Shown: piece after piece, positions 1 to 64,000 of the stretch | Numbering within the stretch: the first letter of the stretch is position 1 | Layout: each line of letters begins with the position of its first letter | From: Pelomonas aquatica | GTDB lineage: Bacteria > Pseudomonadota > Gammaproteobacteria > Burkholderiales > Burkholderiaceae_C | DNA length: 64,000 nucleotides | Assembly: GCF_026712205.1 (NCBI RefSeq) | Contig: NZ_JAPPUW010000001.1 | Coordinates: 124,001 to 188,000 of the forward strand | Direction: 5' to 3' | Notes under the pieces: generated by a model | Database searches by the model: none | What the model was told of the DNA's origin: nothing | The model's input: the letters and a program-made list of their open reading frames with translations, nothing else | Translations under genes and position numbers: made by a program

Positions 1-565
1 CCTGGGCCGTCTGCGTCGTGCTCGTCGTGTAGCGGTTGCGCATCGTCGCGCCGTAGACGCTCAGGCGCGGCGTCAGCGCGACCGCGCCGTGCACGCCGAC
101 GCCATGGCCGCTGACGCGCTGTTCCACCGGCGTGCCCGCCAGCGTGCCGCGCGTGCGGCCGCTGCGGCGGGCCGCGTCCAGGCCCACGCCGAGGTTGCCG
201 GTCGGCTTCCAGTCCAGGGCCGCGGCCACGTCGCTCTGGCGCAGCGCGCTGCCGTCGCGGCGCTGGCTGGCGTTGACGCTGGCCTGCCAGCGCCGACCGG
301 CCACGCCGCCGCCGAGGGCGAGCTGCGTCGGCTGGTAGCTGTTGCCGCTGGCCGCGTCGCGGCTGCGCGACCGGCCCACGCCGGCCTGCAGCCAGGCGCT
401 GTCGCCCACCGGCAGGCTGACAGCCGCCACGGCGCTCTGGTTGTGCTGGCCGTCGCGCTGCACGGCGAGGTTGAGGGCGCGCTTGTCGGCATTGGGCGCG
501 GGCTCGTCGGCATGGGCGAGGCCGGCCAGCAGCAGGGCGGTGGCGAAGAGGAGGGGCGATTTCAT
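1..565 (-). CDS. Secreted beta-barrel-like protein, N-terminal part (runs off the left edge)
   Basis: An open frame on the minus strand begins with ATG at 565 and runs off the window with no stop, giving about 188 residues. The first 20 residues form a classical Sec signal peptide (MKSPLLFATALLLAGLAHAD), with likely cleavage after AHA. The rest is rich in alternating polar and hydrophobic residues, Gly, Arg, Ser and Thr, as in transmembrane beta strands of outer-membrane proteins; no named family was recognised. Third-position GC bias is strong in this frame. It is divergent from the MoxR gene across about 145 bp. No good Shine-Dalgarno is visible. Location in the outer membrane is inferred from composition only. 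Confidence 0.6.
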   Translation of the reverse strand, partial: MKSPLLFATALLLAGLAHADEPAPNADKRALNLAVQRDGQHNQSAVAAVSLPVGDSAWLQAGVGRSRSRDAASGNSYQPTQLALGGGVAGRRWQASVNASQRRDGSALRQSDVAAALDWKPTGNLGVGLDAARRSGRTRGTLAGTPVEQRVSGHGVGVHGAVALTPRLSVYGATMRNRYTTSTTQTAQ

Positions 566-710
566 GGCGGTTCTCGTCCGGTTCTGCGGGCCGGCCGATC
601 CCAGCCCTTCCCACCGACAACGCCGGCCGGCGCGATTTCCTTCCGCGGCGGATGTAAGAAGCTGTTCACCGCATACTCGCTGCCGCCACCACCCCAACGT
701 GAGGCCCGCC

Positions 711-1610
711 GTGCCCGACTCCGCCCCGGACAGCAGCATCGACGCCATCGCCGCCGGCCTGCAGGCCCAGGCCTATCTGCCCTCGCGCGAGCTGGCCACG
801 GCGGCCTTCCTCGCGCTGCGGCTGCAGCGCCCGCTGCTGCTGGAGGGCGCGCCCGGCACCGGCAAGACGGCCATCGCCGCCGCGCTGGCCGCGGCCCTCG
901 GCAGGTCGCTGATCCGCCTGCAGTGCTACGAGGGCCTGGACCTCGCCAGCGCGGCCTACGAATGGAATTACGCGCGGCAGATGCTGGAGATCCGCCTCGC
1001 CCAGGCCCAGGACCACCAGCGCACCGCCGACGAACTGTTCGCGCGCCGCTTCCTGATCGAGCGCCCGCTGCTGCAGGCCCTGACCACGACGCCGGCGCCG
1101 GTGCTGCTGATCGACGAACTCGACCGCGCCGACGCGCCTTTCGAGGCCTTCCTGCTGGAGTTCCTCGCGGACTTCCAGCTCAGCATCCCCGAGCTCGGCA
1201 CCCTCGCCGCGGCCACGCCGCCGCTGGTCGTGCTGACGAGCAACCGCAGCCGCGAGGTCCACGACGCGGTCAAGCGCCGCTGCCTCTACCACTGGCTGGA
1301 CTTCCCCGACGCCGCGCGCGAGCTGGCCATCGTGCGCGCCCGCCTGCCGGGCCTGGACGCCGCGCTGGCCCGGCAGATCGTCGGCTTCGTGCAGGGCATG
1401 CGCCGGATCGACCTCTACAAGCTGCCCGGCCTGGCCGAGACGCTGGACTGGTCGCGCGCCCTCGTCGAGCTGAACGCGGTCAGCCTGGACCCGGCCACCG
1501 TGCAGTCGACGCTGGGCGTGCTGCTGAAGTACCAGGACGACATCGCCCGCGTGCAGGGCAGCGAGGCGGCGCGGCTGCTGGCCGAGTTGCGAACGACCGC
1601 CCGCGCCTGA
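711..1610 (+). CDS. MoxR/CoxD-type AAA+ ATPase
   Basis: A 299-residue AAA+ ATPase of the MoxR family. Walker A is GAPGTGKT (about residues 46-53) and Walker B is VLLIDELDRAD (about 131-141); a sensor-type segment VVLTSNRSRE and an arginine-rich VKRRCLYHW follow. GTG at 711 was chosen because family similarity starts there and the upstream in-frame sequence reads through non-coding DNA. MoxR ATPases act with von Willebrand A proteins as chaperones that insert cofactors or assemble complexes. The next two genes encode a CoxE-like VWA protein and a CoxG-like protein, so this is the CoxD position of a coxDEG-type maturation set. CO dehydrogenase structural genes are not adjacent, so the client enzyme is unknown. 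Confidence 0.9.
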   Translation: MPDSAPDSSIDAIAAGLQAQAYLPSRELATAAFLALRLQRPLLLEGAPGTGKTAIAAALAAALGRSLIRLQCYEGLDLASAAYEWNYARQMLEIRLAQAQDHQRTADELFARRFLIERPLLQALTTTPAPVLLIDELDRADAPFEAFLLEFLADFQLSIPELGTLAAATPPLVVLTSNRSREVHDAVKRRCLYHWLDFPDAARELAIVRARLPGLDAALARQIVGFVQGMRRIDLYKLPGLAETLDWSRALVELNAVSLDPATVQSTLGVLLKYQDDIARVQGSEAARLLAELRTTARA

Positions 1611-1618
1611 AGGTCGCC

Positions 1619-2800
1619 ATGGACAGGCTGGTCGAGAACCTCGTCCACTTCGGCCGCGTGCTGCGCACGGCCGGCCTGCCCATCGGCACGGACCGGCTGA
1701 TGCTGGCCGCGCAGGCGCTGCAGGCCGGCGGCCTGGCCTCGCGCGCCGACTTCAAGGCCACGCTGGCCGCCTGCCTCGTCGACCGCCCCGAGCATCGGCC
1801 GCTGTTCGAGCAGGCCTTCCATGTGTTCTGGCGCGACCCCGACCTGCTCGGCCGCATCATGGCCCTGCTGCTGCCCCAGGCCCAGGGCCGCGCGGCCACG
1901 CCGCCGCCGCCCGAGAACCGCCGCCTGGCCGACGCGCTGTTCCCGGCGCCGGCGGCGCAGGCCGCGCCGCGCGAGCAGCAGGTCGACATCGAGGCCCGCC
2001 TCGACGCCGGCAACCGCGAGCTGCTGCAGCGCCGCGACTTCGACACGATGACCGCCGCCGAGTGGGCCGCCGCGCGCCAGGCCCTGGCGGCGCTGCAGCC
2101 CCGGCTCGCCCGGCGCCTGACGCGCCGCCACGATGCCGCGCCGCGCGGGCGCATCGCCTGGCGCGCGACGCTGCGCGCCGAAGGCCGCCGCGACGGCGCG
2201 CCACCGCAGCGCGAACGCGCCCGCCGCCGCCCGACGCCGCTGGTGCTGCTGGCCGACATCTCGGGCTCCATGGGCCGCTACTCGCGCGCGCTGCTGCACC
2301 TGGCCCAGGGCCTGCTGAACACGGCAGCCGGCAGCGGCGAGCGGCCCGTCGTCGAGGCCTTCGTGTTCGGCACGCGGCTGACCCGCATCACCCGCCAGCT
2401 GCAGCAGCGCGACCCCGACGCGGCGCTGGCCGCCGTGTCCGCCGCCGTGCCGGACTGGGCCGGCGGCACGCGCATCGCGGCCAATCTGCATGCCTTCAAC
2501 CGCGACTGGGCGCGCCGCGTGCTCGGCGGCGGCGCGGCGACGGTGCTGCTCGTCACCGACGGGCTGGAGCGCTCGGACGACGACCCGGGCTGCGCCCACC
2601 TCGCCTTCGAGGCCGAGCGGCTGCGGCTGAGCTGCGGCGAGCTGATCTGGCTGAACCCGCTGCTGCGCTTCGCGGCCTTCGAGCCGCGCGCGGCCGGCGT
2701 GAGGGCCCTGCTGCCCAAGGTGAGCCGGCATCTGCCGGTGCACGACCTGGAGAGCGTGCAGCGGCTGGTGGCGGCGCTGGCGCAGCCGCCGCTGTTGTGA
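1619..2800 (+). CDS. CoxE-like von Willebrand factor A domain protein
   Basis: A 393-residue VWA protein of the CoxE family. The N-terminal half (1-200) is helical and charged. The C-terminal VWA domain starts near residue 207 and has an intact metal-ion-dependent adhesion site: DISGS at 213-217, a Thr in GGTRIA, and TDG further on. ATG at 1619 lies 8 nt after the MoxR stop and is preceded by AAGG at a suitable distance. Known family members work with a MoxR ATPase to mature molybdenum hydroxylases, for example sulfuration or insertion of the Mo-Cu site in CO dehydrogenase. Here the pair is followed by a CoxG homologue, so the three probably form one unit. Confidence 0.9.
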   Translation: MDRLVENLVHFGRVLRTAGLPIGTDRLMLAAQALQAGGLASRADFKATLAACLVDRPEHRPLFEQAFHVFWRDPDLLGRIMALLLPQAQGRAATPPPPENRRLADALFPAPAAQAAPREQQVDIEARLDAGNRELLQRRDFDTMTAAEWAAARQALAALQPRLARRLTRRHDAAPRGRIAWRATLRAEGRRDGAPPQRERARRRPTPLVLLADISGSMGRYSRALLHLAQGLLNTAAGSGERPVVEAFVFGTRLTRITRQLQQRDPDAALAAVSAAVPDWAGGTRIAANLHAFNRDWARRVLGGGAATVLLVTDGLERSDDDPGCAHLAFEAERLRLSCGELIWLNPLLRFAAFEPRAAGVRALLPKVSRHLPVHDLESVQRLVAALAQPPLL

Positions 2801-2858
2801 TCCGCGCGGGATTCGGCAAGACTCCCGCGCACCACTCGGGCCCAGCCCAGCACCGCAG

Positions 2859-3398
2859 ATGAACCTCGCCGGCGAACAGATCCTGCCCGTGACCCAGGCC
2901 CAGGCCTGGGCAGCGCTGAACGACATCGCGATGCTGCAGGCCGCCGTGCCCGGCTGCGAGTCCATCGCGCCGTCGGGCGAACAGGCCTTCGACTTGGCTG
3001 TGGCCGTGTCCATCGGCCCCGTGAAGGCCAGGTTCAAGGGCAGGCTCCAGCTGTCCGAGCTGAACCCGCCGCAGAGCTACCGCCTCGCCTTCGAGGGCTC
3101 GGGCGGCGCGGCCGGCCACGGCAAGGGCCAGGCGGCCGTCAGCCTCGCGGCGCTGGCGCCGAACGAGACGCGGCTGGCCTACGAGGTCACGGCCAGCGTC
3201 GGCGGCAAGCTGGCCCAGGTCGGCTCGCGCCTCGTCGACCTGGCCGCGCAGAAGCTGGCCGAGGACTTCTTTGCGCGCTTCCGGGCCGCGCTGCTCGAAC
3301 GCCATCCGCCGCCGCCCGTGGCCGCTGCCCCGGCACCCGCGGCACCCGCCGGTTTCTGGCAGCGCCTGCGCCGCTGGCTGCGCCGACTGCACGGCTGA
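2859..3398 (+). CDS. coxG: CoxG-like SRPBCC protein
   Basis: A 179-residue CoxG family protein (SRPBCC / polyketide-cyclase fold). Typical features are the opening NLAGEQILPV, the segment AAVPGCESI, and the GHGKGQAAVSL strand pair. A Pro/Ala-rich linker (about 148-165) leads to a basic amphipathic tail, FWQRLRRWLRRL, which could attach the protein to the membrane; CoxG of CO dehydrogenase systems anchors the enzyme to the inner membrane. It lies 58 nt downstream of the CoxE-like gene. With no coxMSL nearby, the partner may be another molybdenum hydroxylase. An iorAB pair lies about 40 kb away in this window, but the link is speculative. Confidence 0.85.
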   Translation: MNLAGEQILPVTQAQAWAALNDIAMLQAAVPGCESIAPSGEQAFDLAVAVSIGPVKARFKGRLQLSELNPPQSYRLAFEGSGGAAGHGKGQAAVSLAALAPNETRLAYEVTASVGGKLAQVGSRLVDLAAQKLAEDFFARFRAALLERHPPPPVAAAPAPAAPAGFWQRLRRWLRRLHG

Positions 3399-3454
3399 AC
3401 CGGTACCGCTTCGTGACCGCAGGAAACCAACCCGGGTTTTCCCGGCCGCCACGC

Positions 3455-3460
3455 TAGAAT
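3455..3460 (+). promoter_or_regulatory. -10-like box TAGAAT ahead of the acyltransferase gene
   Basis: TAGAAT matches the sigma-70 -10 consensus at 5 of 6 positions and is followed by CCGCG, a context that recurs at 60854-60900 (TAGACTCCGC on both strands) and 38929 (TAGAATCC). No clear -35 was found. A start site near 3467 would put the hairpin at 3476-3500 at the very 5' end of the transcript. Confidence 0.45.
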
Positions 3461-3475
3461 CCGCGCAAAACCGTC

Positions 3476-3508
3476 ACGGGCCTGCACTCAGCAGGCCCGT
3501 TGCTTTTT
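3476..3508 (+). terminator. Rho-independent terminator or attenuator just before the acyltransferase start
   Basis: A perfect 10-bp stem, ACGGGCCTGC / GCAGGCCCGT, with loop ACTCA is followed by TGCTTTTT. It can end the coxDEG-like transcript. It also sits between a -10-like box (3455-3460) and the ATG at 3516, so a transcript started there would meet it at once. The T-run ends only 8 bp before the start codon and no Shine-Dalgarno is visible, so an attenuation role is possible. Confidence 0.7.
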
Positions 3509-3515
3509 GCCCGCC

Positions 3516-4598
3516 ATGTACAACCCCGCCCGCCGACTGCCGCATATCGACGCCCTGAAGGCGCTCGCCGCCCAGGTCATCGTGCTGCACCACCTGGTCA
3601 GCTACGGCCCCATCGCGCGCGCCGCGCATGCGGCCCTGCCGATGCTGGCCGACCTGATGCACCAGTACGGGCGCATGGCGGTGCAGGTCTTCCTCGTCGT
3701 CGGCGGCTACCTCAGCGCGCGCGGCCTGTCGCCGCGCGGCCAGGCCCTGCAGGCCGCCGTGCCCGAGCTGCTGTGGCGGCGCTATCTGCGCCTGGTGCTG
3801 CCCTTCCTGGCCGCGCTGGCGCTGACGCTGGGCGCCTGCGGCCTGATCGCCTCGTCCTGGCCCGAGCTCGTGCCCGCCGACATCACGCCGGGCCAGCTGT
3901 TCGCGCATGCGCTGCTGCTGCACGACGTGCTGGGCTACGAGGCGCTGACGGTGGGCGCCTGGTATGTGGCCATCGACCTGCAGCTGTTCGCGCTGCTCGT
4001 CGGCCTGCTGTGGCTGGCGCGGCACGGCTGGCGCCACCCGAGCCGCCTCGTCGTCGGCCCGCTGCTGGTGGCCGGCGCGGCGCTGGCCTCGGCCTTCGTC
4101 TTCAACCGCCAGCCGGGGCTGGACGCCTTCGCGCCGTATTTCTTCGTGTCCTACGGCCTGGGCGCGCTGGTGCACTGGCTGGGCCTGTGGCGCCACCGCC
4201 GCGCCGGCCTCGTGCTGCTGGCCGCGGCCATCGGCGCCGCGCTGTGGCTGGACTGGCGCGACCGCCTCGCGCTGGCCCTGGCCACCGCGCTGTGGCTGGC
4301 CTGGGCCGGCGCCCGCCACGCCGAGGCGCGCGCGCCGCTGCCCGCGGCCTGGGCGCCCGCGCTGGCGCGCTGGGCGACGCCGTCCTATTCCCTCTTCCTG
4401 CTGCACTTCCCGGTGCTGCTGCTGACCAATGCGCTGCTGGCCAGGCTGCCCGGCGCGACGCCGGCCACCGGCCTCGCGCTGCTGGCCGCGACCTGGCTGC
4501 TGGCCAACTGCCTGGCCCTGCCCTTCCACCGCTGGGTGGAATTGCCGGCCACGCGCTTCGATCCACTCACCTGGCTGCCGCGCCTGCGCCCTGCATGA
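3516..4598 (+). CDS. Membrane acyltransferase (acyltransferase 3 family)
   Basis: A 360-residue integral membrane protein of the acyltransferase-3 (OafA/YrhL-like) family, which transfers acyl groups to sugars or lipids at the membrane. The N-terminus has the family pattern: IDALKALAAQVIVLHH places the catalytic-type His in the first membrane helix, followed by QVFLVVGGYLSARGL. About ten hydrophobic segments follow, and the end (RWVELPATRF) matches the usual FhxxVExP terminus. ATG at 3516 is preferred; an in-frame TTG at 3507 lies inside the terminator T-run. It stands alone between a terminator and the CDGSH gene, so its substrate cannot be deduced. Confidence 0.85.
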   Translation: MYNPARRLPHIDALKALAAQVIVLHHLVSYGPIARAAHAALPMLADLMHQYGRMAVQVFLVVGGYLSARGLSPRGQALQAAVPELLWRRYLRLVLPFLAALALTLGACGLIASSWPELVPADITPGQLFAHALLLHDVLGYEALTVGAWYVAIDLQLFALLVGLLWLARHGWRHPSRLVVGPLLVAGAALASAFVFNRQPGLDAFAPYFFVSYGLGALVHWLGLWRHRRAGLVLLAAAIGAALWLDWRDRLALALATALWLAWAGARHAEARAPLPAAWAPALARWATPSYSLFLLHFPVLLLTNALLARLPGATPATGLALLAATWLLANCLALPFHRWVELPATRFDPLTWLPRLRPA

Positions 4599-4665
4599 TC
4601 CGGGCAGCGCCGAGAGGCTGAGTGCGTGCTAATGTCACGCGCGTTCAGCTCCGAGGACGCGCCCG

Positions 4666-6624
4666 ATGACCATCGACACCCAGGCCCCGAGCCGCGAACA
4701 GCTGCTGCACAGCCTCTACGAGGCCGCCGAGCTGGAGCACAACCTGATGTGCACCTACCTCTACGCGGCCTTCAGCCTGAAGCGCGGCGAGGCCGAGGGG
4801 TTCGGGCCGGCAGAGGCCGAGGCCGTCGAGCGCTGGCGGCGCGAGATCACCGCCGTCGCCATCGAGGAGATGGGCCACCTCGTCGCGGTCTGGAACATCA
4901 CGGCGGCCCTGGGCGGCGCGCCGCGCCTGGGCCGCGGCAACTTCCCGCTCGACCCCGGCAACCTGCCGGCGCGCATCGTCGTCAAGCTCGCTCCCTTCAA
5001 CGACGCGACGTTGCAGCACTTCATCTATCTGGAGCGCCCCGAGGGCAGCAACGAAGAGGACGGCGCGGGCTTCGCGGCCGAGCGGCTGTTCGTGCGCGGC
5101 TCCGCTGAGCGGCGCGTCACGCCGATGGCGCAGGACTACGACACCGTCGGCCATTTCTACGCGACGCTGGGCGCCAGCCTGCAGGCCTTCGTCGCCGCCC
5201 ACGGCGAGGCCGAGGCCTTCTGCGGCGACCGCCGGCTGCAGCTCGGCCCCGAGGAACTCAACCTTTGCGGCGCCCGCCGCGTGCTGTGCTCGAAGACGGC
5301 GCTGGCCGCCTTCGACGCCATCGTGCGCCAGGGCGAGGGCGCGCCCAGCGACAGCGAAAGCTCCCACTACCAGCGCTTTGCCGCCATCCGCCGCGAGCTG
5401 GCCGCACTGCGCGCGGCCCATCCCGGTTTCGAGCCCGCCTGGCCGGCCGCGACCAACCCGGTGCTGCGCCGCCCGCCGCGGCCGGAGGGGCGGGTCTGGC
5501 TGGAGAACCCGGCCGCCGTGGCCACGGTGGACCTTGCCAATGCCAGCTACGGCCTGATGCTGCGCCTGCTGGCCCTGGCCTATCTGCAGCCCGGGCCGTC
5601 GGCCGAGAAGAGCCTGAGCGTGGACCTGGCCATCGGCCTGATGCGCGCCTTCACGCCGCTGGCCGAGCACGCCGCGCGGCTGCCGGCCGGCCCGAGCCAC
5701 CCGGGCTGCCATGCCGGCGCCAGCTTCACCGCGCTGCGCGACGCGGCCGGCTTCCCGCCCGGCCCGGCCGCGCGCCGCTTTGTGCGCGAACGCCTGGCCC
5801 AGCTCGCCGAGGCCGGCGCGGCCCTGCATGCCGAGCTCGGCGCCGAGGCGACCGGCCGCGCGGCGCGCCAGCTGCAGTCGCTGCGCGAACGCGCCGAGCG
5901 CGGGCTGGACCTGGATGCAGAGCCTCCGACCTCGGCACCGGTCGCCGCCCCGGCGCCGCCGCCCACCGCGGTCGTCGACGGCATCGAGATCGTGCAGGGC
6001 GAGAAGCTGGAGCTGCGTTTCGAGGCCAGGCGCTGCATCCATGCGCGCTTCTGCGTGACGGGCGCGCCCAGGGTCTTCCTGGCCAATGTGCAGGGGCCGT
6101 GGCTGCACCCGGACGCGATGCCCGTCGAGCGCCTCGTCGACATCGCCCACGCCTGCCCCTCGGGCGCCATCCAGTACCGCAGGAAGGACGGTGAGGCCGA
6201 CGAGGCGCCGCCGCCGGTCAACCTGCTGTCGGTGCGCGAGGCCGGCCCCTATGCGATCCGCGGCGCGCTGACGCTGCGCGGCCGGCCGCTGGGCACGCGC
6301 GCCACGCTGTGCCGCTGCGGCGCGAGCCGGAACAAGCCCTTCTGCGACGGCAGCCACCACGACATCCAGTTCGCGGCGACCGGCGAGCCCGCGACGGGCC
6401 TGCTGGGCCTGCCCACCGACATGCCCGCCACGCGCGACGGCCGCGTCGACATCGAGCCCGAGCCCAACGGCCCGCTGCAGCTGCGCGGCAGCGTCGAGGT
6501 GCTGAGCGGCACCGGCCGCATGGTCTGCCGCGTCAGCCAGGCGCGGCTGTGCCGCTGCGGCGGCAGCCAGACCAAGCCCTTCTGCGACGGCACGCACGCG
6601 CGCAATGGCTTCAGCGCCGACTAG
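4666..6624 (+). CDS. Ferritin-like / divergent 4Fe-4S / double CDGSH iron-sulfur protein
   Basis: A 652-residue multidomain protein. Residues 1 to about 230 form a ferritin-like domain of the iminophenyl-pyruvate dimer synthase (VioB-related) type, with helices carrying ELEHNLMCTYLY and EEMGHL, typical of a di-iron four-helix bundle. Residues about 430-500 resemble a divergent monocluster ferredoxin (Fer4_19 type: RCIHARFC ... HACPSGAI). Two CDGSH motifs follow, CRCGASRNKPFCDGSH from 549 and CRCGGSQTKPFCDGTH from 629, each a 2Fe-2S site with three Cys and one His as in mitoNEET. A GAGGA Shine-Dalgarno lies about 10 nt upstream. The end overlaps the next gene, a hybrid kinase, by 20 nt, suggesting coupled expression. 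Redox or iron handling is likely, but the substrate is unknown. Confidence 0.85.
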   Translation: MTIDTQAPSREQLLHSLYEAAELEHNLMCTYLYAAFSLKRGEAEGFGPAEAEAVERWRREITAVAIEEMGHLVAVWNITAALGGAPRLGRGNFPLDPGNLPARIVVKLAPFNDATLQHFIYLERPEGSNEEDGAGFAAERLFVRGSAERRVTPMAQDYDTVGHFYATLGASLQAFVAAHGEAEAFCGDRRLQLGPEELNLCGARRVLCSKTALAAFDAIVRQGEGAPSDSESSHYQRFAAIRRELAALRAAHPGFEPAWPAATNPVLRRPPRPEGRVWLENPAAVATVDLANASYGLMLRLLALAYLQPGPSAEKSLSVDLAIGLMRAFTPLAEHAARLPAGPSHPGCHAGASFTALRDAAGFPPGPAARRFVRERLAQLAEAGAALHAELGAEATGRAARQLQSLRERAERGLDLDAEPPTSAPVAAPAPPPTAVVDGIEIVQGEKLELRFEARRCIHARFCVTGAPRVFLANVQGPWLHPDAMPVERLVDIAHACPSGAIQYRRKDGEADEAPPPVNLLSVREAGPYAIRGALTLRGRPLGTRATLCRCGASRNKPFCDGSHHDIQFAATGEPATGLLGLPTDMPATRDGRVDIEPEPNGPLQLRGSVEVLSGTGRMVCRVSQARLCRCGGSQTKPFCDGTHARNGFSAD

Positions 6625-9424
6625 CGGACCCACGCCCGCGCCCGCCCCCGCCGCGCGCCGGCGCGAGTCGCCGCACGAGCTCGCCGCCCGCGTGCTCGTC
6701 ATCGTGCTGGCCAGCGTCGGCGGCGCGACGCTGGCACTGGCCGGCCTGGAGTTCGCGAGCGGCCACACCAATGCCATGTCCGGCCATCGCGTGCTGATCG
6801 GGCTGGGCCTGCTGGCCGCCGCGGCGACCGGCTGGGCGCTGCGCCGCGCGAGGCGGCCCGGCACGGCCAGCCTCGTTGCGCTGATCGTCGCGCTGCTGAC
6901 GCTGGCCCTGTACGCGCTGCAGGCGGGCCTGGGCGTGCATGCGATGACGCTGCTGGCCGGCTGCCTCGGCATCATGCTCGGCGGTGCACTGGCCGGCAGC
7001 GGCGCGGCCTGGCTGCTGACGGCCCTCTACGTCTTCATCGTCGCCATGCTGGCCCTGCTGGAGCTGCATGGCGTCATCCCCGGCCAGGGCGCGGCGCAGC
7101 AGCCGGGCCTGGCGGACCACCTGATCACCCACGGGCTGACGGCCGCGACGGCCCTGCTGGCCGCGCTGCTCATCCAGCGCATCGTCGGCGCCGCGCTGCG
7201 CAAGGCCCACGTCGAGGAGGAGCGCCTGTCGCGCCTCGTGCAGGCCGCGCACAACTGGGCCTGGGAGGCCGACGCGAACTTCCGCGTCACCTGGCTGTCC
7301 GACGAGTTCGAGCCGCTGTCCGGCCACCGCCGCGAGGACTTCCTGCGCATGGGCGAACCCGGCGGCGCCATGCTGGTGCGCGACGCCGACTACCCGGCCC
7401 TGATCGAGGACATCCACGCCAGGCGCGCCTACCGCGACCGCGTCAACGGCTTTCGCGCGCCCGACGGCCGGCTGCTGTGGACGCTGACCTCGGGCGAGCC
7501 GGTCTTCGACGCCGACGGCCGCCACACCGGCTGGCGCGGCGTCAGCCACAACATCACCGGCGAGCGCCTGGCGCTGCAGCAGCACCAGCGCACCGCCGAC
7601 ATGCTGGACCGCGTGCTGCGCGCCAGCCCCGATGCGATCTGCGTCGCCCGCATCGCGGACGGCCACATCCGCTTCGCCAACACCGGCTTCTGCACGCTGG
7701 TCGGCCTCGGCCGCGACGAGCTGCTGGGCCACTCCGGCCACGAGCTCGGCCTGTGGCCGGACAGCCGCGAGCCGCGGCGCCTGGCCGCCGAACTGGCCGC
7801 GACCGGCCTGGTGCGGGACTTCCGCTCGGCCATCCTCGTGAACGGCGAGTGGCGCGACCTGCTCGTGTCCGCCGCCGCGCTGGAATGGGAGGGCGAGCCG
7901 GCGACGATGCTGATCGTGCGCGACATCACCGAGCGCGAGCGCGCCCGCATCGAGGCCGAGGCCATCCTCGACCACGCCAGCGTCGGCATCGCGCTGACGC
8001 GCGGCGAGCGCTTCGAGCGCGTGAACCGCCACTGGCGGGACATCTTCGGCGGCCCCGAGCCACGGCTGGCCGAGGGCAGCGCCGGCCTGCCCGCCGCCCA
8101 CGAGATCGCCAGCGCGGCGCTGGCCTTCGAGCGCGACTTCGTCCGCCCCGACGGCCGCCACATCACCGTGCAGTTCAATGCCCGCGGCCTGCCGGCCACG
8201 CTGGCCGGCCGCAGTGCCGCCGAACGCGCGACGCTGTGGGTGGCCGAGGACGTCACCGAGCGCCGCCGCCAGGAGCGCGAGCTGCGCGCCGCCAAGCAGC
8301 AGGCCGAGACCGCCAGCCACGCCAAGAGCGCCTTCCTCGCGACGATGAGCCACGAGATTCGCACGCCGCTCAACGGCGTGCTGGGCCTGGCGCGGCTGCT
8401 GCAGCAGGCCGGCCCCGACGACGCGCGCCGGCCGCAATACCTGGCCCATCTCGTCGGCGCGGCCGAGTCGCTGAACGAGATCGTCTCCAACGTGCTCGAC
8501 CTGTCCAAGATCGAGGCCGGCCACCTGGAGCTGGAGAAGACCGAGTTCGACCTGCACGCGCTGGCCCAGGCCAGCTTCGAAGGCTGCGCGGCGCTCGGCC
8601 GCGAGCGCGGGCTGGACATGCAGATCGAGCTCGCGCCCGGCCTGCCGCGCATGGTCGTCGGCGACCCGCTGCGGGTGCGCCAGATCATGGCCAACTTCCT
8701 CGTCAACGCGCTGAAGTTCACCGAGCGCGGCCACATCCGCCTGGCCCTGTCGCCCGCCGGCGCCGGGCGCGTGCGGCTGGCCGTGCAGGACAGCGGCATC
8801 GGCGTGCCGCCCGAGCTGCAGCAGCGCCTGTTCCGGCCCTTCGCGCAGGCCGACGACTCCACGACGCGGCGCTTCGGCGGCACCGGCCTGGGCCTGTCCA
8901 TCTGCCGCGAGCTGGCCGCGCGCATGGACGGCCGCGTCGGCCTGGACAGCGACGGCGTCCACGGCTCCAGCTTCTGGGCCGAGCTGGCCCTGCCCGCCGC
9001 GCAGGCGCCCGCCGAGCAGCCCGCCCGCGCGCCCGGCCCGGCCGTGCGCTACCCGCTGGCCGGCCAGCGCCTGCTGATCGCCGAGGACAACCCGGTCAAC
9101 CGCCTCATCATCACGGCGCTGCTGCAGCGCCTGGGCGCCGAGGTCGTCGAGGCCGAGGACGGCGAGCAGGCCGTCGCCATCGCGCGCGCCCAGGCCCAGC
9201 GCCTGGACGGCGTGCTGATGGACCTGCACATGCCCCGCATCGACGGCCTGCAGGCCACGGCCCTGCTGCGCGCCGATGCCGCGACCGCCGCCCTGCCCAT
9301 CCACGCCTTCACGGCCGCCGTGCTCGACCAGGAACGCCAGGCCGCGCTCGCCGCCGGCATGAACGGCTTCATCACCAAGCCCATCGCCGAGGCCGAAGTG
9401 ATCCGCGTCCTCGGCAGAACATGA
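6605..9424 (+). CDS. Hybrid sensor histidine kinase (membrane, three PAS, receiver)
   Basis: A 939-residue hybrid kinase. About five to six hydrophobic segments occur within residues 28-195, with no clear periplasmic loop domain. Then come three PAS-type regions (about 205-325, 331-450, 452-560), a HisKA domain with the phospho-accepting H583 in TMSHEIRTPLNG, an HATPase domain (N-box NALKF, G boxes DSGIGV and GGTGLGLS), and a C-terminal receiver with phospho-acceptor D873 in VLMDLHMPRIDG and the conserved Lys in ITKPI. The start codon lies 20 nt inside the CDGSH gene, implying translational coupling; PAS domains could sense redox or heme, fitting that neighbour. No separate output regulator is adjacent. 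A family A repeat follows immediately after the stop. Confidence 0.92.
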   Translation: MASAPTSGPTPAPAPAARRRESPHELAARVLVIVLASVGGATLALAGLEFASGHTNAMSGHRVLIGLGLLAAAATGWALRRARRPGTASLVALIVALLTLALYALQAGLGVHAMTLLAGCLGIMLGGALAGSGAAWLLTALYVFIVAMLALLELHGVIPGQGAAQQPGLADHLITHGLTAATALLAALLIQRIVGAALRKAHVEEERLSRLVQAAHNWAWEADANFRVTWLSDEFEPLSGHRREDFLRMGEPGGAMLVRDADYPALIEDIHARRAYRDRVNGFRAPDGRLLWTLTSGEPVFDADGRHTGWRGVSHNITGERLALQQHQRTADMLDRVLRASPDAICVARIADGHIRFANTGFCTLVGLGRDELLGHSGHELGLWPDSREPRRLAAELAATGLVRDFRSAILVNGEWRDLLVSAAALEWEGEPATMLIVRDITERERARIEAEAILDHASVGIALTRGERFERVNRHWRDIFGGPEPRLAEGSAGLPAAHEIASAALAFERDFVRPDGRHITVQFNARGLPATLAGRSAAERATLWVAEDVTERRRQERELRAAKQQAETASHAKSAFLATMSHEIRTPLNGVLGLARLLQQAGPDDARRPQYLAHLVGAAESLNEIVSNVLDLSKIEAGHLELEKTEFDLHALAQASFEGCAALGRERGLDMQIELAPGLPRMVVGDPLRVRQIMANFLVNALKFTERGHIRLALSPAGAGRVRLAVQDSGIGVPPELQQRLFRPFAQADDSTTRRFGGTGLGLSICRELAARMDGRVGLDSDGVHGSSFWAELALPAAQAPAEQPARAPGPAVRYPLAGQRLLIAEDNPVNRLIITALLQRLGAEVVEAEDGEQAVAIARAQAQRLDGVLMDLHMPRIDGLQATALLRADAATAALPIHAFTAAVLDQERQAALAAGMNGFITKPIAEAEVIRVLGRT

Positions 9425-9547
9425 GGCCCCTCGTCCAAGGAGTACCTTGGCCGGTCCCCGCGGGGACGGCGATGCATGCCGGCTCGACCGGCATGCACAT
9501 CGCCAGAGCGGGCCGGCTTGGGAGCGGCCCGGCGCTCGGCCCGCAGG
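9425..9547 (+). repeat. Family A post-stop multi-hairpin element, copy A1
   Basis: Starts directly after the kinase stop codon (TGA 9422-9424). It contains a CCAAGG-AGTA-CCTTGG hairpin, a GTCCCCGCGGGGAC palindrome, and then an outer stem GGCGATG / CATCGCC enclosing the inner stem GCATGCCGG / CCGGCATGC. A GGGCCGGC / GCGGCCCG hairpin follows. The other copies lie at 17260, 35714, 51600 (partial) and 59701. The inner stem differs in sequence between copies but stays paired. Confidence 0.85.
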
Positions 9548-9566
9548 ACATCACTGAGGAGAACTT

Positions 9567-9956
9567 ATGCCCATCCGCATCGTCCAACTCGGCAGCCCGC
9601 GCGCGCCGGACGAAGGCAGCCGCATCGGCACGGTGCGCCGCCCGCCGCGCGGCGTGCCCAGGGCCGAGTTCGCGTCGCGCGACTTCTACGACGTCTGGTT
9701 CCCGGTGCTGGCGCCCAGCCTGGAGACGATGAAGCTGGGCCAGGCCGCCGGGACGCCGGCCGACTGGACCGCGTTCACGAAGAAATACCGCAGCGAGATG
9801 GCCGAGCCCCAGGCCCGGCACGCGCTGGCGCTGCTGGCCACGCTGTCGGCGCAGACGAATTTCTCGGTCGGCTGCTACTGCGAGCATGAGGCGCATTGCC
9901 ACCGGTCGGTGCTGCGCGAGCTGCTGCAGGCGGCCGGCGCGCGGCTGGCGCCGTGA
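9567..9956 (+). CDS. DUF488 family protein
   Basis: A 129-residue DUF488 (YeaO-like) protein of unknown function. The diagnostic C-terminal pattern is CYCEHEAHCHRSVLRELL, with the Cys/His cluster conserved in this family; GTVRRPPRGVPRAEF near the N-terminus and FTKKYRSEM are also typical. A strong AGGAG sequence lies 6 nt before the ATG. It follows the hybrid kinase and the family A element on the same strand, so it may be co-transcribed with them. The role (nucleic acid or metal binding has been suggested for the superfamily) is not established. Confidence 0.85.
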   Translation: MPIRIVQLGSPRAPDEGSRIGTVRRPPRGVPRAEFASRDFYDVWFPVLAPSLETMKLGQAAGTPADWTAFTKKYRSEMAEPQARHALALLATLSAQTNFSVGCYCEHEAHCHRSVLRELLQAAGARLAP

Positions 9957-9971
9957 CGGGACGGCGCCGCC

Positions 9972-10330
9972 TCAGCCCGGCTCCTGCTGCGTCGTGCAAT
10001 GGATGCCGCCGCCGCCCGCGGCGATGCCGTCGATGTTGAGTGCACCACCTCGCGCCGGGGGAACTGCTCGCGCAGCATGGCGCGGGTTTTCCAGCGCCGG
10101 GCGCACCCGGCCGGGGCCGCGCATGACGACCACCTGGAGCCGACGCCCGCGCGCGTCGCGGGCCTGCCGCAGCAGTTCCAGGTGGCGACGCGTCACCGCA
10201 TGGTCGTAGGAGGCCGGGTCTTCATCCAGGCCGGCCACCACCACGCCGGACTGGGTGAAGCGGGCGTAGAAGTCGGTGTGGCCGTCGGTGATGTCCCTGC
10301 CGGCGATGCCCGGCAGCCTGATGTTTTTGG
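9972..10330 (-). pseudogene. Agmatine deiminase (AguA-like) C-terminal remnant
   Basis: Read on the minus strand, the sequence gives PGIAGRDITDGHTDFYARF, then GVVVAGLDEDPASYDHAVTRR, and in another frame GGGGIHCTTQQEP before a stop at 9972-9974. These are hallmark segments of agmatine/peptidyl-arginine deiminases: the DITDGHTD motif and the active-site Cys region GGGGIHC. The middle part is shortened (the expected central loop is missing), the last segment is frameshifted, and everything upstream of PGIAGRD is absent, replaced by unrelated AT-richer sequence from about 10331. It is therefore a broken, non-functional fragment of an agmatine deiminase gene. Confidence 0.75.
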
Positions 10331-10350
10331 CTCCAATTCATCGACCGGAT

Positions 10351-10691
10351 TCATGAAACCGTCCGGCGCCAGCTCGGCTGGGCGTGGCGCAGCAGGCTGT
10401 CGAAGACGTCCTTGACCAGCGGCTGGCGGGGCTCACCCTCGATGCGCGACATCCACACGCTGCCCATGGGCAGGCCGGAAAGCCCGCGGGGCGCATGAGC
10501 TGGCCTGCGCGCAGGCAGGCATCCAGCAGCAGCCGCGGGTCGTCGTAGATGGCGGCCTTGCGCAGGCCCGCGAAGTGTTCGCGAATGAAGGGGCCGATGC
10601 GCTCGCTGGTGAGGTCGCCCGCTCGACCACCGACTCGTCGCTCTCGTTTCGATTCCGGGAGTTCCGACCATCGGCATTCACCCCGCACCAC
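10351..10691 (-). pseudogene. Decayed gene remnant, unidentified
   Basis: The minus strand carries protein-like sequence in two adjoining frames. The first includes SERIGPFIREHFAGLRKAA and YDDPRLLLDACLRAGQ; after a one-base shift near 10480 it continues as MGSVWMSRIEGEPRQPLVK and DVFDSLLRHAQPSW before a stop at 10351. Codon use resembles coding DNA of this genome, but no full frame exists and the 5' part is lost. The C-terminal segment could belong to a transcriptional regulator, but the identification is not secure. It lies head-to-tail with the agmatine deiminase remnant, so the whole 9972-10691 stretch looks like decayed former genes. Confidence 0.4.
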
Positions 10692-10786
10692 CAGTGTTCA
10701 TGCGGGTTCCAGGGGTTTTGCAGGGCCGACCATTTCGCGCAAGACGCGACCATGACGACAATGTTTTCGAACTCTATTTTCGACTT

Positions 10787-11467
10787 GTGAACTCTATTAA
10801 TCCGCGCCATCACCGTCCCCTGGCCTGCATCCTCGACCTCGACGGCACGCTGGTCGACACACTGGGGGACTTCGTCGCCGTGCTCGGCCGCATGCTGGCC
10901 GACCTCGGCCTGAAGACCGTCACGCGCGACTTCGTCGAGCACACCATCGGCCGCGGCAGCGAGCATCTGGTGCGCACGACGCTGGCCGAAGTGGGCGCCG
11001 CGCCCGGGCTGTACGAGCGTGCCTGGGCGCTCTACCAGCAGCACTACGCCGCCGTGAACGGCGAGCACGCGGCCGTCTACCCGGGCGTCTTCGAAGGGCT
11101 GGACGCGCTGCGGGCGCTGGGCCTGCCGCTGGCCGTGCTGACCAACAAGCCCGGCGAGCCGGCACGCGAGCTGCTCAGGCGCAAGGGGCTGGACGGCTAT
11201 TTCGCCCGGGTCTTCGGCGGCGACGAGTTCGCGCGCAGGAAGCCCGACCCGCTGCCCCTGCTCAAGACCTGCGAGGCGCTGGGCACGCCGCCGTCGGCGA
11301 CGTGGATGGTGGGCGACTCGCGCAACGACGCCGAGGCCGCGCGCGCGGCCGGCTGCCCGCTGATTCTCGTGACCTATGGCTACAACCACGGCGAGGACAT
11401 CCGCGCCGTGCCGGCGCTGCAGCATCTCGACCGACTGGACCGGATCAGCGCCGGCCGTCGCGCTTGA
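10787..11467 (+). CDS. gph: Phosphoglycolate phosphatase (HAD superfamily)
   Basis: A 226-residue HAD hydrolase with all core motifs: LDLDGTLVDT (nucleophile and acid Asp), LTNKPGE (motif II), KPDPLPL (Lys, motif III) and MVGDSRNDAEAARAAG (motif IV). The cap domain between them and the overall length fit Gph, which hydrolyses 2-phosphoglycolate from DNA repair or oxygenase activity. In many betaproteobacteria gph lies upstream of trpE, as here with one gene between. GTG at 10787 was chosen; longer forms would read through the decayed region, and no in-frame ATG is nearer. A 10-bp direct repeat GAACTCTATT (10769, 10789) flanks the start. Its 3' end overlaps the convergent gene by 23 nt. Confidence 0.88.
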   Translation: MNSINPRHHRPLACILDLDGTLVDTLGDFVAVLGRMLADLGLKTVTRDFVEHTIGRGSEHLVRTTLAEVGAAPGLYERAWALYQQHYAAVNGEHAAVYPGVFEGLDALRALGLPLAVLTNKPGEPARELLRRKGLDGYFARVFGGDEFARRKPDPLPLLKTCEALGTPPSATWMVGDSRNDAEAARAAGCPLILVTYGYNHGEDIRAVPALQHLDRLDRISAGRRA

Positions 11468-12044
11468 GGCCGAGCAGGGCTTCCTTCAGGCTGCCGTCGG
11501 CGGGCTTGTCGCCCAGCCAGATGCGCAGCAGGGCCGAGAAGAACTCGGGCTCCTTGATGGGCTCGCCGATGGGCTTGCCGTTCAGCAACACCATGGAGCC
11601 CACGCTCGGCACGTAGTCGACGGAGAAGCTGTCGCCGCTGTTGAGCTGCTTGCGGCTGGCGAAGATCTCGCTGAGCTTGAGCACGCCGTTGATGGACTTG
11701 GCGAACTCCTCGCGCGACACATTGGCCTCAATGCCCTTGGTGAAGAGCTTGCCCAGCTCGTTGCCGTCGATGTCGCGCAGCATGCTGATGTGGATGCGCT
11801 TGGGGCCGGGCAGGGCCAGCACCTCGGCCGTCGTGCCGGCCTTGTGCGTCAGGTACAGGCCCGCCGTGTAGACCTTGACGACGAACTTGTAGCGCACGCC
11901 GGCACCGTTGAGCACCAGCTTCTGGCCGGCCAGGTCCAGCGCCGTCTCGTATTTCACATTGGCCACGTCGACCGTGTCCGCCCAGGCAGCGCCGCCTCCC
12001 AGGCTGCCGGCGGCCAGCAGGGCCGCGACGATGAATGCGCGCAT
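11445..12044 (-). CDS. Secreted chalcone isomerase-like protein
   Basis: A 199-residue protein of the bacterial chalcone-isomerase-like family. It has a Sec signal peptide (MRAFIVAALLAAGSLGGGAAWA) and the fold-typical stretches LNGAGVRYKFVVKVY, AGLYL and NGKPIGE. Such proteins are periplasmic and their substrates in bacteria are unknown; plant-type active-site residues cannot be assigned here. ATG at 12044 was chosen because the signal peptide starts there and GGAG lies upstream. It is convergent with gph (23-nt overlap of 3' ends) and divergent from the trp leader region. Confidence 0.85.
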   Translation of the reverse strand: MRAFIVAALLAAGSLGGGAAWADTVDVANVKYETALDLAGQKLVLNGAGVRYKFVVKVYTAGLYLTHKAGTTAEVLALPGPKRIHISMLRDIDGNELGKLFTKGIEANVSREEFAKSINGVLKLSEIFASRKQLNSGDSFSVDYVPSVGSMVLLNGKPIGEPIKEPEFFSALLRIWLGDKPADGSLKEALLGLKRDGRR

Positions 12045-12099
12045 GTCTCGCTCCGTTGTCGTGCCGCGATGGCGGCATCTTCGTGAGCCGAAGTATGGC

Positions 12100-12129
12100 C
12101 CGACATCGCGAAAACCCCGCTGATACACT
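12100..12129 (+). promoter_or_regulatory. Candidate trp operon promoter
   Basis: CCGACA (12100-12105, 4/6 to the -35 consensus) and TACACT (12124-12129, 4/6 to the -10) are 18 bp apart upstream of the trp leader frame. A start site would fall at about 12136-12139, so the leader peptide would be translated from a leaderless or nearly leaderless message. The assignment rests on position and partial consensus only. Confidence 0.4.
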
Positions 12130-12138
12130 GGGCCGATC

Positions 12139-12219
12139 ATGTTCATCACGCGCAAGCACATCATGGGGTCGAGCGACCGGGGAGCCTGGCCCTGGCGTCG
12201 CTGCTTCACTGCCGCCTGA
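12139..12219 (+). CDS. trpL: Candidate trp leader peptide with two Trp codons
   Basis: A 26-residue open frame starts at ATG 12139 and ends at TGA 12217-12219, about 98 nt before trpE. Its second half contains Gly-Ala-Trp-Pro-Trp-Arg-Arg-Cys, with two Trp codons (12187-12189 and 12193-12195). Trp is rare, so two in a short frame just upstream of trpE fits ribosome-mediated attenuation. GC-rich segments downstream can pair (for example CTTGGCG at about 12225 with CGCCAAG at about 12283, and GCCCG / CGGGC within 12262-12280), but no U-run terminator follows, so the mechanism may be anti-ribosome-binding rather than termination. No Shine-Dalgarno is present; see the candidate promoter. Confidence 0.5.
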   Translation: MFITRKHIMGSSDRGAWPWRRCFTAA

Positions 12220-12317
12220 TGCCGCTTGGCGCGCCCTGACGCGCTCACTCCCGCGTTGCCCGTTCCTCACCGGGCTGCACGCCAAGCCCTGAAGACCCGT
12301 CTCTTTCAAGGTTTGAC

Positions 12318-13805
12318 GTGATCACCGAACTCGAATTCCAGAGCCTCGCCACCGAGGGCTACAACCGCATCCCGCTCATCAGCGAGGCCTTCGCGGACCT
12401 CGAAACCCCGCTGTCCCTCTACCTCAAGCTCTGCGCCGGCGCCGGCCAGGGCCGCAACAGCTTCCTGCTGGAGTCCGTCGTCGGCGGCGAGCGCTTCGGG
12501 CGCTACTCCTTCATCGGCCTGCCGGCGCGCACGCTGGTCCGCGCGACCGGCTCGCTCTGCGAGGTCGTCACCGACGGCCAGATCGTCGAGACGCACGAGG
12601 GCAATCCGCTGGACTTCATCGCCGCCTACCAGGAGCGCTTCAAGCCCAGGATCCCTGCCGGCCTGCCGCGCTTCTGCGGCGGCCTGGCCGGCTACTTCGG
12701 CTACGAGGCGGTGCGCGCCATCGAGAAGAAGCTGGCCCACCAGCATCCGGGCGAGAGCCTGGGCACGCCCGACATCGTGCTGCTGCTGTCCGAGGAGGTC
12801 GCCGTCATCGACAACCTCTCGGGCCGCCTCTACCTGATCGTCTGGGCCGACCCGCGCCAGCCCGAGGCCTATTTCCGCGCCAGGCAGCGCCTGACCGCGC
12901 TGCGCGACAAGCTGAGTTATTCGGTCAGCGTGCCGCGCGTGCCGCGCAGCGAGTCGCACCCGGTCACGCGCGGCTTCGCCAAGGCCGACTACCTGACCGC
13001 GGTGGCCAGGGCCAAGGACTACATCGCCGCCGGCGACCTGATGCAGGTGCAGGTCGGCCAGCGCATCTCCAAGCCCTACAAGGCCGAACCCATCGCGCTC
13101 TACCGTGCGCTGCGGGCGCTGAACCCCAGCCCCTATATGTACTTCTACGACCTGGGCGATTTCCAGATCGTCGGCGCCAGCCCCGAGATCCTCGTGCGCG
13201 AGGAACATGCGGGCGACGGCAGCCGCAAGGTCACGATCCGCCCTCTCGCCGGCACCCGCCCGCGCGGCGCGACGCCCGAGCGCGACCTGGAACTGGAAGC
13301 CGAACTGCAGGCCGACCCCAAGGAGCGCGCCGAGCACCTGATGCTGATCGACCTGGCGCGCAACGACATCGGCCGCATCGCCCGCGTCGGCAGCGTCAAG
13401 GTCACGCAGAGCTTCGTCGTCGAGCGCTACTCGCACGTGATGCACATCGTCAGCAACGTCGAGGGAACGTTGCGAGCCGATGTGGGTCAGCTCGACGTGC
13501 TGAAGGCCACCTTCCCCGCCGGCACGCTGACCGGCGCGCCCAAGGTGCGCGCGATGGAACTGATCGACGAGCTGGAGCCCGTGCAGCGCGGCATCTACGG
13601 CGGCGCCTGCGGCTACCTCAGCTTTGCCGGCGACATGGACCTGGCGATCGCGATCCGCACCGGCATTGTCAAGAACGGCATGCTCTACGTGCAGGCGGCG
13701 GCGGGCATCGTCGCTGACTCGGTGCCGGAGCTCGAATGGCAGGAAACGGAAGCCAAAGCCAGGGCGCTGCTGCGCGCCGCCGAACTCGTCGAGGAGGGCT
13801 TCTAA
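12318..13805 (+). CDS. trpE: Anthranilate synthase component I
   Basis: A 495-residue TrpE, the chorismate-binding large subunit of anthranilate synthase, which makes anthranilate from chorismate and ammonia or glutamine-derived ammonia. The N-terminal domain carries the tryptophan feedback motif region SFLLESVVGG. The catalytic domain has IRPLAGTRPRGATPERD, ELQADPKERAEHLMLIDLARND and FPAGTLTGAPKVRAMELI, all typical and intact. The start is GTG at 12318. The stop (TAA 13803-13805) abuts the trpG ATG with no gap, so the two subunits are coupled. A candidate leader peptide precedes it. Confidence 0.96.
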   Translation: MITELEFQSLATEGYNRIPLISEAFADLETPLSLYLKLCAGAGQGRNSFLLESVVGGERFGRYSFIGLPARTLVRATGSLCEVVTDGQIVETHEGNPLDFIAAYQERFKPRIPAGLPRFCGGLAGYFGYEAVRAIEKKLAHQHPGESLGTPDIVLLLSEEVAVIDNLSGRLYLIVWADPRQPEAYFRARQRLTALRDKLSYSVSVPRVPRSESHPVTRGFAKADYLTAVARAKDYIAAGDLMQVQVGQRISKPYKAEPIALYRALRALNPSPYMYFYDLGDFQIVGASPEILVREEHAGDGSRKVTIRPLAGTRPRGATPERDLELEAELQADPKERAEHLMLIDLARNDIGRIARVGSVKVTQSFVVERYSHVMHIVSNVEGTLRADVGQLDVLKATFPAGTLTGAPKVRAMELIDELEPVQRGIYGGACGYLSFAGDMDLAIAIRTGIVKNGMLYVQAAAGIVADSVPELEWQETEAKARALLRAAELVEEGF

Positions 13806-14387
13806 ATGCTGCTGATGATCGACAACTACGACAGCTTCACGTTCAACATCGTCCAGTACCTCGGTGAGCTGGGCGCCGACGTGAAGGTGGCGCGCAACGA
13901 CGAGATCAGCGTCGCCGAGATGGCGGCGCTGAACCCCGACCACATCGTCTTCTCGCCCGGCCCCTGCACGCCGACCGAGGCCGGCGTCTGCGTGGAGGCC
14001 GTCCGGCACTTCCTCGGCAAAAAGCCGCTGCTGGGCGTCTGCCTGGGCCACCAGTCGATGGGCCAGGCCCTGGGCGGCAGGATCGTGCGCGCCAAGCGCC
14101 AGATGCATGGCAAGGCCAGCACGATCACGACCGACCAGCGCGGCGTCTACACCGGCCTGCCGCGCGACTTCTCCGTCATCCGCTACCACTCCCTCGTCAT
14201 CGAGGAGGCGAGCTGCCCGGCCGTGCTGGAGATCACCTCGCGCAGCGACGACGGCGAGATCATGGGCGTGCGCCACCGCGAGCTGGCCGGCACGGCCACG
14301 CCGCTGGAGGGCCTGCAGTTCCATCCCGAGTCCATCCTCAGCGAGCATGGGCACGCGATGCTGCGCAACTTCCTGGAGCTGAAATGA
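13806..14387 (+). CDS. trpG: Anthranilate synthase component II (glutamine amidotransferase)
   Basis: A 193-residue class I glutamine amidotransferase that supplies ammonia to TrpE. The catalytic triad is visible: the nucleophilic Cys in [13 protein letters not shown] and the His/Glu pair in [13 protein letters not shown]; the N-terminal signature is [16 protein letters not shown]. It starts immediately after the trpE stop and overlaps the next gene by 4 nt (ATGA). In some bacteria the same subunit also serves aminodeoxychorismate synthase; that cannot be judged here. Confidence 0.96.
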
Positions 14388-15430
14388 CTGACTACGCACC
14401 GTCTTCAGGCGTGGCATCTCCAGCCGTCGTCGACCTGCGCAGCGACACCGTCACCAAGCCGACGCCGGCCATGCGCGAGGCCATCGCGCGTGCGGTGGTG
14501 GGCGACGACGTCTTCGGCGACGACCCCACCGTCAACGCGCTGCAGGAGCGCGTCGCGGCCCTGCTCGGCAAGGAAGCCGCCCTGTTCATGAGCAGCGGCA
14601 CGCAGAGCAATCTCTGCGGCCTGCTGGCCCATTGCGGCCGCGGCGACGAATACATCGTCGGCCAGCTCGCCCACACCTACCGCTACGAAGGCGGCGGCGC
14701 GGCGGTGCTGGGCAGCATCCAGCCCCAGCCCATCCCCAACCAGGCCGACGGCTCGCTGAAGCTGGACGACATCGCCGCCGCCATCAAGCCCGACGACCCG
14801 CACTTCGCGCGCACGCGGCTGCTGGCGCTGGAGAACACCTGGAGCGGCCATGTGCTGCCGGCCGCCTACACGACCGAGGCCTGCGAGCTGGCCCATTCGC
14901 GCGGCCTGGCCACCCATCTGGACGGCGCGCGCCTGTTCAACGCCGCCGTCGCGTCCGGGCGCCCGGTGGCCGAGCTGGCGCGGCATTTCGACTCCGTGTC
15001 CATCTGCTTCAGCAAGGGCCTGGGCGCGCCCATCGGCTCCATGCTGGTCGGCTCGCGGCCGCTGATCCAGCGCGCCCACCGCGTGCGCAAGATGGTGGGC
15101 GGCGGCCTGCGCCAGGTCGGCCTGCTGGCCGCCGCGGCCGACCATGCGCTGAGCCACCACGTCGAGCGCCTGGCCGACGACCACGCGCTGGCCCGGCGCC
15201 TGGCCGAGGGCCTCGCCGCCCTGCCCGGTGTCACGGTCACGCCACCGCAGACGAATATCGTGTTCGTGCAGGTCAGCGACGGCCGCGGCCCGGCATTGCT
15301 GGAGCACCTGAAGCAGCGCGGCGTGCTCGCCACCGGCCTGATCGGCCTGCGCTTCGTGACCCATCTGGACGTCGATGCGGCCGGCATCGAACGCGCCATC
15401 GCCTCTGCCGCCGACTTCTTCAAGAGCTGA
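14384..15430 (+). CDS. ltaE: Low-specificity L-threonine aldolase inside the trp cluster
   Basis: A 348-residue PLP-dependent fold-type I enzyme that cleaves L-threonine and L-allo-threonine to glycine and acetaldehyde. Features are [48 protein letters not shown] (PLP-binding Asp) and [13 protein letters not shown] with the Schiff-base Lys. It overlaps trpG by 4 nt and is followed by trpD after 3 nt, so it is translated as part of the trp operon. It has no role in tryptophan synthesis; a link through glycine/serine supply (TrpB uses serine) is possible but inferred. Confidence 0.93.
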
Positions 15431-15433
15431 GCC

Positions 15434-16468
15434 ATGCCGATCACCGACACCGAAGCCCTGACCCGCGTCATCGAGCACCGCGAGATCTTCCACGACGAGA
15501 TGCTGACGCTGATGCGCCGCATCATGGCCGGCGAGATGTCGCCCGTCATCGCGGCGGCGCTGATCACCGGCCTGCGCGTGAAGAAGGAGACCATCGGCGA
15601 GATCACCGCCGCGGCCCAGGTCATGCGCGAGCTGAGCAACAAGGTGCCGCTCGGGCCCCTGCCCCACCTCGTCGACGTCGTCGGCACCGGCGGCGACGGC
15701 GCGCACAGCTTCAACATCTCGACCTGCTCGATGTTCGTCGCCGCCGCGGCCGGCGCCCAGGTGGCCAAGCACGGCAACCGCAGCGTCAGCAGCAAGACCG
15801 GCAGCGCCGACGTGCTGGAGGCGCTGGGCGCCAACATCCAGCTGACGCCGCGCCAGGTGGCCGCCTCGGTCGCCGAATGCGGCATCGGCTTCATGTTCGC
15901 GCCCAACCACCACCCGGCGATGAAGAACATCGCGCCGGTGCGCCGCGAGCTGGGCGTGCGCACCCTCTTCAACATCCTCGGTCCGCTGACCAACCCGGCC
16001 GGCGCGCCCAACATCCTGATGGGCGTCTTCCACCCCGACCTCGTCGGCATCCAGGTGCGCGTGCTGCAGCGCCTGGGCGCCGAGCATGCGCTGGTGGTCT
16101 ACGGCAAGGACGGCATGGACGAGATCTCGCTCGGCGCGACGACGCTGGTCGGCGAACTGAAGGACGGCGCCGTGCGCGAGTACGAGGTCCACCCCGAGGA
16201 CTTCGGCTTCGCGATGGCCAGCAACCGCAGCCTCAAGGTGGAAGGCCCGGAGCAGTCGCGCCAGATGCTGGTCGGCGTGCTCGACGGCCAGCCCGGCCCG
16301 GCGCGCGACATCGTGCTGCTGAACGCCGGCGCGACGCTGTACGCGGCCAATGTGGCCGCCACGCTGCCCGACGGCATCGCCCGCGCCCGCCAGGCGCTGG
16401 ACAGCGGCGCGGCGCGCGCCAAGCTGGACGCCTTCGTCAAGCAGACCCAAGAGCTGGGGAAGAGCTGA
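15434..16468 (+). CDS. trpD: Anthranilate phosphoribosyltransferase
   Basis: A 344-residue TrpD that joins anthranilate to PRPP. Signature segments are [17 protein letters not shown] (PRPP/Mg site), [21 protein letters not shown], and [22 protein letters not shown] with [11 protein letters not shown]. Length and motifs are full. It begins 3 nt after ltaE, and its stop overlaps the trpC start (TGATG), so trpE-G-ltaE-D-C is one translationally coupled unit. Confidence 0.96.
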
Positions 16469-17259
16469 TGGCCGATATCCTGAAGCGCATCGTCGAGGTC
16501 AAGTGGGAAGAGGTCGCCGCGGCGAAGCTCAAGCGCTCGCTGGCCTCGCAACGTGAGGAAGCCGAGGCCCGCCGCGGCGAGCAGCTCGGCTTCGAGCGCT
16601 CGCTGCGCGCCACCATCGCGGCCGGCCATGCCGGCGTCATTGCCGAGATCAAGAAGGCCAGCCCCAGCAAGGGCGTGATCCGCGAGGACTTCAACCCCGC
16701 GCAGATCGCCGAGAGCTATGCCCGCAACGGCGCGGCCTGCCTGAGCGTGCTGACCGACGAGCGCTTCTTCCAGGGCTCCATCGCCTATCTGCGCCAGGCC
16801 CGCGCCGCCTGCGAGCTGCCGGTGCTGCGCAAGGACTTCATGGTCGACGAGTACCAGGTCATGGAAGCCGGCGCGATGGGCGCCGACTGCATCCTGCTGA
16901 TCGCCGCCTGCCTGGCCGACGCGCAGATGGCCGACCTCGAAGCCGCCGCCCACGCCATCGGCCTGGACGTGCTGGTGGAGGTGCACGACGGCGACGAGCT
17001 GGACCGCGCGCTGAAGCTGAAGACGCCGCTGGTCGGCATCAACAACCGCAACCTGCGCACTTTCGACGTGACGCTGGACACGACCCTCGGCCTGCTGCCG
17101 CGCGTGCCGGCCGACCGGCTGCTGGTGACCGAGAGCGGCATCCTCGGCGCCGCCGACGTGAAGCGCATGCGCGACGCCAATGTGCACGCCTTCCTCGTCG
17201 GCGAGGCCTTCATGCGCGCGCCGGACCCGGGCGCAGCGCTGGCAAACTTGTTCGAGTGA
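16468..17259 (+). CDS. trpC: Indole-3-glycerol phosphate synthase
   Basis: A 263-residue TIM-barrel enzyme converting CdRP to indole-3-glycerol phosphate. Key segments are [13 protein letters not shown] (catalytic Lys), [46 protein letters not shown] and VTESGI. It is monofunctional (no fused TrpF). ATG at 16468 shares one base with the trpD stop. trpF, trpB and trpA are not in the window, so the pathway is split, as is common in betaproteobacteria. A family A element begins right after the stop. Confidence 0.96.
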
Positions 17260-17403
17260 GAACGCCCCTCGCCCAACCTCGCATCGCTGAACGCGAGCGA
17301 GTCTGGTCGGTCCCCCGTGGGGACGGCGATGCTCGCGGCATCGAGCCGCGAGCACATCGCCGGCGCGGGCCGGCTTGGGAGCGGCCCGGCGCTCGGCCCG
17401 CAG
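17260..17403 (+). repeat. Family A post-stop multi-hairpin element, copy A2
   Basis: Begins one base after the trpC stop (TGA 17257-17259) in the sense orientation. Its first hairpin differs from A1 and A3: CTCGC-atcgctgaac-GCGAG in place of CCAAGG-CCTTGG. It then shares GGTCCCCCGTGGGGAC, the outer stem GGCGATG / CATCGCC with inner stem GCTCGCGGC / GCCGCGAGC, and the 3' GC-rich hairpin. Sequence variation within preserved pairing supports selection on structure. Confidence 0.85.
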
Positions 17404-17436
17404 GTTTCATAGGCTGCGCACACATGGACAACTGAG

Positions 17437-18123
17437 ATGAAGTTGCCTCTCGAAATCCCCGACACCGACTGGCTCCCCGTCGTCGAAGCCTGGGCCGCGT
17501 CGCCGGCCGGCCAGAAGCTGGAAGCATTCCTGGAAGAACGAGCCGCTGCCGGCGCCACCATCTACCCGCCCGAGCCGCTGCGCGCGCTTCACATCACGCC
17601 GCTGGCCAGCACCCGCGTCGTCATCCTGGGCCAGGACCCCTACCACGGCCCCGGCCAGGCCGAGGGCCTGAGCTTCAGCGTGCCCGAAGGCGTACCGCTG
17701 CCGCCCAGCCTGCGCAACATCTTCAAGGAGATCCAGCGCGACCTCGGCAAACCCTTCCCGCAGAGTGGCAGCCTGGTGCGCTGGGCCGAGGGCGGCACGC
17801 TGCTGCTGAACGCCGTGCTGACCGTCGAAGACGGCCAGCCCGCCAGCCACGCCAACCGCGGCTGGGAGCCGCTGACCGACGCCCTCATCCAGGCCGCCGC
17901 CGAGAACCCGGCGCCCAAGGTCTTCATGCTGTGGGGCAGCTATGCCCAGGCCAAGGCGCCGCTGATCGAGGCGGCAGGCCAGGGCCATCTCGTGCTGAAG
18001 GCCAACCACCCGTCGCCGCTGTCGGCGCTGAAGCCGCCGCGGCCCTTCATCGGCTGCGGGCATTTCTCGACGGCCAAGGCGTGGCTGGAGGAGCGTGGCC
18101 GAGGCGCGCCGCGCAAGGGCTGA
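17437..18123 (+). CDS. ung: Uracil-DNA glycosylase
   Basis: A 228-residue family 1 uracil-DNA glycosylase that removes uracil from DNA. All family motifs are present: VVILGQDPYHGPGQAEGLSF (water-activating Asp, uracil pocket), LLLNAVLTV, and HPSPLS (catalytic His and DNA-intercalation loop). A candidate start at 17437 is preceded by GAGAT. It lies downstream of trpC across the A2 element on the same strand and could be transcribed with the trp genes or on its own. Confidence 0.96.
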   Translation: MKLPLEIPDTDWLPVVEAWAASPAGQKLEAFLEERAAAGATIYPPEPLRALHITPLASTRVVILGQDPYHGPGQAEGLSFSVPEGVPLPPSLRNIFKEIQRDLGKPFPQSGSLVRWAEGGTLLLNAVLTVEDGQPASHANRGWEPLTDALIQAAAENPAPKVFMLWGSYAQAKAPLIEAAGQGHLVLKANHPSPLSALKPPRPFIGCGHFSTAKAWLEERGRGAPRKG

Positions 18124-18214
18124 GCGACCTGCCAGGCCCTGCAGCAGGCGATTGTTCCGTTGGCTGCAACTCGCCGTTCTGCCGCGGCGGCTTTTTCCAA
18201 AGAGGCCGGCTGCC

Positions 18215-18220
18215 TACAGT
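18215..18220 (+). promoter_or_regulatory. -10-like box TACAGT for the 50-aa peptide gene
   Basis: TACAGT (4/6 to consensus; same hexamer as at 40923) lies 54 bp upstream of the ATG at 18274. A short GCCGCGGCGGC hairpin with TTTTT at about 18181-18196 lies just upstream and could end the ung transcript. No convincing -35 was found. Confidence 0.35.
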
Positions 18221-18273
18221 GACGACCCATCGGCACAGCCCCGTTCCAAGAGGGCGCCGGACAGGAGAGTCAT

Positions 18274-18426
18274 ATGAACACCCGATCCCTTTTCACGCTG
18301 GTCACCGCCGCGACGGCCGTCACGGCGCTGGCGGCGGGCATGTTGCTGGCGATCAGCGCGCCGGCGCCCGTGGCCGACGATTTCGGCCAGGCCCTGCTCG
18401 CCAGCAGCGGCGGCGAAAAGGGCTGA
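18274..18426 (+). CDS. 50-residue predicted membrane or secreted peptide
   Basis: A 50-codon frame starts at ATG 18274 with a good AGGAGAG Shine-Dalgarno 5-6 nt upstream and ends at TGA 18424-18426. The N-terminal half is one hydrophobic segment after a short basic start (MNTRSLFTLVTAATAVTALA, continuing AAGMLLAISAP), which could be a signal peptide or a membrane anchor. The tail is short and polar (DDFGQALLASSGGEKG). Base use matches coding DNA of the neighbourhood. A similar one-helix small gene occurs at 32636. Function unknown. It ends 4 bp before the convergent LysR gene. Confidence 0.6.
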   Translation: MNTRSLFTLVTAATAVTALAAGMLLAISAPAPVADDFGQALLASSGGEKG

Positions 18427-18430
18427 TTCC

Positions 18431-19363
18431 TCAGCTCGTGCTGCGCAGCTTCACGTCGCCCATCGCCTCGCGGCCGATCAGCTCGACGACCCAGTCGACG
18501 AACACCCTCAGCCTGCTGCTGAGGTGGCGGTTGGGCGGGTAGACGACATAGACCGGCAGCGGCTCGGCATCCCAGTCCTCCAGCACGCGCACCAGCTCGC
18601 CGCTCTTGAGCAGCGGCCCGGCCATGAAGCAGGTCAGCTGCACGACGCCGAGGTGGGCCAGGCCGGCATTCAGATAGGCGCTCGCATCGTTGACGGCGAC
18701 GATATGGTTGCCCACGATCTCCACCGTCTCGTCGCCGCGGCGGAAGATGTCCGGCACGACCTTGCCGCTGCGCGCCGAGAAATAGCCCACCATGCGATGC
18801 GGCGCCTCGCCGAGCTCGCGCGGATGGGCCGGCATGCCGTGGCGACGCAGGTATTCGGGCGTCGCGCAGCTGATGAAGCGGAACTCGGCGATGCGCCGCG
18901 CCACCAGGCTCTGGTCGGTCAGCTCGCCGCCGCGGATCACGCAGTCGATGTTGTCGCCGATAAGGTCCGCCGTACGGTCGCTGACGCCGAGCTCGATCTG
19001 GATGTCGGGGTATTTGGCGTAGAACTCCGGCAGGTGGGGAATGATCATCTCGCGGCCGACGACGCCGGGCACGTCGATGCGGATGCGCCCGCGCGGCGTC
19101 ACGCGCGCCTGGTTCATGCTGCCTTCCAGTTCCTCCAGATCGGACAGCAGGCGCGTGGCGCGCTCGTAGTAGGCGGCGCCGTCGGGCGTGACCGTGACGC
19201 GGCGCGTCGTGCGGTTCAGCAGCTTGGTGCGCAGATGGGTTTCCAGCGTCTGGATCAGCCGCGTGACGGTGGCCTTGGGCAGGTCCAGGGAGTCGGCGGC
19301 CTTGGTGAAGGTACCCGCCTCGACGACCCGGACATAGGCTTGCATCGCGGTGAGGCGGTCCAT
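18431..19363 (-). CDS. LysR family transcriptional regulator
   Basis: A 310-residue LysR-type regulator. The N-terminal helix-turn-helix reads MDRLTAMQAYVRVVEAGTFT through KAADSLDLPKATVTRLIQTLE; the substrate-binding domain follows from about residue 90 (RGRIRIDVPG ... LVARRIAEF). It belongs to the large CrgA/PecT-like subgroup with the DRLTAMQAYVRVVE start. No divergent target gene is present: the upstream side is a 300-bp palindromic region followed by a gene on the same strand, so the regulated gene cannot be named. The effector is unknown. Confidence 0.92.
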   Translation of the reverse strand: MDRLTAMQAYVRVVEAGTFTKAADSLDLPKATVTRLIQTLETHLRTKLLNRTTRRVTVTPDGAAYYERATRLLSDLEELEGSMNQARVTPRGRIRIDVPGVVGREMIIPHLPEFYAKYPDIQIELGVSDRTADLIGDNIDCVIRGGELTDQSLVARRIAEFRFISCATPEYLRRHGMPAHPRELGEAPHRMVGYFSARSGKVVPDIFRRGDETVEIVGNHIVAVNDASAYLNAGLAHLGVVQLTCFMAGPLLKSGELVRVLEDWDAEPLPVYVVYPPNRHLSSRLRVFVDWVVELIGREAMGDVKLRSTS

Positions 19364-19372
19364 GGATTCAAC

Positions 19373-19603
19373 CTAGAAACGGCAGTTGGGCGCGCCCGAG
19401 GGACCGCCGAGGCGGGCTGCCGGCAAGGCGCGACGGCGAAGTGGGCTGATGCCCACGAGGAGGAGCAACGCCGCCAGCGGCCCGAAGCGGCGGTCCCTCG
19501 GGCGTGCAGCGCTGCTCATCGGAGTGGTGAACGTCGAGATGGGCACAGGGTGTTGATGTCCTGAGACTTCGAGAAGCAGCAAGCGACCACCTGCCGTTTC
19601 TAG
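19373..19603. repeat. Family B nested palindrome, copy B1
   Basis: Outer arms CTAGAAACGGCAG (19373-19385) and CTGCCGTTTCTAG (19591-19603) are perfect 13-bp inverted repeats. Inside, 20-bp arms at 19390-19409 and 19488-19507 match at 19 of 20 positions around CCCGAGGGACCGCCG. The core between them (about 19421-19477) reads GGCAAGGCGCGACGGCGAAG, hairpin GTGGGC-TGAT-GCCCAC, then GAGGAGGAGCAACGCCG. The same core pattern occurs in B2, B3 and B4. It fills the 300 bp between the LysR start and the GNAT gene; nothing coding is seen there. Confidence 0.8.
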
Positions 19604-19663
19604 ATTAATTGTTCCACGCGAAGGAAAAGTGAGTCGTTTTTCCACCCGTTTATCGTTAGGCCG

Positions 19664-20488
19664 TCAATCTCTATCGTTCTGGCCATGGGCGACATCGCCC
19701 CCGCTGCCAGCCTGCGCCAGGTGCTGAGCCTGCCCGCCATCGTGCCCGGCCATGCGCCGGATCCCATCCACGACTTCCTGCGCGAGGCGGCCCGCCGTTC
19801 GCTCGGCTAGCCAGCCCGAGCGCCTGAGCACGGCGACGTTCATCGTCGTGCGCGTGGCGAAACCCAGGCTTGCGTAGAGCGCGATCGCAGCGGTGTTGGT
19901 CGTCCAGGCGTGCAGGAAGGGTTGGGCGTCGCGGCGCTGGATGGCGGCCGTCACGGCGGCCGACAGCCGCCGCGCCAGGCCGCGCCCGCGGAAGTCCGGG
20001 TGGGTGCAGACGCCGCTGACCTCGACATGGCCGGGGAAGCGCATGCGCTCGCCGGCCATCGCGGCCAGGCGGCCGCCAATGCGCAGGCCGATGAAGCGGC
20101 CCATCGTGTGCGTCCTCGCGAGGAAGGGGCCGGGCTCGGTCAGCGTCGCCAGCGCCAGCATCTCGGCGGCGTCGGCATCGCCGAGCAGCTGCAGGCCGGC
20201 TTCGTCGGCCTCGACGGCGCGCGCCGCGACCATCTGCACGGCGGTCGCGGCCTTCACGGCCACCAGGCCCGGCGGCACGACGACGGGCCGCGCCTGCGCC
20301 AGGTAGACGACGTCGTCGCCGGGCCGCACGAGCTCGGCCAGCGCGGCCAGGCTGTCCGCGCCGTCGTCGCGCGCGGCGGCAAAGCGGTTGATGTCCGGCT
20401 TGAAGCGCCGCGCCAGCGCGCCGCCGTCGGCCCAATGCGGCTGGTCTTGCAGGCTGGACCAGACGGGCTGGTCGAGAGCGTGGCTCAT
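19664..20488 (-). CDS. GNAT family N-acetyltransferase
   Basis: A 274-residue GNAT (FR47-like) acetyltransferase. The acetyl-CoA binding core is at about residues 150-200: VEVSGVCTHPDFRGRGLARR (motif A, R/Q-x-x-G-x-G/A type), then LHAWTTNTAAIALYASLGF (motif B). The N-terminal 100 residues (DINRFAAARDD ... YLAQARPVVVP) are typical of this two-lobed subgroup. The last 50 residues are of low complexity and may not be folded. It overlaps the MarR gene by 4 nt (ATGA) and is co-transcribed with it, a common pairing in which the regulator controls the acetyltransferase. Substrate unknown. Confidence 0.9.
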   Translation of the reverse strand: MSHALDQPVWSSLQDQPHWADGGALARRFKPDINRFAAARDDGADSLAALAELVRPGDDVVYLAQARPVVVPPGLVAVKAATAVQMVAARAVEADEAGLQLLGDADAAEMLALATLTEPGPFLARTHTMGRFIGLRIGGRLAAMAGERMRFPGHVEVSGVCTHPDFRGRGLARRLSAAVTAAIQRRDAQPFLHAWTTNTAAIALYASLGFATRTTMNVAVLRRSGWLAERTAGRLAQEVVDGIRRMAGHDGGQAQHLAQAGSGGDVAHGQNDRD

Positions 20489-20979
20489 GGCGGTGGATTC
20501 CTGATGCGCTGCGCCAGCGGCTGTTCGGCCAGCGCGTCTTCCAGTGCGGCCAGCTGCGCCAGCAGGTCGCCGTGCAGGCCGGCGCAGGCCTCGGCCACGG
20601 CGGCCTCGATGACGGGCCAGGCCCTGGCCTTGGAGCGCTGCACGAGGCCGCGGCCCTTGCGGCTCAGCGCGATGCGGCGCACGCGCCGGTCCGCCTCGGC
20701 GGCACCGGACTCGACGAGGCCGTCCTCCTCCAGCCCGCGCAGCGAGCGCGTGACGACGGGCTGGCTGACGCCCACCGCCTGGCTCAGCTCGCCGACGCTC
20801 AGGGGCCCCAGCCGGTCCAGCGCCGCCAGCAGCGGGAACCAGGCCGCCGGCTGTTCGAAGCCGCGCTCGGCCAGCACCGCCTGCGTCTGCGCCTGCAGCG
20901 TCTCGCCGATGCGCTTCAGCCGCGTGCCCAGGCTGAGATGGCCCAGCTCCTTGACGACGTCTTCGATGCCCATATGCAT
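20485..20979 (-). CDS. MarR family transcriptional regulator
   Basis: A 164-residue winged-helix MarR protein. The recognition region is LSVGELSQAVGVSQPVVTRS, followed by the wing with the conserved Asp/Arg (EADRRVRRIALSRKGRGL). Two ATGs are possible (20979 and 20973). Both lie in or next to an inverted repeat, TGCATA-N6-TATGCA, that overlaps the start, which suggests autoregulation. The gene is the first of a two-gene operon with the GNAT gene. Confidence 0.9.
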   Translation of the reverse strand: MHMGIEDVVKELGHLSLGTRLKRIGETLQAQTQAVLAERGFEQPAAWFPLLAALDRLGPLSVGELSQAVGVSQPVVTRSLRGLEEDGLVESGAAEADRRVRRIALSRKGRGLVQRSKARAWPVIEAAVAEACAGLHGDLLAQLAALEDALAEQPLAQRIRNPPP

Positions 20980-20992
20980 ATCATGCTATGCA
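20975..20992. promoter_or_regulatory. Candidate MarR operator overlapping the start codon
   Basis: A perfect inverted repeat, TGCATA (20975-20980) and TATGCA (20987-20992), spaced by TCATGC. It covers the marR start codon (20977-20979) and stands out as an AT-rich spot in GC-rich DNA. The geometry (6-bp half-sites, 6-bp spacer) fits a dimeric MarR site; autoregulation is inferred. Confidence 0.5.
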
Positions 20993-21032
20993 ATAGATCG
21001 AAGGCCGTCAACGGCTGCATGGCGGCGGGCTC

Positions 21033-21137
21033 ATACGGGTTTGCAATCAACGTGATAACAAGGCGCGAAGCCGCAGACAGTGCTTTAGCACGGCAAGGCG
21101 AAGCAACGCAGTTAGCGCGTTGATTGCGAAGCCGTAT
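21033..21137. repeat. Family B nested palindrome, copy B2
   Basis: Arms ATACGGGTTTGCAATCAACG (21033-21052) and CGTTGATTGCGAAGCCGTAT (21118-21137) pair at 17 of 20 positions. The right arm ends in the first base of the lysin stop codon complement (TCA 21137-21139). The core is TGATAACAAGGCGCGAAGCC, hairpin GTGC-TTTA-GCAC, then GGCAAGGCGAAGCAACGCAG and TTAGCG. This core is the simplest form of family B. It occupies the space between the lysin and marR genes, both on the minus strand. Confidence 0.8.
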
Positions 21138-22363
21138 CAGATGCCGAACAGCGCCTTGGCGCGCAAGAGCAGGCGGCGCCGGTCGTCGAGGCCGTTGAGG
21201 CCGCCGTTGACACGCCGGGTCAGCGTCGTCAGGTCGTCGGCATCGGCCAGGCTGTTGAGGTTCTTTTTCGTCCAGAACCAGCCGGCCACGTCGACGCAGA
21301 GCTGGGGGTCGGTCTCGACGAGCTCGGGGTGGGCCAGCAGCTCGGCCTCGCGGCCGATGTCGCGGCCGTAGTCGGCGTAGTTCGCGCGGCCGGTCAGCTG
21401 GATCAGGCCGCGGCCCTTGAAGCGCGGGCCGTCGCCGGGCTGGGTGTTGCCCAGATCCAGCCGGCCTTCGTAGGCCTGGCCGCTGGCGATCTCGGCGCGG
21501 AAGCGGAACTCGCCCGACTCGTGCCCCACCTGGGCCAGGAAATGCGCCTGGCGCAGCGGCGAGTCGATGCTGCGGTCGGCCATGACCTGCTGCAGGCGCG
21601 GCGAGAAGTCTGCCGCGTCGCTGTCCTTGGCATGCAGGAAGAGCAGCTCCAGCCAGGGCGGCAGCAGCGCGTCGGGCAGGGATTCGCACAGGCTCAGCAG
21701 CGTCGCGCCGTTGGCGTCGACACGCCCGTCCGGCTCGGCCTGGGCCAGCGCGCTGCGCTGGAAGGCCATGATCGCGGTGAGGGACTTCTGGCCGAAGGCG
21801 CCGTCGCAGCTCAGCGGGCCGTCGGGCAGCGTCATGCGACCGGCCGCGCCGCAGAGGTTGAGCAGTTGCTGCACGGTCTCGACGTCGTCGTGCGCATTGC
21901 TGCATTGCACGCCGACAGGCCCCGTCGTCAGGCCCTTGCCGCGCGCCGCGGCGGGGGCGGCTGGTGCGGCAACCAGCGCGGCAGCAGGCGCGGGCGCGGC
22001 GGCACTGGCCTCGCGGCGCTCGAAATGCGTCAGGTCCTTGAAATTGCCCCAGTTGCCGCCCCAGACGTTGGCCGGATCCAGCCCTTCCCAGTATTGGCCG
22101 AGCGGGCGCAGCGTGTCGGCGTCGCTGACGAGCTGGGCGCTGCCATCGCCCGCCTCGCGGAAGAAGTTCAGGTCGATGGCCAGCCGCTTCAGGTGCTGGC
22201 TGGACATCGTCGCGCTGCGGCCGTTCTGGATGTGCAGGGCCTGCTGCTCGGGCGTGCGATAGAGCTCGCCGCCCGCGACGCCGAACCCGGCCGCGTCGGC
22301 CCGGCGCAGCAGCTCGCCGAGCTGCTGCATGAAGACCGACTGCTCGCGCACGAGGCCGTTCAC
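21137..22363 (-). CDS. Three-domain lysin: M15 peptidase, peptidoglycan-binding, GH19
   Basis: A 408-residue murein hydrolase fused from three parts. Residues 1 to about 120 are an M15 (VanY/L-alanyl-D-glutamate peptidase type) domain with zinc ligands visible in SSQHLKRLAID and GNWGNFKDLTHFE. After an Ala/Pro linker, about 150-225 resembles a peptidoglycan-binding domain (DDVETVQQLLNLCG ... CDGAFGQKSLTAIMAFQ). From about 240 a GH19 chitinase/lysozyme-like domain follows, with catalytic Glu in AQVGHESGEF and the segment RFKGRGLIQLTGRANYADYG. No signal peptide is present, so export would need the holin encoded just upstream (4-nt overlap). No other phage genes surround it. Confidence 0.88.
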   Translation of the reverse strand: MNGLVREQSVFMQQLGELLRRADAAGFGVAGGELYRTPEQQALHIQNGRSATMSSQHLKRLAIDLNFFREAGDGSAQLVSDADTLRPLGQYWEGLDPANVWGGNWGNFKDLTHFERREASAAAPAPAAALVAAPAAPAAARGKGLTTGPVGVQCSNAHDDVETVQQLLNLCGAAGRMTLPDGPLSCDGAFGQKSLTAIMAFQRSALAQAEPDGRVDANGATLLSLCESLPDALLPPWLELLFLHAKDSDAADFSPRLQQVMADRSIDSPLRQAHFLAQVGHESGEFRFRAEIASGQAYEGRLDLGNTQPGDGPRFKGRGLIQLTGRANYADYGRDIGREAELLAHPELVETDPQLCVDVAGWFWTKKNLNSLADADDLTTLTRRVNGGLNGLDDRRRLLLRAKALFGI

Positions 22364-23001
22364 GGGCGGCCCCCGCGGTCGCGCGACGGATCGGCCCGCA
22401 GCGCCTGGGTCTGCGCGCGCATCGCGTCGCCGATCCGGTCGTCCTTGGCCTTGCTGCCGGCGCTGGAGCCGAAGAAATACTGGATGATGGCCGACAGCGA
22501 CACGCCGAGCAGGAAGCCCAGCACCGTGTCGATGACGCGCGAGCGCGGGTCATTGGCCTCGTAGCGCGGCCCGAACGCGGCCACGAAGATGAAGGCGAAG
22601 GTCAGCAGCGTGATGACGCTGGCATAGACGTAGATGAAGCGCCGCACCCAGGGATCCTGGTTGGCCATCGCCGCCTCCTGCATCTGGCGCGCATTGGCGC
22701 GGTCAGCGGCGGCGATGCGCTCCAGCTCGATGCGGTCGCCGTCGCCCTGCTGGCGCAGCGCCAGCAGCTTGGACTGGCCGTCGAACTCGAACTGCTTCAG
22801 CCGGGCCCACTGGGCGTCGCCGAGCTTGTTCTCGGCGGCATCGTTGATGTCGATGCCGGTCTGGTCGTGGATGAGCTGCGCCATCTCGGCGGCGCCCTGG
22901 CCGGGCGGGCCGCGGAACACGCCGCTGAGCAGGTCCAGGCCCTTCTGGGCGAGCCGGGACGCAATCGCCGGCTGCGCCGCAGCGATCAATGGGATCGGCA
23001 T
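22360..23001 (-). CDS. Holin family protein (GTA/3TM type)
   Basis: A 213-residue protein of the 3TM holin (gene-transfer-agent holin) family. The N-terminal half is soluble and helical (LIHDQTGIDINDAAENKLGD, then WARLKQFEFDGQ and a charged coiled-coil-like stretch ending REANARQ-like). Two strong membrane segments follow: FIYVYASVITLLTFAFIFVA and VIDTVLGFLLGVSLSAIIQYF. Holins permeabilise the inner membrane so that a lysin without a signal peptide can reach the wall. The gene overlaps the three-domain lysin by 4 nt. The pair stands alone, away from any tail, capsid or integrase gene. Confidence 0.8.
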   Translation of the reverse strand: MPIPLIAAAQPAIASRLAQKGLDLLSGVFRGPPGQGAAEMAQLIHDQTGIDINDAAENKLGDAQWARLKQFEFDGQSKLLALRQQGDGDRIELERIAAADRANARQMQEAAMANQDPWVRRFIYVYASVITLLTFAFIFVAAFGPRYEANDPRSRVIDTVLGFLLGVSLSAIIQYFFGSSAGSKAKDDRIGDAMRAQTQALRADPSRDRGGRP

Positions 23002-23080
23002 TCCAGGCTCCCGGTCAGGCGCGACCTGCGGAGCTTAGGCGGGCGGCCCCGGCCGCCACATCCTTCCGACTAACGAAGGT

Positions 23081-23284
23081 CTAAGGAAGCGTCTTGCAGC
23101 TCGGTTTGCAGACCACCTCGTTGCGGCCGAGCAGCCGGATGGACTGCAGGCTGGTCGGGGCGCGGTGCTTGCCGCACTTGAAGCAGGAGCGGGTGTGGCC
23201 GCTGCCGAGGAAGGGCGATCCGCCCACCTTGGATGCATAACGCAGGCCATCTTCGCGAACCGCGGTCACGGTGTCTTTGCTCAT
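23081..23284 (-). CDS. Small Cys-motif protein flanking tdk (copy 1)
   Basis: A 67-residue protein from ATG 23284 to TAG 23081-23083. It has the pattern DGLRYASKVGGSPF, then CFKCGKHRAP, LLGRNEVVCKPSC and a short end; the CxxC and CxxxC pairs suggest a small zinc ribbon. A 78-residue paralogue with the same motif order lies on the other side of tdk (24117-24353), on the same strand. No named family was recognised. The equal spacing of conserved blocks and good codon bias support a real gene. A role in nucleic-acid binding is only a guess from the zinc-ribbon-like pattern. Confidence 0.75.
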   Translation of the reverse strand: MSKDTVTAVREDGLRYASKVGGSPFLGSGHTRSCFKCGKHRAPTSLQSIRLLGRNEVVCKPSCKTLP

Positions 23285-23449
23285 CTTCGTTCGGGTCGGG
23301 ACGAAACGAGTATTGACGCACAGGGAAGATGACAGCACCACCTCGCAAGCCCCAGTGTCCGGCCCCGCCGGCCCCAAAACACGGGCTTTCCCTGCCCCGA
23401 CCTGAGGGGACAGGCTGCGGGGACAATGCCCCCTGCTCCCTCCGACCCC

Positions 23450-24010
23450 ATGGCCAAGCTGTTTTTCCGTTATGCGGCGATGAACGCCGGCAAGTCCACC
23501 GCGCTGCTGCAGGTGGCGCACAACTACGAGGAGCGCGGCCACCGCGTGCGCATCTTCACCGCCCGCCTGGACGACCGCTACGGCCGCGGCTACGTCACGT
23601 CGCGGCTGGGGCCACAGCGCGAGGCCGAGCAGTTCGACGCCGACACCGACTTCGTCGCGCTGATGGGCGACAACCCCGGCATCGCCTGCATCCTCATCGA
23701 CGAGGCGCAGTTCCTGTCCAGGCGCCAGGTGCAGCAGCTGCACGAGATGGCGCATCTGCGCAACCTGCCGGCCATCTGCTATGGCCTGCGCACGGACTTC
23801 CAGGGTGAACTCTTCCCCGGCTCGGCCGCGCTGCTGGCCCTGGCCGACGAGATGGACGAGATGAAGACCATCTGCGACTGCGGCCGCAAGGCGACGATGA
23901 ACATGCGCGTCGACGCGAACAACCGCAAGGTCACCGAGGGCGCCCAGGTCGAGATCGGCGGCAATGTGCGCTACCGCTCGGTCTGCGGCCGCTGCTTCCG
24001 CCAGGGCTGA
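23450..24010 (+). CDS. tdk: Thymidine kinase
   Basis: A 186-residue type II thymidine kinase for thymidine salvage. Features are LFFRYAAMNAGKSTALLQ (P-loop), FTARLDDRYGRG, ILIDEAQFLSRRQVQQL (Walker B with catalytic Glu), CYGLRTDFQGELFPGS (lasso/thymidine site), and the structural zinc site CDCGRKA ... CGRCF. ATG at 23450 was chosen to match the usual N-terminus (AKLFFRY); an in-frame ATG at 23426 would add eight residues. It is divergent from one small Cys protein gene and convergent with its paralogue. Confidence 0.94.
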   Translation: MAKLFFRYAAMNAGKSTALLQVAHNYEERGHRVRIFTARLDDRYGRGYVTSRLGPQREAEQFDADTDFVALMGDNPGIACILIDEAQFLSRRQVQQLHEMAHLRNLPAICYGLRTDFQGELFPGSAALLALADEMDEMKTICDCGRKATMNMRVDANNRKVTEGAQVEIGGNVRYRSVCGRCFRQG

Positions 24011-24027
24011 ACGCAAGGCGGCGCTGC

Positions 24028-24085
24028 TCGATTCATTGACGGGCCAAGGCCCGCCAATGAATCGACCCCCTTGTATGCTCGGGGG
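24028..24085. terminator. Strong hairpins between tdk and the convergent small gene
   Basis: TCGATTCATTG-ACGGGCC-AA-GGCCCGC-CAATGAATCGA (24028-24065) forms an 11-bp plus 6-bp stem with one mismatch and an AA loop, followed by a CCCCC...GGGGG hairpin (24066-24085). Neither has a U-run. The position between two convergent genes suggests a bidirectional transcription barrier or a palindromic repeat; the long, AT-containing stem is unlike the GC-rich neighbours. Confidence 0.5.
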
Positions 24086-24116
24086 TCAGCCCGCGTACCC
24101 GCGGGCCGGGGGCCCG

Positions 24117-24353
24117 CTATTTAGCGGCAATCTGCGCGTCCAGCTCCTTGCAGGACGGCGAGCAGACCGGCTGGGACTTGCCGAGCAGCTTCTTGGACTT
24201 GAGCATCGCGCGCGGGCGGTGCTTGCCGCAGAGGAAGCACGACATCGTCGCTGCGCCGAAAGAGGAGGTCGCCGCGAACGGCGAGCCCGGGGCTTTGGAG
24301 CGGTAGCGCAGACCATCCGCTTCGATGGTGGTCTTGGTGGTTTCTTTGGCCAC
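24117..24353 (-). CDS. Small Cys-motif protein flanking tdk (copy 2)
   Basis: A 78-residue protein starting at GTG 24353 and ending at TAG 24117-24119. Motif order matches the protein at 23081-23284: DGLRYRSKAPGSPF, CFLCGKHRPRAMLKSKKLLG, then VCSPSCKEL. It has an extra Ala/Ser loop after GSPF and a longer tail. The two copies share roughly half of their residues by eye, concentrated around the Cys pairs. GTG is the only suitable start near the homology boundary. Function is unknown; a small zinc-binding protein is the best description. Confidence 0.72.
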   Translation of the reverse strand: MAKETTKTTIEADGLRYRSKAPGSPFAATSSFGAATMSCFLCGKHRPRAMLKSKKLLGKSQPVCSPSCKELDAQIAAK

Positions 24354-24447
24354 GCTGGTCCTGTCGAAGAGTGTTGTAGGGGGGGCGCCGGGCAGGCGCT
24401 CTGGCCCCGTATTTTCCACCATGCGCGAACCACCCGCCCTAGGACTT

Positions 24448-25215
24448 TCAACAACCCTTAAATCTGGCCGGTCGTTTGCCCGCCCAGGCGGCCTGTCCCT
24501 CGGCCAGATCGGCCGAATCGCGCGCCCTCTCGATGTCGGCCTGCAGCCGCGCCGCGTCGAGCCGGCCGGCGGCGATCGCATTGAGGTGCCGCTTCATCGG
24601 CAGCAGGGCCAGCGGCGCCATGCCGAGCAGTTCGGCCGTCAGCGCGGCCAGGGCGGCGTCCAGCGTGTCGACGTCGGGCAGCAGCCGGTCCAGATAGCCG
24701 CAGGACAGCAGCGCGGGCGCGTCCAGCGTGCGGCCGGCCAGCAGCACCTGCTTGGCCGTCGCCAGGCCCAGACGGTCGACGAAGCGGCGCAGGCCGCCGG
24801 CGTAGAAATGCAGGCCGATGCGCGCGGCCGGCACGAACATCTCGACGGCCGGCGCGCCAAGGCGGAAGTCGCAGGCCAGGCCCAGGTCGGACGCACCGCC
24901 GTAGACGCCGCCGTGCAGGCGCGCGATGGTGATCGGGCGGGCGGCCTCCAGCGCATCGGCCAGTTCGCCGAAGCGCGCGCCGGCGTCGATGGCGCCGAGC
25001 GCCCCAAGGTCGAAGCCGCTGCAGAAATGCCGGCCCTCGCCGGCCAGCACGAGCACGCGCACGGCCGCGGCGGCATTCACGTCGTCGAGCAGCCCGCGCA
25101 GCACGCCGAGGTCGCCGACCGCGAGGCGGTTGGCCTGGCGCGGGCGCCGCAGCGTGATGCGGGCCAGGCCGCCGTCGACCTGCAGCAAGGGGGGCTGGCC
25201 CCCGCTCATGCGCAA
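24448..25215 (-). CDS. Enoyl-CoA hydratase/isomerase family protein
   Basis: A 255-residue crotonase-fold protein. The CoA-binding/oxyanion segments are present: GEGRHFCSGFDLGAL and RLHGGVYGGASDLGLACDFR. The hydratase-type catalytic glutamates are not evident: where the family usually has a Glu ahead of GG-x-x-R, this protein reads IGLHFYAGGLRRFV. It may therefore be an isomerase, a hydrolase or another crotonase activity, and the CoA substrate is unknown. Starts at 25215 or 25209 are both possible. It is divergent from the phosphatase gene and has no beta-oxidation partners nearby. Confidence 0.85.
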   Translation of the reverse strand: MRMSGGQPPLLQVDGGLARITLRRPRQANRLAVGDLGVLRGLLDDVNAAAAVRVLVLAGEGRHFCSGFDLGALGAIDAGARFGELADALEAARPITIARLHGGVYGGASDLGLACDFRLGAPAVEMFVPAARIGLHFYAGGLRRFVDRLGLATAKQVLLAGRTLDAPALLSCGYLDRLLPDVDTLDAALAALTAELLGMAPLALLPMKRHLNAIAAGRLDAARLQADIERARDSADLAEGQAAWAGKRPARFKGC

Positions 25216-25326
25216 GCTCCGTGCACGGCGTGTCCAGGGGCGGATGCGGTCGGCTTCATCATGGGTTCAGCTGGCCGCATATTGTGGCGACGTAAGCTCG
25301 GGCATCCGCGTTGTCACGAAACCGTC

Positions 25327-26988
25327 ATGCAGCACACCCGCCGCCGCCTGCTGGGCCTGACCGTCACCCTTGCCCTGGCCGCCTGCGCCACGACCGCACC
25401 ACCGCCCCCAGCCCCGGCGCCCGCGCCACAACGCCCCAAGCTGCTGGTGCTGGTGGCCATCGACGGCCTGCCGATGCGCCAGGTCACCGGCTACCGCGAC
25501 CAGCTGGCCGCCGACGGCTTCGCCCGCTTCCTGGACCACGGCCGCTGGTTCTCCGACGCCCACCACGGCCACGGCCACACGGTGACGGCGGCCGGCCACT
25601 CGGTGATGCTGTCCGGCGCCTACCCGCAGCGCAGCGGCATCGTCGGCAACGAATGGCGCGACCCGGCCAGCGGCGAGCTGGTCTACAACACCGGCGACGC
25701 CGCCTACACCTACCTCGACAACCCGACGGCGCCGCTGGCGGGCACCAGCCCGCGCAACCTCAAGGTCGAGACCCTGGGCGACGTGCTGCGCAGGCGCTCG
25801 CCCGAGTCCAAGGTCATCGGCATCTCCGGCAAGGACCGCGGCGCCATCCTGCCCGCGGGCCACTTGGGGCAGGCCTATATGTACATGGGCGAGACGGGCC
25901 AGTTCTCGTCCAGCACCTACTACATGGCCGCGCTGCCGCAGTGGGTCAAGGACTTCAACGCCGCCAGGCCGGCCGACGCCTTCTTCAAGAAGACCTGGGC
26001 GCCCTTGCTCCCCGAGGCGGCCTATGCCCGCTCGGTGCCGGACGGCCAGCCCTGGCAGATCGCCAGCGGCAACGGCAACCGTCTGCCCGCCGTCATCGGC
26101 GACCAGATGGACGCCCCCGGCCCACGCTTCTACGGCAACCTGCTCGCCTCGCCCTTCGGCGACGAGCTGACGCTGGCCTTCGCCCGCGCCGCGGTCAGGA
26201 ACGAAAAGCTGGGCCAGCGCGGCGTGCAGGACATCCTGTCGGTCAGCCTGTCCAGCCACGACTACATCAACCACGCCTTCGGCCCCGAGTCGCGCCTGTC
26301 GCACGACCACCTGCTGCAGCTGGACCGCCATCTGCAGGCCTTCTTCCGCTTCCTGGACCAGGAAGTCGGCGCCGGCAACTATGTGCTGACGCTGACGGCC
26401 GACCACGGCTTCACCGACACGCCGGAATGGGCCGCCACCCAGGGCCGGGATGCCGGCCGCTTCACCAATGGTCCGTCGCTGGCAGCCGTCAACGCAGCGC
26501 TGGCCGCGAAGTTCGGCGTCGACAAGCTGGCCTGGAACTTCTCCGCCTCCGGCCTGCTGCTGAACGAGAAGCTGGCCACCGACAGCGGCCTGAAGTTCAC
26601 CGATGTGGAAGCCGCCGCCCGCGACGAACTGCTGAAGCTGCCCGGCGTGGCCACCGTGTTCACGCGCGAGCAGCTGCTGGGCAACGACAGCACGACGCCC
26701 TACCTCGAAGCCATGCGCAAGTCCTACGACCCGACTCGCGCGGCGCAGCTGCAGATCGTGCTGAAGCCGAACTGGATCTTCAGCTACCGCCCGGGCGGCA
26801 CCACCCACGGCAGCCCGCACCGCCACGACACCCATGTGCCGCTGCTGTTCTGGGGCCCGGCCTATGTCGGCCAGGGCGAGATGAAGACCCGCGTCGAGAT
26901 CGCCGACCTGGCGCCCACGCTGGCCGGGCTCGCCGGCCTGCCCGCACCGGGCCAGGCCCAGGGCCACGACCTGAAGCTCAAGCCGTAG
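25327..26988 (+). CDS. PafA-like alkaline phosphatase/phosphodiesterase lipoprotein
   Basis: A 553-residue secreted enzyme of the type I phosphodiesterase / PafA alkaline phosphatase superfamily, releasing phosphate from organic esters in the periplasm. It starts with a lipoprotein signal (lipobox LAAC, Cys at about residue 20) and a Pro-rich linker. Metal and catalytic motifs are AIDGLPM (first Asp), HTVTAAGHSVMLSGAYPQRSG (Thr nucleophile region), SSHDYINHAFGPES, TADHGF and THGSPHRHDTHVPLLFWG. The length is normal. It is a single gene; its stop codon lies in the left arm of palindrome B3. No Pho box could be identified. Confidence 0.92.
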   Translation: MQHTRRRLLGLTVTLALAACATTAPPPPAPAPAPQRPKLLVLVAIDGLPMRQVTGYRDQLAADGFARFLDHGRWFSDAHHGHGHTVTAAGHSVMLSGAYPQRSGIVGNEWRDPASGELVYNTGDAAYTYLDNPTAPLAGTSPRNLKVETLGDVLRRRSPESKVIGISGKDRGAILPAGHLGQAYMYMGETGQFSSSTYYMAALPQWVKDFNAARPADAFFKKTWAPLLPEAAYARSVPDGQPWQIASGNGNRLPAVIGDQMDAPGPRFYGNLLASPFGDELTLAFARAAVRNEKLGQRGVQDILSVSLSSHDYINHAFGPESRLSHDHLLQLDRHLQAFFRFLDQEVGAGNYVLTLTADHGFTDTPEWAATQGRDAGRFTNGPSLAAVNAALAAKFGVDKLAWNFSASGLLLNEKLATDSGLKFTDVEAAARDELLKLPGVATVFTREQLLGNDSTTPYLEAMRKSYDPTRAAQLQIVLKPNWIFSYRPGGTTHGSPHRHDTHVPLLFWGPAYVGQGEMKTRVEIADLAPTLAGLAGLPAPGQAQGHDLKLKP

Positions 26989-27256
26989 GAGCGTGGGCGG
27001 CAGAGATAGCGGCCCGCGCCGGGGCGAGTTGCGGGGCCAGCCAAGACGCCGGTGAGGCGTTGGATGGATGCCAACAACGAGCCGGCAACGCAGGATGGCC
27101 CCGCAAATCGCCCCGGCCCGAAGGGTTGAGCCCGCATGGGGGGCGATTCGGCGTTGCGCCGCTGGCCCGGGCGGCAAGCCCGGGCTGCGCACCGCGCCTT
27201 GCCTCGCCCCCCATGCGGGCTCAACGCGGGCCGCTATCTCTGCCGCCCACGCTCCT
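26987..27256. repeat. Family B composite palindrome, copy B3
   Basis: Outer arms 26987-27018 and 27225-27256 are a perfect 32-bp inverted repeat (AGGAGCGTGGGCGGCAGAGA...). Inside lie two hairpin domains. Domain 1 has stem CCGGGGCGAGTTGCGGGGCC (27019-27038) paired with 27097-27116 (19/20) around the core GACGCCGGTGAGGC-GTTGG...CCAAC-AACGAGCCGGCAACG. Domain 2 has a perfect 21-bp stem (27126-27146 with 27204-27224) around the core in the opposite orientation, with a GCCCGGGC hairpin. B4 has the same layout. The arms contain the stop codons of both flanking genes. Confidence 0.88.
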
Positions 27257-27889
27257 GGCCAACAAGGCCGCGGCCGGCTCGCCCCAGACGGCCTCGGTCA
27301 GCGCCAGCGCGCCGAGCCGTTCGCCCAGCGCCGCGGCCTGCGCCGGGCCGGTGGACGGCAGCATGACGAGCAGGCGCCCATCCTCCAGCCGCATGCAGCC
27401 GTCCTCGCCACGGATGCGCGCCAGCAGCGTGGCCGCATCCGCGTCGGCGGCCAGCGTCGCGACGGACAGCGGCCAGGCGCGCGGGTCGGACAGCAGCGCC
27501 TGCAGCAGCTCACGGCCGGCCTGCGCCGCCAGCAACTGGCCCGCCGGCGGGCGCGGCCGCTCCAGCGCGCTGATGTCCACGCCGGTCAGCGCCAGGCCGC
27601 CATCGGGCAGGCGCTGCTCCACCCACCACAGCCGCCGGCCGTCGCGCCAGACCTGCTCGTAGCCGCGCTGGGCGACACGCCCGCGTGGCTCCGGCAGGTC
27701 TGCCGGCCCGGCCCCGGCCTGGCGGGCGGCCTTGACCATCTCGGCCCAGGGCGGCGCGGCGCCGTCGACCAGGCCCCAGGCCTGGCGGTAGGCGGCATTG
27801 GCCTGCAGCAGGCGGTCGCCGGCGTCGAACAAGGCCAGCAGCAGCGGGCCGTCGGCCAGCGTCTGCGACCAGAGCTTGTCTTGGTTCAC
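27221..27889 (-). CDS. PAS-domain protein with degenerate, truncated GGDEF-like end
   Basis: A 222-residue protein. Residues about 10-115 resemble a PAS sensor domain (LALFDAGDRLLQANAAYRQA ... GYEQVWRDGRRLWWVEQRLPDGGLAL). After an Arg/Pro linker, residues about 125-210 look like the end of a GGDEF domain (IRGEDGCMRLEDGRLLVMLP), but the signature itself is replaced by LEDGR, so cyclase activity is not expected. The last ten residues (ARSVGGRDSGPR) are encoded by palindrome B3, which seems to have replaced the original C-terminus. It may be a decaying sensor or a c-di-GMP pathway relic. ATG at 27889 has no clear Shine-Dalgarno. Confidence 0.6.
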   Translation of the reverse strand: MNQDKLWSQTLADGPLLLALFDAGDRLLQANAAYRQAWGLVDGAAPPWAEMVKAARQAGAGPADLPEPRGRVAQRGYEQVWRDGRRLWWVEQRLPDGGLALTGVDISALERPRPPAGQLLAAQAGRELLQALLSDPRAWPLSVATLAADADAATLLARIRGEDGCMRLEDGRLLVMLPSTGPAQAAALGERLGALALTEAVWGEPAAALLARSVGGRDSGPR

Positions 27890-27911
27890 GGCCCGATTCT
27901 GGGCCGTTACG

Positions 27912-28709
27912 TCAGCGGCGACGGATTTCGCCCGAACCGCTGACGCTCTGGCGCAACTGCGGCCGGCCCGCGTAGCTGAGGTCGCCGGAGCCGCTCAGCT
28001 GCACGTCCAGTTGCTCGGTGACCCCCAGCTCCACGTCGCCCGAGCCGTTGATGCTGACCTTGGCCGTGCGGCCCGACAGCGAACGGGCGTCGACGTCGCC
28101 GGAGCCACTGACGGTCCAGCTCTGCTGGTCGGCGCGGCCGGCCAGGCGCACGTCGCCCGAACCGCTGATGCTGACGCTCAGTTCCCGCAGCTCGACCATG
28201 CCCAGGCGCACATCGCCCGAGCCGACCAGGTTCAGGCTGAGGCTGTCGGCCTTGAAGCGCTCGACGCCGAGGTCGCCCGAGCCGTTCACGGCGATGGCCT
28301 GCAGCGCCCGCGCGTCGACGCGCACGAGCGGCGCGGAGCGCGTCGTGAAGCCGGCGTCGCGCCGCATGCTGACGACCAGCGCATCCCCCTCGACGACGGT
28401 CTCGATCAGCGGCTCGATGTTGTCGTCGGCGACCACGGTGGCCTGGTCGCTGCCGGCCTGGTTCAGCCGCACGTCGATGGGGCCGTCGATGCGCAGCTTC
28501 GTGAAGGCGCCCAGCGCCCGCTGCTTCTCGACCCTGACGCCCGAACCGCGCACGCGGTTCCGGCCGCTGCCGTAGTCCATCGGGCCGCTGAAGCTCGCCG
28601 TCCAGCCGTCCACCTCCTTCTTGATGCGCAGCCGCCAGTCGTTGTCGCCGGCCAAGGCGGCGCTGGTGGCGAGGGCGGCGGCGAGGGTCAGCAGGGCGAG
28701 GCGTTTCAT
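27912..28709 (-). CDS. Secreted GIN-domain (DUF2807) protein
   Basis: A 265-residue exported protein with a Sec signal peptide (MKRLALLTLAAALATSAALA). From residue 80 on it is a putative auto-transporter-adhesin head (GIN/DUF2807) fold: a beta-helix-like ladder in which GSGDV or GSGDL recurs every 15-25 residues (GSGDLGVERF, GSGDVRLGMV, GSGDVRLAGR, GSGDVDARSL, GSGDVELGVT, GSGDLSYAG, GSGEIRRR). The family is common in Bacteroidetes and Proteobacteria and its function is unknown; it is thought to lie in the periplasm or on the surface. It is downstream of the HPr-rel-A operon on the same strand but separated by 196 bp. Confidence 0.88.
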   Translation of the reverse strand: MKRLALLTLAAALATSAALAGDNDWRLRIKKEVDGWTASFSGPMDYGSGRNRVRGSGVRVEKQRALGAFTKLRIDGPIDVRLNQAGSDQATVVADDNIEPLIETVVEGDALVVSMRRDAGFTTRSAPLVRVDARALQAIAVNGSGDLGVERFKADSLSLNLVGSGDVRLGMVELRELSVSISGSGDVRLAGRADQQSWTVSGSGDVDARSLSGRTAKVSINGSGDVELGVTEQLDVQLSGSGDLSYAGRPQLRQSVSGSGEIRRR

Positions 28710-28836
28710 GCGGGCTCCGGGTTCGGCAATGCGGCGGCAGTGTCCCCAGCCGGCCCCCCCGGCCGCCCGCCTCGGGCGACGGAATGCGCCGCGGCCGGGA
28801 TGGGCCGTAGGATGGCGCGACCAACAGGAGGTCGGC

Positions 28837-28902
28837 ATGCAGCGCGGCAACGAAGCCGGCGATCTGCGGGCCTGCGACACCTTCTCCAGCCAGGCGCTGT
28901 AA
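28837..28902 (+). CDS. 21-codon open frame with strong ribosome binding site
   Basis: ATG 28837 is preceded by a perfect AGGAGG 5 nt upstream and by a TAGGAT -10-like box at 28808-28813. The frame (MQRGNEAGDLRACDTFSSQA plus one residue) ends at TAA 28900-28902, just before the convergent end of the nucleotidyltransferase gene. Nothing is known for this peptide, and it could be the remnant start of a lost gene. It is listed because the Shine-Dalgarno is far better than the local average. Confidence 0.3.
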   Translation: MQRGNEAGDLRACDTFSSQAL

Positions 28903-28905
28903 GCC

Positions 28906-30000
28906 TCAGCCCGCGCCGTCCTCGGCCGCCTCGCTGCGCCTGCGCATCCAGGCCTTGCGCACGAGGTGGCGGACCAGCAGGCCCGCTCGCATGCGCAGCG
29001 CATGCGAGCGCACATAGATGCGCTGCCGCGCCCAGGCCGCGCGCAGGCCTGCCGCACCCGCTGACGGCGCCAGCAGCGCCACCTCGTAGGTGGGCAGCCA
29101 GCGGCTCCAGGACCCGGCCGGCCCCGGCGAGGCTTCGAGCTCGTCCACCAGCGCGCCCGGCAGTGGCGTGCCGAAGAGGCGCGCGGCGAGCCGCAGGCCC
29201 AGCGCCACCGGCCCCGCCAGGTCGTTGCCAGCAGCCACGGCCTGCAGCCGCTCCCAGAAGCCCGCCGCCTGCGCGAAGCTGCGCAGCATCTGGTCAGCGT
29301 CGTGCAGGTCGCGCAGGCCGTTGTGCAGCTCGCCCTCATGCATCAGGTGGGTGAGGCAGTGCACCAGCAGGTCCTCGGGGCAGGGAATGCGCAGCGCGGG
29401 CAGGCCCGGCAGCGGCTGCGAGCGCGCGATGATGGCGGCGGGATCGGGGGCGTTGCGGGCGGTCAGCGGCAGGATGTTGTGGTGGACGTCGAGCACCGTG
29501 CCGCGCCGCACATGGCTCATCGGCGGCAGCTCGTGCATCCATTCGCGGTAGTAGCGCTGGTCGTAGGGGTCGCTCTTGGCGCCGACCCAGCCGTTCAGCA
29601 TCAGGCGGCTTTCGACATCGCCGAGAGCTTCCCGGGGCACCAGGATGTCGACGTCGCCGAACAGGCGCCCCCGGCCGATCTCCGGGTAGGCCATGACGTA
29701 GGCACTGCCCTTGAGCAGCACGACCGGGATGTCGAGCGCGCCGAGGGCGGCCTGCAGCTGGTGGGCCTCCCAGCGGATCGAGAGGTGCTGCCGCTCACCC
29801 ATCCGGCGCACGCCCTCGAGGTGCAGCCGGGCCTGCGCGCAGGGCTGCACGCCGGCGGCCTCGAGGCGCTTGTCCAGCGCGCCGAGCAGGTTGGCGTCGC
29901 GCGCCGTGGCGACCAGCGTCGACCATTCAGCGACGGAGAGCGCCTGCGCACGCCGGGGCTCGCGCAGCGTCTGCAGCAGGGCGATGCGGGGCGAGTTCAT
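28906..30000 (-). CDS. HPr-rel-A system nucleotidyltransferase family protein
   Basis: A 364-residue member of the nucleotidyltransferase family found with HprK-related kinase A (NTP_transf_5 type). The catalytic pattern is LLKGSAYVMAYPEIG followed by GRGRLFGDVDILVP, with the paired acidic residues of polymerase-beta-like enzymes; ALRIPCPEDLLVHCLTHLMHE is another typical stretch. The C-terminus is helical and basic. It overlaps the kinase gene by 4 nt (ATGA at 29997-30000). Related NTases accompany HprK-like kinases in some lasso-peptide clusters. Transfer of a nucleotide or phosphate group to a small protein or peptide is a reasonable inference, but the real substrate is unknown. Confidence 0.85.
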   Translation of the reverse strand: MNSPRIALLQTLREPRRAQALSVAEWSTLVATARDANLLGALDKRLEAAGVQPCAQARLHLEGVRRMGERQHLSIRWEAHQLQAALGALDIPVVLLKGSAYVMAYPEIGRGRLFGDVDILVPREALGDVESRLMLNGWVGAKSDPYDQRYYREWMHELPPMSHVRRGTVLDVHHNILPLTARNAPDPAAIIARSQPLPGLPALRIPCPEDLLVHCLTHLMHEGELHNGLRDLHDADQMLRSFAQAAGFWERLQAVAAGNDLAGPVALGLRLAARLFGTPLPGALVDELEASPGPAGSWSRWLPTYEVALLAPSAGAAGLRAAWARQRIYVRSHALRMRAGLLVRHLVRKAWMRRRSEAAEDGAG

Positions 30001-30860
30001 GAGGCGCAGATCCGCCGGATGCCTTCCAGGCCCGCGTCGGTCGACCCATAGACCAGCTCGTGGCAGCTGACGTGGTCGAACATCGCGCAGAGGGCCTCGA
30101 AGCCGGGGGCGCCCATGCGCTCGCCGTTGAAGGACTGCTCGGAGATCAGCGTGAAGGCCTCGACACGGCTGAGCCGCTCGATCTGCAGCGAGGCACCGGC
30201 CTCGAAGCGCGGAAACACCATCCAGGCGGCTCGCGCCCGCTCGGCGGCCCGGGCCATCGAAGCGGGCGGACAGGCCGCGTGGGTGATCGTCCCCTTGCGC
30301 GTGTCGCGGTAGATCGGGCCGAGCTGCGCGCCAGGGAAGGCGGCGACGACGTCGATGGAGTGGTTCTTCAGGCTGATGGGCCGCGGGTGGGGCAGCAGCA
30401 GGCCATCGGCCGGGTCCAGCACGGTGAGTTCGTCCGAGAGCAGCCGCCAGCCCTCGATGAAGGCGAGGGAGGCGCACAGCGTGCTCTTGCCGGCGCCGGG
30501 AAAGCCGGGCATGACGAGGGCGGCACCGTCGCGCGCCAGCACCGCCCCGTGCATGACGAGCCAGCCCATCGGGCGCTGGGCGACGCACCAGTTCATGCCC
30601 CACTCGAACATCGGCGCGGCCTGCGCGGCGGGCAGCGGAAAGAAGGGCTCGGCGCCGTCCAGCAGGAAGCGCGCCTGCGGCCGCCAGACCTTGCGCAATC
30701 CACGGCCCGGCAGGACCTGGATGTCGAAGTCGATGAAGACGTCGCCGTCGTCCGGCCGCATGGCCTGCGGATAGAAGGCCTGCACATGCCGGCGCACGGC
30801 CGCGAACGACGAGCGGAGCCGGACGTTGAAGGGCGGGACGTGCAGGATGGCGTCGAACAC
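29997..30860 (-). CDS. HprK-related kinase A
   Basis: A 287-residue protein related to the C-terminal kinase domain of HPr kinase/phosphorylase. Walker A is GFPGAGKST (about residues 119-127); LLSDELTVLD supplies the acidic Walker-B-like residues and HPRPISLKNHSID follows. The classical HPr partner PTS genes are not nearby. In the HPr-rel-A system this kinase always occurs with a PqqD-like protein and the nucleotidyltransferase, as here. It starts with GTG at 30860, 6 nt after the PqqD gene, and overlaps the next gene by 4 nt. Serine phosphorylation of a small peptide, as shown for HprK-like kinases of lasso-peptide clusters, is a possible activity. Confidence 0.87.
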   Translation of the reverse strand: MFDAILHVPPFNVRLRSSFAAVRRHVQAFYPQAMRPDDGDVFIDFDIQVLPGRGLRKVWRPQARFLLDGAEPFFPLPAAQAAPMFEWGMNWCVAQRPMGWLVMHGAVLARDGAALVMPGFPGAGKSTLCASLAFIEGWRLLSDELTVLDPADGLLLPHPRPISLKNHSIDVVAAFPGAQLGPIYRDTRKGTITHAACPPASMARAAERARAAWMVFPRFEAGASLQIERLSRVEAFTLISEQSFNGERMGAPGFEALCAMFDHVSCHELVYGSTDAGLEGIRRICAS

Positions 30861-30866
30861 CGTCGC

Positions 30867-31181
30867 TCAGCAGGAGGGGCCGCGCGCCGCCTGGATCAGG
30901 CCCGCTTCCTGCAGCCGTGCGAGCACAGGTTCCAGCCCTTCGACACCTCCGGGGAGGCCGGCCTCCGGCTGCAGGGTCTCGGCCGACAGCACGCCGCTTT
31001 CAAGCAGGCGCTGCACCACATGGTGTCCTAGTTCGTCGAGCACCCAGTAGTCGCCCGAGCAGGCATCGAAGGCCAGGCGGTCGCCCGACTCCGGCCAATC
31101 CGGCCCGAATTGAAGCAGGCGCCCGGAACGGATGGACCATGCTGCCGGCTCGGCAGCAGACCTATCCGCTATTTCTTGCAC
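30867..31181 (-). CDS. PqqD-like protein (HPr-rel-A system)
   Basis: A 104-residue protein with a PqqD-type winged-helix (RiPP recognition element) fold: RLAFDACSGDYWVLDELGHH, then VVQRLLESG and LEPVLARLQEAGLIQ. PqqD proteins bind the leader of a precursor peptide and present it to modifying enzymes. GTG at 31181 is the only start that keeps the full domain; it lies 13 nt inside the upstream secreted-protein gene, implying coupled translation. It is followed by the kinase after 6 nt. The likely client is a peptide encoded nearby; the 73-aa product of 32121-32342 is one candidate. Confidence 0.82.
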   Translation of the reverse strand: MQEIADRSAAEPAAWSIRSGRLLQFGPDWPESGDRLAFDACSGDYWVLDELGHHVVQRLLESGVLSAETLQPEAGLPGGVEGLEPVLARLQEAGLIQAARGPSC

Positions 31182-31927
31182 AGGTTGTCGACGGGCGCGT
31201 TCGTGTCGTACATGTTTTCGATGTACCTGATCACGTCCGAAGCCGTCCAGGGCTGGATGCAGCTCAGGGAGCCGGGGCAATAGGTGCCCTTGCTCCTCAG
31301 CTGCCCCCACATGTCGACGACTTGGGCCTTGGTCAGCGGGTATTTGGCCGCGGAGCCCTGGAAGTAGCCCGCATTCAGCCAGGCACAACTCAGGTGCCGC
31401 AGCAACTGGCCCAGGCCGCCCGGCCCCCCGAACATGGCGTCATTGGGCGACTTGATGACCCACCAGAGGCTCACATCCCCCTGATATGTGCCGATCGGGG
31501 TCCAACCCGTGAAGAGGCTCTGGATGGTCGTTCCCTGGTTGCTGATGTCGGCGAACGAGACCTGGTTCAGGCTCGTCGTACAGGTGACGATCGTGCCGTT
31601 GAACTGCGGGAAGACGGCCCCGGCCGTCTGCCAGTTGGGCGAATGCTGGGGCTGGACCCAGTAGCCGGGCGAGAGGCCGCCGGAGCAGGTGGTGCCGGTA
31701 CCGGGCCGCGGGCTGGTATTGCCGCTCATCATCGCGGACGGGCTCTGGCAGACCCCGCCGCCCAGCGCCGATTTGGCGCTGACGGCCATCAGCACGCCCG
31801 CGCCGCCACCGACGGCGCGGAACAGGCGCCGGCGGCCGACGTTCACGGGCGTCGCCGACGAGGTGCTGACCACTTGCGGCGCGCTGGGCTGCACGCCCTG
31901 GTCACCTTCGAGCCGATTCTTGATCAT
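31169..31927 (-). CDS. Tat-type exported Cys-containing protein of the HPr-rel-A operon
   Basis: A 252-residue protein whose first 60 residues hold a twin-arginine-like signal (GRRRLFRAVGGGAGVLMAVS, then AKSALGG). The mature part has seven cysteines (in GVCQS, TTCSGG, VTCTTS, LSCAW, TYCPG, LSCIQ, NLCKK), many Trp and Gly, and reads SPGYWVQPQHSPNWQTAG and WTASDVIRYIENMY. No named family was recognised. ATG at 31927 has GGGGA upstream; a longer start at 31957 is possible. The 3' end overlaps the PqqD gene by 13 nt, so it is the first gene of that operon and a likely partner or substrate. Codon use is slightly less GC-biased than its neighbours. Confidence 0.7.
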   Translation of the reverse strand: MIKNRLEGDQGVQPSAPQVVSTSSATPVNVGRRRLFRAVGGGAGVLMAVSAKSALGGGVCQSPSAMMSGNTSPRPGTGTTCSGGLSPGYWVQPQHSPNWQTAGAVFPQFNGTIVTCTTSLNQVSFADISNQGTTIQSLFTGWTPIGTYQGDVSLWWVIKSPNDAMFGGPGGLGQLLRHLSCAWLNAGYFQGSAAKYPLTKAQVVDMWGQLRSKGTYCPGSLSCIQPWTASDVIRYIENMYDTNAPVDNLCKK

Positions 31928-31953
31928 GCAATTCCCCTGCGTGCCTACGGTGT

Positions 31954-31976
31954 GCAAGCCAAACGCTTGCGGTCAA
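31954..31976 (-). promoter_or_regulatory. -35-like TTGACC plus inverted repeat ahead of the HPr-rel-A operon
   Basis: On the minus strand TTGACC (31976-31971) is followed directly by GCAAGC-gtttg-GCTTGC (31970-31954), a 6-bp inverted repeat spanning the usual -35/-10 spacer. No clear -10 follows, so an activator or repressor site is as likely as a core promoter. It lies 27 bp before the ATG of the exported protein. Confidence 0.4.
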
Positions 31977-32120
31977 ATTATCAGGTGGAGCTGCGCCCGC
32001 CGCTCCCCCCCCAATCAGGGTGAGGAGCAATCCGGCGGATGATGAGAGACCTCGTAACGGCCCAGCCGTTGCAGCGATGGCGGCTCCGGCTTGCCGACGC
32101 CGAGCCGGATTCGCAGAAGC

Positions 32121-32342
32121 TCAGGCGCTGCGCCGCGAAAGCCAGCCCAGCGGCGAGTCCTGGGACGCGCGCGGCGCCTGGGATTCGAGGAAGTCGCTTG
32201 GCGGCTGGCTGCGGTATTCGCTGACGTCGCCGTCGTCCAGGCAGGCATCGAGGCCGAAGGCGGTGCCGAGGTCGGCCGGATCGGGCTCGCGACGCGCGGC
32301 AGCGTCACGGCGGAAAAAACGCAGCGCTGGGACGAATCGCAT
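32121..32342 (-). CDS. 73-residue peptide upstream of the HPr-rel-A operon
   Basis: A 73-codon frame from ATG 32342 (Shine-Dalgarno AGAGG 6 nt upstream) to TGA 32121-32123. The N-terminus is basic and aromatic (MRFVPALRFFRRDAAARR), the middle acidic (GLDACLDDGDVSEYR), and the C-terminus ends SPLGWLSRRSA with a penultimate Ser. No family was recognised. It lies on the same strand and just upstream of the exported protein, PqqD, kinase and nucleotidyltransferase genes. Size, leader-like charge distribution and position make it a candidate precursor or carrier peptide for that system. A long overlapping frame (32015-32581) looks like a shadow. Confidence 0.55.
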   Translation of the reverse strand: MRFVPALRFFRRDAAARREPDPADLGTAFGLDACLDDGDVSEYRSQPPSDFLESQAPRASQDSPLGWLSRRSA

Positions 32343-32635
32343 GGCAAACCTCTTGGGGTGGACTGCCGACAACCGCATCGGCTCCGTGCAGCCAGTGTGG
32401 GGGATGTGCATGACAGCGGAACGCCCATCTGTGAGTAAATATTGCCGCTTGTGCAAATACCACACACCCCGCACGGGCCGCCACCCCAATAGGCATCGGG
32501 GTTCGTGGCCGATCTGCATCGGCCGGCCGGCGTTGCTCGATTGCAAATCGAAGACATTGCTCCCCAGCTCTGTTGATCCAAATGGCGGTCGATGGGATTA
32601 AGCTCCGCGCTCCGTCTGCCCCCGGGCTTTCCCGC
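32343..32635. other. Lower-GC intergenic region with a 15-bp palindrome
   Basis: About 290 bp with clearly lower GC than its surroundings separate the 73-aa peptide gene (minus) from a small membrane peptide gene (plus). It contains the perfect palindrome TCGATT-GCA-AATCGA (32537-32551), a possible operator, and AATATTTAC-rich sequence at about 32436-32446. A minus-strand frame with many Cys/Gly codons crosses it, but its continuation overlaps the peptide gene out of frame and it is not called. Confidence 0.4.
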
Positions 32636-32815
32636 ATGACATCAGCAGTACTCAAATGGCTCGCCAACGGCGTGATCGGCCTCGTCGTGGCCAGCACGCT
32701 CTGGATGGCCGAGGCAATTCCATCCAGCCCGCGCGGCGCCGCATCACTGATGCTGGCCCAGATGGCGGCCTCGGCCGACCATGCCGCCTCGGCGCCGTCC
32801 ACCATCCCGCATTGA
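32636..32815 (+). CDS. 59-residue predicted single-helix membrane peptide
   Basis: From ATG 32636 to TGA 32813-32815. One hydrophobic helix follows a short start (MTSAVLKWLANGVIGLVVAS, then TLWMAEA); the tail is Ala/Ser/Pro-rich and ends in HAASAPSTIPH. A longer frame from 32573 is possible. No good Shine-Dalgarno is present. Its stop codon abuts the stop of the convergent argP gene (TGA|TCA). It resembles the one-helix peptide at 18274 in size and plan but not in sequence. Function unknown. Confidence 0.45.
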   Translation: MTSAVLKWLANGVIGLVVASTLWMAEAIPSSPRGAASLMLAQMAASADHAASAPSTIPH

Positions 32816-33721
32816 TCAACCCAGGGCCTGCCGCGCGCCTTCGGCCAGGGCCAGGCCGATCTGGTCCAGCAGCGCGCCACGCCCCTGCAGCTGCCACTGA
32901 TGCCAATACAGGGCGACGTCGATGCCGGTCTCCGGCTTCAGCACGACGAGCCGCCCCACCTGCACCCAGGGCCGCACCTGGATCTCGGGCGCCACGCCCA
33001 CGCCCCAGCCCATGACGGCCGCGTTCACATAGGCCTCGCTGGACGGCACGAAGCGCTCGCGCAGCCGCGGTGAACGCACGCCGAAGGCCTGCGACACCCA
33101 CTGCGCCTGGCTGTCGTCCTTGCGGTTGAAGACCAGGAAGGGCGTGTCGGCGAAATTGCCCGCATGCAGCCCGTCGGGCAGGCGGGCGGCGCAAAAGTCA
33201 GGGCTCGCTACCGCCACGTAGCGCATGACGCCAAGCGCCTGCACGCGGCAGCCCCGCAGCGCCTCGGCCACGGTCGACACGCAACCCAGCACGGCGCCCT
33301 GGCGCAGGCTGTCGTGGGTGAAGTCCTGGTCGTCGACGACCAGCTCCAGCCCGTAGCCCTCGCGCAGGCCCCGCTGGACGAGGCCGTCCAGCGCCGGCAG
33401 CACCCAGGTCGCGAGGCTGTCGGCATTGACGGCGATGGCCAGGCGCGACTGCGGCGCGACGCGCTCGCCCAGCTCCCGGGCAACGTCCACGCGCAAAGCC
33501 TGCAACTGGCGGGCGAAACGCAGCAGCACCTTGCCGGCCTCGGTCAGGCGCAAAGGCCGCGAACGCACCACCAGCGGCTGGCCGACCTGGGTCTCCAACG
33601 CCCGCAGTCGCTGCGAGACGGCGCTCTGGGTGATCGCCAGCCGCTGGGCGGCACGCTCGAAACCCTGCTCGTCGGCCAGCGCGGCAAGGCAGTCCAGCGC
33701 GGCGGGGTCGAATTCATTCAT
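32816..33721 (-). CDS. argP: LysR-type regulator ArgP
   Basis: A 301-residue LysR protein closely matching ArgP (IciA), the lysine/arginine-responsive regulator. The N-terminus (DPAALDCLAALADEQGFERA, then AQRLAITQSAVSQRLRALE) and the effector-domain stretch LAIAVNADSLATWVLPAL are characteristic. It is divergent from an argO/lysE-type exporter gene with 73 bp between, the standard arrangement in which ArgP activates argO when arginine is abundant. No frame damage is seen. Confidence 0.93.
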   Translation of the reverse strand: MNEFDPAALDCLAALADEQGFERAAQRLAITQSAVSQRLRALETQVGQPLVVRSRPLRLTEAGKVLLRFARQLQALRVDVARELGERVAPQSRLAIAVNADSLATWVLPALDGLVQRGLREGYGLELVVDDQDFTHDSLRQGAVLGCVSTVAEALRGCRVQALGVMRYVAVASPDFCAARLPDGLHAGNFADTPFLVFNRKDDSQAQWVSQAFGVRSPRLRERFVPSSEAYVNAAVMGWGVGVAPEIQVRPWVQVGRLVVLKPETGIDVALYWHQWQLQGRGALLDQIGLALAEGARQALG

Positions 33722-33794
33722 AAGAACTACTAATGTACTGGGAAGAATATGAATGAAACTTCTTTAACACGGTCCGGCTGAGCAGAATTCGCGG
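33722..33794. promoter_or_regulatory. argP-argO divergent control region
   Basis: The 73-bp AT-rich gap between the two start codons contains ACTACTAATGTACTGGGAAG and AATATGAATGAAACTTC, in marked contrast to the GC-rich genes. ArgP binds T-N11-A-type sites in such divergent regions; exact boxes could not be fixed by eye. Confidence 0.5.
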
Positions 33795-34418
33795 ATGCCC
33801 GCGCCGCCCGCCACCGCCGTCTTCGCCCAGGGCTGGGCCATGGGCGCCGCCCTCATCCTCGCCATCGGCGCGCAGAACGCGCTGGTGCTGCGCCAGGGCC
33901 TGCGTCGCGAGCATGTCGGCGCCGTCATCGCGGTCTGCACGCTGTCGGACTGGCTGCTGATCGCGCTGGGCGTCTTCGGCCTCGGCGCCCTCATCCAGGC
34001 CAGCCCTGCGCTGCTCGAAGCCTTCCGCTTCGGCGGCGCCGCCTTCCTGCTCGGTTATGCGCTGCTGGCGGCGCGGCGCGCCTGGCGGCCCGGTGCCGGG
34101 CTGCAGGCCGCCGGCAGCGCGTCCAGCCTGGGCGCGACGCTGTCGGCCGCCTTCGCCTTCACCTATCTGAACCCCCACGTCTACCTGGACACCGTCGTGC
34201 TGCTCGGCGGCCTGGGCGCACGCCAGCCGGCCGGGCTGCGCGCGGCCTTCGCGGCCGGGGCCGGCCTCGCGTCGGCGATGTGGTTCGGCCTGCTCGGCTT
34301 CGGCGCGGCGGCCGCGGCGCCCAGGCTGCAAGGCCCGCGCGCCTGGCGGCTCATCGATGCCCTCGTCGCTTTGCTGATGGGCGCCTTGGGTTTACAACTC
34401 CTGCTGCAACCGCTCTAA
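33795..34418 (+). CDS. argO: LysE/ArgO family amino-acid exporter
   Basis: A 207-residue inner-membrane protein of the LysE superfamily that exports arginine or lysine. Six hydrophobic segments are visible; the family signature GAALILAIGAQNALVLRQGL occurs near the N-terminus, and FAFTYLNPHVYLDTVVLLG in the fourth segment carries the conserved NPxxxxD motif. Divergent from argP, which fits regulation by amino-acid level. dadA follows after 20 nt on the same strand, so the two may be expressed together. Confidence 0.92.
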   Translation: MPAPPATAVFAQGWAMGAALILAIGAQNALVLRQGLRREHVGAVIAVCTLSDWLLIALGVFGLGALIQASPALLEAFRFGGAAFLLGYALLAARRAWRPGAGLQAAGSASSLGATLSAAFAFTYLNPHVYLDTVVLLGGLGARQPAGLRAAFAAGAGLASAMWFGLLGFGAAAAAPRLQGPRAWRLIDALVALLMGALGLQLLLQPL

Positions 34419-34438
34419 GAAAACAAGAAGGGCCTCCC

Positions 34439-35713
34439 ATGAAGATCGTCGTTCTCGGCGCCGGCATCATCGGCATCGCCACCGCCTGGTATCTGCTGGA
34501 CGAAGGCCACGAGGTCGTCGTCGTCGACCGCCAGGCCGATGCCGCGCTGGAGACCAGCTTCGCCAACGGCGCGCAGATCTCGGTCAGCTTCTGCGAGCCC
34601 TGGGCCAATGCCGGCGCGCCCTTCAAGGTGGCCAAGTGGCTGCTGCGCGACGACTCGCCGCTGCTGTTCCGCCCGCGCCTGGACCCCAACCAGTGGCGCT
34701 GGGGCCTGGCCTTCCTGATGCAGTGCACGACGGCGGCCTTCGAGCGCAACGTCGAGGAACTGGTGCAGCTCGGCCGCTATTCGCACCAGTCGCTGAAGGC
34801 CCTGGTCGACCGCACCGGCATCGAGTACGACCGCCTGGAGCGCGGCATCCTGCACTTCTTCTCCAGCCAGGCCGACTTCGACAACGGTGCCGCCGCCGCC
34901 GAGATCATGCGCCGCCACGGCGTGGACCGCCGCGTGCTCGGCCGCGACGAGGTGCTCCAGGTCGAGCCGGCGCTGGCCGCCTTCGGCAGCCGCATCTTCG
35001 GCGGCACCTTCACGCCCAGCGACGAGAGCGGCGACGCCAAGGTCTTCACGCAGAAGCTGGCGCGCCTGTGCGAGCAGCGCGGCGCGCAGTTCCTCTACGA
35101 GCACGACATCCTCGGCCTGCAGCGCGCCGGCGACGCCATCGAGGCCGTGCAGCTCGCGCACACGCGCAGCGGCGAGCGCAAGGCCTTGAAGGCCGACGCC
35201 TTCGTCGCCGCGATGGGCTCCTACACGCCCGGGCTGCTGCGCCCGCTCGGCGAGTTCCTGAACATCTACCCGGCCAAGGGCTACTCGGCCACGCTGCGGC
35301 TGAAGAAGCCCGAGGCGGCCAGCGTCGTCAGCCTGCTGGACGACACGCGCAAGATCGCGATCTCGCGCCTGGGCGGCCACATCCGCATCGCCGGCACGGC
35401 CGAGCTGTCGGGCTTCGACCTCAACCTGAACTCGGCCACGGCCAAGGTGCGCTGCGCGGCGCTGGTGCGGCGCTACGAGGAGCTCTTCCCCGGCGTGGCC
35501 GACACCAGCGAGCCCAACTACTGGACCGGCCTGCGCCCCAGCACGCCGACCAACATCCCCTGCATCGGCCGCAGCCGGAAGGCGCGCAACCTGTGGATCA
35601 ATGCCGGCCACGGCACGCTGGGCTGGACCCACGGCGCCGGCTCGGGCCATGCGCTGGCCGAACTGGTCGCCGGCCGCCGGCCGGACATGGCCTTCGGCTT
35701 CTACGGTCTTTGA
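34439..35713 (+). CDS. dadA: D-amino acid dehydrogenase small subunit
   Basis: A 424-residue FAD-dependent D-amino acid dehydrogenase (DadA) that oxidises D-amino acids, mainly D-alanine, to keto acids and feeds electrons to the respiratory chain. The FAD-binding Rossmann motif is IVVLGAGIIGIATAWYL; SFANGAQIS, YPAKGYSATL, ISRLGGHIRIAG and GHGTLGWTHGAGSGHALAEL are diagnostic. ATG at 34439 follows GGGCC only, a weak ribosome site. Alanine racemase is not adjacent; here the gene follows argO, hinting at amino-acid catabolism linked to export. A family A element follows the stop. Confidence 0.94.
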   Translation: MKIVVLGAGIIGIATAWYLLDEGHEVVVVDRQADAALETSFANGAQISVSFCEPWANAGAPFKVAKWLLRDDSPLLFRPRLDPNQWRWGLAFLMQCTTAAFERNVEELVQLGRYSHQSLKALVDRTGIEYDRLERGILHFFSSQADFDNGAAAAEIMRRHGVDRRVLGRDEVLQVEPALAAFGSRIFGGTFTPSDESGDAKVFTQKLARLCEQRGAQFLYEHDILGLQRAGDAIEAVQLAHTRSGERKALKADAFVAAMGSYTPGLLRPLGEFLNIYPAKGYSATLRLKKPEAASVVSLLDDTRKIAISRLGGHIRIAGTAELSGFDLNLNSATAKVRCAALVRRYEELFPGVADTSEPNYWTGLRPSTPTNIPCIGRSRKARNLWINAGHGTLGWTHGAGSGHALAELVAGRRPDMAFGFYGL

Positions 35714-35832
35714 GGCCCCTCGTCCAAGGCGTACCTTGGCCGGTCCCCCGCGGGGACGGCGATGCTCGCGGCATCGAGCCGCGAGCACATCGCCAGGAGG
35801 GCCGGCTTGGGGCGGCCCGGCGCTCGGCCCAC
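35714..35832 (+). repeat. Family A post-stop multi-hairpin element, copy A3
   Basis: Starts directly after the dadA stop (TGA 35711-35713). It has the CCAAGG-CGTA-CCTTGG hairpin as in A1, the GGTCCCCCGCGGGGAC palindrome, and the outer stem GGCGATG / CATCGCC with inner stem GCTCGCGGC / GCCGCGAGC as in A2, so it mixes the hairpin types of A1 and A2. It ends about 11 bp before the convergent prsT stop. Confidence 0.85.
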
Positions 35833-35843
35833 TTGTGGATGAC

Positions 35844-38630
35844 TCAGAGCGTCTTCAGCAGCGCCTCGACCTGCTTCTGCTGCGGGAACTTCGGCCCCAG
35901 CTTGGCCAGGTCGTCCAGCTCGGTCTTGGCGGCGGCCTTGTCGCCCGACTGCAGCAGGATCTGCGCGAGGTTGAGGCGGTACATCGGCTGGTCGGGCTGG
36001 TCGCCGACCAGCTGGCGCTGCACGCTGATGGCCTTGGAGAAGTCCTTGTCGTTGGCCAGCACGGTGGCATAGGTGTCGCGCAGCGCGCCGTCCTCGGGGT
36101 TGAGCTTGAGGCCGCGCTCGGCCAGCTCGCGCGCGCCGGGCTTGCCGGCCTTGCTGCGCAGCCAGGCGACGTTGTTGATGAAGACGATGGCGTCGGGGCT
36201 GCGCTTGAGCAGGGCCTCGTAGCGCGTCAGCGCCCCGTCCAGGTCGCCGCGCGCCAGCGTCACGTCGGCCGCGGCGACCGCGAAGGCACCGTCCTGCGGA
36301 TGGGCGGCCTGCCACTGGGTCTCGAAGGCCAGCGCCTCGTCGCGCTTCTTCGCGGCCAGCAGCAGCGCGAACAGGCGCGGCGCGGCATCGTGGGGCTGGC
36401 GCAGCAGCGTGGCCTTGCGCAGCGCGGCGATGGCCGCGTCGAAATGCTGGCGGCCGGCCTCGATGTCGGCCTCGGCGATCAGCGCATAGGCTTCCTGCGG
36501 GTGCTTCTTCTGGCGCTCGCGCAGCGCGGCCAGCGCCTCGTCGACGCGGCCCTGGCGCGCGGCCAGCTGGATCAGCAGGCGCTGGGCGGCGACGGATGCC
36601 GGCTCGGCCTCCAGCGCACGCCTGACCTCGCGCTCGGCGCCGGCGTAGTCCTGCTCGACGACGCGCAGCTGCGCCAGGCCCAGCCAGCCGGTCGCCCGCG
36701 ACGGCGACAGCGCGGTGAGCTGGGTGTAGGTCTTGCCGGCCTGGCCCTTGTCGCCGGAGGCGAGCTGGGTGCGCGCCAGGCGCTCCAGCAGGTCGGGGTT
36801 CTGCGGCAGCGCGGCGGAAGCTTCCTGCGCGGCCTGGGCCGCGCCGGCGGTGTCGCCCAGGCGCAGCTTCTGGTCGATCAGCGCCAGCCGCAGGCCGGGC
36901 TCGGTGGGCTCGGCACGCACGGCGGCGGCCAGCACCTCGGTCACGCGCTCGGGCGGCGCCTGGGTCTGCAGCAGCAGCTCGGCCAGCGCCAGGCGGGCCT
37001 GCGGCGAATGCTCCTGGCTCGCGATGAAGCCCTCCAGGCGCTTGATGGCGGCCTCGTTGCGGCCCGCCTGCGTGTCGATGGCGACCAGGCCGAGCACGGC
37101 CGGCAGATAGCCGGCATCGGCCTTCAGCGCCGCGTCGAAGGCCGCCTGGGCCGCGGCCACGTCCTTGCGGGCCAGCTGGATGCGGCCGCGCAGGCCGTCG
37201 GGCACGGGGCTGCCCTTCATCTTGGGCGCGAGCCTGTCGACGGCGGCCAGCGCGGCGGACAGGTCGCCGCGGCGCGCCAGCGCGTTGATCAGCATCAGGT
37301 CGTAGCCGCTGCCGTCGACGTCCTTGGCGGCGATGTCGCGCAGCTGGTTCAAGGCCGCGTCGGCCTTGGCGCGCGTGGCGCCACCGCCCGCGGCGCCGTC
37401 GCGCGCGATGGCCGTCAGCGCCAGCGCCGCGCTGGTCTTGGGGTCGTCGGGACGCAGCTTGGCGGCGGCGCCGAAGGCCTGGTCGGCACCCTCGAAATTG
37501 CCCTGCATCAGCTGGGCCTTGCCGGCCAGCAGCAGGGTCTCGGCGTCGGCCTTGCCGCTGTCCAGCAGCGGGCGCAGCGTCTCCAGCGTCTTGGCCGGCG
37601 CGCGGCGCTGCAGCTGCAGGCCGGCGAACTGGCGGCGCAGCGCCAGGTCCTCGGGCGCGAGCTTGATGGCCTGGTTCAGCAGGTTCTCCGCATCGGGCAG
37701 TTCGCCGAGCTGCTGGTGGGCGCCCGCCGCCAGCCGCAGCAGCGGCAGGTAGTGGGGCATCAGCTTGAGCAGCGGCAGGGCCAGCTCGCGGGCCTTGGCG
37801 GCGTCGCCCTTGGCCAGCGCGAGCTGGGCCTGCAGGAAGCGGCCCTGCGGCTTCTTCGCGAGCGCGGGCGGCATCGCGTCGACCAGCCGGGTCGCCACGT
37901 CGAGCTGCTGGCGGCCGAAGGCCATGCGCACGAGCAGGGAGCGGGCGTCGTAGCTGCCCGGCTCCACCGCCAGCACCTGGGTCAGCACCGGCTCGGCGGC
38001 GTCGGGCTTGCCGCGCGCCAACAGCACCTCTGCCTTCAGCAGCAGGGCCTTGGCCGCCTTGGGGTTGCGCGCGAGCAGCTCGTCCAGCGCGGCCAGGGCC
38101 TCGTCCGGCAGGCTGGCGGCCAGCTTGGTGCGCGCGCCGGTGATGACGGCGCCCTCGGCCTCCGGCGTCAGCTGCAGCGCGCGCGCCGCGGCCACCTTGG
38201 CTTCGGGCAGGTTGCCCTGGGCCAGATAGGCCAGGGCCAGCTGCTGCTGCAGCCGGGACATGGCCTGCGGGTCGGCCAGGCTCTGGTCGCCGAACTCGGC
38301 GATGAGCTTGTGCGACTGGCCCGAGTTCAGCAGGGTCTCGGCCAGCAGCGGGATCAGCTCGTCGCGCGGCGCGCCCAGCTCCTGCGCGCGGCGCAGCTCG
38401 ATCTCGGCACCGGCCAGGTCGCCCCCCTCCAGCAGCGCCCTGCCCAGCCATTGCCGGCCCTTCACGCTGTCGGGGTTCTGCTGCAGCAGGTTCTTCAGCT
38501 CGATGGCGGCCCCGGCCGTGTCCTTCTGCTCCAGGCGCTTCTGCGCGGCGGCGAGCAGATCCTGCTCGGAGCGTTGGCCGCAGGCAGCCAGGGCGACAAC
38601 CAGGACGAGGGCAAAGGCGCGCGATTTCAT
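35844..38630 (-). CDS. prsT: PEP-CTERM system TPR-repeat lipoprotein
   Basis: A 928-residue lipoprotein with a lipobox (VVALAAC, Cys at about residue 20) followed by some twenty tetratricopeptide-like repeats over nearly its whole length. It matches PrsT, the TPR protein of PEP-CTERM/exosortase systems: the opening QRSEQDLLAAAQKRLEQKD, then GAAIELKNLLQQNPDS and RFLLGR-type GRQWLGRALL, are characteristic. It probably acts in the periplasm or outer membrane in exopolysaccharide or protein sorting linked to exosortase. AGGAG lies just upstream of ATG 38630. No exosortase, PEP-CTERM protein or polysaccharide gene is in the window. Confidence 0.85.
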   Translation of the reverse strand: MKSRAFALVLVVALAACGQRSEQDLLAAAQKRLEQKDTAGAAIELKNLLQQNPDSVKGRQWLGRALLEGGDLAGAEIELRRAQELGAPRDELIPLLAETLLNSGQSHKLIAEFGDQSLADPQAMSRLQQQLALAYLAQGNLPEAKVAAARALQLTPEAEGAVITGARTKLAASLPDEALAALDELLARNPKAAKALLLKAEVLLARGKPDAAEPVLTQVLAVEPGSYDARSLLVRMAFGRQQLDVATRLVDAMPPALAKKPQGRFLQAQLALAKGDAAKARELALPLLKLMPHYLPLLRLAAGAHQQLGELPDAENLLNQAIKLAPEDLALRRQFAGLQLQRRAPAKTLETLRPLLDSGKADAETLLLAGKAQLMQGNFEGADQAFGAAAKLRPDDPKTSAALALTAIARDGAAGGGATRAKADAALNQLRDIAAKDVDGSGYDLMLINALARRGDLSAALAAVDRLAPKMKGSPVPDGLRGRIQLARKDVAAAQAAFDAALKADAGYLPAVLGLVAIDTQAGRNEAAIKRLEGFIASQEHSPQARLALAELLLQTQAPPERVTEVLAAAVRAEPTEPGLRLALIDQKLRLGDTAGAAQAAQEASAALPQNPDLLERLARTQLASGDKGQAGKTYTQLTALSPSRATGWLGLAQLRVVEQDYAGAEREVRRALEAEPASVAAQRLLIQLAARQGRVDEALAALRERQKKHPQEAYALIAEADIEAGRQHFDAAIAALRKATLLRQPHDAAPRLFALLLAAKKRDEALAFETQWQAAHPQDGAFAVAAADVTLARGDLDGALTRYEALLKRSPDAIVFINNVAWLRSKAGKPGARELAERGLKLNPEDGALRDTYATVLANDKDFSKAISVQRQLVGDQPDQPMYRLNLAQILLQSGDKAAAKTELDDLAKLGPKFPQQKQVEALLKTL

Positions 38631-38661
38631 GGGGTCTCCTTGTCGGCGCGGATTGTGTTCC

Positions 38662-38929
38662 AGGAGGCTGTCGGGCTTGGGACCGGGTGCGCGCCGAGGC
38701 GAGTTGCGGGGCAAGACTAGGCGCCGGCGAGGCGTTGGATTCTCCCCAACAACGAGCCGGCAACGACGAATTGCCCCGCAAATCGCCTCGGCCCTTCGGG
38801 TTGGGTCTGCCAGGGGGCTGAGGCGTTGTTGCTCCTCCTCGCGGGCGCGAGCCCGCAGCGTCGTCGTCGCCTAGCCTCAGCCCCCTGGCAGACCCAACGC
38901 GCACCCGGCCCCAAGCCCGACAGCCTCCT
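38662..38929. repeat. Family B composite palindrome, copy B4
   Basis: Outer arms 38662-38693 and 38898-38929 form a 32-bp inverted repeat (31/32), with a sequence (AGGAGGCTGTCGGGCTTGGG...) unrelated to the 32-bp arms of B3 beyond the first few bases. Domain 1: stem 38694-38712 with 38773-38791 around GCGCCGGCGAGGC-GTTGG...CCAAC-AACGAGCCGGCAACG. Domain 2: perfect 22-bp stem (38801-38822 with 38876-38897) around the core in reverse orientation, with a GCGGGC-TCGC-GCCCGC hairpin. It lies between the divergent prsT and yegD genes and ends in the yegD -10-like box. Confidence 0.88.
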
Positions 38930-38953
38930 AGAATCCCCGCCCTTTCTCAGGGC
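38929..38953 (+). promoter_or_regulatory. -10-like TAGAAT and 5' hairpin ahead of yegD
   Basis: TAGAAT (38929-38934) immediately follows palindrome B4; its first T is the last base of the B4 arm. A GCCCT-ttctc-AGGGC hairpin (38939-38953) follows, without a U-run. The ATG is at 38988. The -35 region would fall inside the B4 arm, so the palindrome may influence this promoter. Confidence 0.4.
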
Positions 38954-38987
38954 TGGCCCCAGGCCGGCCCGCCGACACCCAAGCGCC

Positions 38988-40274
38988 ATGACTGCCCCCA
39001 TCCCCTTCTGCGCCATCGACTTCGGCACGTCGAACTCGGCGGTCGCCGTGCCCGACGGCGCGGGCGCGATGCGCCTCGTCGAGCTGGAGCCCGGCCAGCG
39101 CACGATGCCGACGGCCGTCTTCTACTTCAGCGAAGGCCCGCACGACGCCGACGGCCCGCCGCGCGCCTTCGGCCGCGCCGCCGTGGCCGCCTATGTCGAG
39201 GGCCACGACGGCCGGCTGATGCGCTCGATGAAAAGCATCCTCGGCTCCAGCCTGATCGACCAGACCACCGACGTCGGGGGCGGCCGCGGCGCCAGGTATT
39301 CGGACATCGTGGCCGGCTATCTGAAGCGGCTGCGCCGCCTGGCCGGCGAGCCGGCGCGCGCCGTGCTGGGCCGGCCGGTGTTCTTCGTCGACGGCGAGCC
39401 CGCGCGCGACGCGGCCGCCCAGGCCCAGCTGGAGGCCTGCGCGCGCGCCGTCGGCTTCACCGACGTGCAGTTCCAGTACGAGCCCATCGCGGCGGCCTTC
39501 GACTTCGAGCAGCAGGCCATCCGCGAAGGCCGGGGCGAGCAGATCGTGCTGGTGGCCGACATCGGCGGCGGCACCAGCGACTTCTCCATCGTGCGCGTCG
39601 GCCCCGAACGCGCGCAGCGCCTGGCGCGCCGCGACGACATCCTGGCCAGCCACGGCGTGCATATCGCCGGCACCGACTTCGACCGCCACATCGAGCTGGC
39701 CGGCCTGCTGCAGGCCTTCGGCTACAAGGCCACCGGCCCGAGCGGACGCGAGCTGCCCAGCGGCCTCTACTTCGACCTCGCCACCTGGCATCTCATCAAC
39801 ACCTGCTATGCGCCGCTGCGCGTGGCCGAGTGGCGCGGCATGAAGAGCTGGTTCAGCGACGTGCGCCAGCACGCGCGGCTGATGACGGTGCTGGAGGAGC
39901 GCCTGGGCCACGAGCTGGCCGCGCGCGCCGAGGGTGCCAAGATCGCCGTCTCCGGCGGCGCCGACACGACGGTGGACCTGAGCCACGTCGAAGCCGGCCT
40001 CGTGCTGCCGCTCAGCGAGAGGACCGCCGTCGACGCGCTGCGCGCCGACCTCGACCGCATCATCTCGACGGCCCACGAGACCGTGGCGCTCGCGGGCCTT
40101 GCGCCTCGGCAGATCAACGCCCTCTACTTCACCGGCGGCTCGACCGGCCTGCGCCTGCTGGTGGACGGCATGGCCGCCGGCTTCCCGCGCGCGCTGCGCG
40201 TCACCGGCGACCGCTTTGCCTCGGTCGCGACCGGCCTGGGCCTGCACGCCCAGCGCCTGTTTGCAAAGGCTTGA
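38988..40274 (+). CDS. yegD: Hsp70-family protein YegD
   Basis: A 428-residue actin/Hsp70-fold ATPase of the YegD type, lacking the DnaK substrate-binding domain. Nucleotide-binding motifs are FCAIDFGTSNSAVAVPDG (phosphate 1), VADIGGGTSDFSIV (phosphate 2) and YFTGGSTGLRLLVDG (adenosine). YegD is a putative chaperone of unknown client. ATG at 38988 is supported by the family start and a preceding -10-like box. Its last 74 nt overlap the convergent UPF0149 gene on the opposite strand. Confidence 0.9.
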   Translation: MTAPIPFCAIDFGTSNSAVAVPDGAGAMRLVELEPGQRTMPTAVFYFSEGPHDADGPPRAFGRAAVAAYVEGHDGRLMRSMKSILGSSLIDQTTDVGGGRGARYSDIVAGYLKRLRRLAGEPARAVLGRPVFFVDGEPARDAAAQAQLEACARAVGFTDVQFQYEPIAAAFDFEQQAIREGRGEQIVLVADIGGGTSDFSIVRVGPERAQRLARRDDILASHGVHIAGTDFDRHIELAGLLQAFGYKATGPSGRELPSGLYFDLATWHLINTCYAPLRVAEWRGMKSWFSDVRQHARLMTVLEERLGHELAARAEGAKIAVSGGADTTVDLSHVEAGLVLPLSERTAVDALRADLDRIISTAHETVALAGLAPRQINALYFTGGSTGLRLLVDGMAAGFPRALRVTGDRFASVATGLGLHAQRLFAKA

Positions 40275-40863
40275 GCGGGCGGGACACATCGGCCAGCATC
40301 AGCACCGCGCTGACCAGGCCCTCGACAGCCTCCTCCAGGTCGCCCGGCGGCTCCAGCGACTCGATCTCCTCCAGCAGCGCGTCGGCGTCCTCGAGGTCGT
40401 CCGGGTCCAGGTGCAGGTAGATCGCGGCCAAAGGCTCCAGCAGCAGCTCCTCGGGCAGGCGCATCAGCGCCGGGTGGGCGTCCAGCGCGTGCGCGAAGCC
40501 GGCCACCCAGGGCAGCACAGTCTCGCTGGGGTCGGCAGCGTCGTCCAGCTCGAAGATCCAGGGGTCGAACCACTGCCGGCCGGCGATGGCGACGTTCAAT
40601 TCCTTGTGACGGCGGCGCAGCAGGCCGACCAGCTCATCATCGACGCGCGCCGGCGTCGGCCGCCCCTCGCTGTCGAGGATGGGCGGCAGCCAGGCCGCCA
40701 GCGGCACCGCCTCGGGCTGCAGCAGCACGCCGCACAGATAGCCGTCCAGCATGCTCGCGTCCAGCGGCTCCAGCGGCGCCGGCAGTGCGTCCAGCAGGGC
40801 CTGCAGCCGCTCCAGGTCGGCTTCGGACAGGGCTTCGGGGGCGCGGTGCGGGGGGGCGGACAT
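40201..40863 (-). CDS. UPF0149 (YecA/YgfB-like) family protein
   Basis: A 220-residue UPF0149 protein. The family core spans residues about 10-185: LSEADLERLQALLDALPAPL, then MLDGYLCGVLLQPE, WFDPWIFELDD, PWVAGFAHALD and EALEEIE-like LLEEIESLEPP. No C-terminal SEC-C zinc motif is present. The last 27 residues are basic and of low complexity and lie antisense to the yegD end (74-nt overlap), so the natural stop may have been lost and the frame extended. Function in this family is not established. Confidence 0.82.
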   Translation of the reverse strand: MSAPPHRAPEALSEADLERLQALLDALPAPLEPLDASMLDGYLCGVLLQPEAVPLAAWLPPILDSEGRPTPARVDDELVGLLRRRHKELNVAIAGRQWFDPWIFELDDAADPSETVLPWVAGFAHALDAHPALMRLPEELLLEPLAAIYLHLDPDDLEDADALLEEIESLEPPGDLEEAVEGLVSAVLMLADVSRPLKPLQTGAGRAGPGRSRPRQSGRR

Positions 40864-40922
40864 GGCCGCATTATCGGCAGCGGCGCCGTGAATATTCCCT
40901 GCCCGGCGGCGGGGGCGCGCCC

Positions 40923-40997
40923 TACAGTGCCCGCATCCCAACGACGCCCTCATCCCGAGGGCTTGACGCCCGGCAGTTCGCTGTCCGGGCTTTTTTT
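40923..40997 (+). promoter_or_regulatory. -10-like box followed by tandem hairpins and T7 (attenuator-like)
   Basis: TACAGT (40923-40928) is followed after 17 nt by hairpin GCCCTC-atccc-GAGGGC (40946-40962), then GCCCGG-CAG-ttcg-CTG-t-CCGGGC (40968-40990) and TTTTTTT (40991-40997). The ATG of the GADEF gene is at 41014. The upstream gene is divergent, so this terminator can only act on a short RNA started just ahead of it, which suggests attenuation or a small RNA of about 60 nt. Confidence 0.55.
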
Positions 40998-41013
40998 GCT
41001 GCAGCGCGGCAAT

Positions 41014-41673
41014 ATGCGGCATCCCGGCCGCCGCCGGTCGAGCGCAATCCATGCCGGGCCCGGATGCTACCGGCTGCGCCAGTCGCTGGACGCCGCCACG
41101 ACGGAACTGCAGGAACTGGCGCTGCGCGACCCGCTGGCCGGCCTCGCCAACCGCCAGCTGCTGGACGACCGCACCAGCCATGCGGTGGCGCGCAGCAGCC
41201 GCGACGGCGCCGGCGTGGCGCTGCTGGTGATCAACCTCGACGGCTTCAAGCCCATCAACGAGGCCTTCGGCCACGCCACCGGCGACGCCGTGCTGCGCGA
41301 GGTGGCCGCGCGGCTGCAGGCCCAGACTCGCAACCACGACACGCTGGCGCGCATCGGGGCCGACGAGTTCGCGCTGCTGCTGGAGGGCGAGGCCGGCGAG
41401 ACCGCGCTGGCCCAGGTGGCCCGGCGCCTGCTGGATGCGCTGGCCCGGCCGCTGTCGCTGGGCGACGCCGAACGGCCGCTGCCGCTGTCGGCCTCCATCG
41501 GCATCGCGCTGCACGACCGCAGCGCCGAGCCCAGCCAGCCCCTGGTCTCGCAGGCCGAGTCGGCCGCCCAGGCCGTCATCGAGCTGGCCCGCTGGGCCAT
41601 GCATGCACAGGCCCTGGGCGAGAACGCGAGGCTGGGCTTCGCGGACTCCACCTTCGCCGAACCAGGTGCCTAG
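41014..41673 (+). CDS. GGDEF-domain protein with GADEF signature and no sensor
   Basis: A 219-residue protein consisting almost only of a GGDEF domain: LALRDPLAGLANRQLLDD, VINLDGFKPINEAFGHATGD (metal Asp) and RIGADEFALLLEG, where the second Gly of GGDEF is Ala. The inhibitory RxxD site is intact (RNHD five residues before GADEF). Cyclase activity is uncertain; it may be a c-di-GMP binder. Only about 25 basic residues precede the domain, so a former sensor part may have been lost. ATG at 41014 has no Shine-Dalgarno and follows an attenuator-like hairpin. The 3' end overlaps gshA by 4 nt (convergent). Confidence 0.75.
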   Translation: MRHPGRRRSSAIHAGPGCYRLRQSLDAATTELQELALRDPLAGLANRQLLDDRTSHAVARSSRDGAGVALLVINLDGFKPINEAFGHATGDAVLREVAARLQAQTRNHDTLARIGADEFALLLEGEAGETALAQVARRLLDALARPLSLGDAERPLPLSASIGIALHDRSAEPSQPLVSQAESAAQAVIELARWAMHAQALGENARLGFADSTFAEPGA

Positions 41674-43163
41674 ACCTTCATGCGGTCCGGCGCCACATAG
41701 AAGCGCCTGAACTCCTCGAAAGGCAGCGTGTCGGCCGCCTCGATGCGCGCCTGCGCGGCCAGCGACTCGGCCGCCTCGGCCGCGAAGCGCTGCTGCAGCG
41801 CCTCCGGATAGGGCAGGGCCAGCAGGGCCGCGCGCGTCGCGTCGCTCTGGCGGCGCATGAAGCCGACATGGCTGTCGTCGAAGTCCTGGGCCATCACGGC
41901 CAGCATGCGCGCCGACGGGCAGAGTTCCGGGCGGCGCAGCCGCTCGCCGACGCGGGCCAGCGCCGCGCGATGGGCATTGCCGCCGTGGGCCGCGTCCAGC
42001 GCCTCGGCCTGGGCCGCGCAGGCGGCCAGGATCTCGGCGGCCCAGTCGGACAAGGACCGTTCGCCGCCCCGCCAGTGCTCCAGCATCAGGCCCGGCTCGC
42101 GGCCGCGCGCGGCGACGCGGTGCTGGTTGCGCGCGTTCGCGGCGATCTCCTCGGGCGTGTCGTCGGGGCTGTGGCTCTTCAGGCAGTGCAGCAGGAAGGC
42201 GTCGAGCACGCGCATCGTGTCGGCACCGATGCCGACCGGCTCGAAGGGGTCGAGGTCCATCAGCCTCACCTCGATGTATTCGACGCCGCGCTCGCGCAGC
42301 GCATGCAGCGGGCGCTCGCCGGGGCGGATCACGCGCTTGGCGCGGATGGTGCTGTAGAACTCGTTCTCGATCTGCAGCAGGCTGGTGGAGAGCTGGTTGT
42401 AGTCGCCGCCGGGCGTGCGCACGCCGATGGCCTCGTAGGCCGGATAGGGCCGGCTCAGCGCGTCCTGCAGCGAGGCTGCATAACTCTCCAGGCAGTTGTA
42501 GCTGACGGCGATGCTGGCCTGGGCGTCGCTCTGGTAGCCCAGACGGCCCATGCGCAGCGAGGTCGCGTGCGGCAGGTAGAGGGTGTGGCCCGACAGCCGC
42601 TGCAGGCCGTGCTCACGGCCGGCGACGAAGCTGTCGCACAGCGCCGGGCTGGCGCCGAAGAGATAGAGCAGCAGCCAGCCCTCGCGGCGGAAGTTGCGGA
42701 TCGCGCCGAAATAGCCGTCCGTGCCGACGCCGGGCAGCGACCAGTTGTAGTGGATGCCCGAGATGGTCTGCATGCGCCGGCCATAGCGCTGGCCCAGGCC
42801 CATGCGGTAGATGCTCTTGGCGCGGCCCACGTTGCTGCTGCCATAGCGGCCGATGGGGATGGTCTCGTCGATCGGCAGGCCGCAGGGCATGGAGCCCACC
42901 CACAGCCGCTCGTCACCCAGCGCCTGGTAGACGGCCTGGTGGATCTCGGTCAGCTCGCGCAGCGCGTCGTCCACGCCGGCATGCACGCCGGTGATGAGTT
43001 CGAGCTGGGACTCGCTGTAGTCCGTCGTGATGTGCGGGTGGGTCAGCGCCGAGCCGAGCGCGGCCGGGTGGGGCGTCAGCGCGAGGCTGCCGCCGGGCAG
43101 CGCGCGCAGGCTTTCCTTCTCGATGCCACGGCGGATGCCGAGCAATGTCTCTTTGTCGTCCAT
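41670..43163 (-). CDS. gshA: Glutamate-cysteine ligase
   Basis: A 497-residue GshA of the proteobacterial type, catalysing the first step of glutathione synthesis. Typical segments are RRGIEKESLRALPGG, HPHITTDYSESQLELITG, GLGQRYGRRMQTISGIHYNWS, FGASPALCDSF, and EYIEVRLMDLDPFEPVGI. ATG at 43163 begins the conserved region; an in-frame GTG at 43193 would add ten residues. gshB is not nearby. It is convergent with the GADEF gene (4-nt overlap). Confidence 0.94.
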   Translation of the reverse strand: MDDKETLLGIRRGIEKESLRALPGGSLALTPHPAALGSALTHPHITTDYSESQLELITGVHAGVDDALRELTEIHQAVYQALGDERLWVGSMPCGLPIDETIPIGRYGSSNVGRAKSIYRMGLGQRYGRRMQTISGIHYNWSLPGVGTDGYFGAIRNFRREGWLLLYLFGASPALCDSFVAGREHGLQRLSGHTLYLPHATSLRMGRLGYQSDAQASIAVSYNCLESYAASLQDALSRPYPAYEAIGVRTPGGDYNQLSTSLLQIENEFYSTIRAKRVIRPGERPLHALRERGVEYIEVRLMDLDPFEPVGIGADTMRVLDAFLLHCLKSHSPDDTPEEIAANARNQHRVAARGREPGLMLEHWRGGERSLSDWAAEILAACAAQAEALDAAHGGNAHRAALARVGERLRRPELCPSARMLAVMAQDFDDSHVGFMRRQSDATRAALLALPYPEALQQRFAAEAAESLAAQARIEAADTLPFEEFRRFYVAPDRMKV

Positions 43164-43265
43164 GGCGTCCGGTTCGGCTGCAAGGCGCGACACGGTAGCA
43201 GAAGCAGCTTGAGCCTGTACGACACCGGAAATGGCTCCATGGGATAGGACAGGGACGGCCGGCGC

Positions 43266-43733
43266 TCAGCCCGGCGGGCCGGCGGCCATCGCCGCCGCCG
43301 CGCGGTGGATGGCGGCCCGCACCCGGACATAGGTGCCGCAGCGGCAGATATTCGTCATGGCCGCGTCGATCTGCGCGTCGCTCGGCTGCGGGTGGGCGCG
43401 CAGCAGCGCCGCGGCGCTCATCAGCATGCCGGACTGGCAGTAGCCGCACTGCGGCACCTGCTCGGCGATCCAGGCCTGCTGCAGCGCGGCCTGGGGCGTC
43501 GAGGCCAAGGCTTCGATGGTGGTGACGCTGTGGCCCGCAGCAGCGCCGACCGGATAGCTGCAGCTGCGCACCGCCTCGCCGTCCAGGTGCACCGTGCAGG
43601 CGCCGCAGGCCGCGATGCCGCAGCCGAACTTGGTGCCGGTCAGCCGCAGCTCCTCGCGCAGCACCCACAGCAGCGGCACATCGGCCGGCACGGCCACCTG
43701 GCGCGGCTGGCCGTTGACCTTCAACTTGATCAC
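43266..43733 (-). CDS. iorA: Isoquinoline 1-oxidoreductase-type 2Fe-2S subunit
   Basis: A 155-residue small subunit of a molybdenum hydroxylase with two [2Fe-2S] sites: the plant-ferredoxin-like cluster ([18 protein letters not shown]) and the second cluster ([10 protein letters not shown] ... [12 protein letters not shown]). It passes electrons from the molybdopterin subunit to a membrane acceptor. It begins with GTG at 43733, overlapping the large-subunit stop by 4 nt. The pair is of the two-subunit, cytochrome-linked isoquinoline/aldehyde dehydrogenase type without an FAD subunit. Confidence 0.92.
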
Positions 43734-45913
43734 GACATCGTCTCCTGTTCGAAATGCAGGCCGCTGCGGGCGATGGGCATGGCGCGCGGGCGCCGGCCGC
43801 CGGCGGCGTGGATGGCGTTGGCCAGCGCGGGCGGCACGGTCACGGGCCCGATCTCGGCGATGCCGCCCAGCGGCCGGCCGCTCTCGACGAAATCCACGAC
43901 GATGGGCGGCACCTCGGCCAGATAGGGCGGCGTGTAGCCGCCGAAGTTGTCCTGCAGCAGCCGGCCCTGCTCGAAAGTGACCTCGGCCTTCGCATAGGCC
44001 AGGCCGAAGACGGCGCCGCCCTCGAGGTTGGCGCGCGCGATGCCAGGGTCCAGCACGCGGCCGCAGTCCGCCACGCTGACGATGCGCAGCAGCCGCACCG
44101 CGTCGCCCCTGACCTGCACGTCGACGACCGTGGCCAGCAGCGAGCCGAAGGCCTCGGCAAAGGCCAGCCCCCGCCCCTGCCCGGGCGGCAGCGGCTGGCC
44201 CCAGCCCGACAGCTCGGCCGCGCGAGCCAGCACGGCCAGGCAGTCGGGCCGGTGCGCCAGCAGCCGCCGGCGCAGCGTCAGGCCATCGCTGCCGGCCTTC
44301 AGCGCCAGCTCGTCGATGAAGCTCTCCAGCCCGAACAGATTGGGGCCGAAGCCGGTCGTGCGCATCACCGAGGTCGGCACCGCAAGCCGGGCGAGGTGGA
44401 AGTCCAGCCGCCGCGCCTCGAAGCGATAGGGCGGCGGCTCCAGGCCCTCCAGCGCGCTGGGGTCGACGTGCTGCTCGTCCAATACCTTCTGGATCGGCGG
44501 GAAGACCGGCCCGAGGATGGTGGGCGACACCAGCCGCGCCCGCAGCGCGCGCGGCAGGCCGTCGGCCGCCAGCGTGGCCGACAGGCGCAGCGCGGACGCG
44601 GGGCGGAAGGCATCGCGGCGCATGTCCTCCTCGCGGCTCCAGATCAGTTGCACCGGCGCGCCCACGGCCTTGGAGATCAGCGCGGCCTGCACGACGAAGT
44701 CCGGCAGCAGGCGCCGGCCGAAGCCGCCGCCGAGGTAGGGCGTGCGGTTGACCTCCACGCGCTCGGGCGGCAGGCCCAGCACGGCCTGCAGCGCCGCCGC
44801 GGCCAGGTCCTGGCCCTGCGTGGGCGCCCAGATGACGCAGCGCTCGGCCGTCACATGGGCCACGCAGTTCATGGTCTCCATCGTCGCGTGCGCGGCGAAG
44901 CCGTTGAAGTAGTCGGCCTCGAAGACCTCGCCTTCCACCGCCGCGCCCTCGTTGACCGGCGTGGCCCACGGCCCGTCGGCCAGCGCGCGCCGGTAGTCGG
45001 CCTCGATGCGGGCCGAGTCCACGCCTGCCGAGGCCGGCGTGGGCTTGGCCGTCACGGTGAGCTTGTCCAGCGCGCGGCGCGCCTGCCAGTAGCGCGTCGC
45101 GACGACGGCCACGCCGTCGGGCAGCGGCAGCACGGCCTTGACGCCGGGCTCGCGCGCGGCGCGGCGCGTGTCCACGCGCTGCAGCTCGCCGGCGATCAGC
45201 GGCATGGTCCTGATGGCCGCGACCAGCATGCCGGGCAGCGCGAAGTCGATGCCGAACACGGCCGAGCCGTCCACCTTGGCCGGCACGTCCACGCGCGGCA
45301 GCGCGCGGCCGACGAGGCGCTGGCGGGCCGCCTCGCGCAGCCGCGGCTGGGCCGGCACGGGCAGGCCGGCCGCGGCCTCGGCCACGTCGGAGAAATGCAG
45401 GCGCCGGCCGCTGGCGGCATGCACGACCTCGGAGTTCTCGGTGTCGCACCCGTCAGCCGCCACGCCCCAGCGGGCGGCGGCGGCCTGCACGAGCATCTCG
45501 CGCGCCGCCGCGCCCATGCGGCGCATCAGCTCGTAGAAGCCCTGGATGCTCTCGCTGTTGCCCGTGAACTGCCACTGGTACTTGGGGTTCTTGAACTCGG
45601 CGCGCCGCGGTGCGGTGACGAGGTCCACCGCGGCCCAGTCCGCGCCCAGTTCGTCGGCCAGCACGGCCGGCAGCGTCGTGCCGATGCCCTGGCCGATCTC
45701 GGCCTGCGACACGACCAGCGCGACGCTGCGGCTGCCGGGCGTGATGCGCACCCAGGCGGTCAGCTCGATGGTGTCGGCAGCGGGCGCGAGCGACGCCGCA
45801 CCCACCAGGCGCGCGGCCTGGGCACCGACAAGGAAGCCGCCGAGCAGGCCCGCGGCCGAGGCCTGCAGCAGGCGGCGGCGCGTGGGGTCGGGAAGAAGCT
45901 GGGTGTCAGTCAT
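43730..45913 (-). CDS. iorB: Molybdopterin-binding large subunit (IorB-like), Tat-exported
   Basis: A 727-residue large subunit of the xanthine-dehydrogenase superfamily, IorB type. The N-terminus has a twin-arginine signal ([20 protein letters not shown]), so the enzyme works in the periplasm. Cofactor segments are [31 protein letters not shown] and the C-terminal catalytic Glu region [22 protein letters not shown] at 45913 overlaps the preceding MBL gene by 8 nt. Substrate is probably an N-heterocycle or aldehyde. The MBL hydrolase and AraC regulator next to it suggest a small catabolic operon. Confidence 0.92.
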
Positions 45914-46871
45914 GGGCGGGTTCATGGGGTGGGGCGACGGCGAGCGCGACGACGGCCGTGCGGCAGTGGCTGGCGATGGAGCGCTCCAGGCCGACGAGGC
46001 GCTCACGCCAGCGCGGCAGCAGCGCATCCACGCAGGCCTGCACCTGGGCGGCCTCGTAGTCGTCGTGCAGCAGCCAGGTCGAGCCCGGCGCGTGGGCCTT
46101 CAGGAAGGCCGGGAAGGGCTGGGCCGCGGCGCCGCGCCGCGCCGTGGCCAGCAGCTCGCGCGTGAAGCGCTGCGAGGCCAGCACGTCCTCGCGCGTGCCG
46201 AGCCGGTCCACATGGCCGGCCACCAGCGTGTCGAAGTCATAGGCCAGCGCCTGGTCGTGCGCGTTGAGGTAGCCCTGCACGTCCGCCGCGATGCCCAGCT
46301 CCGGGTAGGGCGCGTAGCCGGGGTAGACCACGTCCACCAGCATCAGCACGCGCTGGCGCGGCAGGTGGATGAAGAGATTGCCCGCGGCGTGGTTGAGGCC
46401 GCGATCGTCCAGCTCCACGCGCTGGCCGCCGACGTCCAGGCTCAGGTGGCGCTCGAAGCGCTGCGTCGGCGGCGGCCGGCGCGGGTCGGCAGCACGGTCC
46501 AGCGCCTCGCCCACCTGCTGCTGCGCGATGACGCGGGCCTCGCGCGGGAACAACAGACCCGCCGCGCCGATATGGTCCAGGTGGGCGTGGCTGTAGATGA
46601 CGTGGGTGACCGGCAGCGGCGTGACCTCGGCAATCGCCTTCAGGTAGTTGGCGCCCAGCGTCGGCAGCGGGTCGACGGCGATGACGCCGGTCTCGCTCAC
46701 GACGAAGAGGGTGTTGTAGGCGCCGTCGCAAACCCACCAGGCGCCGCCACCGAGGTCGCGCAGCGCATAGCCCTTCGCGGAGATCTGTGCGGCGTCGGCC
46801 ACCGGGATCGCCGACGCGCTGCCCAAGCCCAGCAAGGCCAGCAGCACGACCCACAACTTCCATCCCGGCAT
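45906..46871 (-). CDS. Exported metallo-beta-lactamase-fold hydrolase
   Basis: A 321-residue MBL-fold protein with a Sec signal peptide (MPGWKLWVVLLALLGLGSAS). The metal-binding motif is YSHAHLDHIGAAGLL (HxHxDH), with further ligands in GLNHAAGNLFIHLP, MLVDVVYPGYAPYPE and VAGHVDRLG. It resembles MBL hydrolases found in PQQ- or molybdoenzyme-linked oxidation clusters. GGAAGGG precedes ATG 46871. It is the first gene of an operon with iorB (8-nt overlap) and iorA, and is divergent from an araC gene. Substrate unknown; hydrolysis of an ester or lactone made or used by the oxidoreductase is plausible. Confidence 0.88.
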   Translation of the reverse strand: MPGWKLWVVLLALLGLGSASAIPVADAAQISAKGYALRDLGGGAWWVCDGAYNTLFVVSETGVIAVDPLPTLGANYLKAIAEVTPLPVTHVIYSHAHLDHIGAAGLLFPREARVIAQQQVGEALDRAADPRRPPPTQRFERHLSLDVGGQRVELDDRGLNHAAGNLFIHLPRQRVLMLVDVVYPGYAPYPELGIAADVQGYLNAHDQALAYDFDTLVAGHVDRLGTREDVLASQRFTRELLATARRGAAAQPFPAFLKAHAPGSTWLLHDDYEAAQVQACVDALLPRWRERLVGLERSIASHCRTAVVALAVAPPHEPAHD

Positions 46872-47026
46872 GGCCCTTCCCGTTCGCAGTGGCGATGGCC
46901 GGCATGTTGCGAGGCAGCCTTGGCAGCGGCAATGTCTGCGCGTCGCGATCTCTTGTCGGAATGTGCTGGCTTGCCAAGCCACGCCGTTGCCGCCAGCATC
47001 CCACCCGTTTTCAACAGAGGGATGCG
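46872..47026. promoter_or_regulatory. Divergent control region between the MBL-iorBA operon and araC
   Basis: The 155-bp gap contains a perfect palindrome TGGCTT-GCC-AAGCCA (46967-46981) near its middle-right, and TTGTCG at about 46953 that could be a -35 for araC. It is the natural site for regulation by the AraC protein, although AraC proteins more often use direct repeats; exact boxes are uncertain. Confidence 0.4.
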
Positions 47027-47995
47027 ATGGCGAAGCCACCCACCAAGGTCTATGCCGAGCTGGCCGGCTTCGACGTGCTCAGCGAGGTGCTGGGCACGCT
47101 GGGCCTGCGCTCGCGCGTCTACTGCCGCACCCAGCTGGCCGGGCCCTGGGCCATCGAGGTGCGTGGCTCGGAGCTGCTGCACTTCCATCTCGTCGAGCAT
47201 GGCGAGGCCTGGCTGAGCATCGCGGGCCGCGCCGAGCCCGAGCCGCTGCGGCCGGGCGAAGTGCTCGTCATCCGCAGCCCGGCCGGCCACCGACTGGCCG
47301 ACCAGCCGGGCAAGCGCCCGGTCGCGCCCATCGTCTTCGCCGCCGGGGATGACACCGGCCGCATGCAGCTGCTACGCCACGGCCATGCCGCCGAGCCGGA
47401 CAGCATCATCGTCTGCGGGTCCTTCGCCCTGCAGCACGCGGCCGACCACCCGCTGATGCGCCTGCTGCCGTCCGTCATGCGGCTGCGCCCCGACCCGGCG
47501 GCCGACTGGCTGGGCGCCGTCGCCGGCCTGCTGAGCCGCGAGGCTGGCACGCTGCAGCCCGGCTCCGAGATCGTCATCTCGCGGCTGACCGACCTGCTCT
47601 TCATCCAGGTGCTGCGCGCCTGGATGCGCGAGCACGCACCGCGCCAGGGCTGGCTGGCCGCGCTGTCGCACCCGCAGATCGGCCCCGTGCTCGCCGCGGT
47701 GCACGAGCAGCCCGAACGCGCCTGGACCGTGGAGGCGCTGGCGGCGCTGGCCCATCTGTCGCGCTCTGCCTTTTCGGCGCGCTTTGCCAAGGTGGTCGGC
47801 GAGCCGGCCCAGACCTATCTGATGCGGCTGCGCATGCAGGCCGCCGCCCGCCTCGTCAGCGAACGCCGCGCCTCATTGGCCGAGATCGCCGCGGCGACTG
47901 GGTATGAGTCCGAGGCCGCCTTCAACAAGGCCTTCAAGCGCTGGCACGGGCTGGCGCCGGGGCAGTTCCGGGAATTGCAGGCGGAGGCGGCTTAA
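47027..47995 (+). CDS. AraC family transcriptional regulator with N-terminal cupin
   Basis: A 322-residue AraC-type regulator. Residues 1 to about 190 form a cupin_6 sensor domain (LLHFHLVEHGEAWLSIAGRA, then RPGEVLVIRSPAGHRLAD). The C-terminal double helix-turn-helix reads WTVEALAALAHLSRSAFSARFA and SLAEIAAATGYESEAAFNKA with FKRWHGLAPGQFRE. AGAGG precedes ATG 47027. It is divergent from the MBL-iorB-iorA operon and is its likely regulator; the effector would be the substrate or a related metabolite. Confidence 0.93.
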   Translation: MAKPPTKVYAELAGFDVLSEVLGTLGLRSRVYCRTQLAGPWAIEVRGSELLHFHLVEHGEAWLSIAGRAEPEPLRPGEVLVIRSPAGHRLADQPGKRPVAPIVFAAGDDTGRMQLLRHGHAAEPDSIIVCGSFALQHAADHPLMRLLPSVMRLRPDPAADWLGAVAGLLSREAGTLQPGSEIVISRLTDLLFIQVLRAWMREHAPRQGWLAALSHPQIGPVLAAVHEQPERAWTVEALAALAHLSRSAFSARFAKVVGEPAQTYLMRLRMQAAARLVSERRASLAEIAAATGYESEAAFNKAFKRWHGLAPGQFRELQAEAA

Positions 47996-48208
47996 CGATG
48001 ATGAATTCAGAGTATTTTTGGCGTTGGCAACAACAGGTCGGAATTGGGCAGGTTTCGGCCACCGGCCTGTAGCGGCCGTCTGATTTGCCGTAGCGAATGT
48101 CGAATGCTTGTTGGTTCTCGATCCCAGGGGCGCCGGGCGAGCACAGGGCCCAGGGCATTGGCTGTGGCAAGCTAGGGGCTGTTCAGCGAAATCGCGTCGG
48201 AGATCACC
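47996..48208. other. Lower-GC intergenic stretch before the toxin-antitoxin pair
   Basis: About 210 bp, visibly richer in A/T than the flanks. A protein-like minus-strand trace (QAFDIRYGKSDGRYRPVAE) occurs near 48040-48110 without a start or a full frame and may be a gene remnant. No repeat or terminator was recognised. The change in base composition begins here and continues through the toxin-antitoxin genes. Confidence 0.35.
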
Positions 48209-48436
48209 ATGACCACCAGCCTCGAATTTCTGGAAGCTGAAGCCCTGAAGCTTGCTCCTGCGGACCGTTCGCACCTGCTCGAACGACTCATCGCGAGCCT
48301 CGACTCCAACCCCGAAGTCGACGAAGCCTGGGAATTGGAAGCGGATCGACGAGAGGCGTCGTTGGAATCGGGCTCCGCAGTCGAAGTCCCCGCGCAAGAA
48401 GCCATGTATCGTCTTCGGGCAAGGTTGGCTCGGTGA
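48209..48436 (+). CDS. Addiction module antitoxin (ParD/RelB-like component family)
   Basis: A 75-residue protein of the putative addiction-module component family (TIGR02574 type): it starts with a short helical region (EFLEAEALKLAPADRSHLLE) and continues RLIASLDSNPEVDEAWELEA, the family hallmark, ending in a region likely to bind the toxin (AVEVPAQEAMYRLRARL). GGAG lies upstream of ATG 48209. It overlaps the toxin gene by 4 nt (GTGA). Codon use is less GC-biased than in surrounding genes, suggesting acquisition by transfer. Confidence 0.85.
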   Translation: MTTSLEFLEAEALKLAPADRSHLLERLIASLDSNPEVDEAWELEADRREASLESGSAVEVPAQEAMYRLRARLAR

Positions 48437-48726
48437 CCTATGCGCTTCACCCTGGCGCTGAGCAAGACATCGCTGACGCCTTGGACTTCTATGCGGAGCA
48501 GGCTGGCCTGTTGATAGCACAGCGGTTCCTTGACGAGTTCGAACGCGTTGCCGAACTGCTGGCCACGCATCCCGGCTTCGGCACGCCAACCACCAAAGGT
48601 CGCCGCGTATTTCCGCTACGCGTTTTTCCGTACTCCGTCGTCTACCGGAGCCTTGAGGCAGGCATTCGAATCGTCGTCGTACGTCACCAGCACAGAAGGC
48701 CTGGCTACGGCGGCACAAGGCGGTAG
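48433..48726 (+). CDS. ParE/RelE family toxin
   Basis: A 97-residue toxin of the ParE/RelE superfamily. Characteristic segments are HPGAEQDIADALDFYAEQAG at the start, RFLDEFERVAELLATHPGFG, and the strand FPLRVFPYSVVYRSLEAGIR, then IVVVRHQHRRPGYG at the end. ParE members poison gyrase while RelE members cut mRNA; the HQHRRPGYW-like end fits ParE better. It starts with GTG at 48433 inside the antitoxin gene. Complete and apparently intact. Confidence 0.87.
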   Translation: MTYALHPGAEQDIADALDFYAEQAGLLIAQRFLDEFERVAELLATHPGFGTPTTKGRRVFPLRVFPYSVVYRSLEAGIRIVVVRHQHRRPGYGGTRR

Positions 48727-48755
48727 TGTCGTGGCGCACTCTCGCGGCCAGCCCG

Positions 48756-48834
48756 GTAGGCTGGGGTGAGCATGGCGCACCCCAGCGCTTGCACGATGGG
48801 ACCGTTGGGGTTCACTTCGTTCACCCCAACCTAC
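48756..48834. repeat. REP-like tandem hairpins
   Basis: Outer arms GTAGGCTGGGGTGA and TCACCCCAACCTAC pair at 13 of 14 positions. Inside are two hairpins, CTGGGGTG-N9-CACCCCAG (48761-48785) and TTGGGGT-N11-ACCCCAA (48805-48829). GTAGGTTGGGGTGA-type palindromes are a known style of repeat in Proteobacteria. It is the only copy in the window and lies 30 bp after the toxin gene. Confidence 0.65.
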
Positions 48835-48917
48835 GTTGAACCGCTTCAGGGCGGCGAAGCAGTCCAAACGGAAGTCTGCATCGGGTCGACAACCACCCTA
48901 ACCACCCCGTACCGCGC

Positions 48918-50588
48918 CTACAACTGCCCCGGCGCATCATGATCCGCCAGGCTCGGCCGCAGCGCATGCTCGCCGGCCTGGATGCCCTCGTGGTGGCTGA
49001 GGTAGAGCGACACGTCGTAGTGCTCCAGCCAGGCTATGGCCTTGAGGCGGTCCAGCACCGGGCCCTTGACCTCTGAAAACTCCAGCCGCAGCGATTCGGC
49101 GGCGAGGGCGCCGCGCAGTTCCTGCAGCGCGGTGAGGCCCGACACGTCGATGTGGTTGACGGGCGCCATCAGCATCAGCACGCGCTGCGGCTCGCCGACG
49201 CTTCGGCGGTGCTCGCGCACATGGGCCAGCACGACGTCGCTCAAGCCGCGCGCGTTCGTGAACACCAGGCTCTCGTCGATGCGCAGGCCGACGACCTCGG
49301 GCCGGCATTCCACCGCGAAGCGCTCGACGTTGCGGAAGTGCTGGGTGCCCGGCACGCGGCCGATGCGCGCGACATGCGGCCGCGCGGTGCGCTGGATCAG
49401 CAGCGCGATGGAGCCGACCACGCCGAGGGCCAGCGCCGCGGCTATGCTCCACAGCAGCACGGTCGCCGTCACGGCCACCATCATCAGCCCCTCGGCGCGG
49501 GCATAGCGCCAGGCCTCGCGGTAGTGGCCCAGCGTGAAGCCGCCCAGCACGGCGACGACGATGGTCGCGGCCAGCACGGGCTTGGGCAGGTGGGCCAGCG
49601 GCCCGGCCAGCAGCAGCATCGCGAGGAACATGAAGCCGGCGACGAAGACCAGGCTCCAACGCGTGTGCGAGCCGGCCTCGTGCAGCAGGATGCTGCGCGA
49701 GAAGCTGCCGGCCACGGGCATGCCGCCGGTCAGCGATGCGACGACGTTGGCCGCCGCCAGGCCGCGCAGTTCGGCCGCCGGCAGCAGCTTCTCGCCGCGG
49801 CGCTGCGCGAGCGATTCCGACACCGCGAGGCTGGACACGAAGGCCATCAGCGCGACCAGGGCCGCGGACGGCAGCAGCCGCAGCCACAGCGCCGCGTCCA
49901 GCGGCGGCAGGCCCAGCGGCAGGGCCAGCGACGGCAGCGCGCCGACCTGGGCCACGCCCTGGGCCGCCGGCGTGAAGGCCGACACCAGCATGGCCGCGAC
50001 CAGCAGCAGCAGCGGCGCCAGCCGCGCCAGCAGGCGCGAGCCCGCCCGCCGCGACAGCAGCAGCAGCGCGATGGCCGCGCCCCCCCAGGCGGCGCTGGCC
50101 GGGTTGAAGCCGCCGTGGCGCGCCGACAGCAGCAGGTCGGGCAGCGTGAAGCCGGCCGCCGCGCTGCCCAGCAGCACCGGCAGCTGGCCGGCCGCGATCA
50201 TCAGCGTCGCGCCGTTCTCGAAGCCGCGCAGCGCCGGCACGGACAGCAGGCTGGCCAGCGCATCCAGCCGCAGCAGCGCGGCCAGGCCGAGCACCGCGCC
50301 CACCTCGGCGGCCAGCACCAGCGCACCGGCCTCCGGCGCCACGCCGGCCGGCAGGCTGCCCAGGGCCTGCGCGATCATCAGCGCGAGCACGGCCACCGGC
50401 CCCAGGCCCAGCACCGGGCTGGAGCCCAGGGCCGCATAGGCCAGCAGCGGCAGCAGGCTGGCATAAAGACCCACCTGCGGCGGCAGGCCGGCCAGCATCG
50501 CGTAGGCCAGGCTCTGCGGAATCAGCAGCACGGCGACGACGGCGCCGGCCATCAGGTCGGCGCGCCAGTGGGCGTTCTTGTTGTCCAT
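48918..50588 (-). CDS. SulP family anion transporter with STAS domain
   Basis: A 556-residue SulP permease: about twelve hydrophobic segments (residues 10-400) with the family motif GAVVAVLLIPQSLAYAMLAG at the start and SVPALRGFENGATLMIAAGQ in the middle, then a cytoplasmic STAS domain (about 430-545, LMAPVNHIDVSGLTALQEL). It imports sulfate, bicarbonate or dicarboxylates; the subclass cannot be fixed. ATG 50588 shares one base with the stop of the upstream TctC gene (TGATG), so a Bug-type receptor is translationally coupled to a SulP carrier, an unusual pairing. Confidence 0.92.
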   Translation of the reverse strand: MDNKNAHWRADLMAGAVVAVLLIPQSLAYAMLAGLPPQVGLYASLLPLLAYAALGSSPVLGLGPVAVLALMIAQALGSLPAGVAPEAGALVLAAEVGAVLGLAALLRLDALASLLSVPALRGFENGATLMIAAGQLPVLLGSAAAGFTLPDLLLSARHGGFNPASAAWGGAAIALLLLSRRAGSRLLARLAPLLLLVAAMLVSAFTPAAQGVAQVGALPSLALPLGLPPLDAALWLRLLPSAALVALMAFVSSLAVSESLAQRRGEKLLPAAELRGLAAANVVASLTGGMPVAGSFSRSILLHEAGSHTRWSLVFVAGFMFLAMLLLAGPLAHLPKPVLAATIVVAVLGGFTLGHYREAWRYARAEGLMMVAVTATVLLWSIAAALALGVVGSIALLIQRTARPHVARIGRVPGTQHFRNVERFAVECRPEVVGLRIDESLVFTNARGLSDVVLAHVREHRRSVGEPQRVLMLMAPVNHIDVSGLTALQELRGALAAESLRLEFSEVKGPVLDRLKAIAWLEHYDVSLYLSHHEGIQAGEHALRPSLADHDAPGQL

Positions 50589-51586
50589 CAATCGACCTTC
50601 GCACCAGAGAGCTTGACGACCCGGGCCCATTTGGCCGTCTCGGCGGCGATCAGCGCGGCGAACTCGGCCGACGTGCCGCCGCCGGCCACGGCGCCCTGGC
50701 TGGCCAGGCGCTCGCGCAGCGCCGGCGTGGCCAGCGCCGCGGCGGCCTCGCGCTGCAGCCGCGCGACCTGCTCGGCCGGCTGCTGCGCCGGCGCCAGCAG
50801 GCCGAACCAGGAGCTGGCCTCGTAGCCTTTCAGCGCCGGGCCGCCGGCCTCGGCGATGGTGGGCAGCTCGGGCACGGCGGGGCTGCGCCGGGCGCTGGTG
50901 ACGGCCAGGGCCAGCAGCTTGCCGGCCTTGATCTGCGGCAGGGCCGAGGGCAAGTTGTCGAACATCAGGTCCATATTGCCGGACACCAGGTCCAGCAGGG
51001 CCGGGCCGGAGCCGCGGTAGGGGAAATGCAGCATGTGGCTGCCGGTCATGCTCTTGAACAGTTCGCCGGCCAGATGGATGGAGGTGCCGTTGCCGCTGGA
51101 GGCCATGTTGAGCTTGCCGGGGTTGGCGTGCGCGACGCGCACCAGGTCGGCCACGCTGCGGATGCCATAACGCTCGGCATTGGCGGGGTTGAGCACCAGC
51201 ACATTGGGCACGGCGGCCACCAGCGTGACGGGCGCGAAGTCCTTCACCGGGTCATAGGGCAGCCGCGGGTAGAGGGCCGCGTTGATCGCATGCGTGCCCA
51301 CCGTGCCCATCAGCAGCGTGTGGCCGTCGCCGGCCCGGGCGACCTCGGCCGCGCCGATGTTGCCGCCGGCGCCGGCGCGGTTGTCGACGACGACCGGCTG
51401 GCCCAGGCGCTGCTGCAGCTCGGGCGCCAGCGCGCGGGCCAGCAGGTCGGTCGTGCCGCCGGGCGCGAAGGGCACGATGAGGCGGAGGGGCCGGCTCGGC
51501 CAGCCGGCCTGCGCCGAAGCAATGGGTGACGCGGGCAGCGCAAGGCTGCCGGCCAGGGCGGCGACCTGGCGACGGGTGAAGCTCAT
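50588..51586 (-). CDS. Bug/TctC-type periplasmic receptor (1)
   Basis: A 332-residue tripartite tricarboxylate transporter receptor (Bug family). A signal peptide occupies residues 1-26 (the first residues [13 protein letters not shown] could be read by Tat). Typical stretches are [55 protein letters not shown] and [18 protein letters not shown]. TctA/TctB membrane partners are not present, as is usual for the expanded Bug family in Burkholderiales. The gene is coupled to the SulP gene. Ligand unknown. Confidence 0.92.
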
Positions 51587-51599
51587 GGCGGTCTCCTCT

Positions 51600-51672
51600 C
51601 ACATCGCCGTCCCCGCGGGGGACCGACAAGGCAGGCGCCGCGTGCAGCCAGGCGCGACTGGGCGAGGGGTCA
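51600..51672 (-). repeat. Family A post-stop element, partial copy A5
   Basis: On the minus strand it begins 2 bp after the stop of TctC copy 2 (51675) with CCCCTCGCCCAG, has its own first hairpin (GCGCC...GGCGC), then GGTCCCCCGCGGGGACGGCG and ATG, and breaks off before the second hairpin, giving way to the Shine-Dalgarno region of TctC copy 1. The orientation is the same as in the other copies relative to the upstream gene. Confidence 0.7.
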
Positions 51673-51674
51673 CT

Positions 51675-52685
51675 CTATCTGTCGACCTTGACGCCGGAAA
51701 GCTCGATGACCCGCGCCCACTTGACGGTCTCGGCGGCGATCAGCGCGGCGAACTCGCCGGCGCCGCTGCCCTGGGGCTGCAGGCCCAGCGCGCTCATGCG
51801 TTCGCGCAGCGCCGGCTGGGCCAGCGCGGCGACGGCGTCGTGCTGCAGGCGCGCGAGCTGCTCGGGGGGCTGGCCGCCGGGCGCGAACAGGCCGGCCCAG
51901 GCGCTGGCCTCGTAGCCCTTCAGCGCCGGTCCGCCGGCCTCCTCGATGGTGGGCACCTCGGGCAGGCTGGGGCTGCGCCGGACGCTCGTCACGGCCAGGG
52001 CCCGCAGCTTGCCGGCCCTGATCTGCGCCAGCGCCGCGGGCAGGTTGTCGAACATCAGGTCCATATTGCCCGCCACGACGTCCTGCCGGGCCGGGCTGTT
52101 GCTGCGGTAGGGGAAGTGCAGCATGAAGGTCTGGGTCATGCGCTTGAAGAGTTCGCCGGCCAGGTGCGTGGCGTTGCCATTGCCGCCGGAGGCGACGAGC
52201 AGCCGTCCGGGCCGGGCCGCCGCGACGCGCACGAGGTCGTCGACGCTGTGGATGTCCAGGCTGCGCGCGACGGCCGGGTTGACGACCAGCACCAGGGGCA
52301 TGGTCGCGACGAGGCAGACGGGCGCGAAATCCTTGACCGGGTCGTAGGGCAGATGGCCCGACAGCAGCGGGTTGATGACGTGGGTGCCGGCGCTGCCCAT
52401 CAGCAGCGTGTGGCCGTCGCCCGCGCCGGCGACCTCGGCACTGCCGATCTTGCCCTGCGCGCCGGGCCGGTTCTCGACGAACACGGGCTGGCCCAGGCTG
52501 CGCTGCAGCTCGGGCGCCAGCAGGCGCGCGGCCATGTCGGTCGCGCCCTTGACCATATAGGGCACGACGATGCGCAGCGGCCGGCTCGGCCAGGCATGGG
52601 CCGCGCCGGGCTGGGCCGCGGCCACCGACGTGCCGGCCAGCCACAGCAGCAGGCTGCGACGCTGCGTGCCCGGTGGTCGCGTCAT
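51675..52685 (-). CDS. Bug/TctC-type periplasmic receptor (2)
   Basis: A 336-residue Bug-family solute receptor, similar throughout to the protein at 50588-51586 (shared [28 protein letters not shown] and [13 protein letters not shown]). The signal peptide region is TQRRSLLLWLAGTSVAAAQP. It overlaps the upstream TPR-GGDEF gene by 4 nt (ATGA), so it is the third gene of an operon with two c-di-GMP signalling proteins. The two receptors look like a tandem duplication separated by a family A element. Confidence 0.92.
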   Translation of the reverse strand: MTRPPGTQRRSLLLWLAGTSVAAAQPGAAHAWPSRPLRIVVPYMVKGATDMAARLLAPELQRSLGQPVFVENRPGAQGKIGSAEVAGAGDGHTLLMGSAGTHVINPLLSGHLPYDPVKDFAPVCLVATMPLVLVVNPAVARSLDIHSVDDLVRVAAARPGRLLVASGGNGNATHLAGELFKRMTQTFMLHFPYRSNSPARQDVVAGNMDLMFDNLPAALAQIRAGKLRALAVTSVRRSPSLPEVPTIEEAGGPALKGYEASAWAGLFAPGGQPPEQLARLQHDAVAALAQPALRERMSALGLQPQGSGAGEFAALIAAETVKWARVIELSGVKVDR

Positions 52686-54736
52686 GCCGGCCCCAGCAGC
52701 AGCGTCAGGCGCACCTGGCCGTTCAGGCAGGCGGCATCGAAGTCCTGCAGCACGGCGGCCAGCAGGTCGGCGTCGGATGCGTCGACGGCCGCGATGCCGA
52801 CGGCGCGGTTGCGGCCCTCGGCCTTGGCCTTGTAGAGCACCATGTCGGCCCAGTTGACGGCCTGCTCCCAGTGCAGGTGCAGGCCCGGGCCGGCCGAGCC
52901 GCCGAGCGGAAAGCTCGCGAAGCCGATGGAGGCCGTCACGCGCAGCGGGCCCTCGTCCGTCGCGATCGGCTCGGCGCCGATGCCGCGCAGGACGCGCTCG
53001 GCCATCTGCGCGAGGTCGCCGCCGGGCAGCTCGGGCGCGAAGACGAGGAATTCCTCGCCGCCCCAGCGCACGACGAGGTCGGTGTCGCGCACGGCGGCCC
53101 GGATGCGCCGCGCGACCTCGACGATGACGGCATCGCCGGCCGCATGGCCATGCCAGTCGTTGACGTTCTTGAAGTGGTCGATGTCGACCATCATCAGCGC
53201 GCCGCGGAAGCCCTCGGCGCGGGTCGGCTCGTCGGCCGCGCGGTCGCGCTGCTCCATGACGGCGAGGAAGTGGCGCCGGTTGGACAGGTCGGTCAGCGGG
53301 TCGCGCTCGCTCTGCGCCCGCAGCAGGCTCTGGTTGGCCGTCAGCCGCGCCTGCGCGCGGCGCATGCGCAGCAGCGTGACGGCGACCAGCGCCAGCGACA
53401 GCAGCAGCAGCACGCCGACGGCGATGCCGACCTTCTGCGCCAGCTGCTGGTTCGCGAGCTGCTGGTCCTTGAGCTGGCCGTCGCGGGCCAGCAGTTCGAG
53501 GTCGCGCTGCTTGGCGGCGCTGTCGTATTTGCGGCGCAGCTCCTCCAGCGCGGAGGCGCGGTTGCGCTCGTTGGCGCGCGCGTTGAGATCGCGCTCGCCG
53601 GCGAAGGCGGCCAGCGCCTCCTTGTACTGGCCGGCCTCGGCCCAGGTGTCGCCCAGTTCGCGCAGCTCGCGGGCGCGCGGCACCAGTTCGGCCGGGTCGA
53701 CGCCATACCCGTCGACCCTGGCGAGCTCCTGGCGCGCGACGTCGAACTGGCGCAGCTTGATGTGGGCGACGGCGAGGTTGTGGTGGAGCAGGCGCTCGTA
53801 TTCGCGGTCGTGGAAGCGCTGCAGCACCGGCAGCGCCTTCTGGCCGCTGGCCAGGGCCTCCCTCAGCAGGCCCAGGTGCATATAGGAGTCGACGAGGTTG
53901 GAGCGCAGCAGCGCGGCGTAATGCGCGGCGCCGGCCTGCTCGGCCAGCAGCAGGGCGCCCTCCAGCGCGCTGCGCGTGGCGCCGAAGTCGCGCGCGCGGC
54001 GTTCGACGACGGCCGCGTAGTTGCGCACGCGGGCGCCGGCCAGCAGGTCGCCCTGGGCCTCGGCCTCGGCCGCGCGCAGCTCGGCGCGCGCCGCGTCGCC
54101 ATGCTCCTGGGCCTGCAGCACGACGGCCAGCAGGCCCAGGCTCTGCGCGGCCAGGTATTTGTCGCCGCCGGCGCGGGCCAGGGCCAGGCTGCGGCGCGTG
54201 CTCGCCTCGGCGCCGACCAGCTCGCCGCGGTTGGACTGGTCGCGCTGCACGATGCGTAGGGCCTCCCAGGCGCTGCGGAAGTCGCAGCCCAGCTCGCGCA
54301 CGGCGCGCACCTCGTCGCCGGCCGGGCAATGGGCGTTCAGGCCGCGCAGCGCGCGCGCGGCCAGCGCGCTGCCGGACCTGCCGGCGCGCTCCTGGGTCAG
54401 CGCGCGCAGCAGCCAGCTGCGGTCCGCGCCATCGGCGCGGCCCATCAGCTGCATCGCGACGGCGTCGGCCGCATCGGCCTGGCCGGCGGCCAGCAGCAAG
54501 CGGCCGCGCGCCAGCAGCCAGGCCGCCTCGCGCGGCTGGCCGGGCCCGGCATGGGCCGGCCAGCGCTGCTTGAGCTCTGCGAGCATGGCGTCGGGGTCGT
54601 CGAAGGCGCGGCGCGCGACGTCGGCCAGCCAGGCGTCCTCGTCGGCCGGGTCGGGCGCCGTGACGGGCACGGCCGATGCGAGGGCGGCCAGCACCGGCAG
54701 CAGCACGGCGAGGAGGAAGCGGCCGGGCTGGCTCAT
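52682..54736 (-). CDS. TPR-repeat membrane diguanylate cyclase (1)
   Basis: A 684-residue protein: signal peptide or anchor (residues 1-25), a large periplasmic TPR-like helical region (about 60-420), one membrane helix (VGIAVGVLLLLSLALVAVTL), then a GGDEF domain. The signature is intact (VRWGGEEFLVF), with the metal site MMVDIDHFKNVNDWHGHAAGD and an RxxD inhibitory site (RDTD five residues before GGEEF), so it should make c-di-GMP under product control. It overlaps both neighbours by 4 nt. It is a close paralogue of the upstream gene. Confidence 0.9.
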   Translation of the reverse strand: MSQPGRFLLAVLLPVLAALASAVPVTAPDPADEDAWLADVARRAFDDPDAMLAELKQRWPAHAGPGQPREAAWLLARGRLLLAAGQADAADAVAMQLMGRADGADRSWLLRALTQERAGRSGSALAARALRGLNAHCPAGDEVRAVRELGCDFRSAWEALRIVQRDQSNRGELVGAEASTRRSLALARAGGDKYLAAQSLGLLAVVLQAQEHGDAARAELRAAEAEAQGDLLAGARVRNYAAVVERRARDFGATRSALEGALLLAEQAGAAHYAALLRSNLVDSYMHLGLLREALASGQKALPVLQRFHDREYERLLHHNLAVAHIKLRQFDVARQELARVDGYGVDPAELVPRARELRELGDTWAEAGQYKEALAAFAGERDLNARANERNRASALEELRRKYDSAAKQRDLELLARDGQLKDQQLANQQLAQKVGIAVGVLLLLSLALVAVTLLRMRRAQARLTANQSLLRAQSERDPLTDLSNRRHFLAVMEQRDRAADEPTRAEGFRGALMMVDIDHFKNVNDWHGHAAGDAVIVEVARRIRAAVRDTDLVVRWGGEEFLVFAPELPGGDLAQMAERVLRGIGAEPIATDEGPLRVTASIGFASFPLGGSAGPGLHLHWEQAVNWADMVLYKAKAEGRNRAVGIAAVDASDADLLAAVLQDFDAACLNGQVRLTLLLGPA

Positions 54737-56841
54737 GCGGCGTTCGCGGCGGCGCCGGGGCCGCCCGTCTGGGGTTCGCCGGCCGTGCGTGCGGGGCCGC
54801 TGAGCAGCTGCAGGCCGACGAGGCCCTCGCTCCAGGCGGCTTCGAGCCGGGCCGTCAGCTGGGCGGCGGCCAGCGCATCCTCGGCCTGGATGCGGTCGAT
54901 GCCATAGGCCTTGTTGCGGCCATGGGCCTTGGCGAGGTACATGACGGTGTCGACGAGGTCGATGGCGCGCTCCCAGCTCAGGCGCAGGCCGTGCGGCGGG
55001 ATGGGCAGGCTGACGAAGCCGATGGAGGCGGTGACCTCGATGTCGTTGGCCGCGTGGCGCACGGGCCGGCCGCCGATGAGGTCGAGCAGGCGCTGCGCGA
55101 GCTGGGGCGCGAACATGCCCTCGCGGGTGCGCGCGACGATGAGGAATTCCTCGCCGCCCCAGCGCACGATGAGGTCGTCGTCGCGCACGGCCTCGCGCAG
55201 CCGGCGCGCGATCTCGACGAGGACGGTGTCGCCGGCGGCATGGCCGAAGCCGTCGTTGAGGCGCTTGAAGTGGTCGATGTCGATCAGGAAGACGCTGGCC
55301 GCGAGGCCCTGCTGGCCCGACAGGCCCTTGATGGCCGCCTGGAAATGGCGCCGGTTGGCCAGGCCGGTCAGCGGGTCGGTCTCGCTCTGGCGCTGCAGCG
55401 ACGCATTGCTGTGGGCCAGCGCCTCGTTGGTGCGGCGCACGCGGCGGAAGGCCTGGTAGAGCAGGCCCAGCGACACGACGACGCAGCCGCCCAGCGCCGA
55501 CCACAGCGCCAGCGCGAGGTTGCGCTGGCGCACCTGCCCGGCCTTGAGCGCGTTGTCGCGGTTGAGCAGCTCGATGTCGCGCGCGCGCTGCTCGGCGTCC
55601 TGGCGCTCCTGGGCCTCCAGCAGCAGCTTGCGGGTCTCCTCGCGCAGCACGCGCTCGCTCATGCGGCGGTGCTCGCCATAGGCGGCGACGGCGCCGGCCA
55701 GGTCGCCGGCCCGCTCCAGGTAGCCGGCCAGCTCCTGCCAGCCGGCCGACGCGTAGGCCAGCGAGCCCTGCTGCTCGTCCAGCGTGATGGCGGCGCGCAC
55801 GTCCTCGCGGCCCTCGGCGACCCGGCCGATGACGATCTTGGCCAGGCCGATGTTGGCGCGGGCCGTGCTCTCGGCGGAGGTGTTGCGCGTCGCGCGCGCC
55901 AGCGGCAGGGCCTGCTCGGCCAGCTCCAGCGCGCGCGCCGGGTGGCCCTGGCGCAGGTGGTAGTCGGCCAGGTTGGCCAGATTGAGGGCACGCACGGAAT
56001 CGGCCCCCGCGCGCACGGCCTGGTCGAGGGCGTCCGACCAGGACTGCAGCACGATGGCGGGGTCGCCGCCCTCGTCTGAGTACAGGATGCCGCGAGTCGT
56101 GTAGACGCGGTTCAGCGTCATCGGGTCGGGATCCTTCTGGGCCTCGGCCAGGGCCTGGGCGGCGATCTGGCGCGCCCGCGCCGGCGTGTCGGCACGGTAG
56201 GTCGTGAAGGCCAGCCCCATCAGGGACAGCGCCTCGCGCCAGGGCTGGCCGATCTGCTCGGCCAGGCGCAGCGCCGCATGGCCGTGGTTGAGCGCGGCGT
56301 CGAGTTCGCCGGCATCGCCGCTGATGGCGGCGAGCAGGTAGAAATGGCGCCAGCGGTAGACCGCCCCGGCGCCATTGACCTGGGCCTCGTCGAGCGCCAG
56401 CAGCTGCTTGCGCGCCTCGCGCAGATCGCCGTTCTGCAGCACGTATTCGGCGTCGATGCTGGCCGCGGCGACGGCGGCGGTCGCGCGCAGCTCGCCGGCC
56501 GGCCAGCGGCGCAGCTGCCCGGACAGTTGCTCGCTCAGCGCCCGGTCGCGCATCAGCGCCGCGAGCAGGCCACGCAGCGCGATGACGTCGAGCTGGGCGG
56601 CGCTGCCGGCGGGCAGGCCTTCGCCGCGGGCGCGCAGCTCCTGCTCCAGCCGGTCCGGCCGGGCCAGCGCGGCGCGCTCGATGCGCTCCAGATCCCGGGC
56701 CAGCGCGGCGTCGACCGGGGCCGAGGCGCCCGCCGCCGGGCCCGCGGGCGCAGCGCCGTCGCCGCCCGAACAGGCGGCCAGCAGCGTGAGCGCGGACAGC
56801 GCCACGCAGAGCTTGAATCGGGAGGCCAGGGATCGGTGCAT
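54733..56841 (-). CDS. TPR-repeat membrane diguanylate cyclase (2)
   Basis: A 702-residue paralogue of the protein at 52682-54736. It starts with a lipoprotein-like signal (CVALSALTLLAACSGG), carries TPR-type repeats to about residue 440, then one membrane helix (LALALWSALGGCVVVSLGLL) and a GGDEF domain with VRWGGEEFLIV, FLIDIDHFKRLNDGFGHAAGD and RxxD site RDDD. ATG 56841 was chosen for the signal; a longer frame from 56919 lacks one. It is first in an operon with the second cyclase and a Bug receptor, suggesting that nutrient or envelope status sensed in the periplasm is turned into c-di-GMP. Confidence 0.9.
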   Translation of the reverse strand: MHRSLASRFKLCVALSALTLLAACSGGDGAAPAGPAAGASAPVDAALARDLERIERAALARPDRLEQELRARGEGLPAGSAAQLDVIALRGLLAALMRDRALSEQLSGQLRRWPAGELRATAAVAAASIDAEYVLQNGDLREARKQLLALDEAQVNGAGAVYRWRHFYLLAAISGDAGELDAALNHGHAALRLAEQIGQPWREALSLMGLAFTTYRADTPARARQIAAQALAEAQKDPDPMTLNRVYTTRGILYSDEGGDPAIVLQSWSDALDQAVRAGADSVRALNLANLADYHLRQGHPARALELAEQALPLARATRNTSAESTARANIGLAKIVIGRVAEGREDVRAAITLDEQQGSLAYASAGWQELAGYLERAGDLAGAVAAYGEHRRMSERVLREETRKLLLEAQERQDAEQRARDIELLNRDNALKAGQVRQRNLALALWSALGGCVVVSLGLLYQAFRRVRRTNEALAHSNASLQRQSETDPLTGLANRRHFQAAIKGLSGQQGLAASVFLIDIDHFKRLNDGFGHAAGDTVLVEIARRLREAVRDDDLIVRWGGEEFLIVARTREGMFAPQLAQRLLDLIGGRPVRHAANDIEVTASIGFVSLPIPPHGLRLSWERAIDLVDTVMYLAKAHGRNKAYGIDRIQAEDALAAAQLTARLEAAWSEGLVGLQLLSGPARTAGEPQTGGPGAAANAA

Positions 56842-56954
56842 CGAGGCGGCAGGCGCGGGGGGGCGTGACCCCGCTGGCTGGATTTCAGCGCGGTTCAGCA
56901 TGCCAGGAGCGCTCGCCACTGCAAAGTCCGTTCAAATTGCACGCGCAAGCGTTG

Positions 56955-58645
<1,691 letters not shown>

Positions 58646-58649
<4 letters not shown>

Positions 58650-59674
58650 TCCAGGCCTCGCAGTTTCGGGTCCAGCGCATCGCGCAGCGCATCGGTGAAC
58701 AGCGCGAACGCGGTGACGAAGACGGCCATGAAGGCCGTCACGGCGGCCAGCTGCCACCAGTAGCCGAGGATGAGCTCGTTCTGCGCCTCGCTGAGCATCG
58801 TGCCCCAGGAGACCTGGTCCACGCCGACGCCCAGGCCGAGGTAGCTCAGGATGACCTCGCTCTTGATGAAGCCGACGACATGCAGCGACAGCTGCACCAG
58901 CGCGACGTGCGACACATTGGGCAGGATGTGCCTGAACATGCGCGACCAGGGGCTCGCGCCGATGGCCTCGGCCGCGCGCACGTACTCGCGCACGCGGTGC
59001 TTGATGAACTCGGCGCGGATCAGCCGGTAGATGCCGGTCCAGCCGGTCAGCGCGAGGATCAGCACGACCGAGCCGACGCCGCGATGCACGATGGCCGCGA
59101 ACGCGAAGATCAGCAGGATGTTGGGGATGGCCGTGAAGACGTTGTAGACCCACTCCAGCACGTCGCCCACGCGGCCGCCGAAGAAGCCCGACAGCGCGCC
59201 CAGCACGGTGCCGATCAGCGTCGCGGCCAGGGCCGCGGCCAGGCCGACGAAGATGGACACCTCGGCGCCCTTGACGACCTTGGCCAGCACGTCGCGGCCG
59301 AGGCGGTCGCCGCCCAGCGGCAGCGTGTCGGACCTGGGCGCCGCCTCGGTCTTGAAGGCCTTGGCGCGCTCGGCCCACTCGGCATAGCGCGGCGCCAGCG
59401 GGTCGATGTCGGACAGGTCGACGTTGGGGCCCTTGGGCGCGGCGATGGCGCTGCCGTCCTCGGGCGGCTGCGGGCCGACGACGCCGGGCGGCGCGTTCGG
59501 CACGCCGACCTCGCGCTGCCAGCCCGCCGCGACGAGGCCGGTCGCGGCCAGCAGCACGAGCAGGAGGAAGGCGGCGACGATGGCCATGGCCACGATGCCG
59601 ACGCGGTCGGTCTTCAGGCGCCGCCATGAGGCGGCCCAGACGCCGCCGGAGGAGGAAGAGAGGGCTGCGTTCAT
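58646..59674 (-). CDS. yejE: Peptide ABC transporter permease (YejE type)
   Basis: A 342-residue inner-membrane permease of the OppC/DppC family, YejE type. The N-terminal helix is followed by a large periplasmic loop (about 50-130), then the transport domain with the EAA-type loop RAAEAIGASPWSRMFRHILPN. Six hydrophobic segments are visible. ATG 59674 has a weak ribosome site. It is downstream of yejB across a family A element, and upstream of yejF with 4-nt overlap. Confidence 0.93.
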
Positions 59675-59700
59675 GTGGGTTGTTCGTGGCGCACGAATTC

Positions 59701-59822
59701 TGCGGGCCGAGCGCCGGGCCGCTCCCAAGCCGGCCCGCCTTGGGCGATGTGCTTGCCGGTCAAGCCGGCAAGCATCGCCGTCCCCTCGGGGGACCGGCCA
59801 AGGTACTCCTTGGACGAGGGGC
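59701..59822 (-). repeat. Family A post-stop multi-hairpin element, copy A4
   Basis: On the minus strand it starts immediately after the yejB stop (59823-59825) and ends 26 bp before the yejE start, inside the operon. It has the CCAAGG-AGTA-CCTTGG hairpin, the GGTCCCCCGAGGGGAC palindrome, and the outer stem GGCGATG / CATCGCC with a third version of the inner stem, GCTTGCCGG / CCGGCAAGC. Its position between two co-oriented transporter genes suggests a role in differential expression or RNA processing. Confidence 0.85.
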
Positions 59823-60761
59823 TCACTTCAGAACCACCCGCGGGTCGGCGAGCTTGTAGAGCATGTCCACGACGAGGTTGACCGTCATCGTCAGCATCGC
59901 GAGGTAGATCGCGAAGGCCTGGATGACGGGGTAGTCGCTGCGGTTCACGGCCAGCAGCAGCTCGCGGCCCAGGCCCGGGATGGAGAAGAAGACCTCCAGC
60001 AGGAAGGAGCCGACGAGCACGCCCGGCAGCAGCACCGACACATTGGTCAGGATGGGGATCATCGCGTTGCGCAGCACATGGCGCAGCAGCACGACGCCCT
60101 CGGTCATGCCCTTGGCGCGCGCGGTGCGCACGTAGTCGTGGCCGATCTCGTCGAGAAAAAAGCTGCGGTAGAGGCGGATCTGCGGCGCCATCGACACCAT
60201 CACGGCGACGAGCACGGGCAGCGGCGCATAGGTGCTCAGATTGGTCCAGTGGTTGCCCGTCCAGCCCTGCACCGGAAACCAGCCGAGGCGGAAGGCGAAG
60301 ACGTATTGCGCCAGGATGACGTAGACCAGCAGCGACACCGACACGGCCACCGTCGAGCAGATCATCACGGCGCGGTCGGTCAGGCTGCCGCGCACGCTGG
60401 CGACGGCCAGCGCGAAGGGCACGGCCAGCAGCACCTCGAGGCAGAGGATGGGCAGCGTGATCGTCAGCGTGGCGGGCAGGCGCGTCGCGAACAGCTGGGC
60501 CACCGGCTCCTGCGTGGCCCAGCTCCGGCCCCAGTCGAAGCTGACGATCTGCCCGACGAAGATCCACAGCTGCTCCCAGACCGGCTTGTTCAGGCCCAGC
60601 TGCTCGCGGATGGAGGCGATGGTCTCGGGGCTGGCGTTCAGGCCGGCCAGCGCGACGGCCGGGTCGCCGCCGAAATACTTGAACAGGAAGAACACCAGCA
60701 GCACGACGCCGATCAGGGTCGGGATCATTTGCCACAGGCGACGGATCAGATAGGCCGCCAC
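59823..60761 (-). CDS. yejB: Peptide ABC transporter permease (YejB type)
   Basis: A 312-residue permease of the OppB/DppB family, YejB type. The N-terminus AAYLIRRLWQMIPTLIGVVL is typical, as are DWGRSWATQEPV and the EAA loop VRTARAKGMTEGVVLLRHVLRN. Six hydrophobic segments. It begins with GTG at 60761, with GGAGAG upstream. It is the first gene of yejB-E-F, and its 5' leader contains a terminator-like hairpin. Divergent from the receptor genes. Confidence 0.93.
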   Translation of the reverse strand: MAAYLIRRLWQMIPTLIGVVLLVFFLFKYFGGDPAVALAGLNASPETIASIREQLGLNKPVWEQLWIFVGQIVSFDWGRSWATQEPVAQLFATRLPATLTITLPILCLEVLLAVPFALAVASVRGSLTDRAVMICSTVAVSVSLLVYVILAQYVFAFRLGWFPVQGWTGNHWTNLSTYAPLPVLVAVMVSMAPQIRLYRSFFLDEIGHDYVRTARAKGMTEGVVLLRHVLRNAMIPILTNVSVLLPGVLVGSFLLEVFFSIPGLGRELLLAVNRSDYPVIQAFAIYLAMLTMTVNLVVDMLYKLADPRVVLK

Positions 60762-60802
60762 GACGACTCTCCAGCCTTGGGCCCTGCAGGACGGCCCTCG
60801 CC

Positions 60803-60838
60803 AAAAACCACCAGCCCCGCCGGGTGAGCGGGGCTGGC
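60803..60838 (-). terminator. Terminator-like hairpin in the yejB leader
   Basis: On the minus strand CCAGCCCCGC-TCACCCG-GCGGGGCTGG is followed by TGGTTTTTGG, a 10-bp perfect stem with a U-run. It lies 15 nt after the TAGACT box (60859-60854) and about 40 nt before the yejB start, so it can act only on a transcript begun just upstream. Same plan as at 3455-3508 and 40923-40997. Confidence 0.6.
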
Positions 60839-60853
60839 ACGGGTCGGGGGCGG

Positions 60854-60900
60854 AGTCTATGCGAGCGGGGCGCCCCGCGAACTGCCGGTTTCACTAGACT
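60854..60900. promoter_or_regulatory. Divergent -10-like boxes TAGACT for yejB and the receptor genes
   Basis: TAGACTCCGC occurs on the minus strand (TAGACT 60859-60854, toward yejB) and on the plus strand (TAGACT 60895-60900, toward the truncated receptor and the receptor gene). The identical ten bases on both strands, 40 bp apart, suggest shared control of the importer and its receptor. No clear -35 boxes were found. Confidence 0.5.
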
Positions 60901-60936
60901 CCGCGCTTTTCCGTCCCCGCCCCGCCGCACCCGTCG

Positions 60937-61098
60937 ATGACGCTCCCGCCCCTGCCGACCGCCCTGCCGCTGGCCTGCGCCGAGACCGGCTTCGATCCGG
61001 CGCAGGTCACGGACAAGGATTCCAAGGACGTGATCGCCGACATCTTCGACGCGCCGCCGGATCACGACCTCGGCGCCCGCCCCAAGGCCCACCGATGA
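60937..61098 (+). pseudogene. Truncated N-terminal fragment of a second peptide-binding receptor
   Basis: A 53-codon frame from ATG 60937 to TGA 61096-61098. Its sequence (PLACAETGFDPAQVTDKDSK, then VIADIFDAPPDHDLGARPK) lines up with the first mature part of the next gene (LPNAETGLDPVRLSDIYSRA, then LTSHIFESLYTYDPLARPT), so it is the start of a paralogous receptor without its signal peptide and without about 90 per cent of its length. The fragment is still open, and its stop overlaps the start of the intact receptor (ATGA), so it may now serve as a translational coupler. Confidence 0.65.
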
Positions 61099-62903
61099 AA
61101 CTGCTGCTCGCCGCCCTCGCCACCTGCCTGTCCCTGCTCGCGCCGGCCCGCGCGGCCGAGCCGCCCGCCGACCCGGTCAGGACGCTGCGCTACGCGCTGC
61201 CCAACGCCGAGACCGGCCTGGACCCGGTGCGCCTGTCCGACATCTACTCGCGCGCGCTGACCAGCCACATCTTCGAAAGCCTCTACACCTACGACCCGCT
61301 GGCGCGGCCGACGAAGATCGTGCCGCTGATCGCCGCCGCCGAGCCCGAGATCAGCGCGGACTTCAAGACCTTCACGATCCGGGTCCGCCCCGGCATCTAT
61401 TTCGCCGACGACCCGGCCTTCAAGGGCAGGCGGCGCGAGGTCACGGCGGCCGACTTCGTCTACAGCATCAAGCGCTACGCCGACCCGGCCAACAACGCGC
61501 CGGGCTGGTCGCAGTACGAGGAGACCGGCATCGTCGGCCTCAACGAGCTGCGCGAGCAACTGGCCCGCTCCCGCAAGCCCTTTCCCTACGACGCCGTCGT
61601 CGAGGGCCTGAAAGCGCTGGACCGCTACACGCTGCAGATCAGGACCAAGGAGGCGCGGCCCCGCCTGGTCGAATACATCCTCGCCGGCAACGACCTCTAT
61701 GGCGCCGTCGCGCGCGAGGTCGTCGAGTTCTACGGCGAGCAGGTCTCGGAGCATCCCGTCGGCACCGGCCCCTTCGTGCTGAAGGCCTGGCGGCGCAGCT
61801 CGCAGCTGGTGTTCGAGCGCAACCCGGCCTACCGCGAGCGCCACTACGAGGCCCAGCCCGCGCCCGGCGACGCCGAGGCCCAGGCCATATACGCCAGGCT
61901 CAAGGGCCGCCGCATCCCGATGGTCGACCGCGTCGTCGTCGACGTCATCGTCGAGAGCCAGCCGCGCTGGCTGGCCTTCCTGAACAAGGAGCACGACTTC
62001 ATCGAGCGCGTGCCCGAGGACTTCATCACCCAGGCCGCCCCTGGCCGCAAGATCGCGCCCAACCTCGCCAAGCGCGGCATGCATGCGCTGTTCACGCTGG
62101 CGCCGGACTCGACGCTGACCTGCTTCAACATGGACGACCCCGTCGTCGGCGGCATGGAACCCGCCAAGGTCGCGCTGCGCCGCGCGATCTCGCTGGCCTA
62201 CGACGCCGCGCGCGAGATCCAGCTCGCGCGCCGCTGCCAGGCCGAGCCGGCGCAGTCGCCGCTGATGCCCAGCACCAGCGGCTTCGACCCCGCCTTCAAG
62301 AGCGAGATGGGCGACTACGACCCGGCGCGCGCGCGGGCCCTGCTGGACATGTACGGCTATGTCGACCGCGACGGCGACGGCTGGCGCGACCTGCCCGACG
62401 GCAGCCCCCTCGTCATCACGCGCAACACCGAGCCCAAGTCGCTGAACCGCGCCATCGACGAGCTCTGGGACCAGTCGCTGCGCGCGGTCGGCATCCGGCT
62501 GCAGCTCAAGATCCAGCAATGGCCCGAGAACCTGAAGGCCGCGCAGTCCGGCCACTACCAGATGTGGCCCGTGGCCTTCTCGGCCGCCCAGCCCGACGGC
62601 CAGGGCTCGCTGCAGCTCTACTACGGCCCGGCGGCCGGCACGACCAACCTGGCCCGCTTCAAGGACGCCCGCTTCGACGCCCTCTACGACCGCATGCAGG
62701 CCCTGCCCGACGGCCCCGAGCGCGAGGCCCTGTTCCGCGAGGCCAAGCGCATCGCGGCGGCATACATGCCCTACAAGGTGCAGGCCCACCGCGTCATCAC
62801 CGACATCGAGCAGCCGTGGATGACCGGCTACTACCGCCCGCTGTTCTGGCAGGACTTCTGGCAGTTCGTCGACATCGACCCCGCCAGGCAGCCCGTCCGT
62901 TGA
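61095..62903 (+). CDS. Peptide ABC transporter substrate-binding protein
   Basis: A 602-residue periplasmic receptor of the oligopeptide-binding (SBP_bac_5) family. Signal peptide MKLLLAALATCLSLLAPARA; then NAETGLDPVRLSDIYSRALT, FTIRVRPGIYFADDPAF, EVTAADFVYSIKRYADP, HPVGTGPFVLKAW and YDPARARALLDMYGYVDRDG. It delivers peptides to the divergent YejBEF-type permease/ATPase. Its start overlaps the preceding truncated receptor frame by 4 nt; AAGG lies at a usable distance. Confidence 0.92.
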   Translation: MKLLLAALATCLSLLAPARAAEPPADPVRTLRYALPNAETGLDPVRLSDIYSRALTSHIFESLYTYDPLARPTKIVPLIAAAEPEISADFKTFTIRVRPGIYFADDPAFKGRRREVTAADFVYSIKRYADPANNAPGWSQYEETGIVGLNELREQLARSRKPFPYDAVVEGLKALDRYTLQIRTKEARPRLVEYILAGNDLYGAVAREVVEFYGEQVSEHPVGTGPFVLKAWRRSSQLVFERNPAYRERHYEAQPAPGDAEAQAIYARLKGRRIPMVDRVVVDVIVESQPRWLAFLNKEHDFIERVPEDFITQAAPGRKIAPNLAKRGMHALFTLAPDSTLTCFNMDDPVVGGMEPAKVALRRAISLAYDAAREIQLARRCQAEPAQSPLMPSTSGFDPAFKSEMGDYDPARARALLDMYGYVDRDGDGWRDLPDGSPLVITRNTEPKSLNRAIDELWDQSLRAVGIRLQLKIQQWPENLKAAQSGHYQMWPVAFSAAQPDGQGSLQLYYGPAAGTTNLARFKDARFDALYDRMQALPDGPEREALFREAKRIAAAYMPYKVQAHRVITDIEQPWMTGYYRPLFWQDFWQFVDIDPARQPVR

Positions 62904-63006
62904 TTTCCGCGGCCGCATCCCATCGAATCGACCGACCGTCGCAACGCGCTGGCCCGCAGGCGCCACGCCATTAGGCTTGCCTCATCAAGACCGAAAGGAG
63001 CTCACC

Positions 63007-63336
63007 ATGAACGACGCAGAAGAACTCGACAAGCTGGCCGACCTGCATGCCCGCGGCGTGCTCAACGACGAGGAGTTCGCCAGGGCCAAGGCCCGCGTGC
63101 TGAACGGCGCGGGCGCCGCCACGGCTGGCGCCTCGGCAGGCCCAAACGTCGGCGCCGTCAACGGCCTGCGCCGCAGCCGCATGGACCGCTGGATCGGCGG
63201 CGTCTGTGGCGGTATTGCCCGCGCGACGGGGCTGGACTCATGGGTCTGGCGCCTGATCTTCACGCTGCTCTTCCTGGCCTTCGGCAGCGGCATACTCCTC
63301 TACATCCTCCTCTGGATTTTCGTGCCGGAGGAATAA
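63007..63336 (+). CDS. SHOCT-PspC domain membrane protein
   Basis: A 109-residue protein. Residues 4-32 are a SHOCT-like short C-terminal-type helix pair (EELDKLADLHARGVLNDEEF). After a Gly/Ala linker, residues about 60-109 form a PspC domain (RMDRWIGGVCGGIARATGLD, then a hydrophobic helix LIFTLLFLAFGSGILLYILL and WIFVPEE). PspC proteins sit in the inner membrane and sense envelope stress in Psp systems; the SHOCT fusion is common in stand-alone versions. A near-perfect AGGAG lies 8 nt before ATG 63007. No pspA or pspF is nearby. Confidence 0.9.
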   Translation: MNDAEELDKLADLHARGVLNDEEFARAKARVLNGAGAATAGASAGPNVGAVNGLRRSRMDRWIGGVCGGIARATGLDSWVWRLIFTLLFLAFGSGILLYILLWIFVPEE

Positions 63337-63348
63337 GCCCACCCCCTA

Positions 63349-63376
63349 CCGGCTTCGCCGGCCCCCTCAAGGGGGC
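63349..63376. terminator. Tandem hairpins after the PspC gene
   Basis: CCGGC-TTC-GCCGG (63349-63361) is followed at once by GCCCCCT-ca-AGGGGGC (63361-63376), starting 13 bp after the PspC stop. There is no U-run. It is a plausible transcript end or RNA-protecting 3' structure; CCCCTCAAGGGG-type palindromes are frequent between genes of related betaproteobacteria. The rest of the gap to 63485 shows no gene. Confidence 0.45.
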
Positions 63377-63485
63377 GCCACTGGCGGCCCGGCGGAGCCG
63401 GTTCCGCGGTGGCTGCTGGAGGGGTCGGCCCGGAGGGCCTCCGCGGGTTTCGTCGGTATGCTGGGCTCACAACTGGAGACAGCCG

Positions 63486-64000
63486 ATGAAACAGCTCGCC
63501 GGCCTCGATGCCAGCTTCCTGTATCTGGAGACGCCGCAGATGCCGATGCATGTCGGCGCGCTGCATCTGCTGGAGCTGCCTGATCGTTATCGGGGCTGCG
63601 ACGGCGACTACGTCGAAGACCTGCGCGAGCACATGCGCGCCCGCATGCCGCTGCTGCCGGCGCTGCGACGGCGGCTGCTGGCGATGCCGCTGGGCCTGTC
63701 CAACCCCGGCTGGGTGGACGCCGAACCCGACCTCGACGAGCACATCGTCGAGATCGTGCTGCCCGAGCACAGCGGCATGGCCGAGCTGGAGGCCCAGGTC
63801 GGCCTGCTGCATCCGGTGCTGCTGGACCGCAGCCGGCCGCTGTGGAAGTTCCATGTCTTCACCGGCGTCGAAGCCGGTCCCGAAGGCCAGCCGCGCGTCG
63901 CCCTCTACACGCAGCTGCACCATGCGGCGGTGGACGGCCAGGCCGCCGTCGCGCTGGCCCAGGTCATCCTCGACCTCAGCCCCGAGCCGCGCGCCATCGA
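63486..64000 (+). CDS. Wax ester synthase/diacylglycerol acyltransferase, N-terminal part (runs off the right edge)
   Basis: About 172 residues from ATG 63486 (GGAG upstream) to the window edge, no stop. It matches the bifunctional WS/DGAT family: it opens KQLAGLDASFLYLETPQMPM and HVGALHLLE, continues with LDRSRPLWKFHVF, and reaches the catalytic motif HHAAVDG (HHxxxDG) near residue 143. The enzyme esterifies acyl-CoA with fatty alcohols or diacylglycerol to make storage lipids. The C-terminal half is outside the window. Confidence 0.93.
   Translation, partial: MKQLAGLDASFLYLETPQMPMHVGALHLLELPDRYRGCDGDYVEDLREHMRARMPLLPALRRRLLAMPLGLSNPGWVDAEPDLDEHIVEIVLPEHSGMAELEAQVGLLHPVLLDRSRPLWKFHVFTGVEAGPEGQPRVALYTQLHHAAVDGQAAVALAQVILDLSPEPRAI

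Follow-up and report, generated by a model that had tools for sequence, protein, structure and literature searches.

Four loci in the 64,000-nucleotide stretch of the Pelomonas aquatica genome analysed here (‘the window’) are mobile, palindromic elements related to the Correia repeats of Neisseria. Very probably, they are insertions of non-coding, MITE-like elements that form one superfamily with Correia, in which the pairing of the arms is maintained, the element is moved and the core is recognised in the ways that we infer below. The loci comprise four copies from three subfamilies (SF1, SF2 and SF3) of small non-coding elements (Table 1). Searching the whole window with our model R1 at full sensitivity, we find six core hairpins, all within the four loci (E 1e-16 to 2.3e-6), and no further candidate below E 0.02, the value of the next best. 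An earlier reading of the letters alone (the ‘sequence-only reading’) is borne out as regards the core, its positions and the self-complementarity of the arms. We amend that reading for two of the loci (26987 and 38662), each of which holds a pair of core hairpins, first + and then −, that face one another and are enclosed by an outer stem of ~32 bp, nearly perfect, within elements of 266–268 bp; each is therefore a three-way structure, and their left hairpins are closely similar. The earlier description of the arms as unrelated between copies holds between subfamilies but not within them, where arms are shared, including with copies elsewhere.

Table 1. Core-bearing elements of the window and their component features (position 1 is the first letter of the window; E-values are for model R1)
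Feature	Coordinates	Strand	Description
SF2 element	19372–19604	+	233 bp, asymmetric; ends CCTAGAAACGGCAG ... CTGCCGTTTCTAGA; outer stem, core hairpin, then core-less second part
Core hairpin of SF2 element	19408–19489	+	E 1e-16
SF1 element	21034–21136	+	103 bp, single hairpin; ends TACGGG ... CCGTA
Core hairpin of SF1 element	21043–21127	+	E 2.2e-16
TCA target duplication, left copy of SF1 element	21031–21033	.	right copy 21137–21139
SF3 element	26988–27255	+	two hairpins; ends GGAGCG ... CGCTCC; left TA 26986–26987, right TG
Left core hairpin of SF3 26988 element	27026–27109	+	diverged core CAAGACGCC...; E 4.1e-9
Right core hairpin of SF3 26988 element	27133–27217	-	E 8.4e-9
SF3 element	38663–38928	+	two hairpins; ends GGAGGC ... 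GCCTCC; right TA 38929–38930, left TA minus its T
Left core hairpin of SF3 38663 element	38701–38784	+	diverged core CTAGGCGCC...; E 2.3e-6
Right core hairpin of SF3 38663 element	38808–38890	-	E 3.8e-12

Moving inwards along the fold (alignment A1), the arms lead to a C-G pair, an AAG bulge on the 5′ side, the pairing GCG/CGC, a CAA bulge on the 3′ side and a second C-G pair; inward of this the stem continues with Watson-Crick pairs or, alternatively, with tandem G·A steps that have single pairs between them, and ends in a free apical stem. Tandem G·A and 5′-UG-3′/3′-GU-5′ pairs are both present in core-bearing elements. For the core letters that were written into our search pattern, conservation follows from the way in which the sequences were collected; the G at column 70, partner of the first C, is absent from that pattern and nevertheless invariant in 67/67 sequences. 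Columns 27 and 59 form a swapping pair (C-G 22, A-U 21, G-C 12, U-A 5, U-G 1, unpaired 6), and all of the free arm pairs (16/16) vary on both sides. The sequence-only reading had named an absence of further copies, or of covariation in the arms, as the finding that would count against it; instead, copies are many and A1 reaches a covariation score of 0.559, where shuffles give 0.148 and slid structures 0.12–0.20. The proportion of paired cells in A1 is 76.8% vs 52.7%, a percentage inflated by the construction of the alignment from 67 of 79 candidates, 12 odd or weakly paired ones having been dropped. Pairs that change on both sides are no more numerous in A1 (24) than in shuffles (23.5). At the gathering score, Rfam has no match in the window, the sub-threshold matches at two of the loci being nearly all to generic hairpin (miRNA) models.

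Within the P. aquatica genome there are 83 model matches at E ≤ 0.01, and the exact core pattern is found 30 times, vs 0 for the reversed pattern; 11 of these 30 are of SF1 type and 6 of SF2 type (8 with two diverged ones). Elements of SF2 measure 233–238 bp in 27/28 references and 222 in the remaining one; the set was reduced from 30 loci to 28 elements (L232 failed the end match and L237 had none), of which 25 enter alignment A3 and 27 are distinct, L029 and L233 being the same element. By record titles, SF2 occurs in Beta-, Gamma- and Deltaproteobacteria among the matches listed. The paired hairpins of two-hairpin elements lie 105–110 nt apart in the order + then −, with one exception in which the second is flipped (L226); the 37 pairs used for the mispair counts below were picked in that order. 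Another locus (L145) has two + matches, 162 nt apart. Some subfamilies have inner arms common to loci from different genomes. Two side observations concern the own genome: three loci (L283, L284 and L290) are solo outer-stem palindromes of ~58 bp, carrying the ends of a two-hairpin subfamily with no hairpins inside, and in an otherwise alike pair of elements (L016 and L012) the second hairpin is inverted between its arms. The window itself also holds, at 35711–35830, a different palindromic repeat of ~120 bp with no core match; it has >30 matches in a congener (G003) and is missing from the orthologous site there.

Beyond the genus, the scan of other genomes with a covariance model, which the sequence-only reading had proposed, recovers further copies: among 200 genomes from the same phylum (Pseudomonadota), 60 contain the core at E ≤ 1e-4, in a scan that scored at most 22 candidates per genome under stricter filters and with E-values that are rough, as for all models built here. 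A pattern scan of named genomes gave at least 113 stretches; among the 80 matches listed, the titles are mostly of Beta-, Gamma- and Deltaproteobacteria, with Planctomycetota, Gemmatimonadetes, Omnitrophica and others also present, though the titles of bins may err. Plasmid searches gave no element match, five Mycobacterium records at E 6e-3 having the look of chance, and one Caballeronia plasmid site was matched with a hand-typed query; of four matches in viral contigs, none has arms better than shuffles. Almost every classifiable core hairpin (108/109) lies outside genes predicted with a home-made caller, a count that excludes hairpins without a predicted gene within 700 bases on both sides. 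Relative to neighbouring genes the core hairpins have no preferred orientation (of the single hairpins, 23 are sense, 31 antisense, 20 convergent and 14 divergent), and local GC skew around them shows no bias either. The elements are thus short, dispersed in many copies, bounded by inverted ends and a target duplication, and non-coding as judged from size and lists of open reading frames: the features of a MITE.

That the loci are mobile units, one of the possibilities raised in the sequence-only reading, is supported by empty sites in related strains together with target duplications. Three of the window sites (21033, 26987 and 38662) are empty in G003, with the targets TCA, TA and TA, respectively. 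At 21033, TCA occurs once in the empty site and twice in the window; at 26987 and 38662 the empty sites read CCC-TA-GCGATC and TTCC-TA-GAATC, and one copy of each window TA pair is altered (TG on the right at 26987, the left T lost at 38662). G003 carries elements like that of 38662 at two other places (95 and 93% identity), each with TA on both sides. The fourth element, at 19373, is missing from all of the congeners fetched (8/8, of 19), where the spacer is too diverged to provide a base-exact joint. Equal 3-bp flanks are found in 9/11 SF1 copies of the own genome and equal 5-bp flanks in 16/27 distinct SF2 elements of other genomes, such that the duplication follows the type of element: TA for two-hairpin elements, TCA or TGA for single-hairpin elements and, as observed in other genomes, a 5-bp duplication for 234-bp elements. 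Two of the window insertions also touch stop codons: the right TCA at 21033 doubles as the stop of a minus-strand ORF (21137–22363), and at 26986–26988 the TA plus the first G of the element preserves the TAG with which the upstream gene stops; G003 has TAG at its empty site as well.

Pairing of the arms beats each of 20 shuffles in 104/115 loci, and its score is ≥24 in 94/115; the 115 include the four viral loci, all of them failures, and leave out two at locus edges. Comparing two-hairpin copies of 80–98% identity (21 comparisons), we count 154 paired double changes where 24 are expected under independent change, the pairwise counts being non-independent; in the same comparisons, double changes that leave the bases unpaired number 6, and changes confined to one side 95, of which 28 give G·U, 28 give A·C and 39 are of other kinds. 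A single pair of loci (L228 and L230) differs by six double changes and one single change, and one copy in G003 has lost a single base from each arm at matching places. Such matched events point to the copying of one arm from the other, a route by which they arise easily and without which they would need two mutations and selection, a much harder course. It is therefore likely that the arms are kept paired by hairpin-templated correction, and the ‘palindrome-forming repair’ offered in the sequence-only reading is supported in this sense, as the likely reason that the arms stay paired.

Mispairs in the arms are also unevenly divided between the strands. Read on the core strand, 103 elements have 293 G·T mispairs vs 49 A·C, 55 of the 158 distinct elements being below the arm score and excluded from this count; by cluster, 44/55 lean towards G·T and 1/55 towards A·C. 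One-sided changes in single-hairpin and asymmetric groups run the same way (G·T 467 vs A·C 175, pairwise counts that are non-independent and take each pair in both directions), as do the standing mispairs in the hairpin arms of two-hairpin elements (33 vs 13); despite these biased standing mispairs, one-sided changes in two-hairpin elements have no strand bias (28 vs 28). The bias is weak in the outermost arms (18 vs 8) and absent from the outer stems of two-hairpin elements (G·T 20 vs A·C 27). An excess of G·T over A·C on the core strand indicates that one folded strand matters, and we think it likely that the core is read as a folded single strand, most clearly so in single-hairpin and asymmetric elements. 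For the proposal of a structured RNA this counts in part: the excess is in the core orientation, but a folded single strand of DNA could give the same bias.

The Correia repeat (also CREE or NEMIS) has been known since 1986 as a repeat of Neisseria that has no known mover and whose effects involve promoters, IHF and RNase III, and was called Neisseria-only in 2009, according to the passages cited from PMC2649163. Its core, CAAGGCGACGAAGCCGCAGRCAGTAC...GGCAAGGCGAGGCAACGC, is nearly that of the 21033 element, and among the window subfamilies SF1 is the closest to it. Model R2, trained on 65 sequences among which there are no SF1-type and no Correia elements, matches three elements (L331, L340 and L347) of a genome from the same order (G164, with 11 core matches) at E 3e-11 to 9e-11, and its sequence-only counterpart (R3) matches them at 1e-5 to 4e-5; both match the window loci too. 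The flank of one G164 element holds what we take to be the Neisseria uptake signal. All three start with a 29-letter variant of the Correia repeat, as printed in the part of PMC5039591 cited here. By these matches the window elements and the Neisseria repeats share both core and fold, and we propose that they be placed in one superfamily. Further likenesses are the inverted ends, a short target duplication, a length of ~100 bp and a mostly intergenic, non-coding character (from the descriptions cited in PMC2649163 and PMC2229807), and the inversion between L016 and L012 recalls that described for CREE in the cited part of PMC10969869. Saying this, the window elements differ in their ends, target duplications and genera and in having two-hairpin and 234-bp architectures; no 26-bp Correia repeat (TATAGTGGATTAA...) is present at their ends, which have CCTAG, TACGGG or GGAG instead, and on this sequence comparison we regard them as relatives and not as Correia elements proper. 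With the core common to many bacteria and the ends differing, the Neisseria repeat looks like one twig of a wider family. Among the literature matches listed we found no sequence-based report of Correia relatives outside Neisseria, and earlier reports may exist; a MITE in the dsrA intron of Candidatus Thiomargarita nelsonii was judged most similar in structure to Correia-like MITEs and has TA-type termini and a long hairpin, but a diverged inner sequence is reported for it, the comparison being by description only (from the portion cited of PMC4853749).

The chemistry suggested by the inverted ends and the target duplications is that of a DDE transposase. For Correia, the cited part of PMC2229807 describes movement by transposases as having no experimental support. 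IS630 loci in the genus number 11; ends could be proposed for 6 of them, and in three of these the IS630 ends (TA + GTCCACTG and TA + GTGTYYYGTCCC) resemble those of two element subfamilies, a likeness that fits the TA duplication, which IS630-family MITEs also have. Four loci of the own genome (L319, L323, L326 and L328) match IS630-family transposases, the ends of the last, GTGTTTCGTCCC / GTGTTCTGTCCC, adjoining TA. Unlike that family, the core does not follow IS630: IS630 genes occur in 14/60 core-bearing vs 52/140 other genomes and are lacking in two copy-rich ones (G042 and G066), which rules IS630 out as the general mover. Genes for Y1 transposases (Y1_Tnp) do accompany the core (47/60 vs 72/140 other genomes, p 0.0005, lineage not controlled), and G164, with its 11 copies, has neither kind of gene. 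Since IS630 does not track the core, Y1 does, and G164 has neither, we claim only DDE chemistry: the elements would be moved in trans by DDE transposases, perhaps by IS630-like ones in the case of some subfamilies that insert at TA. Searching six genomes with the exact end pattern AGRRCCTGTTCANR gave no longer (autonomous) element; its matches are element-sized pairs, short solo palindromes and single occurrences, and 16 places inspected include the 3 solo palindromes of ~58 bp and a smaller one (L293).

The most serious competitor to a single lineage with diverging arms is a set of unrelated MITE families into which one core module was brought repeatedly by recombination. In its favour are the unrelated ends, several in number, that surround one core, the existence of three duplication lengths and the solo outer stems that lack hairpins. 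Three lengths are odd for a single MITE lineage, a point that we count against our own view, as we do the altered TA copy at each of the two TA sites of the window and the absence of strand bias among one-sided changes in two-hairpin elements. Against capture, some subfamilies share inner arms across genomes, and divergence of arms whose pairing is kept can also make ends look unrelated. We judge such capture quite conceivable, if short of probable. Chance or purely mutational GC-rich palindromes, paired by template switching and with neither mobility nor a conserved core, would also yield paired double changes as templated copying does, yet they leave the conservation of the core over many genomes, the near-identity of many copies, the insertions with target duplications and the empty sites without an explanation, and we find the idea barely credible.

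Two further alternatives start from the folded strand. If the core were a conserved structured RNA, or RNA–protein site, with spread depending on the RNA and the DNA arms secondary, then the G·T excess (in one-sided changes as well as standing mispairs), the tandem G·A and 5′-UG-3′/3′-GU-5′ pairs and the invariant G outside the search pattern would all be expected; set against this are the lack of orientation bias to genes, the occurrence of the core on either strand in two-hairpin elements, the absence of the bias from outer stems, and the target duplications and inverted ends, such that we consider it possible but doubtful. Alternatively, the hairpin might be recognised as single-stranded DNA by an HUH/Y1-type or tyrosine-recombinase-type enzyme, like REPs or attC. 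REPINs consist of two facing hairpins, and integron attC is a site formed by the folding of one strand, in which few bases are fixed and the arms are free; the window elements resemble the former in their strand-specific, facing hairpins and the latter, by description, in a one-strand fold with free arms, and the association of Y1 with the core also agrees. The elements differ from REP/REPIN in having target duplications and inverted ends, with no linked RAYT seen in the own genome, and from attC in their long arms and target duplications; the Y1 association ignores lineage, the single Y1 gene of the own genome lies ~21 kb from the nearest core match, and G164 does without. Mobility of single-stranded DNA through a linked Y1/RAYT enzyme, as the sequence-only reading had suggested, is accordingly disfavoured, and we think recognition of this kind unlikely.

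Our preferred reading remains that of mobile, Correia-related elements inserted by DDE chemistry. While an element is folded, one arm would be recopied from its partner and complementarity thereby kept, to which selection acting near the core on one of the strands, when folded, would add; the core itself is probably kept because it is recognised by a reader of the folded single strand, whether RNA or single-stranded DNA. A precedent for such reading is the binding or cleavage of Correia transcripts by RNase III in Neisseria, as described in the portion of PMC2649163 cited. More speculatively, the folded core may travel as a module of its own, recognised as a single strand by a conserved factor and provided with ends to suit different transposases, through which palindromic DNA becomes mobile or is tolerated in many phyla; Correia and dozens of unnamed repeats would then be one deep class, an idea that we offer tentatively. 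Were the core a phylum-wide module of this sort, its action and its mover could be studied in tractable bacteria, and hundreds of divergent copies would be open to comparison. The elements are in addition a natural record of palindromic arms correcting each other, and what was regarded as a repeat peculiar to Neisseria now looks like a branch of a far wider family.
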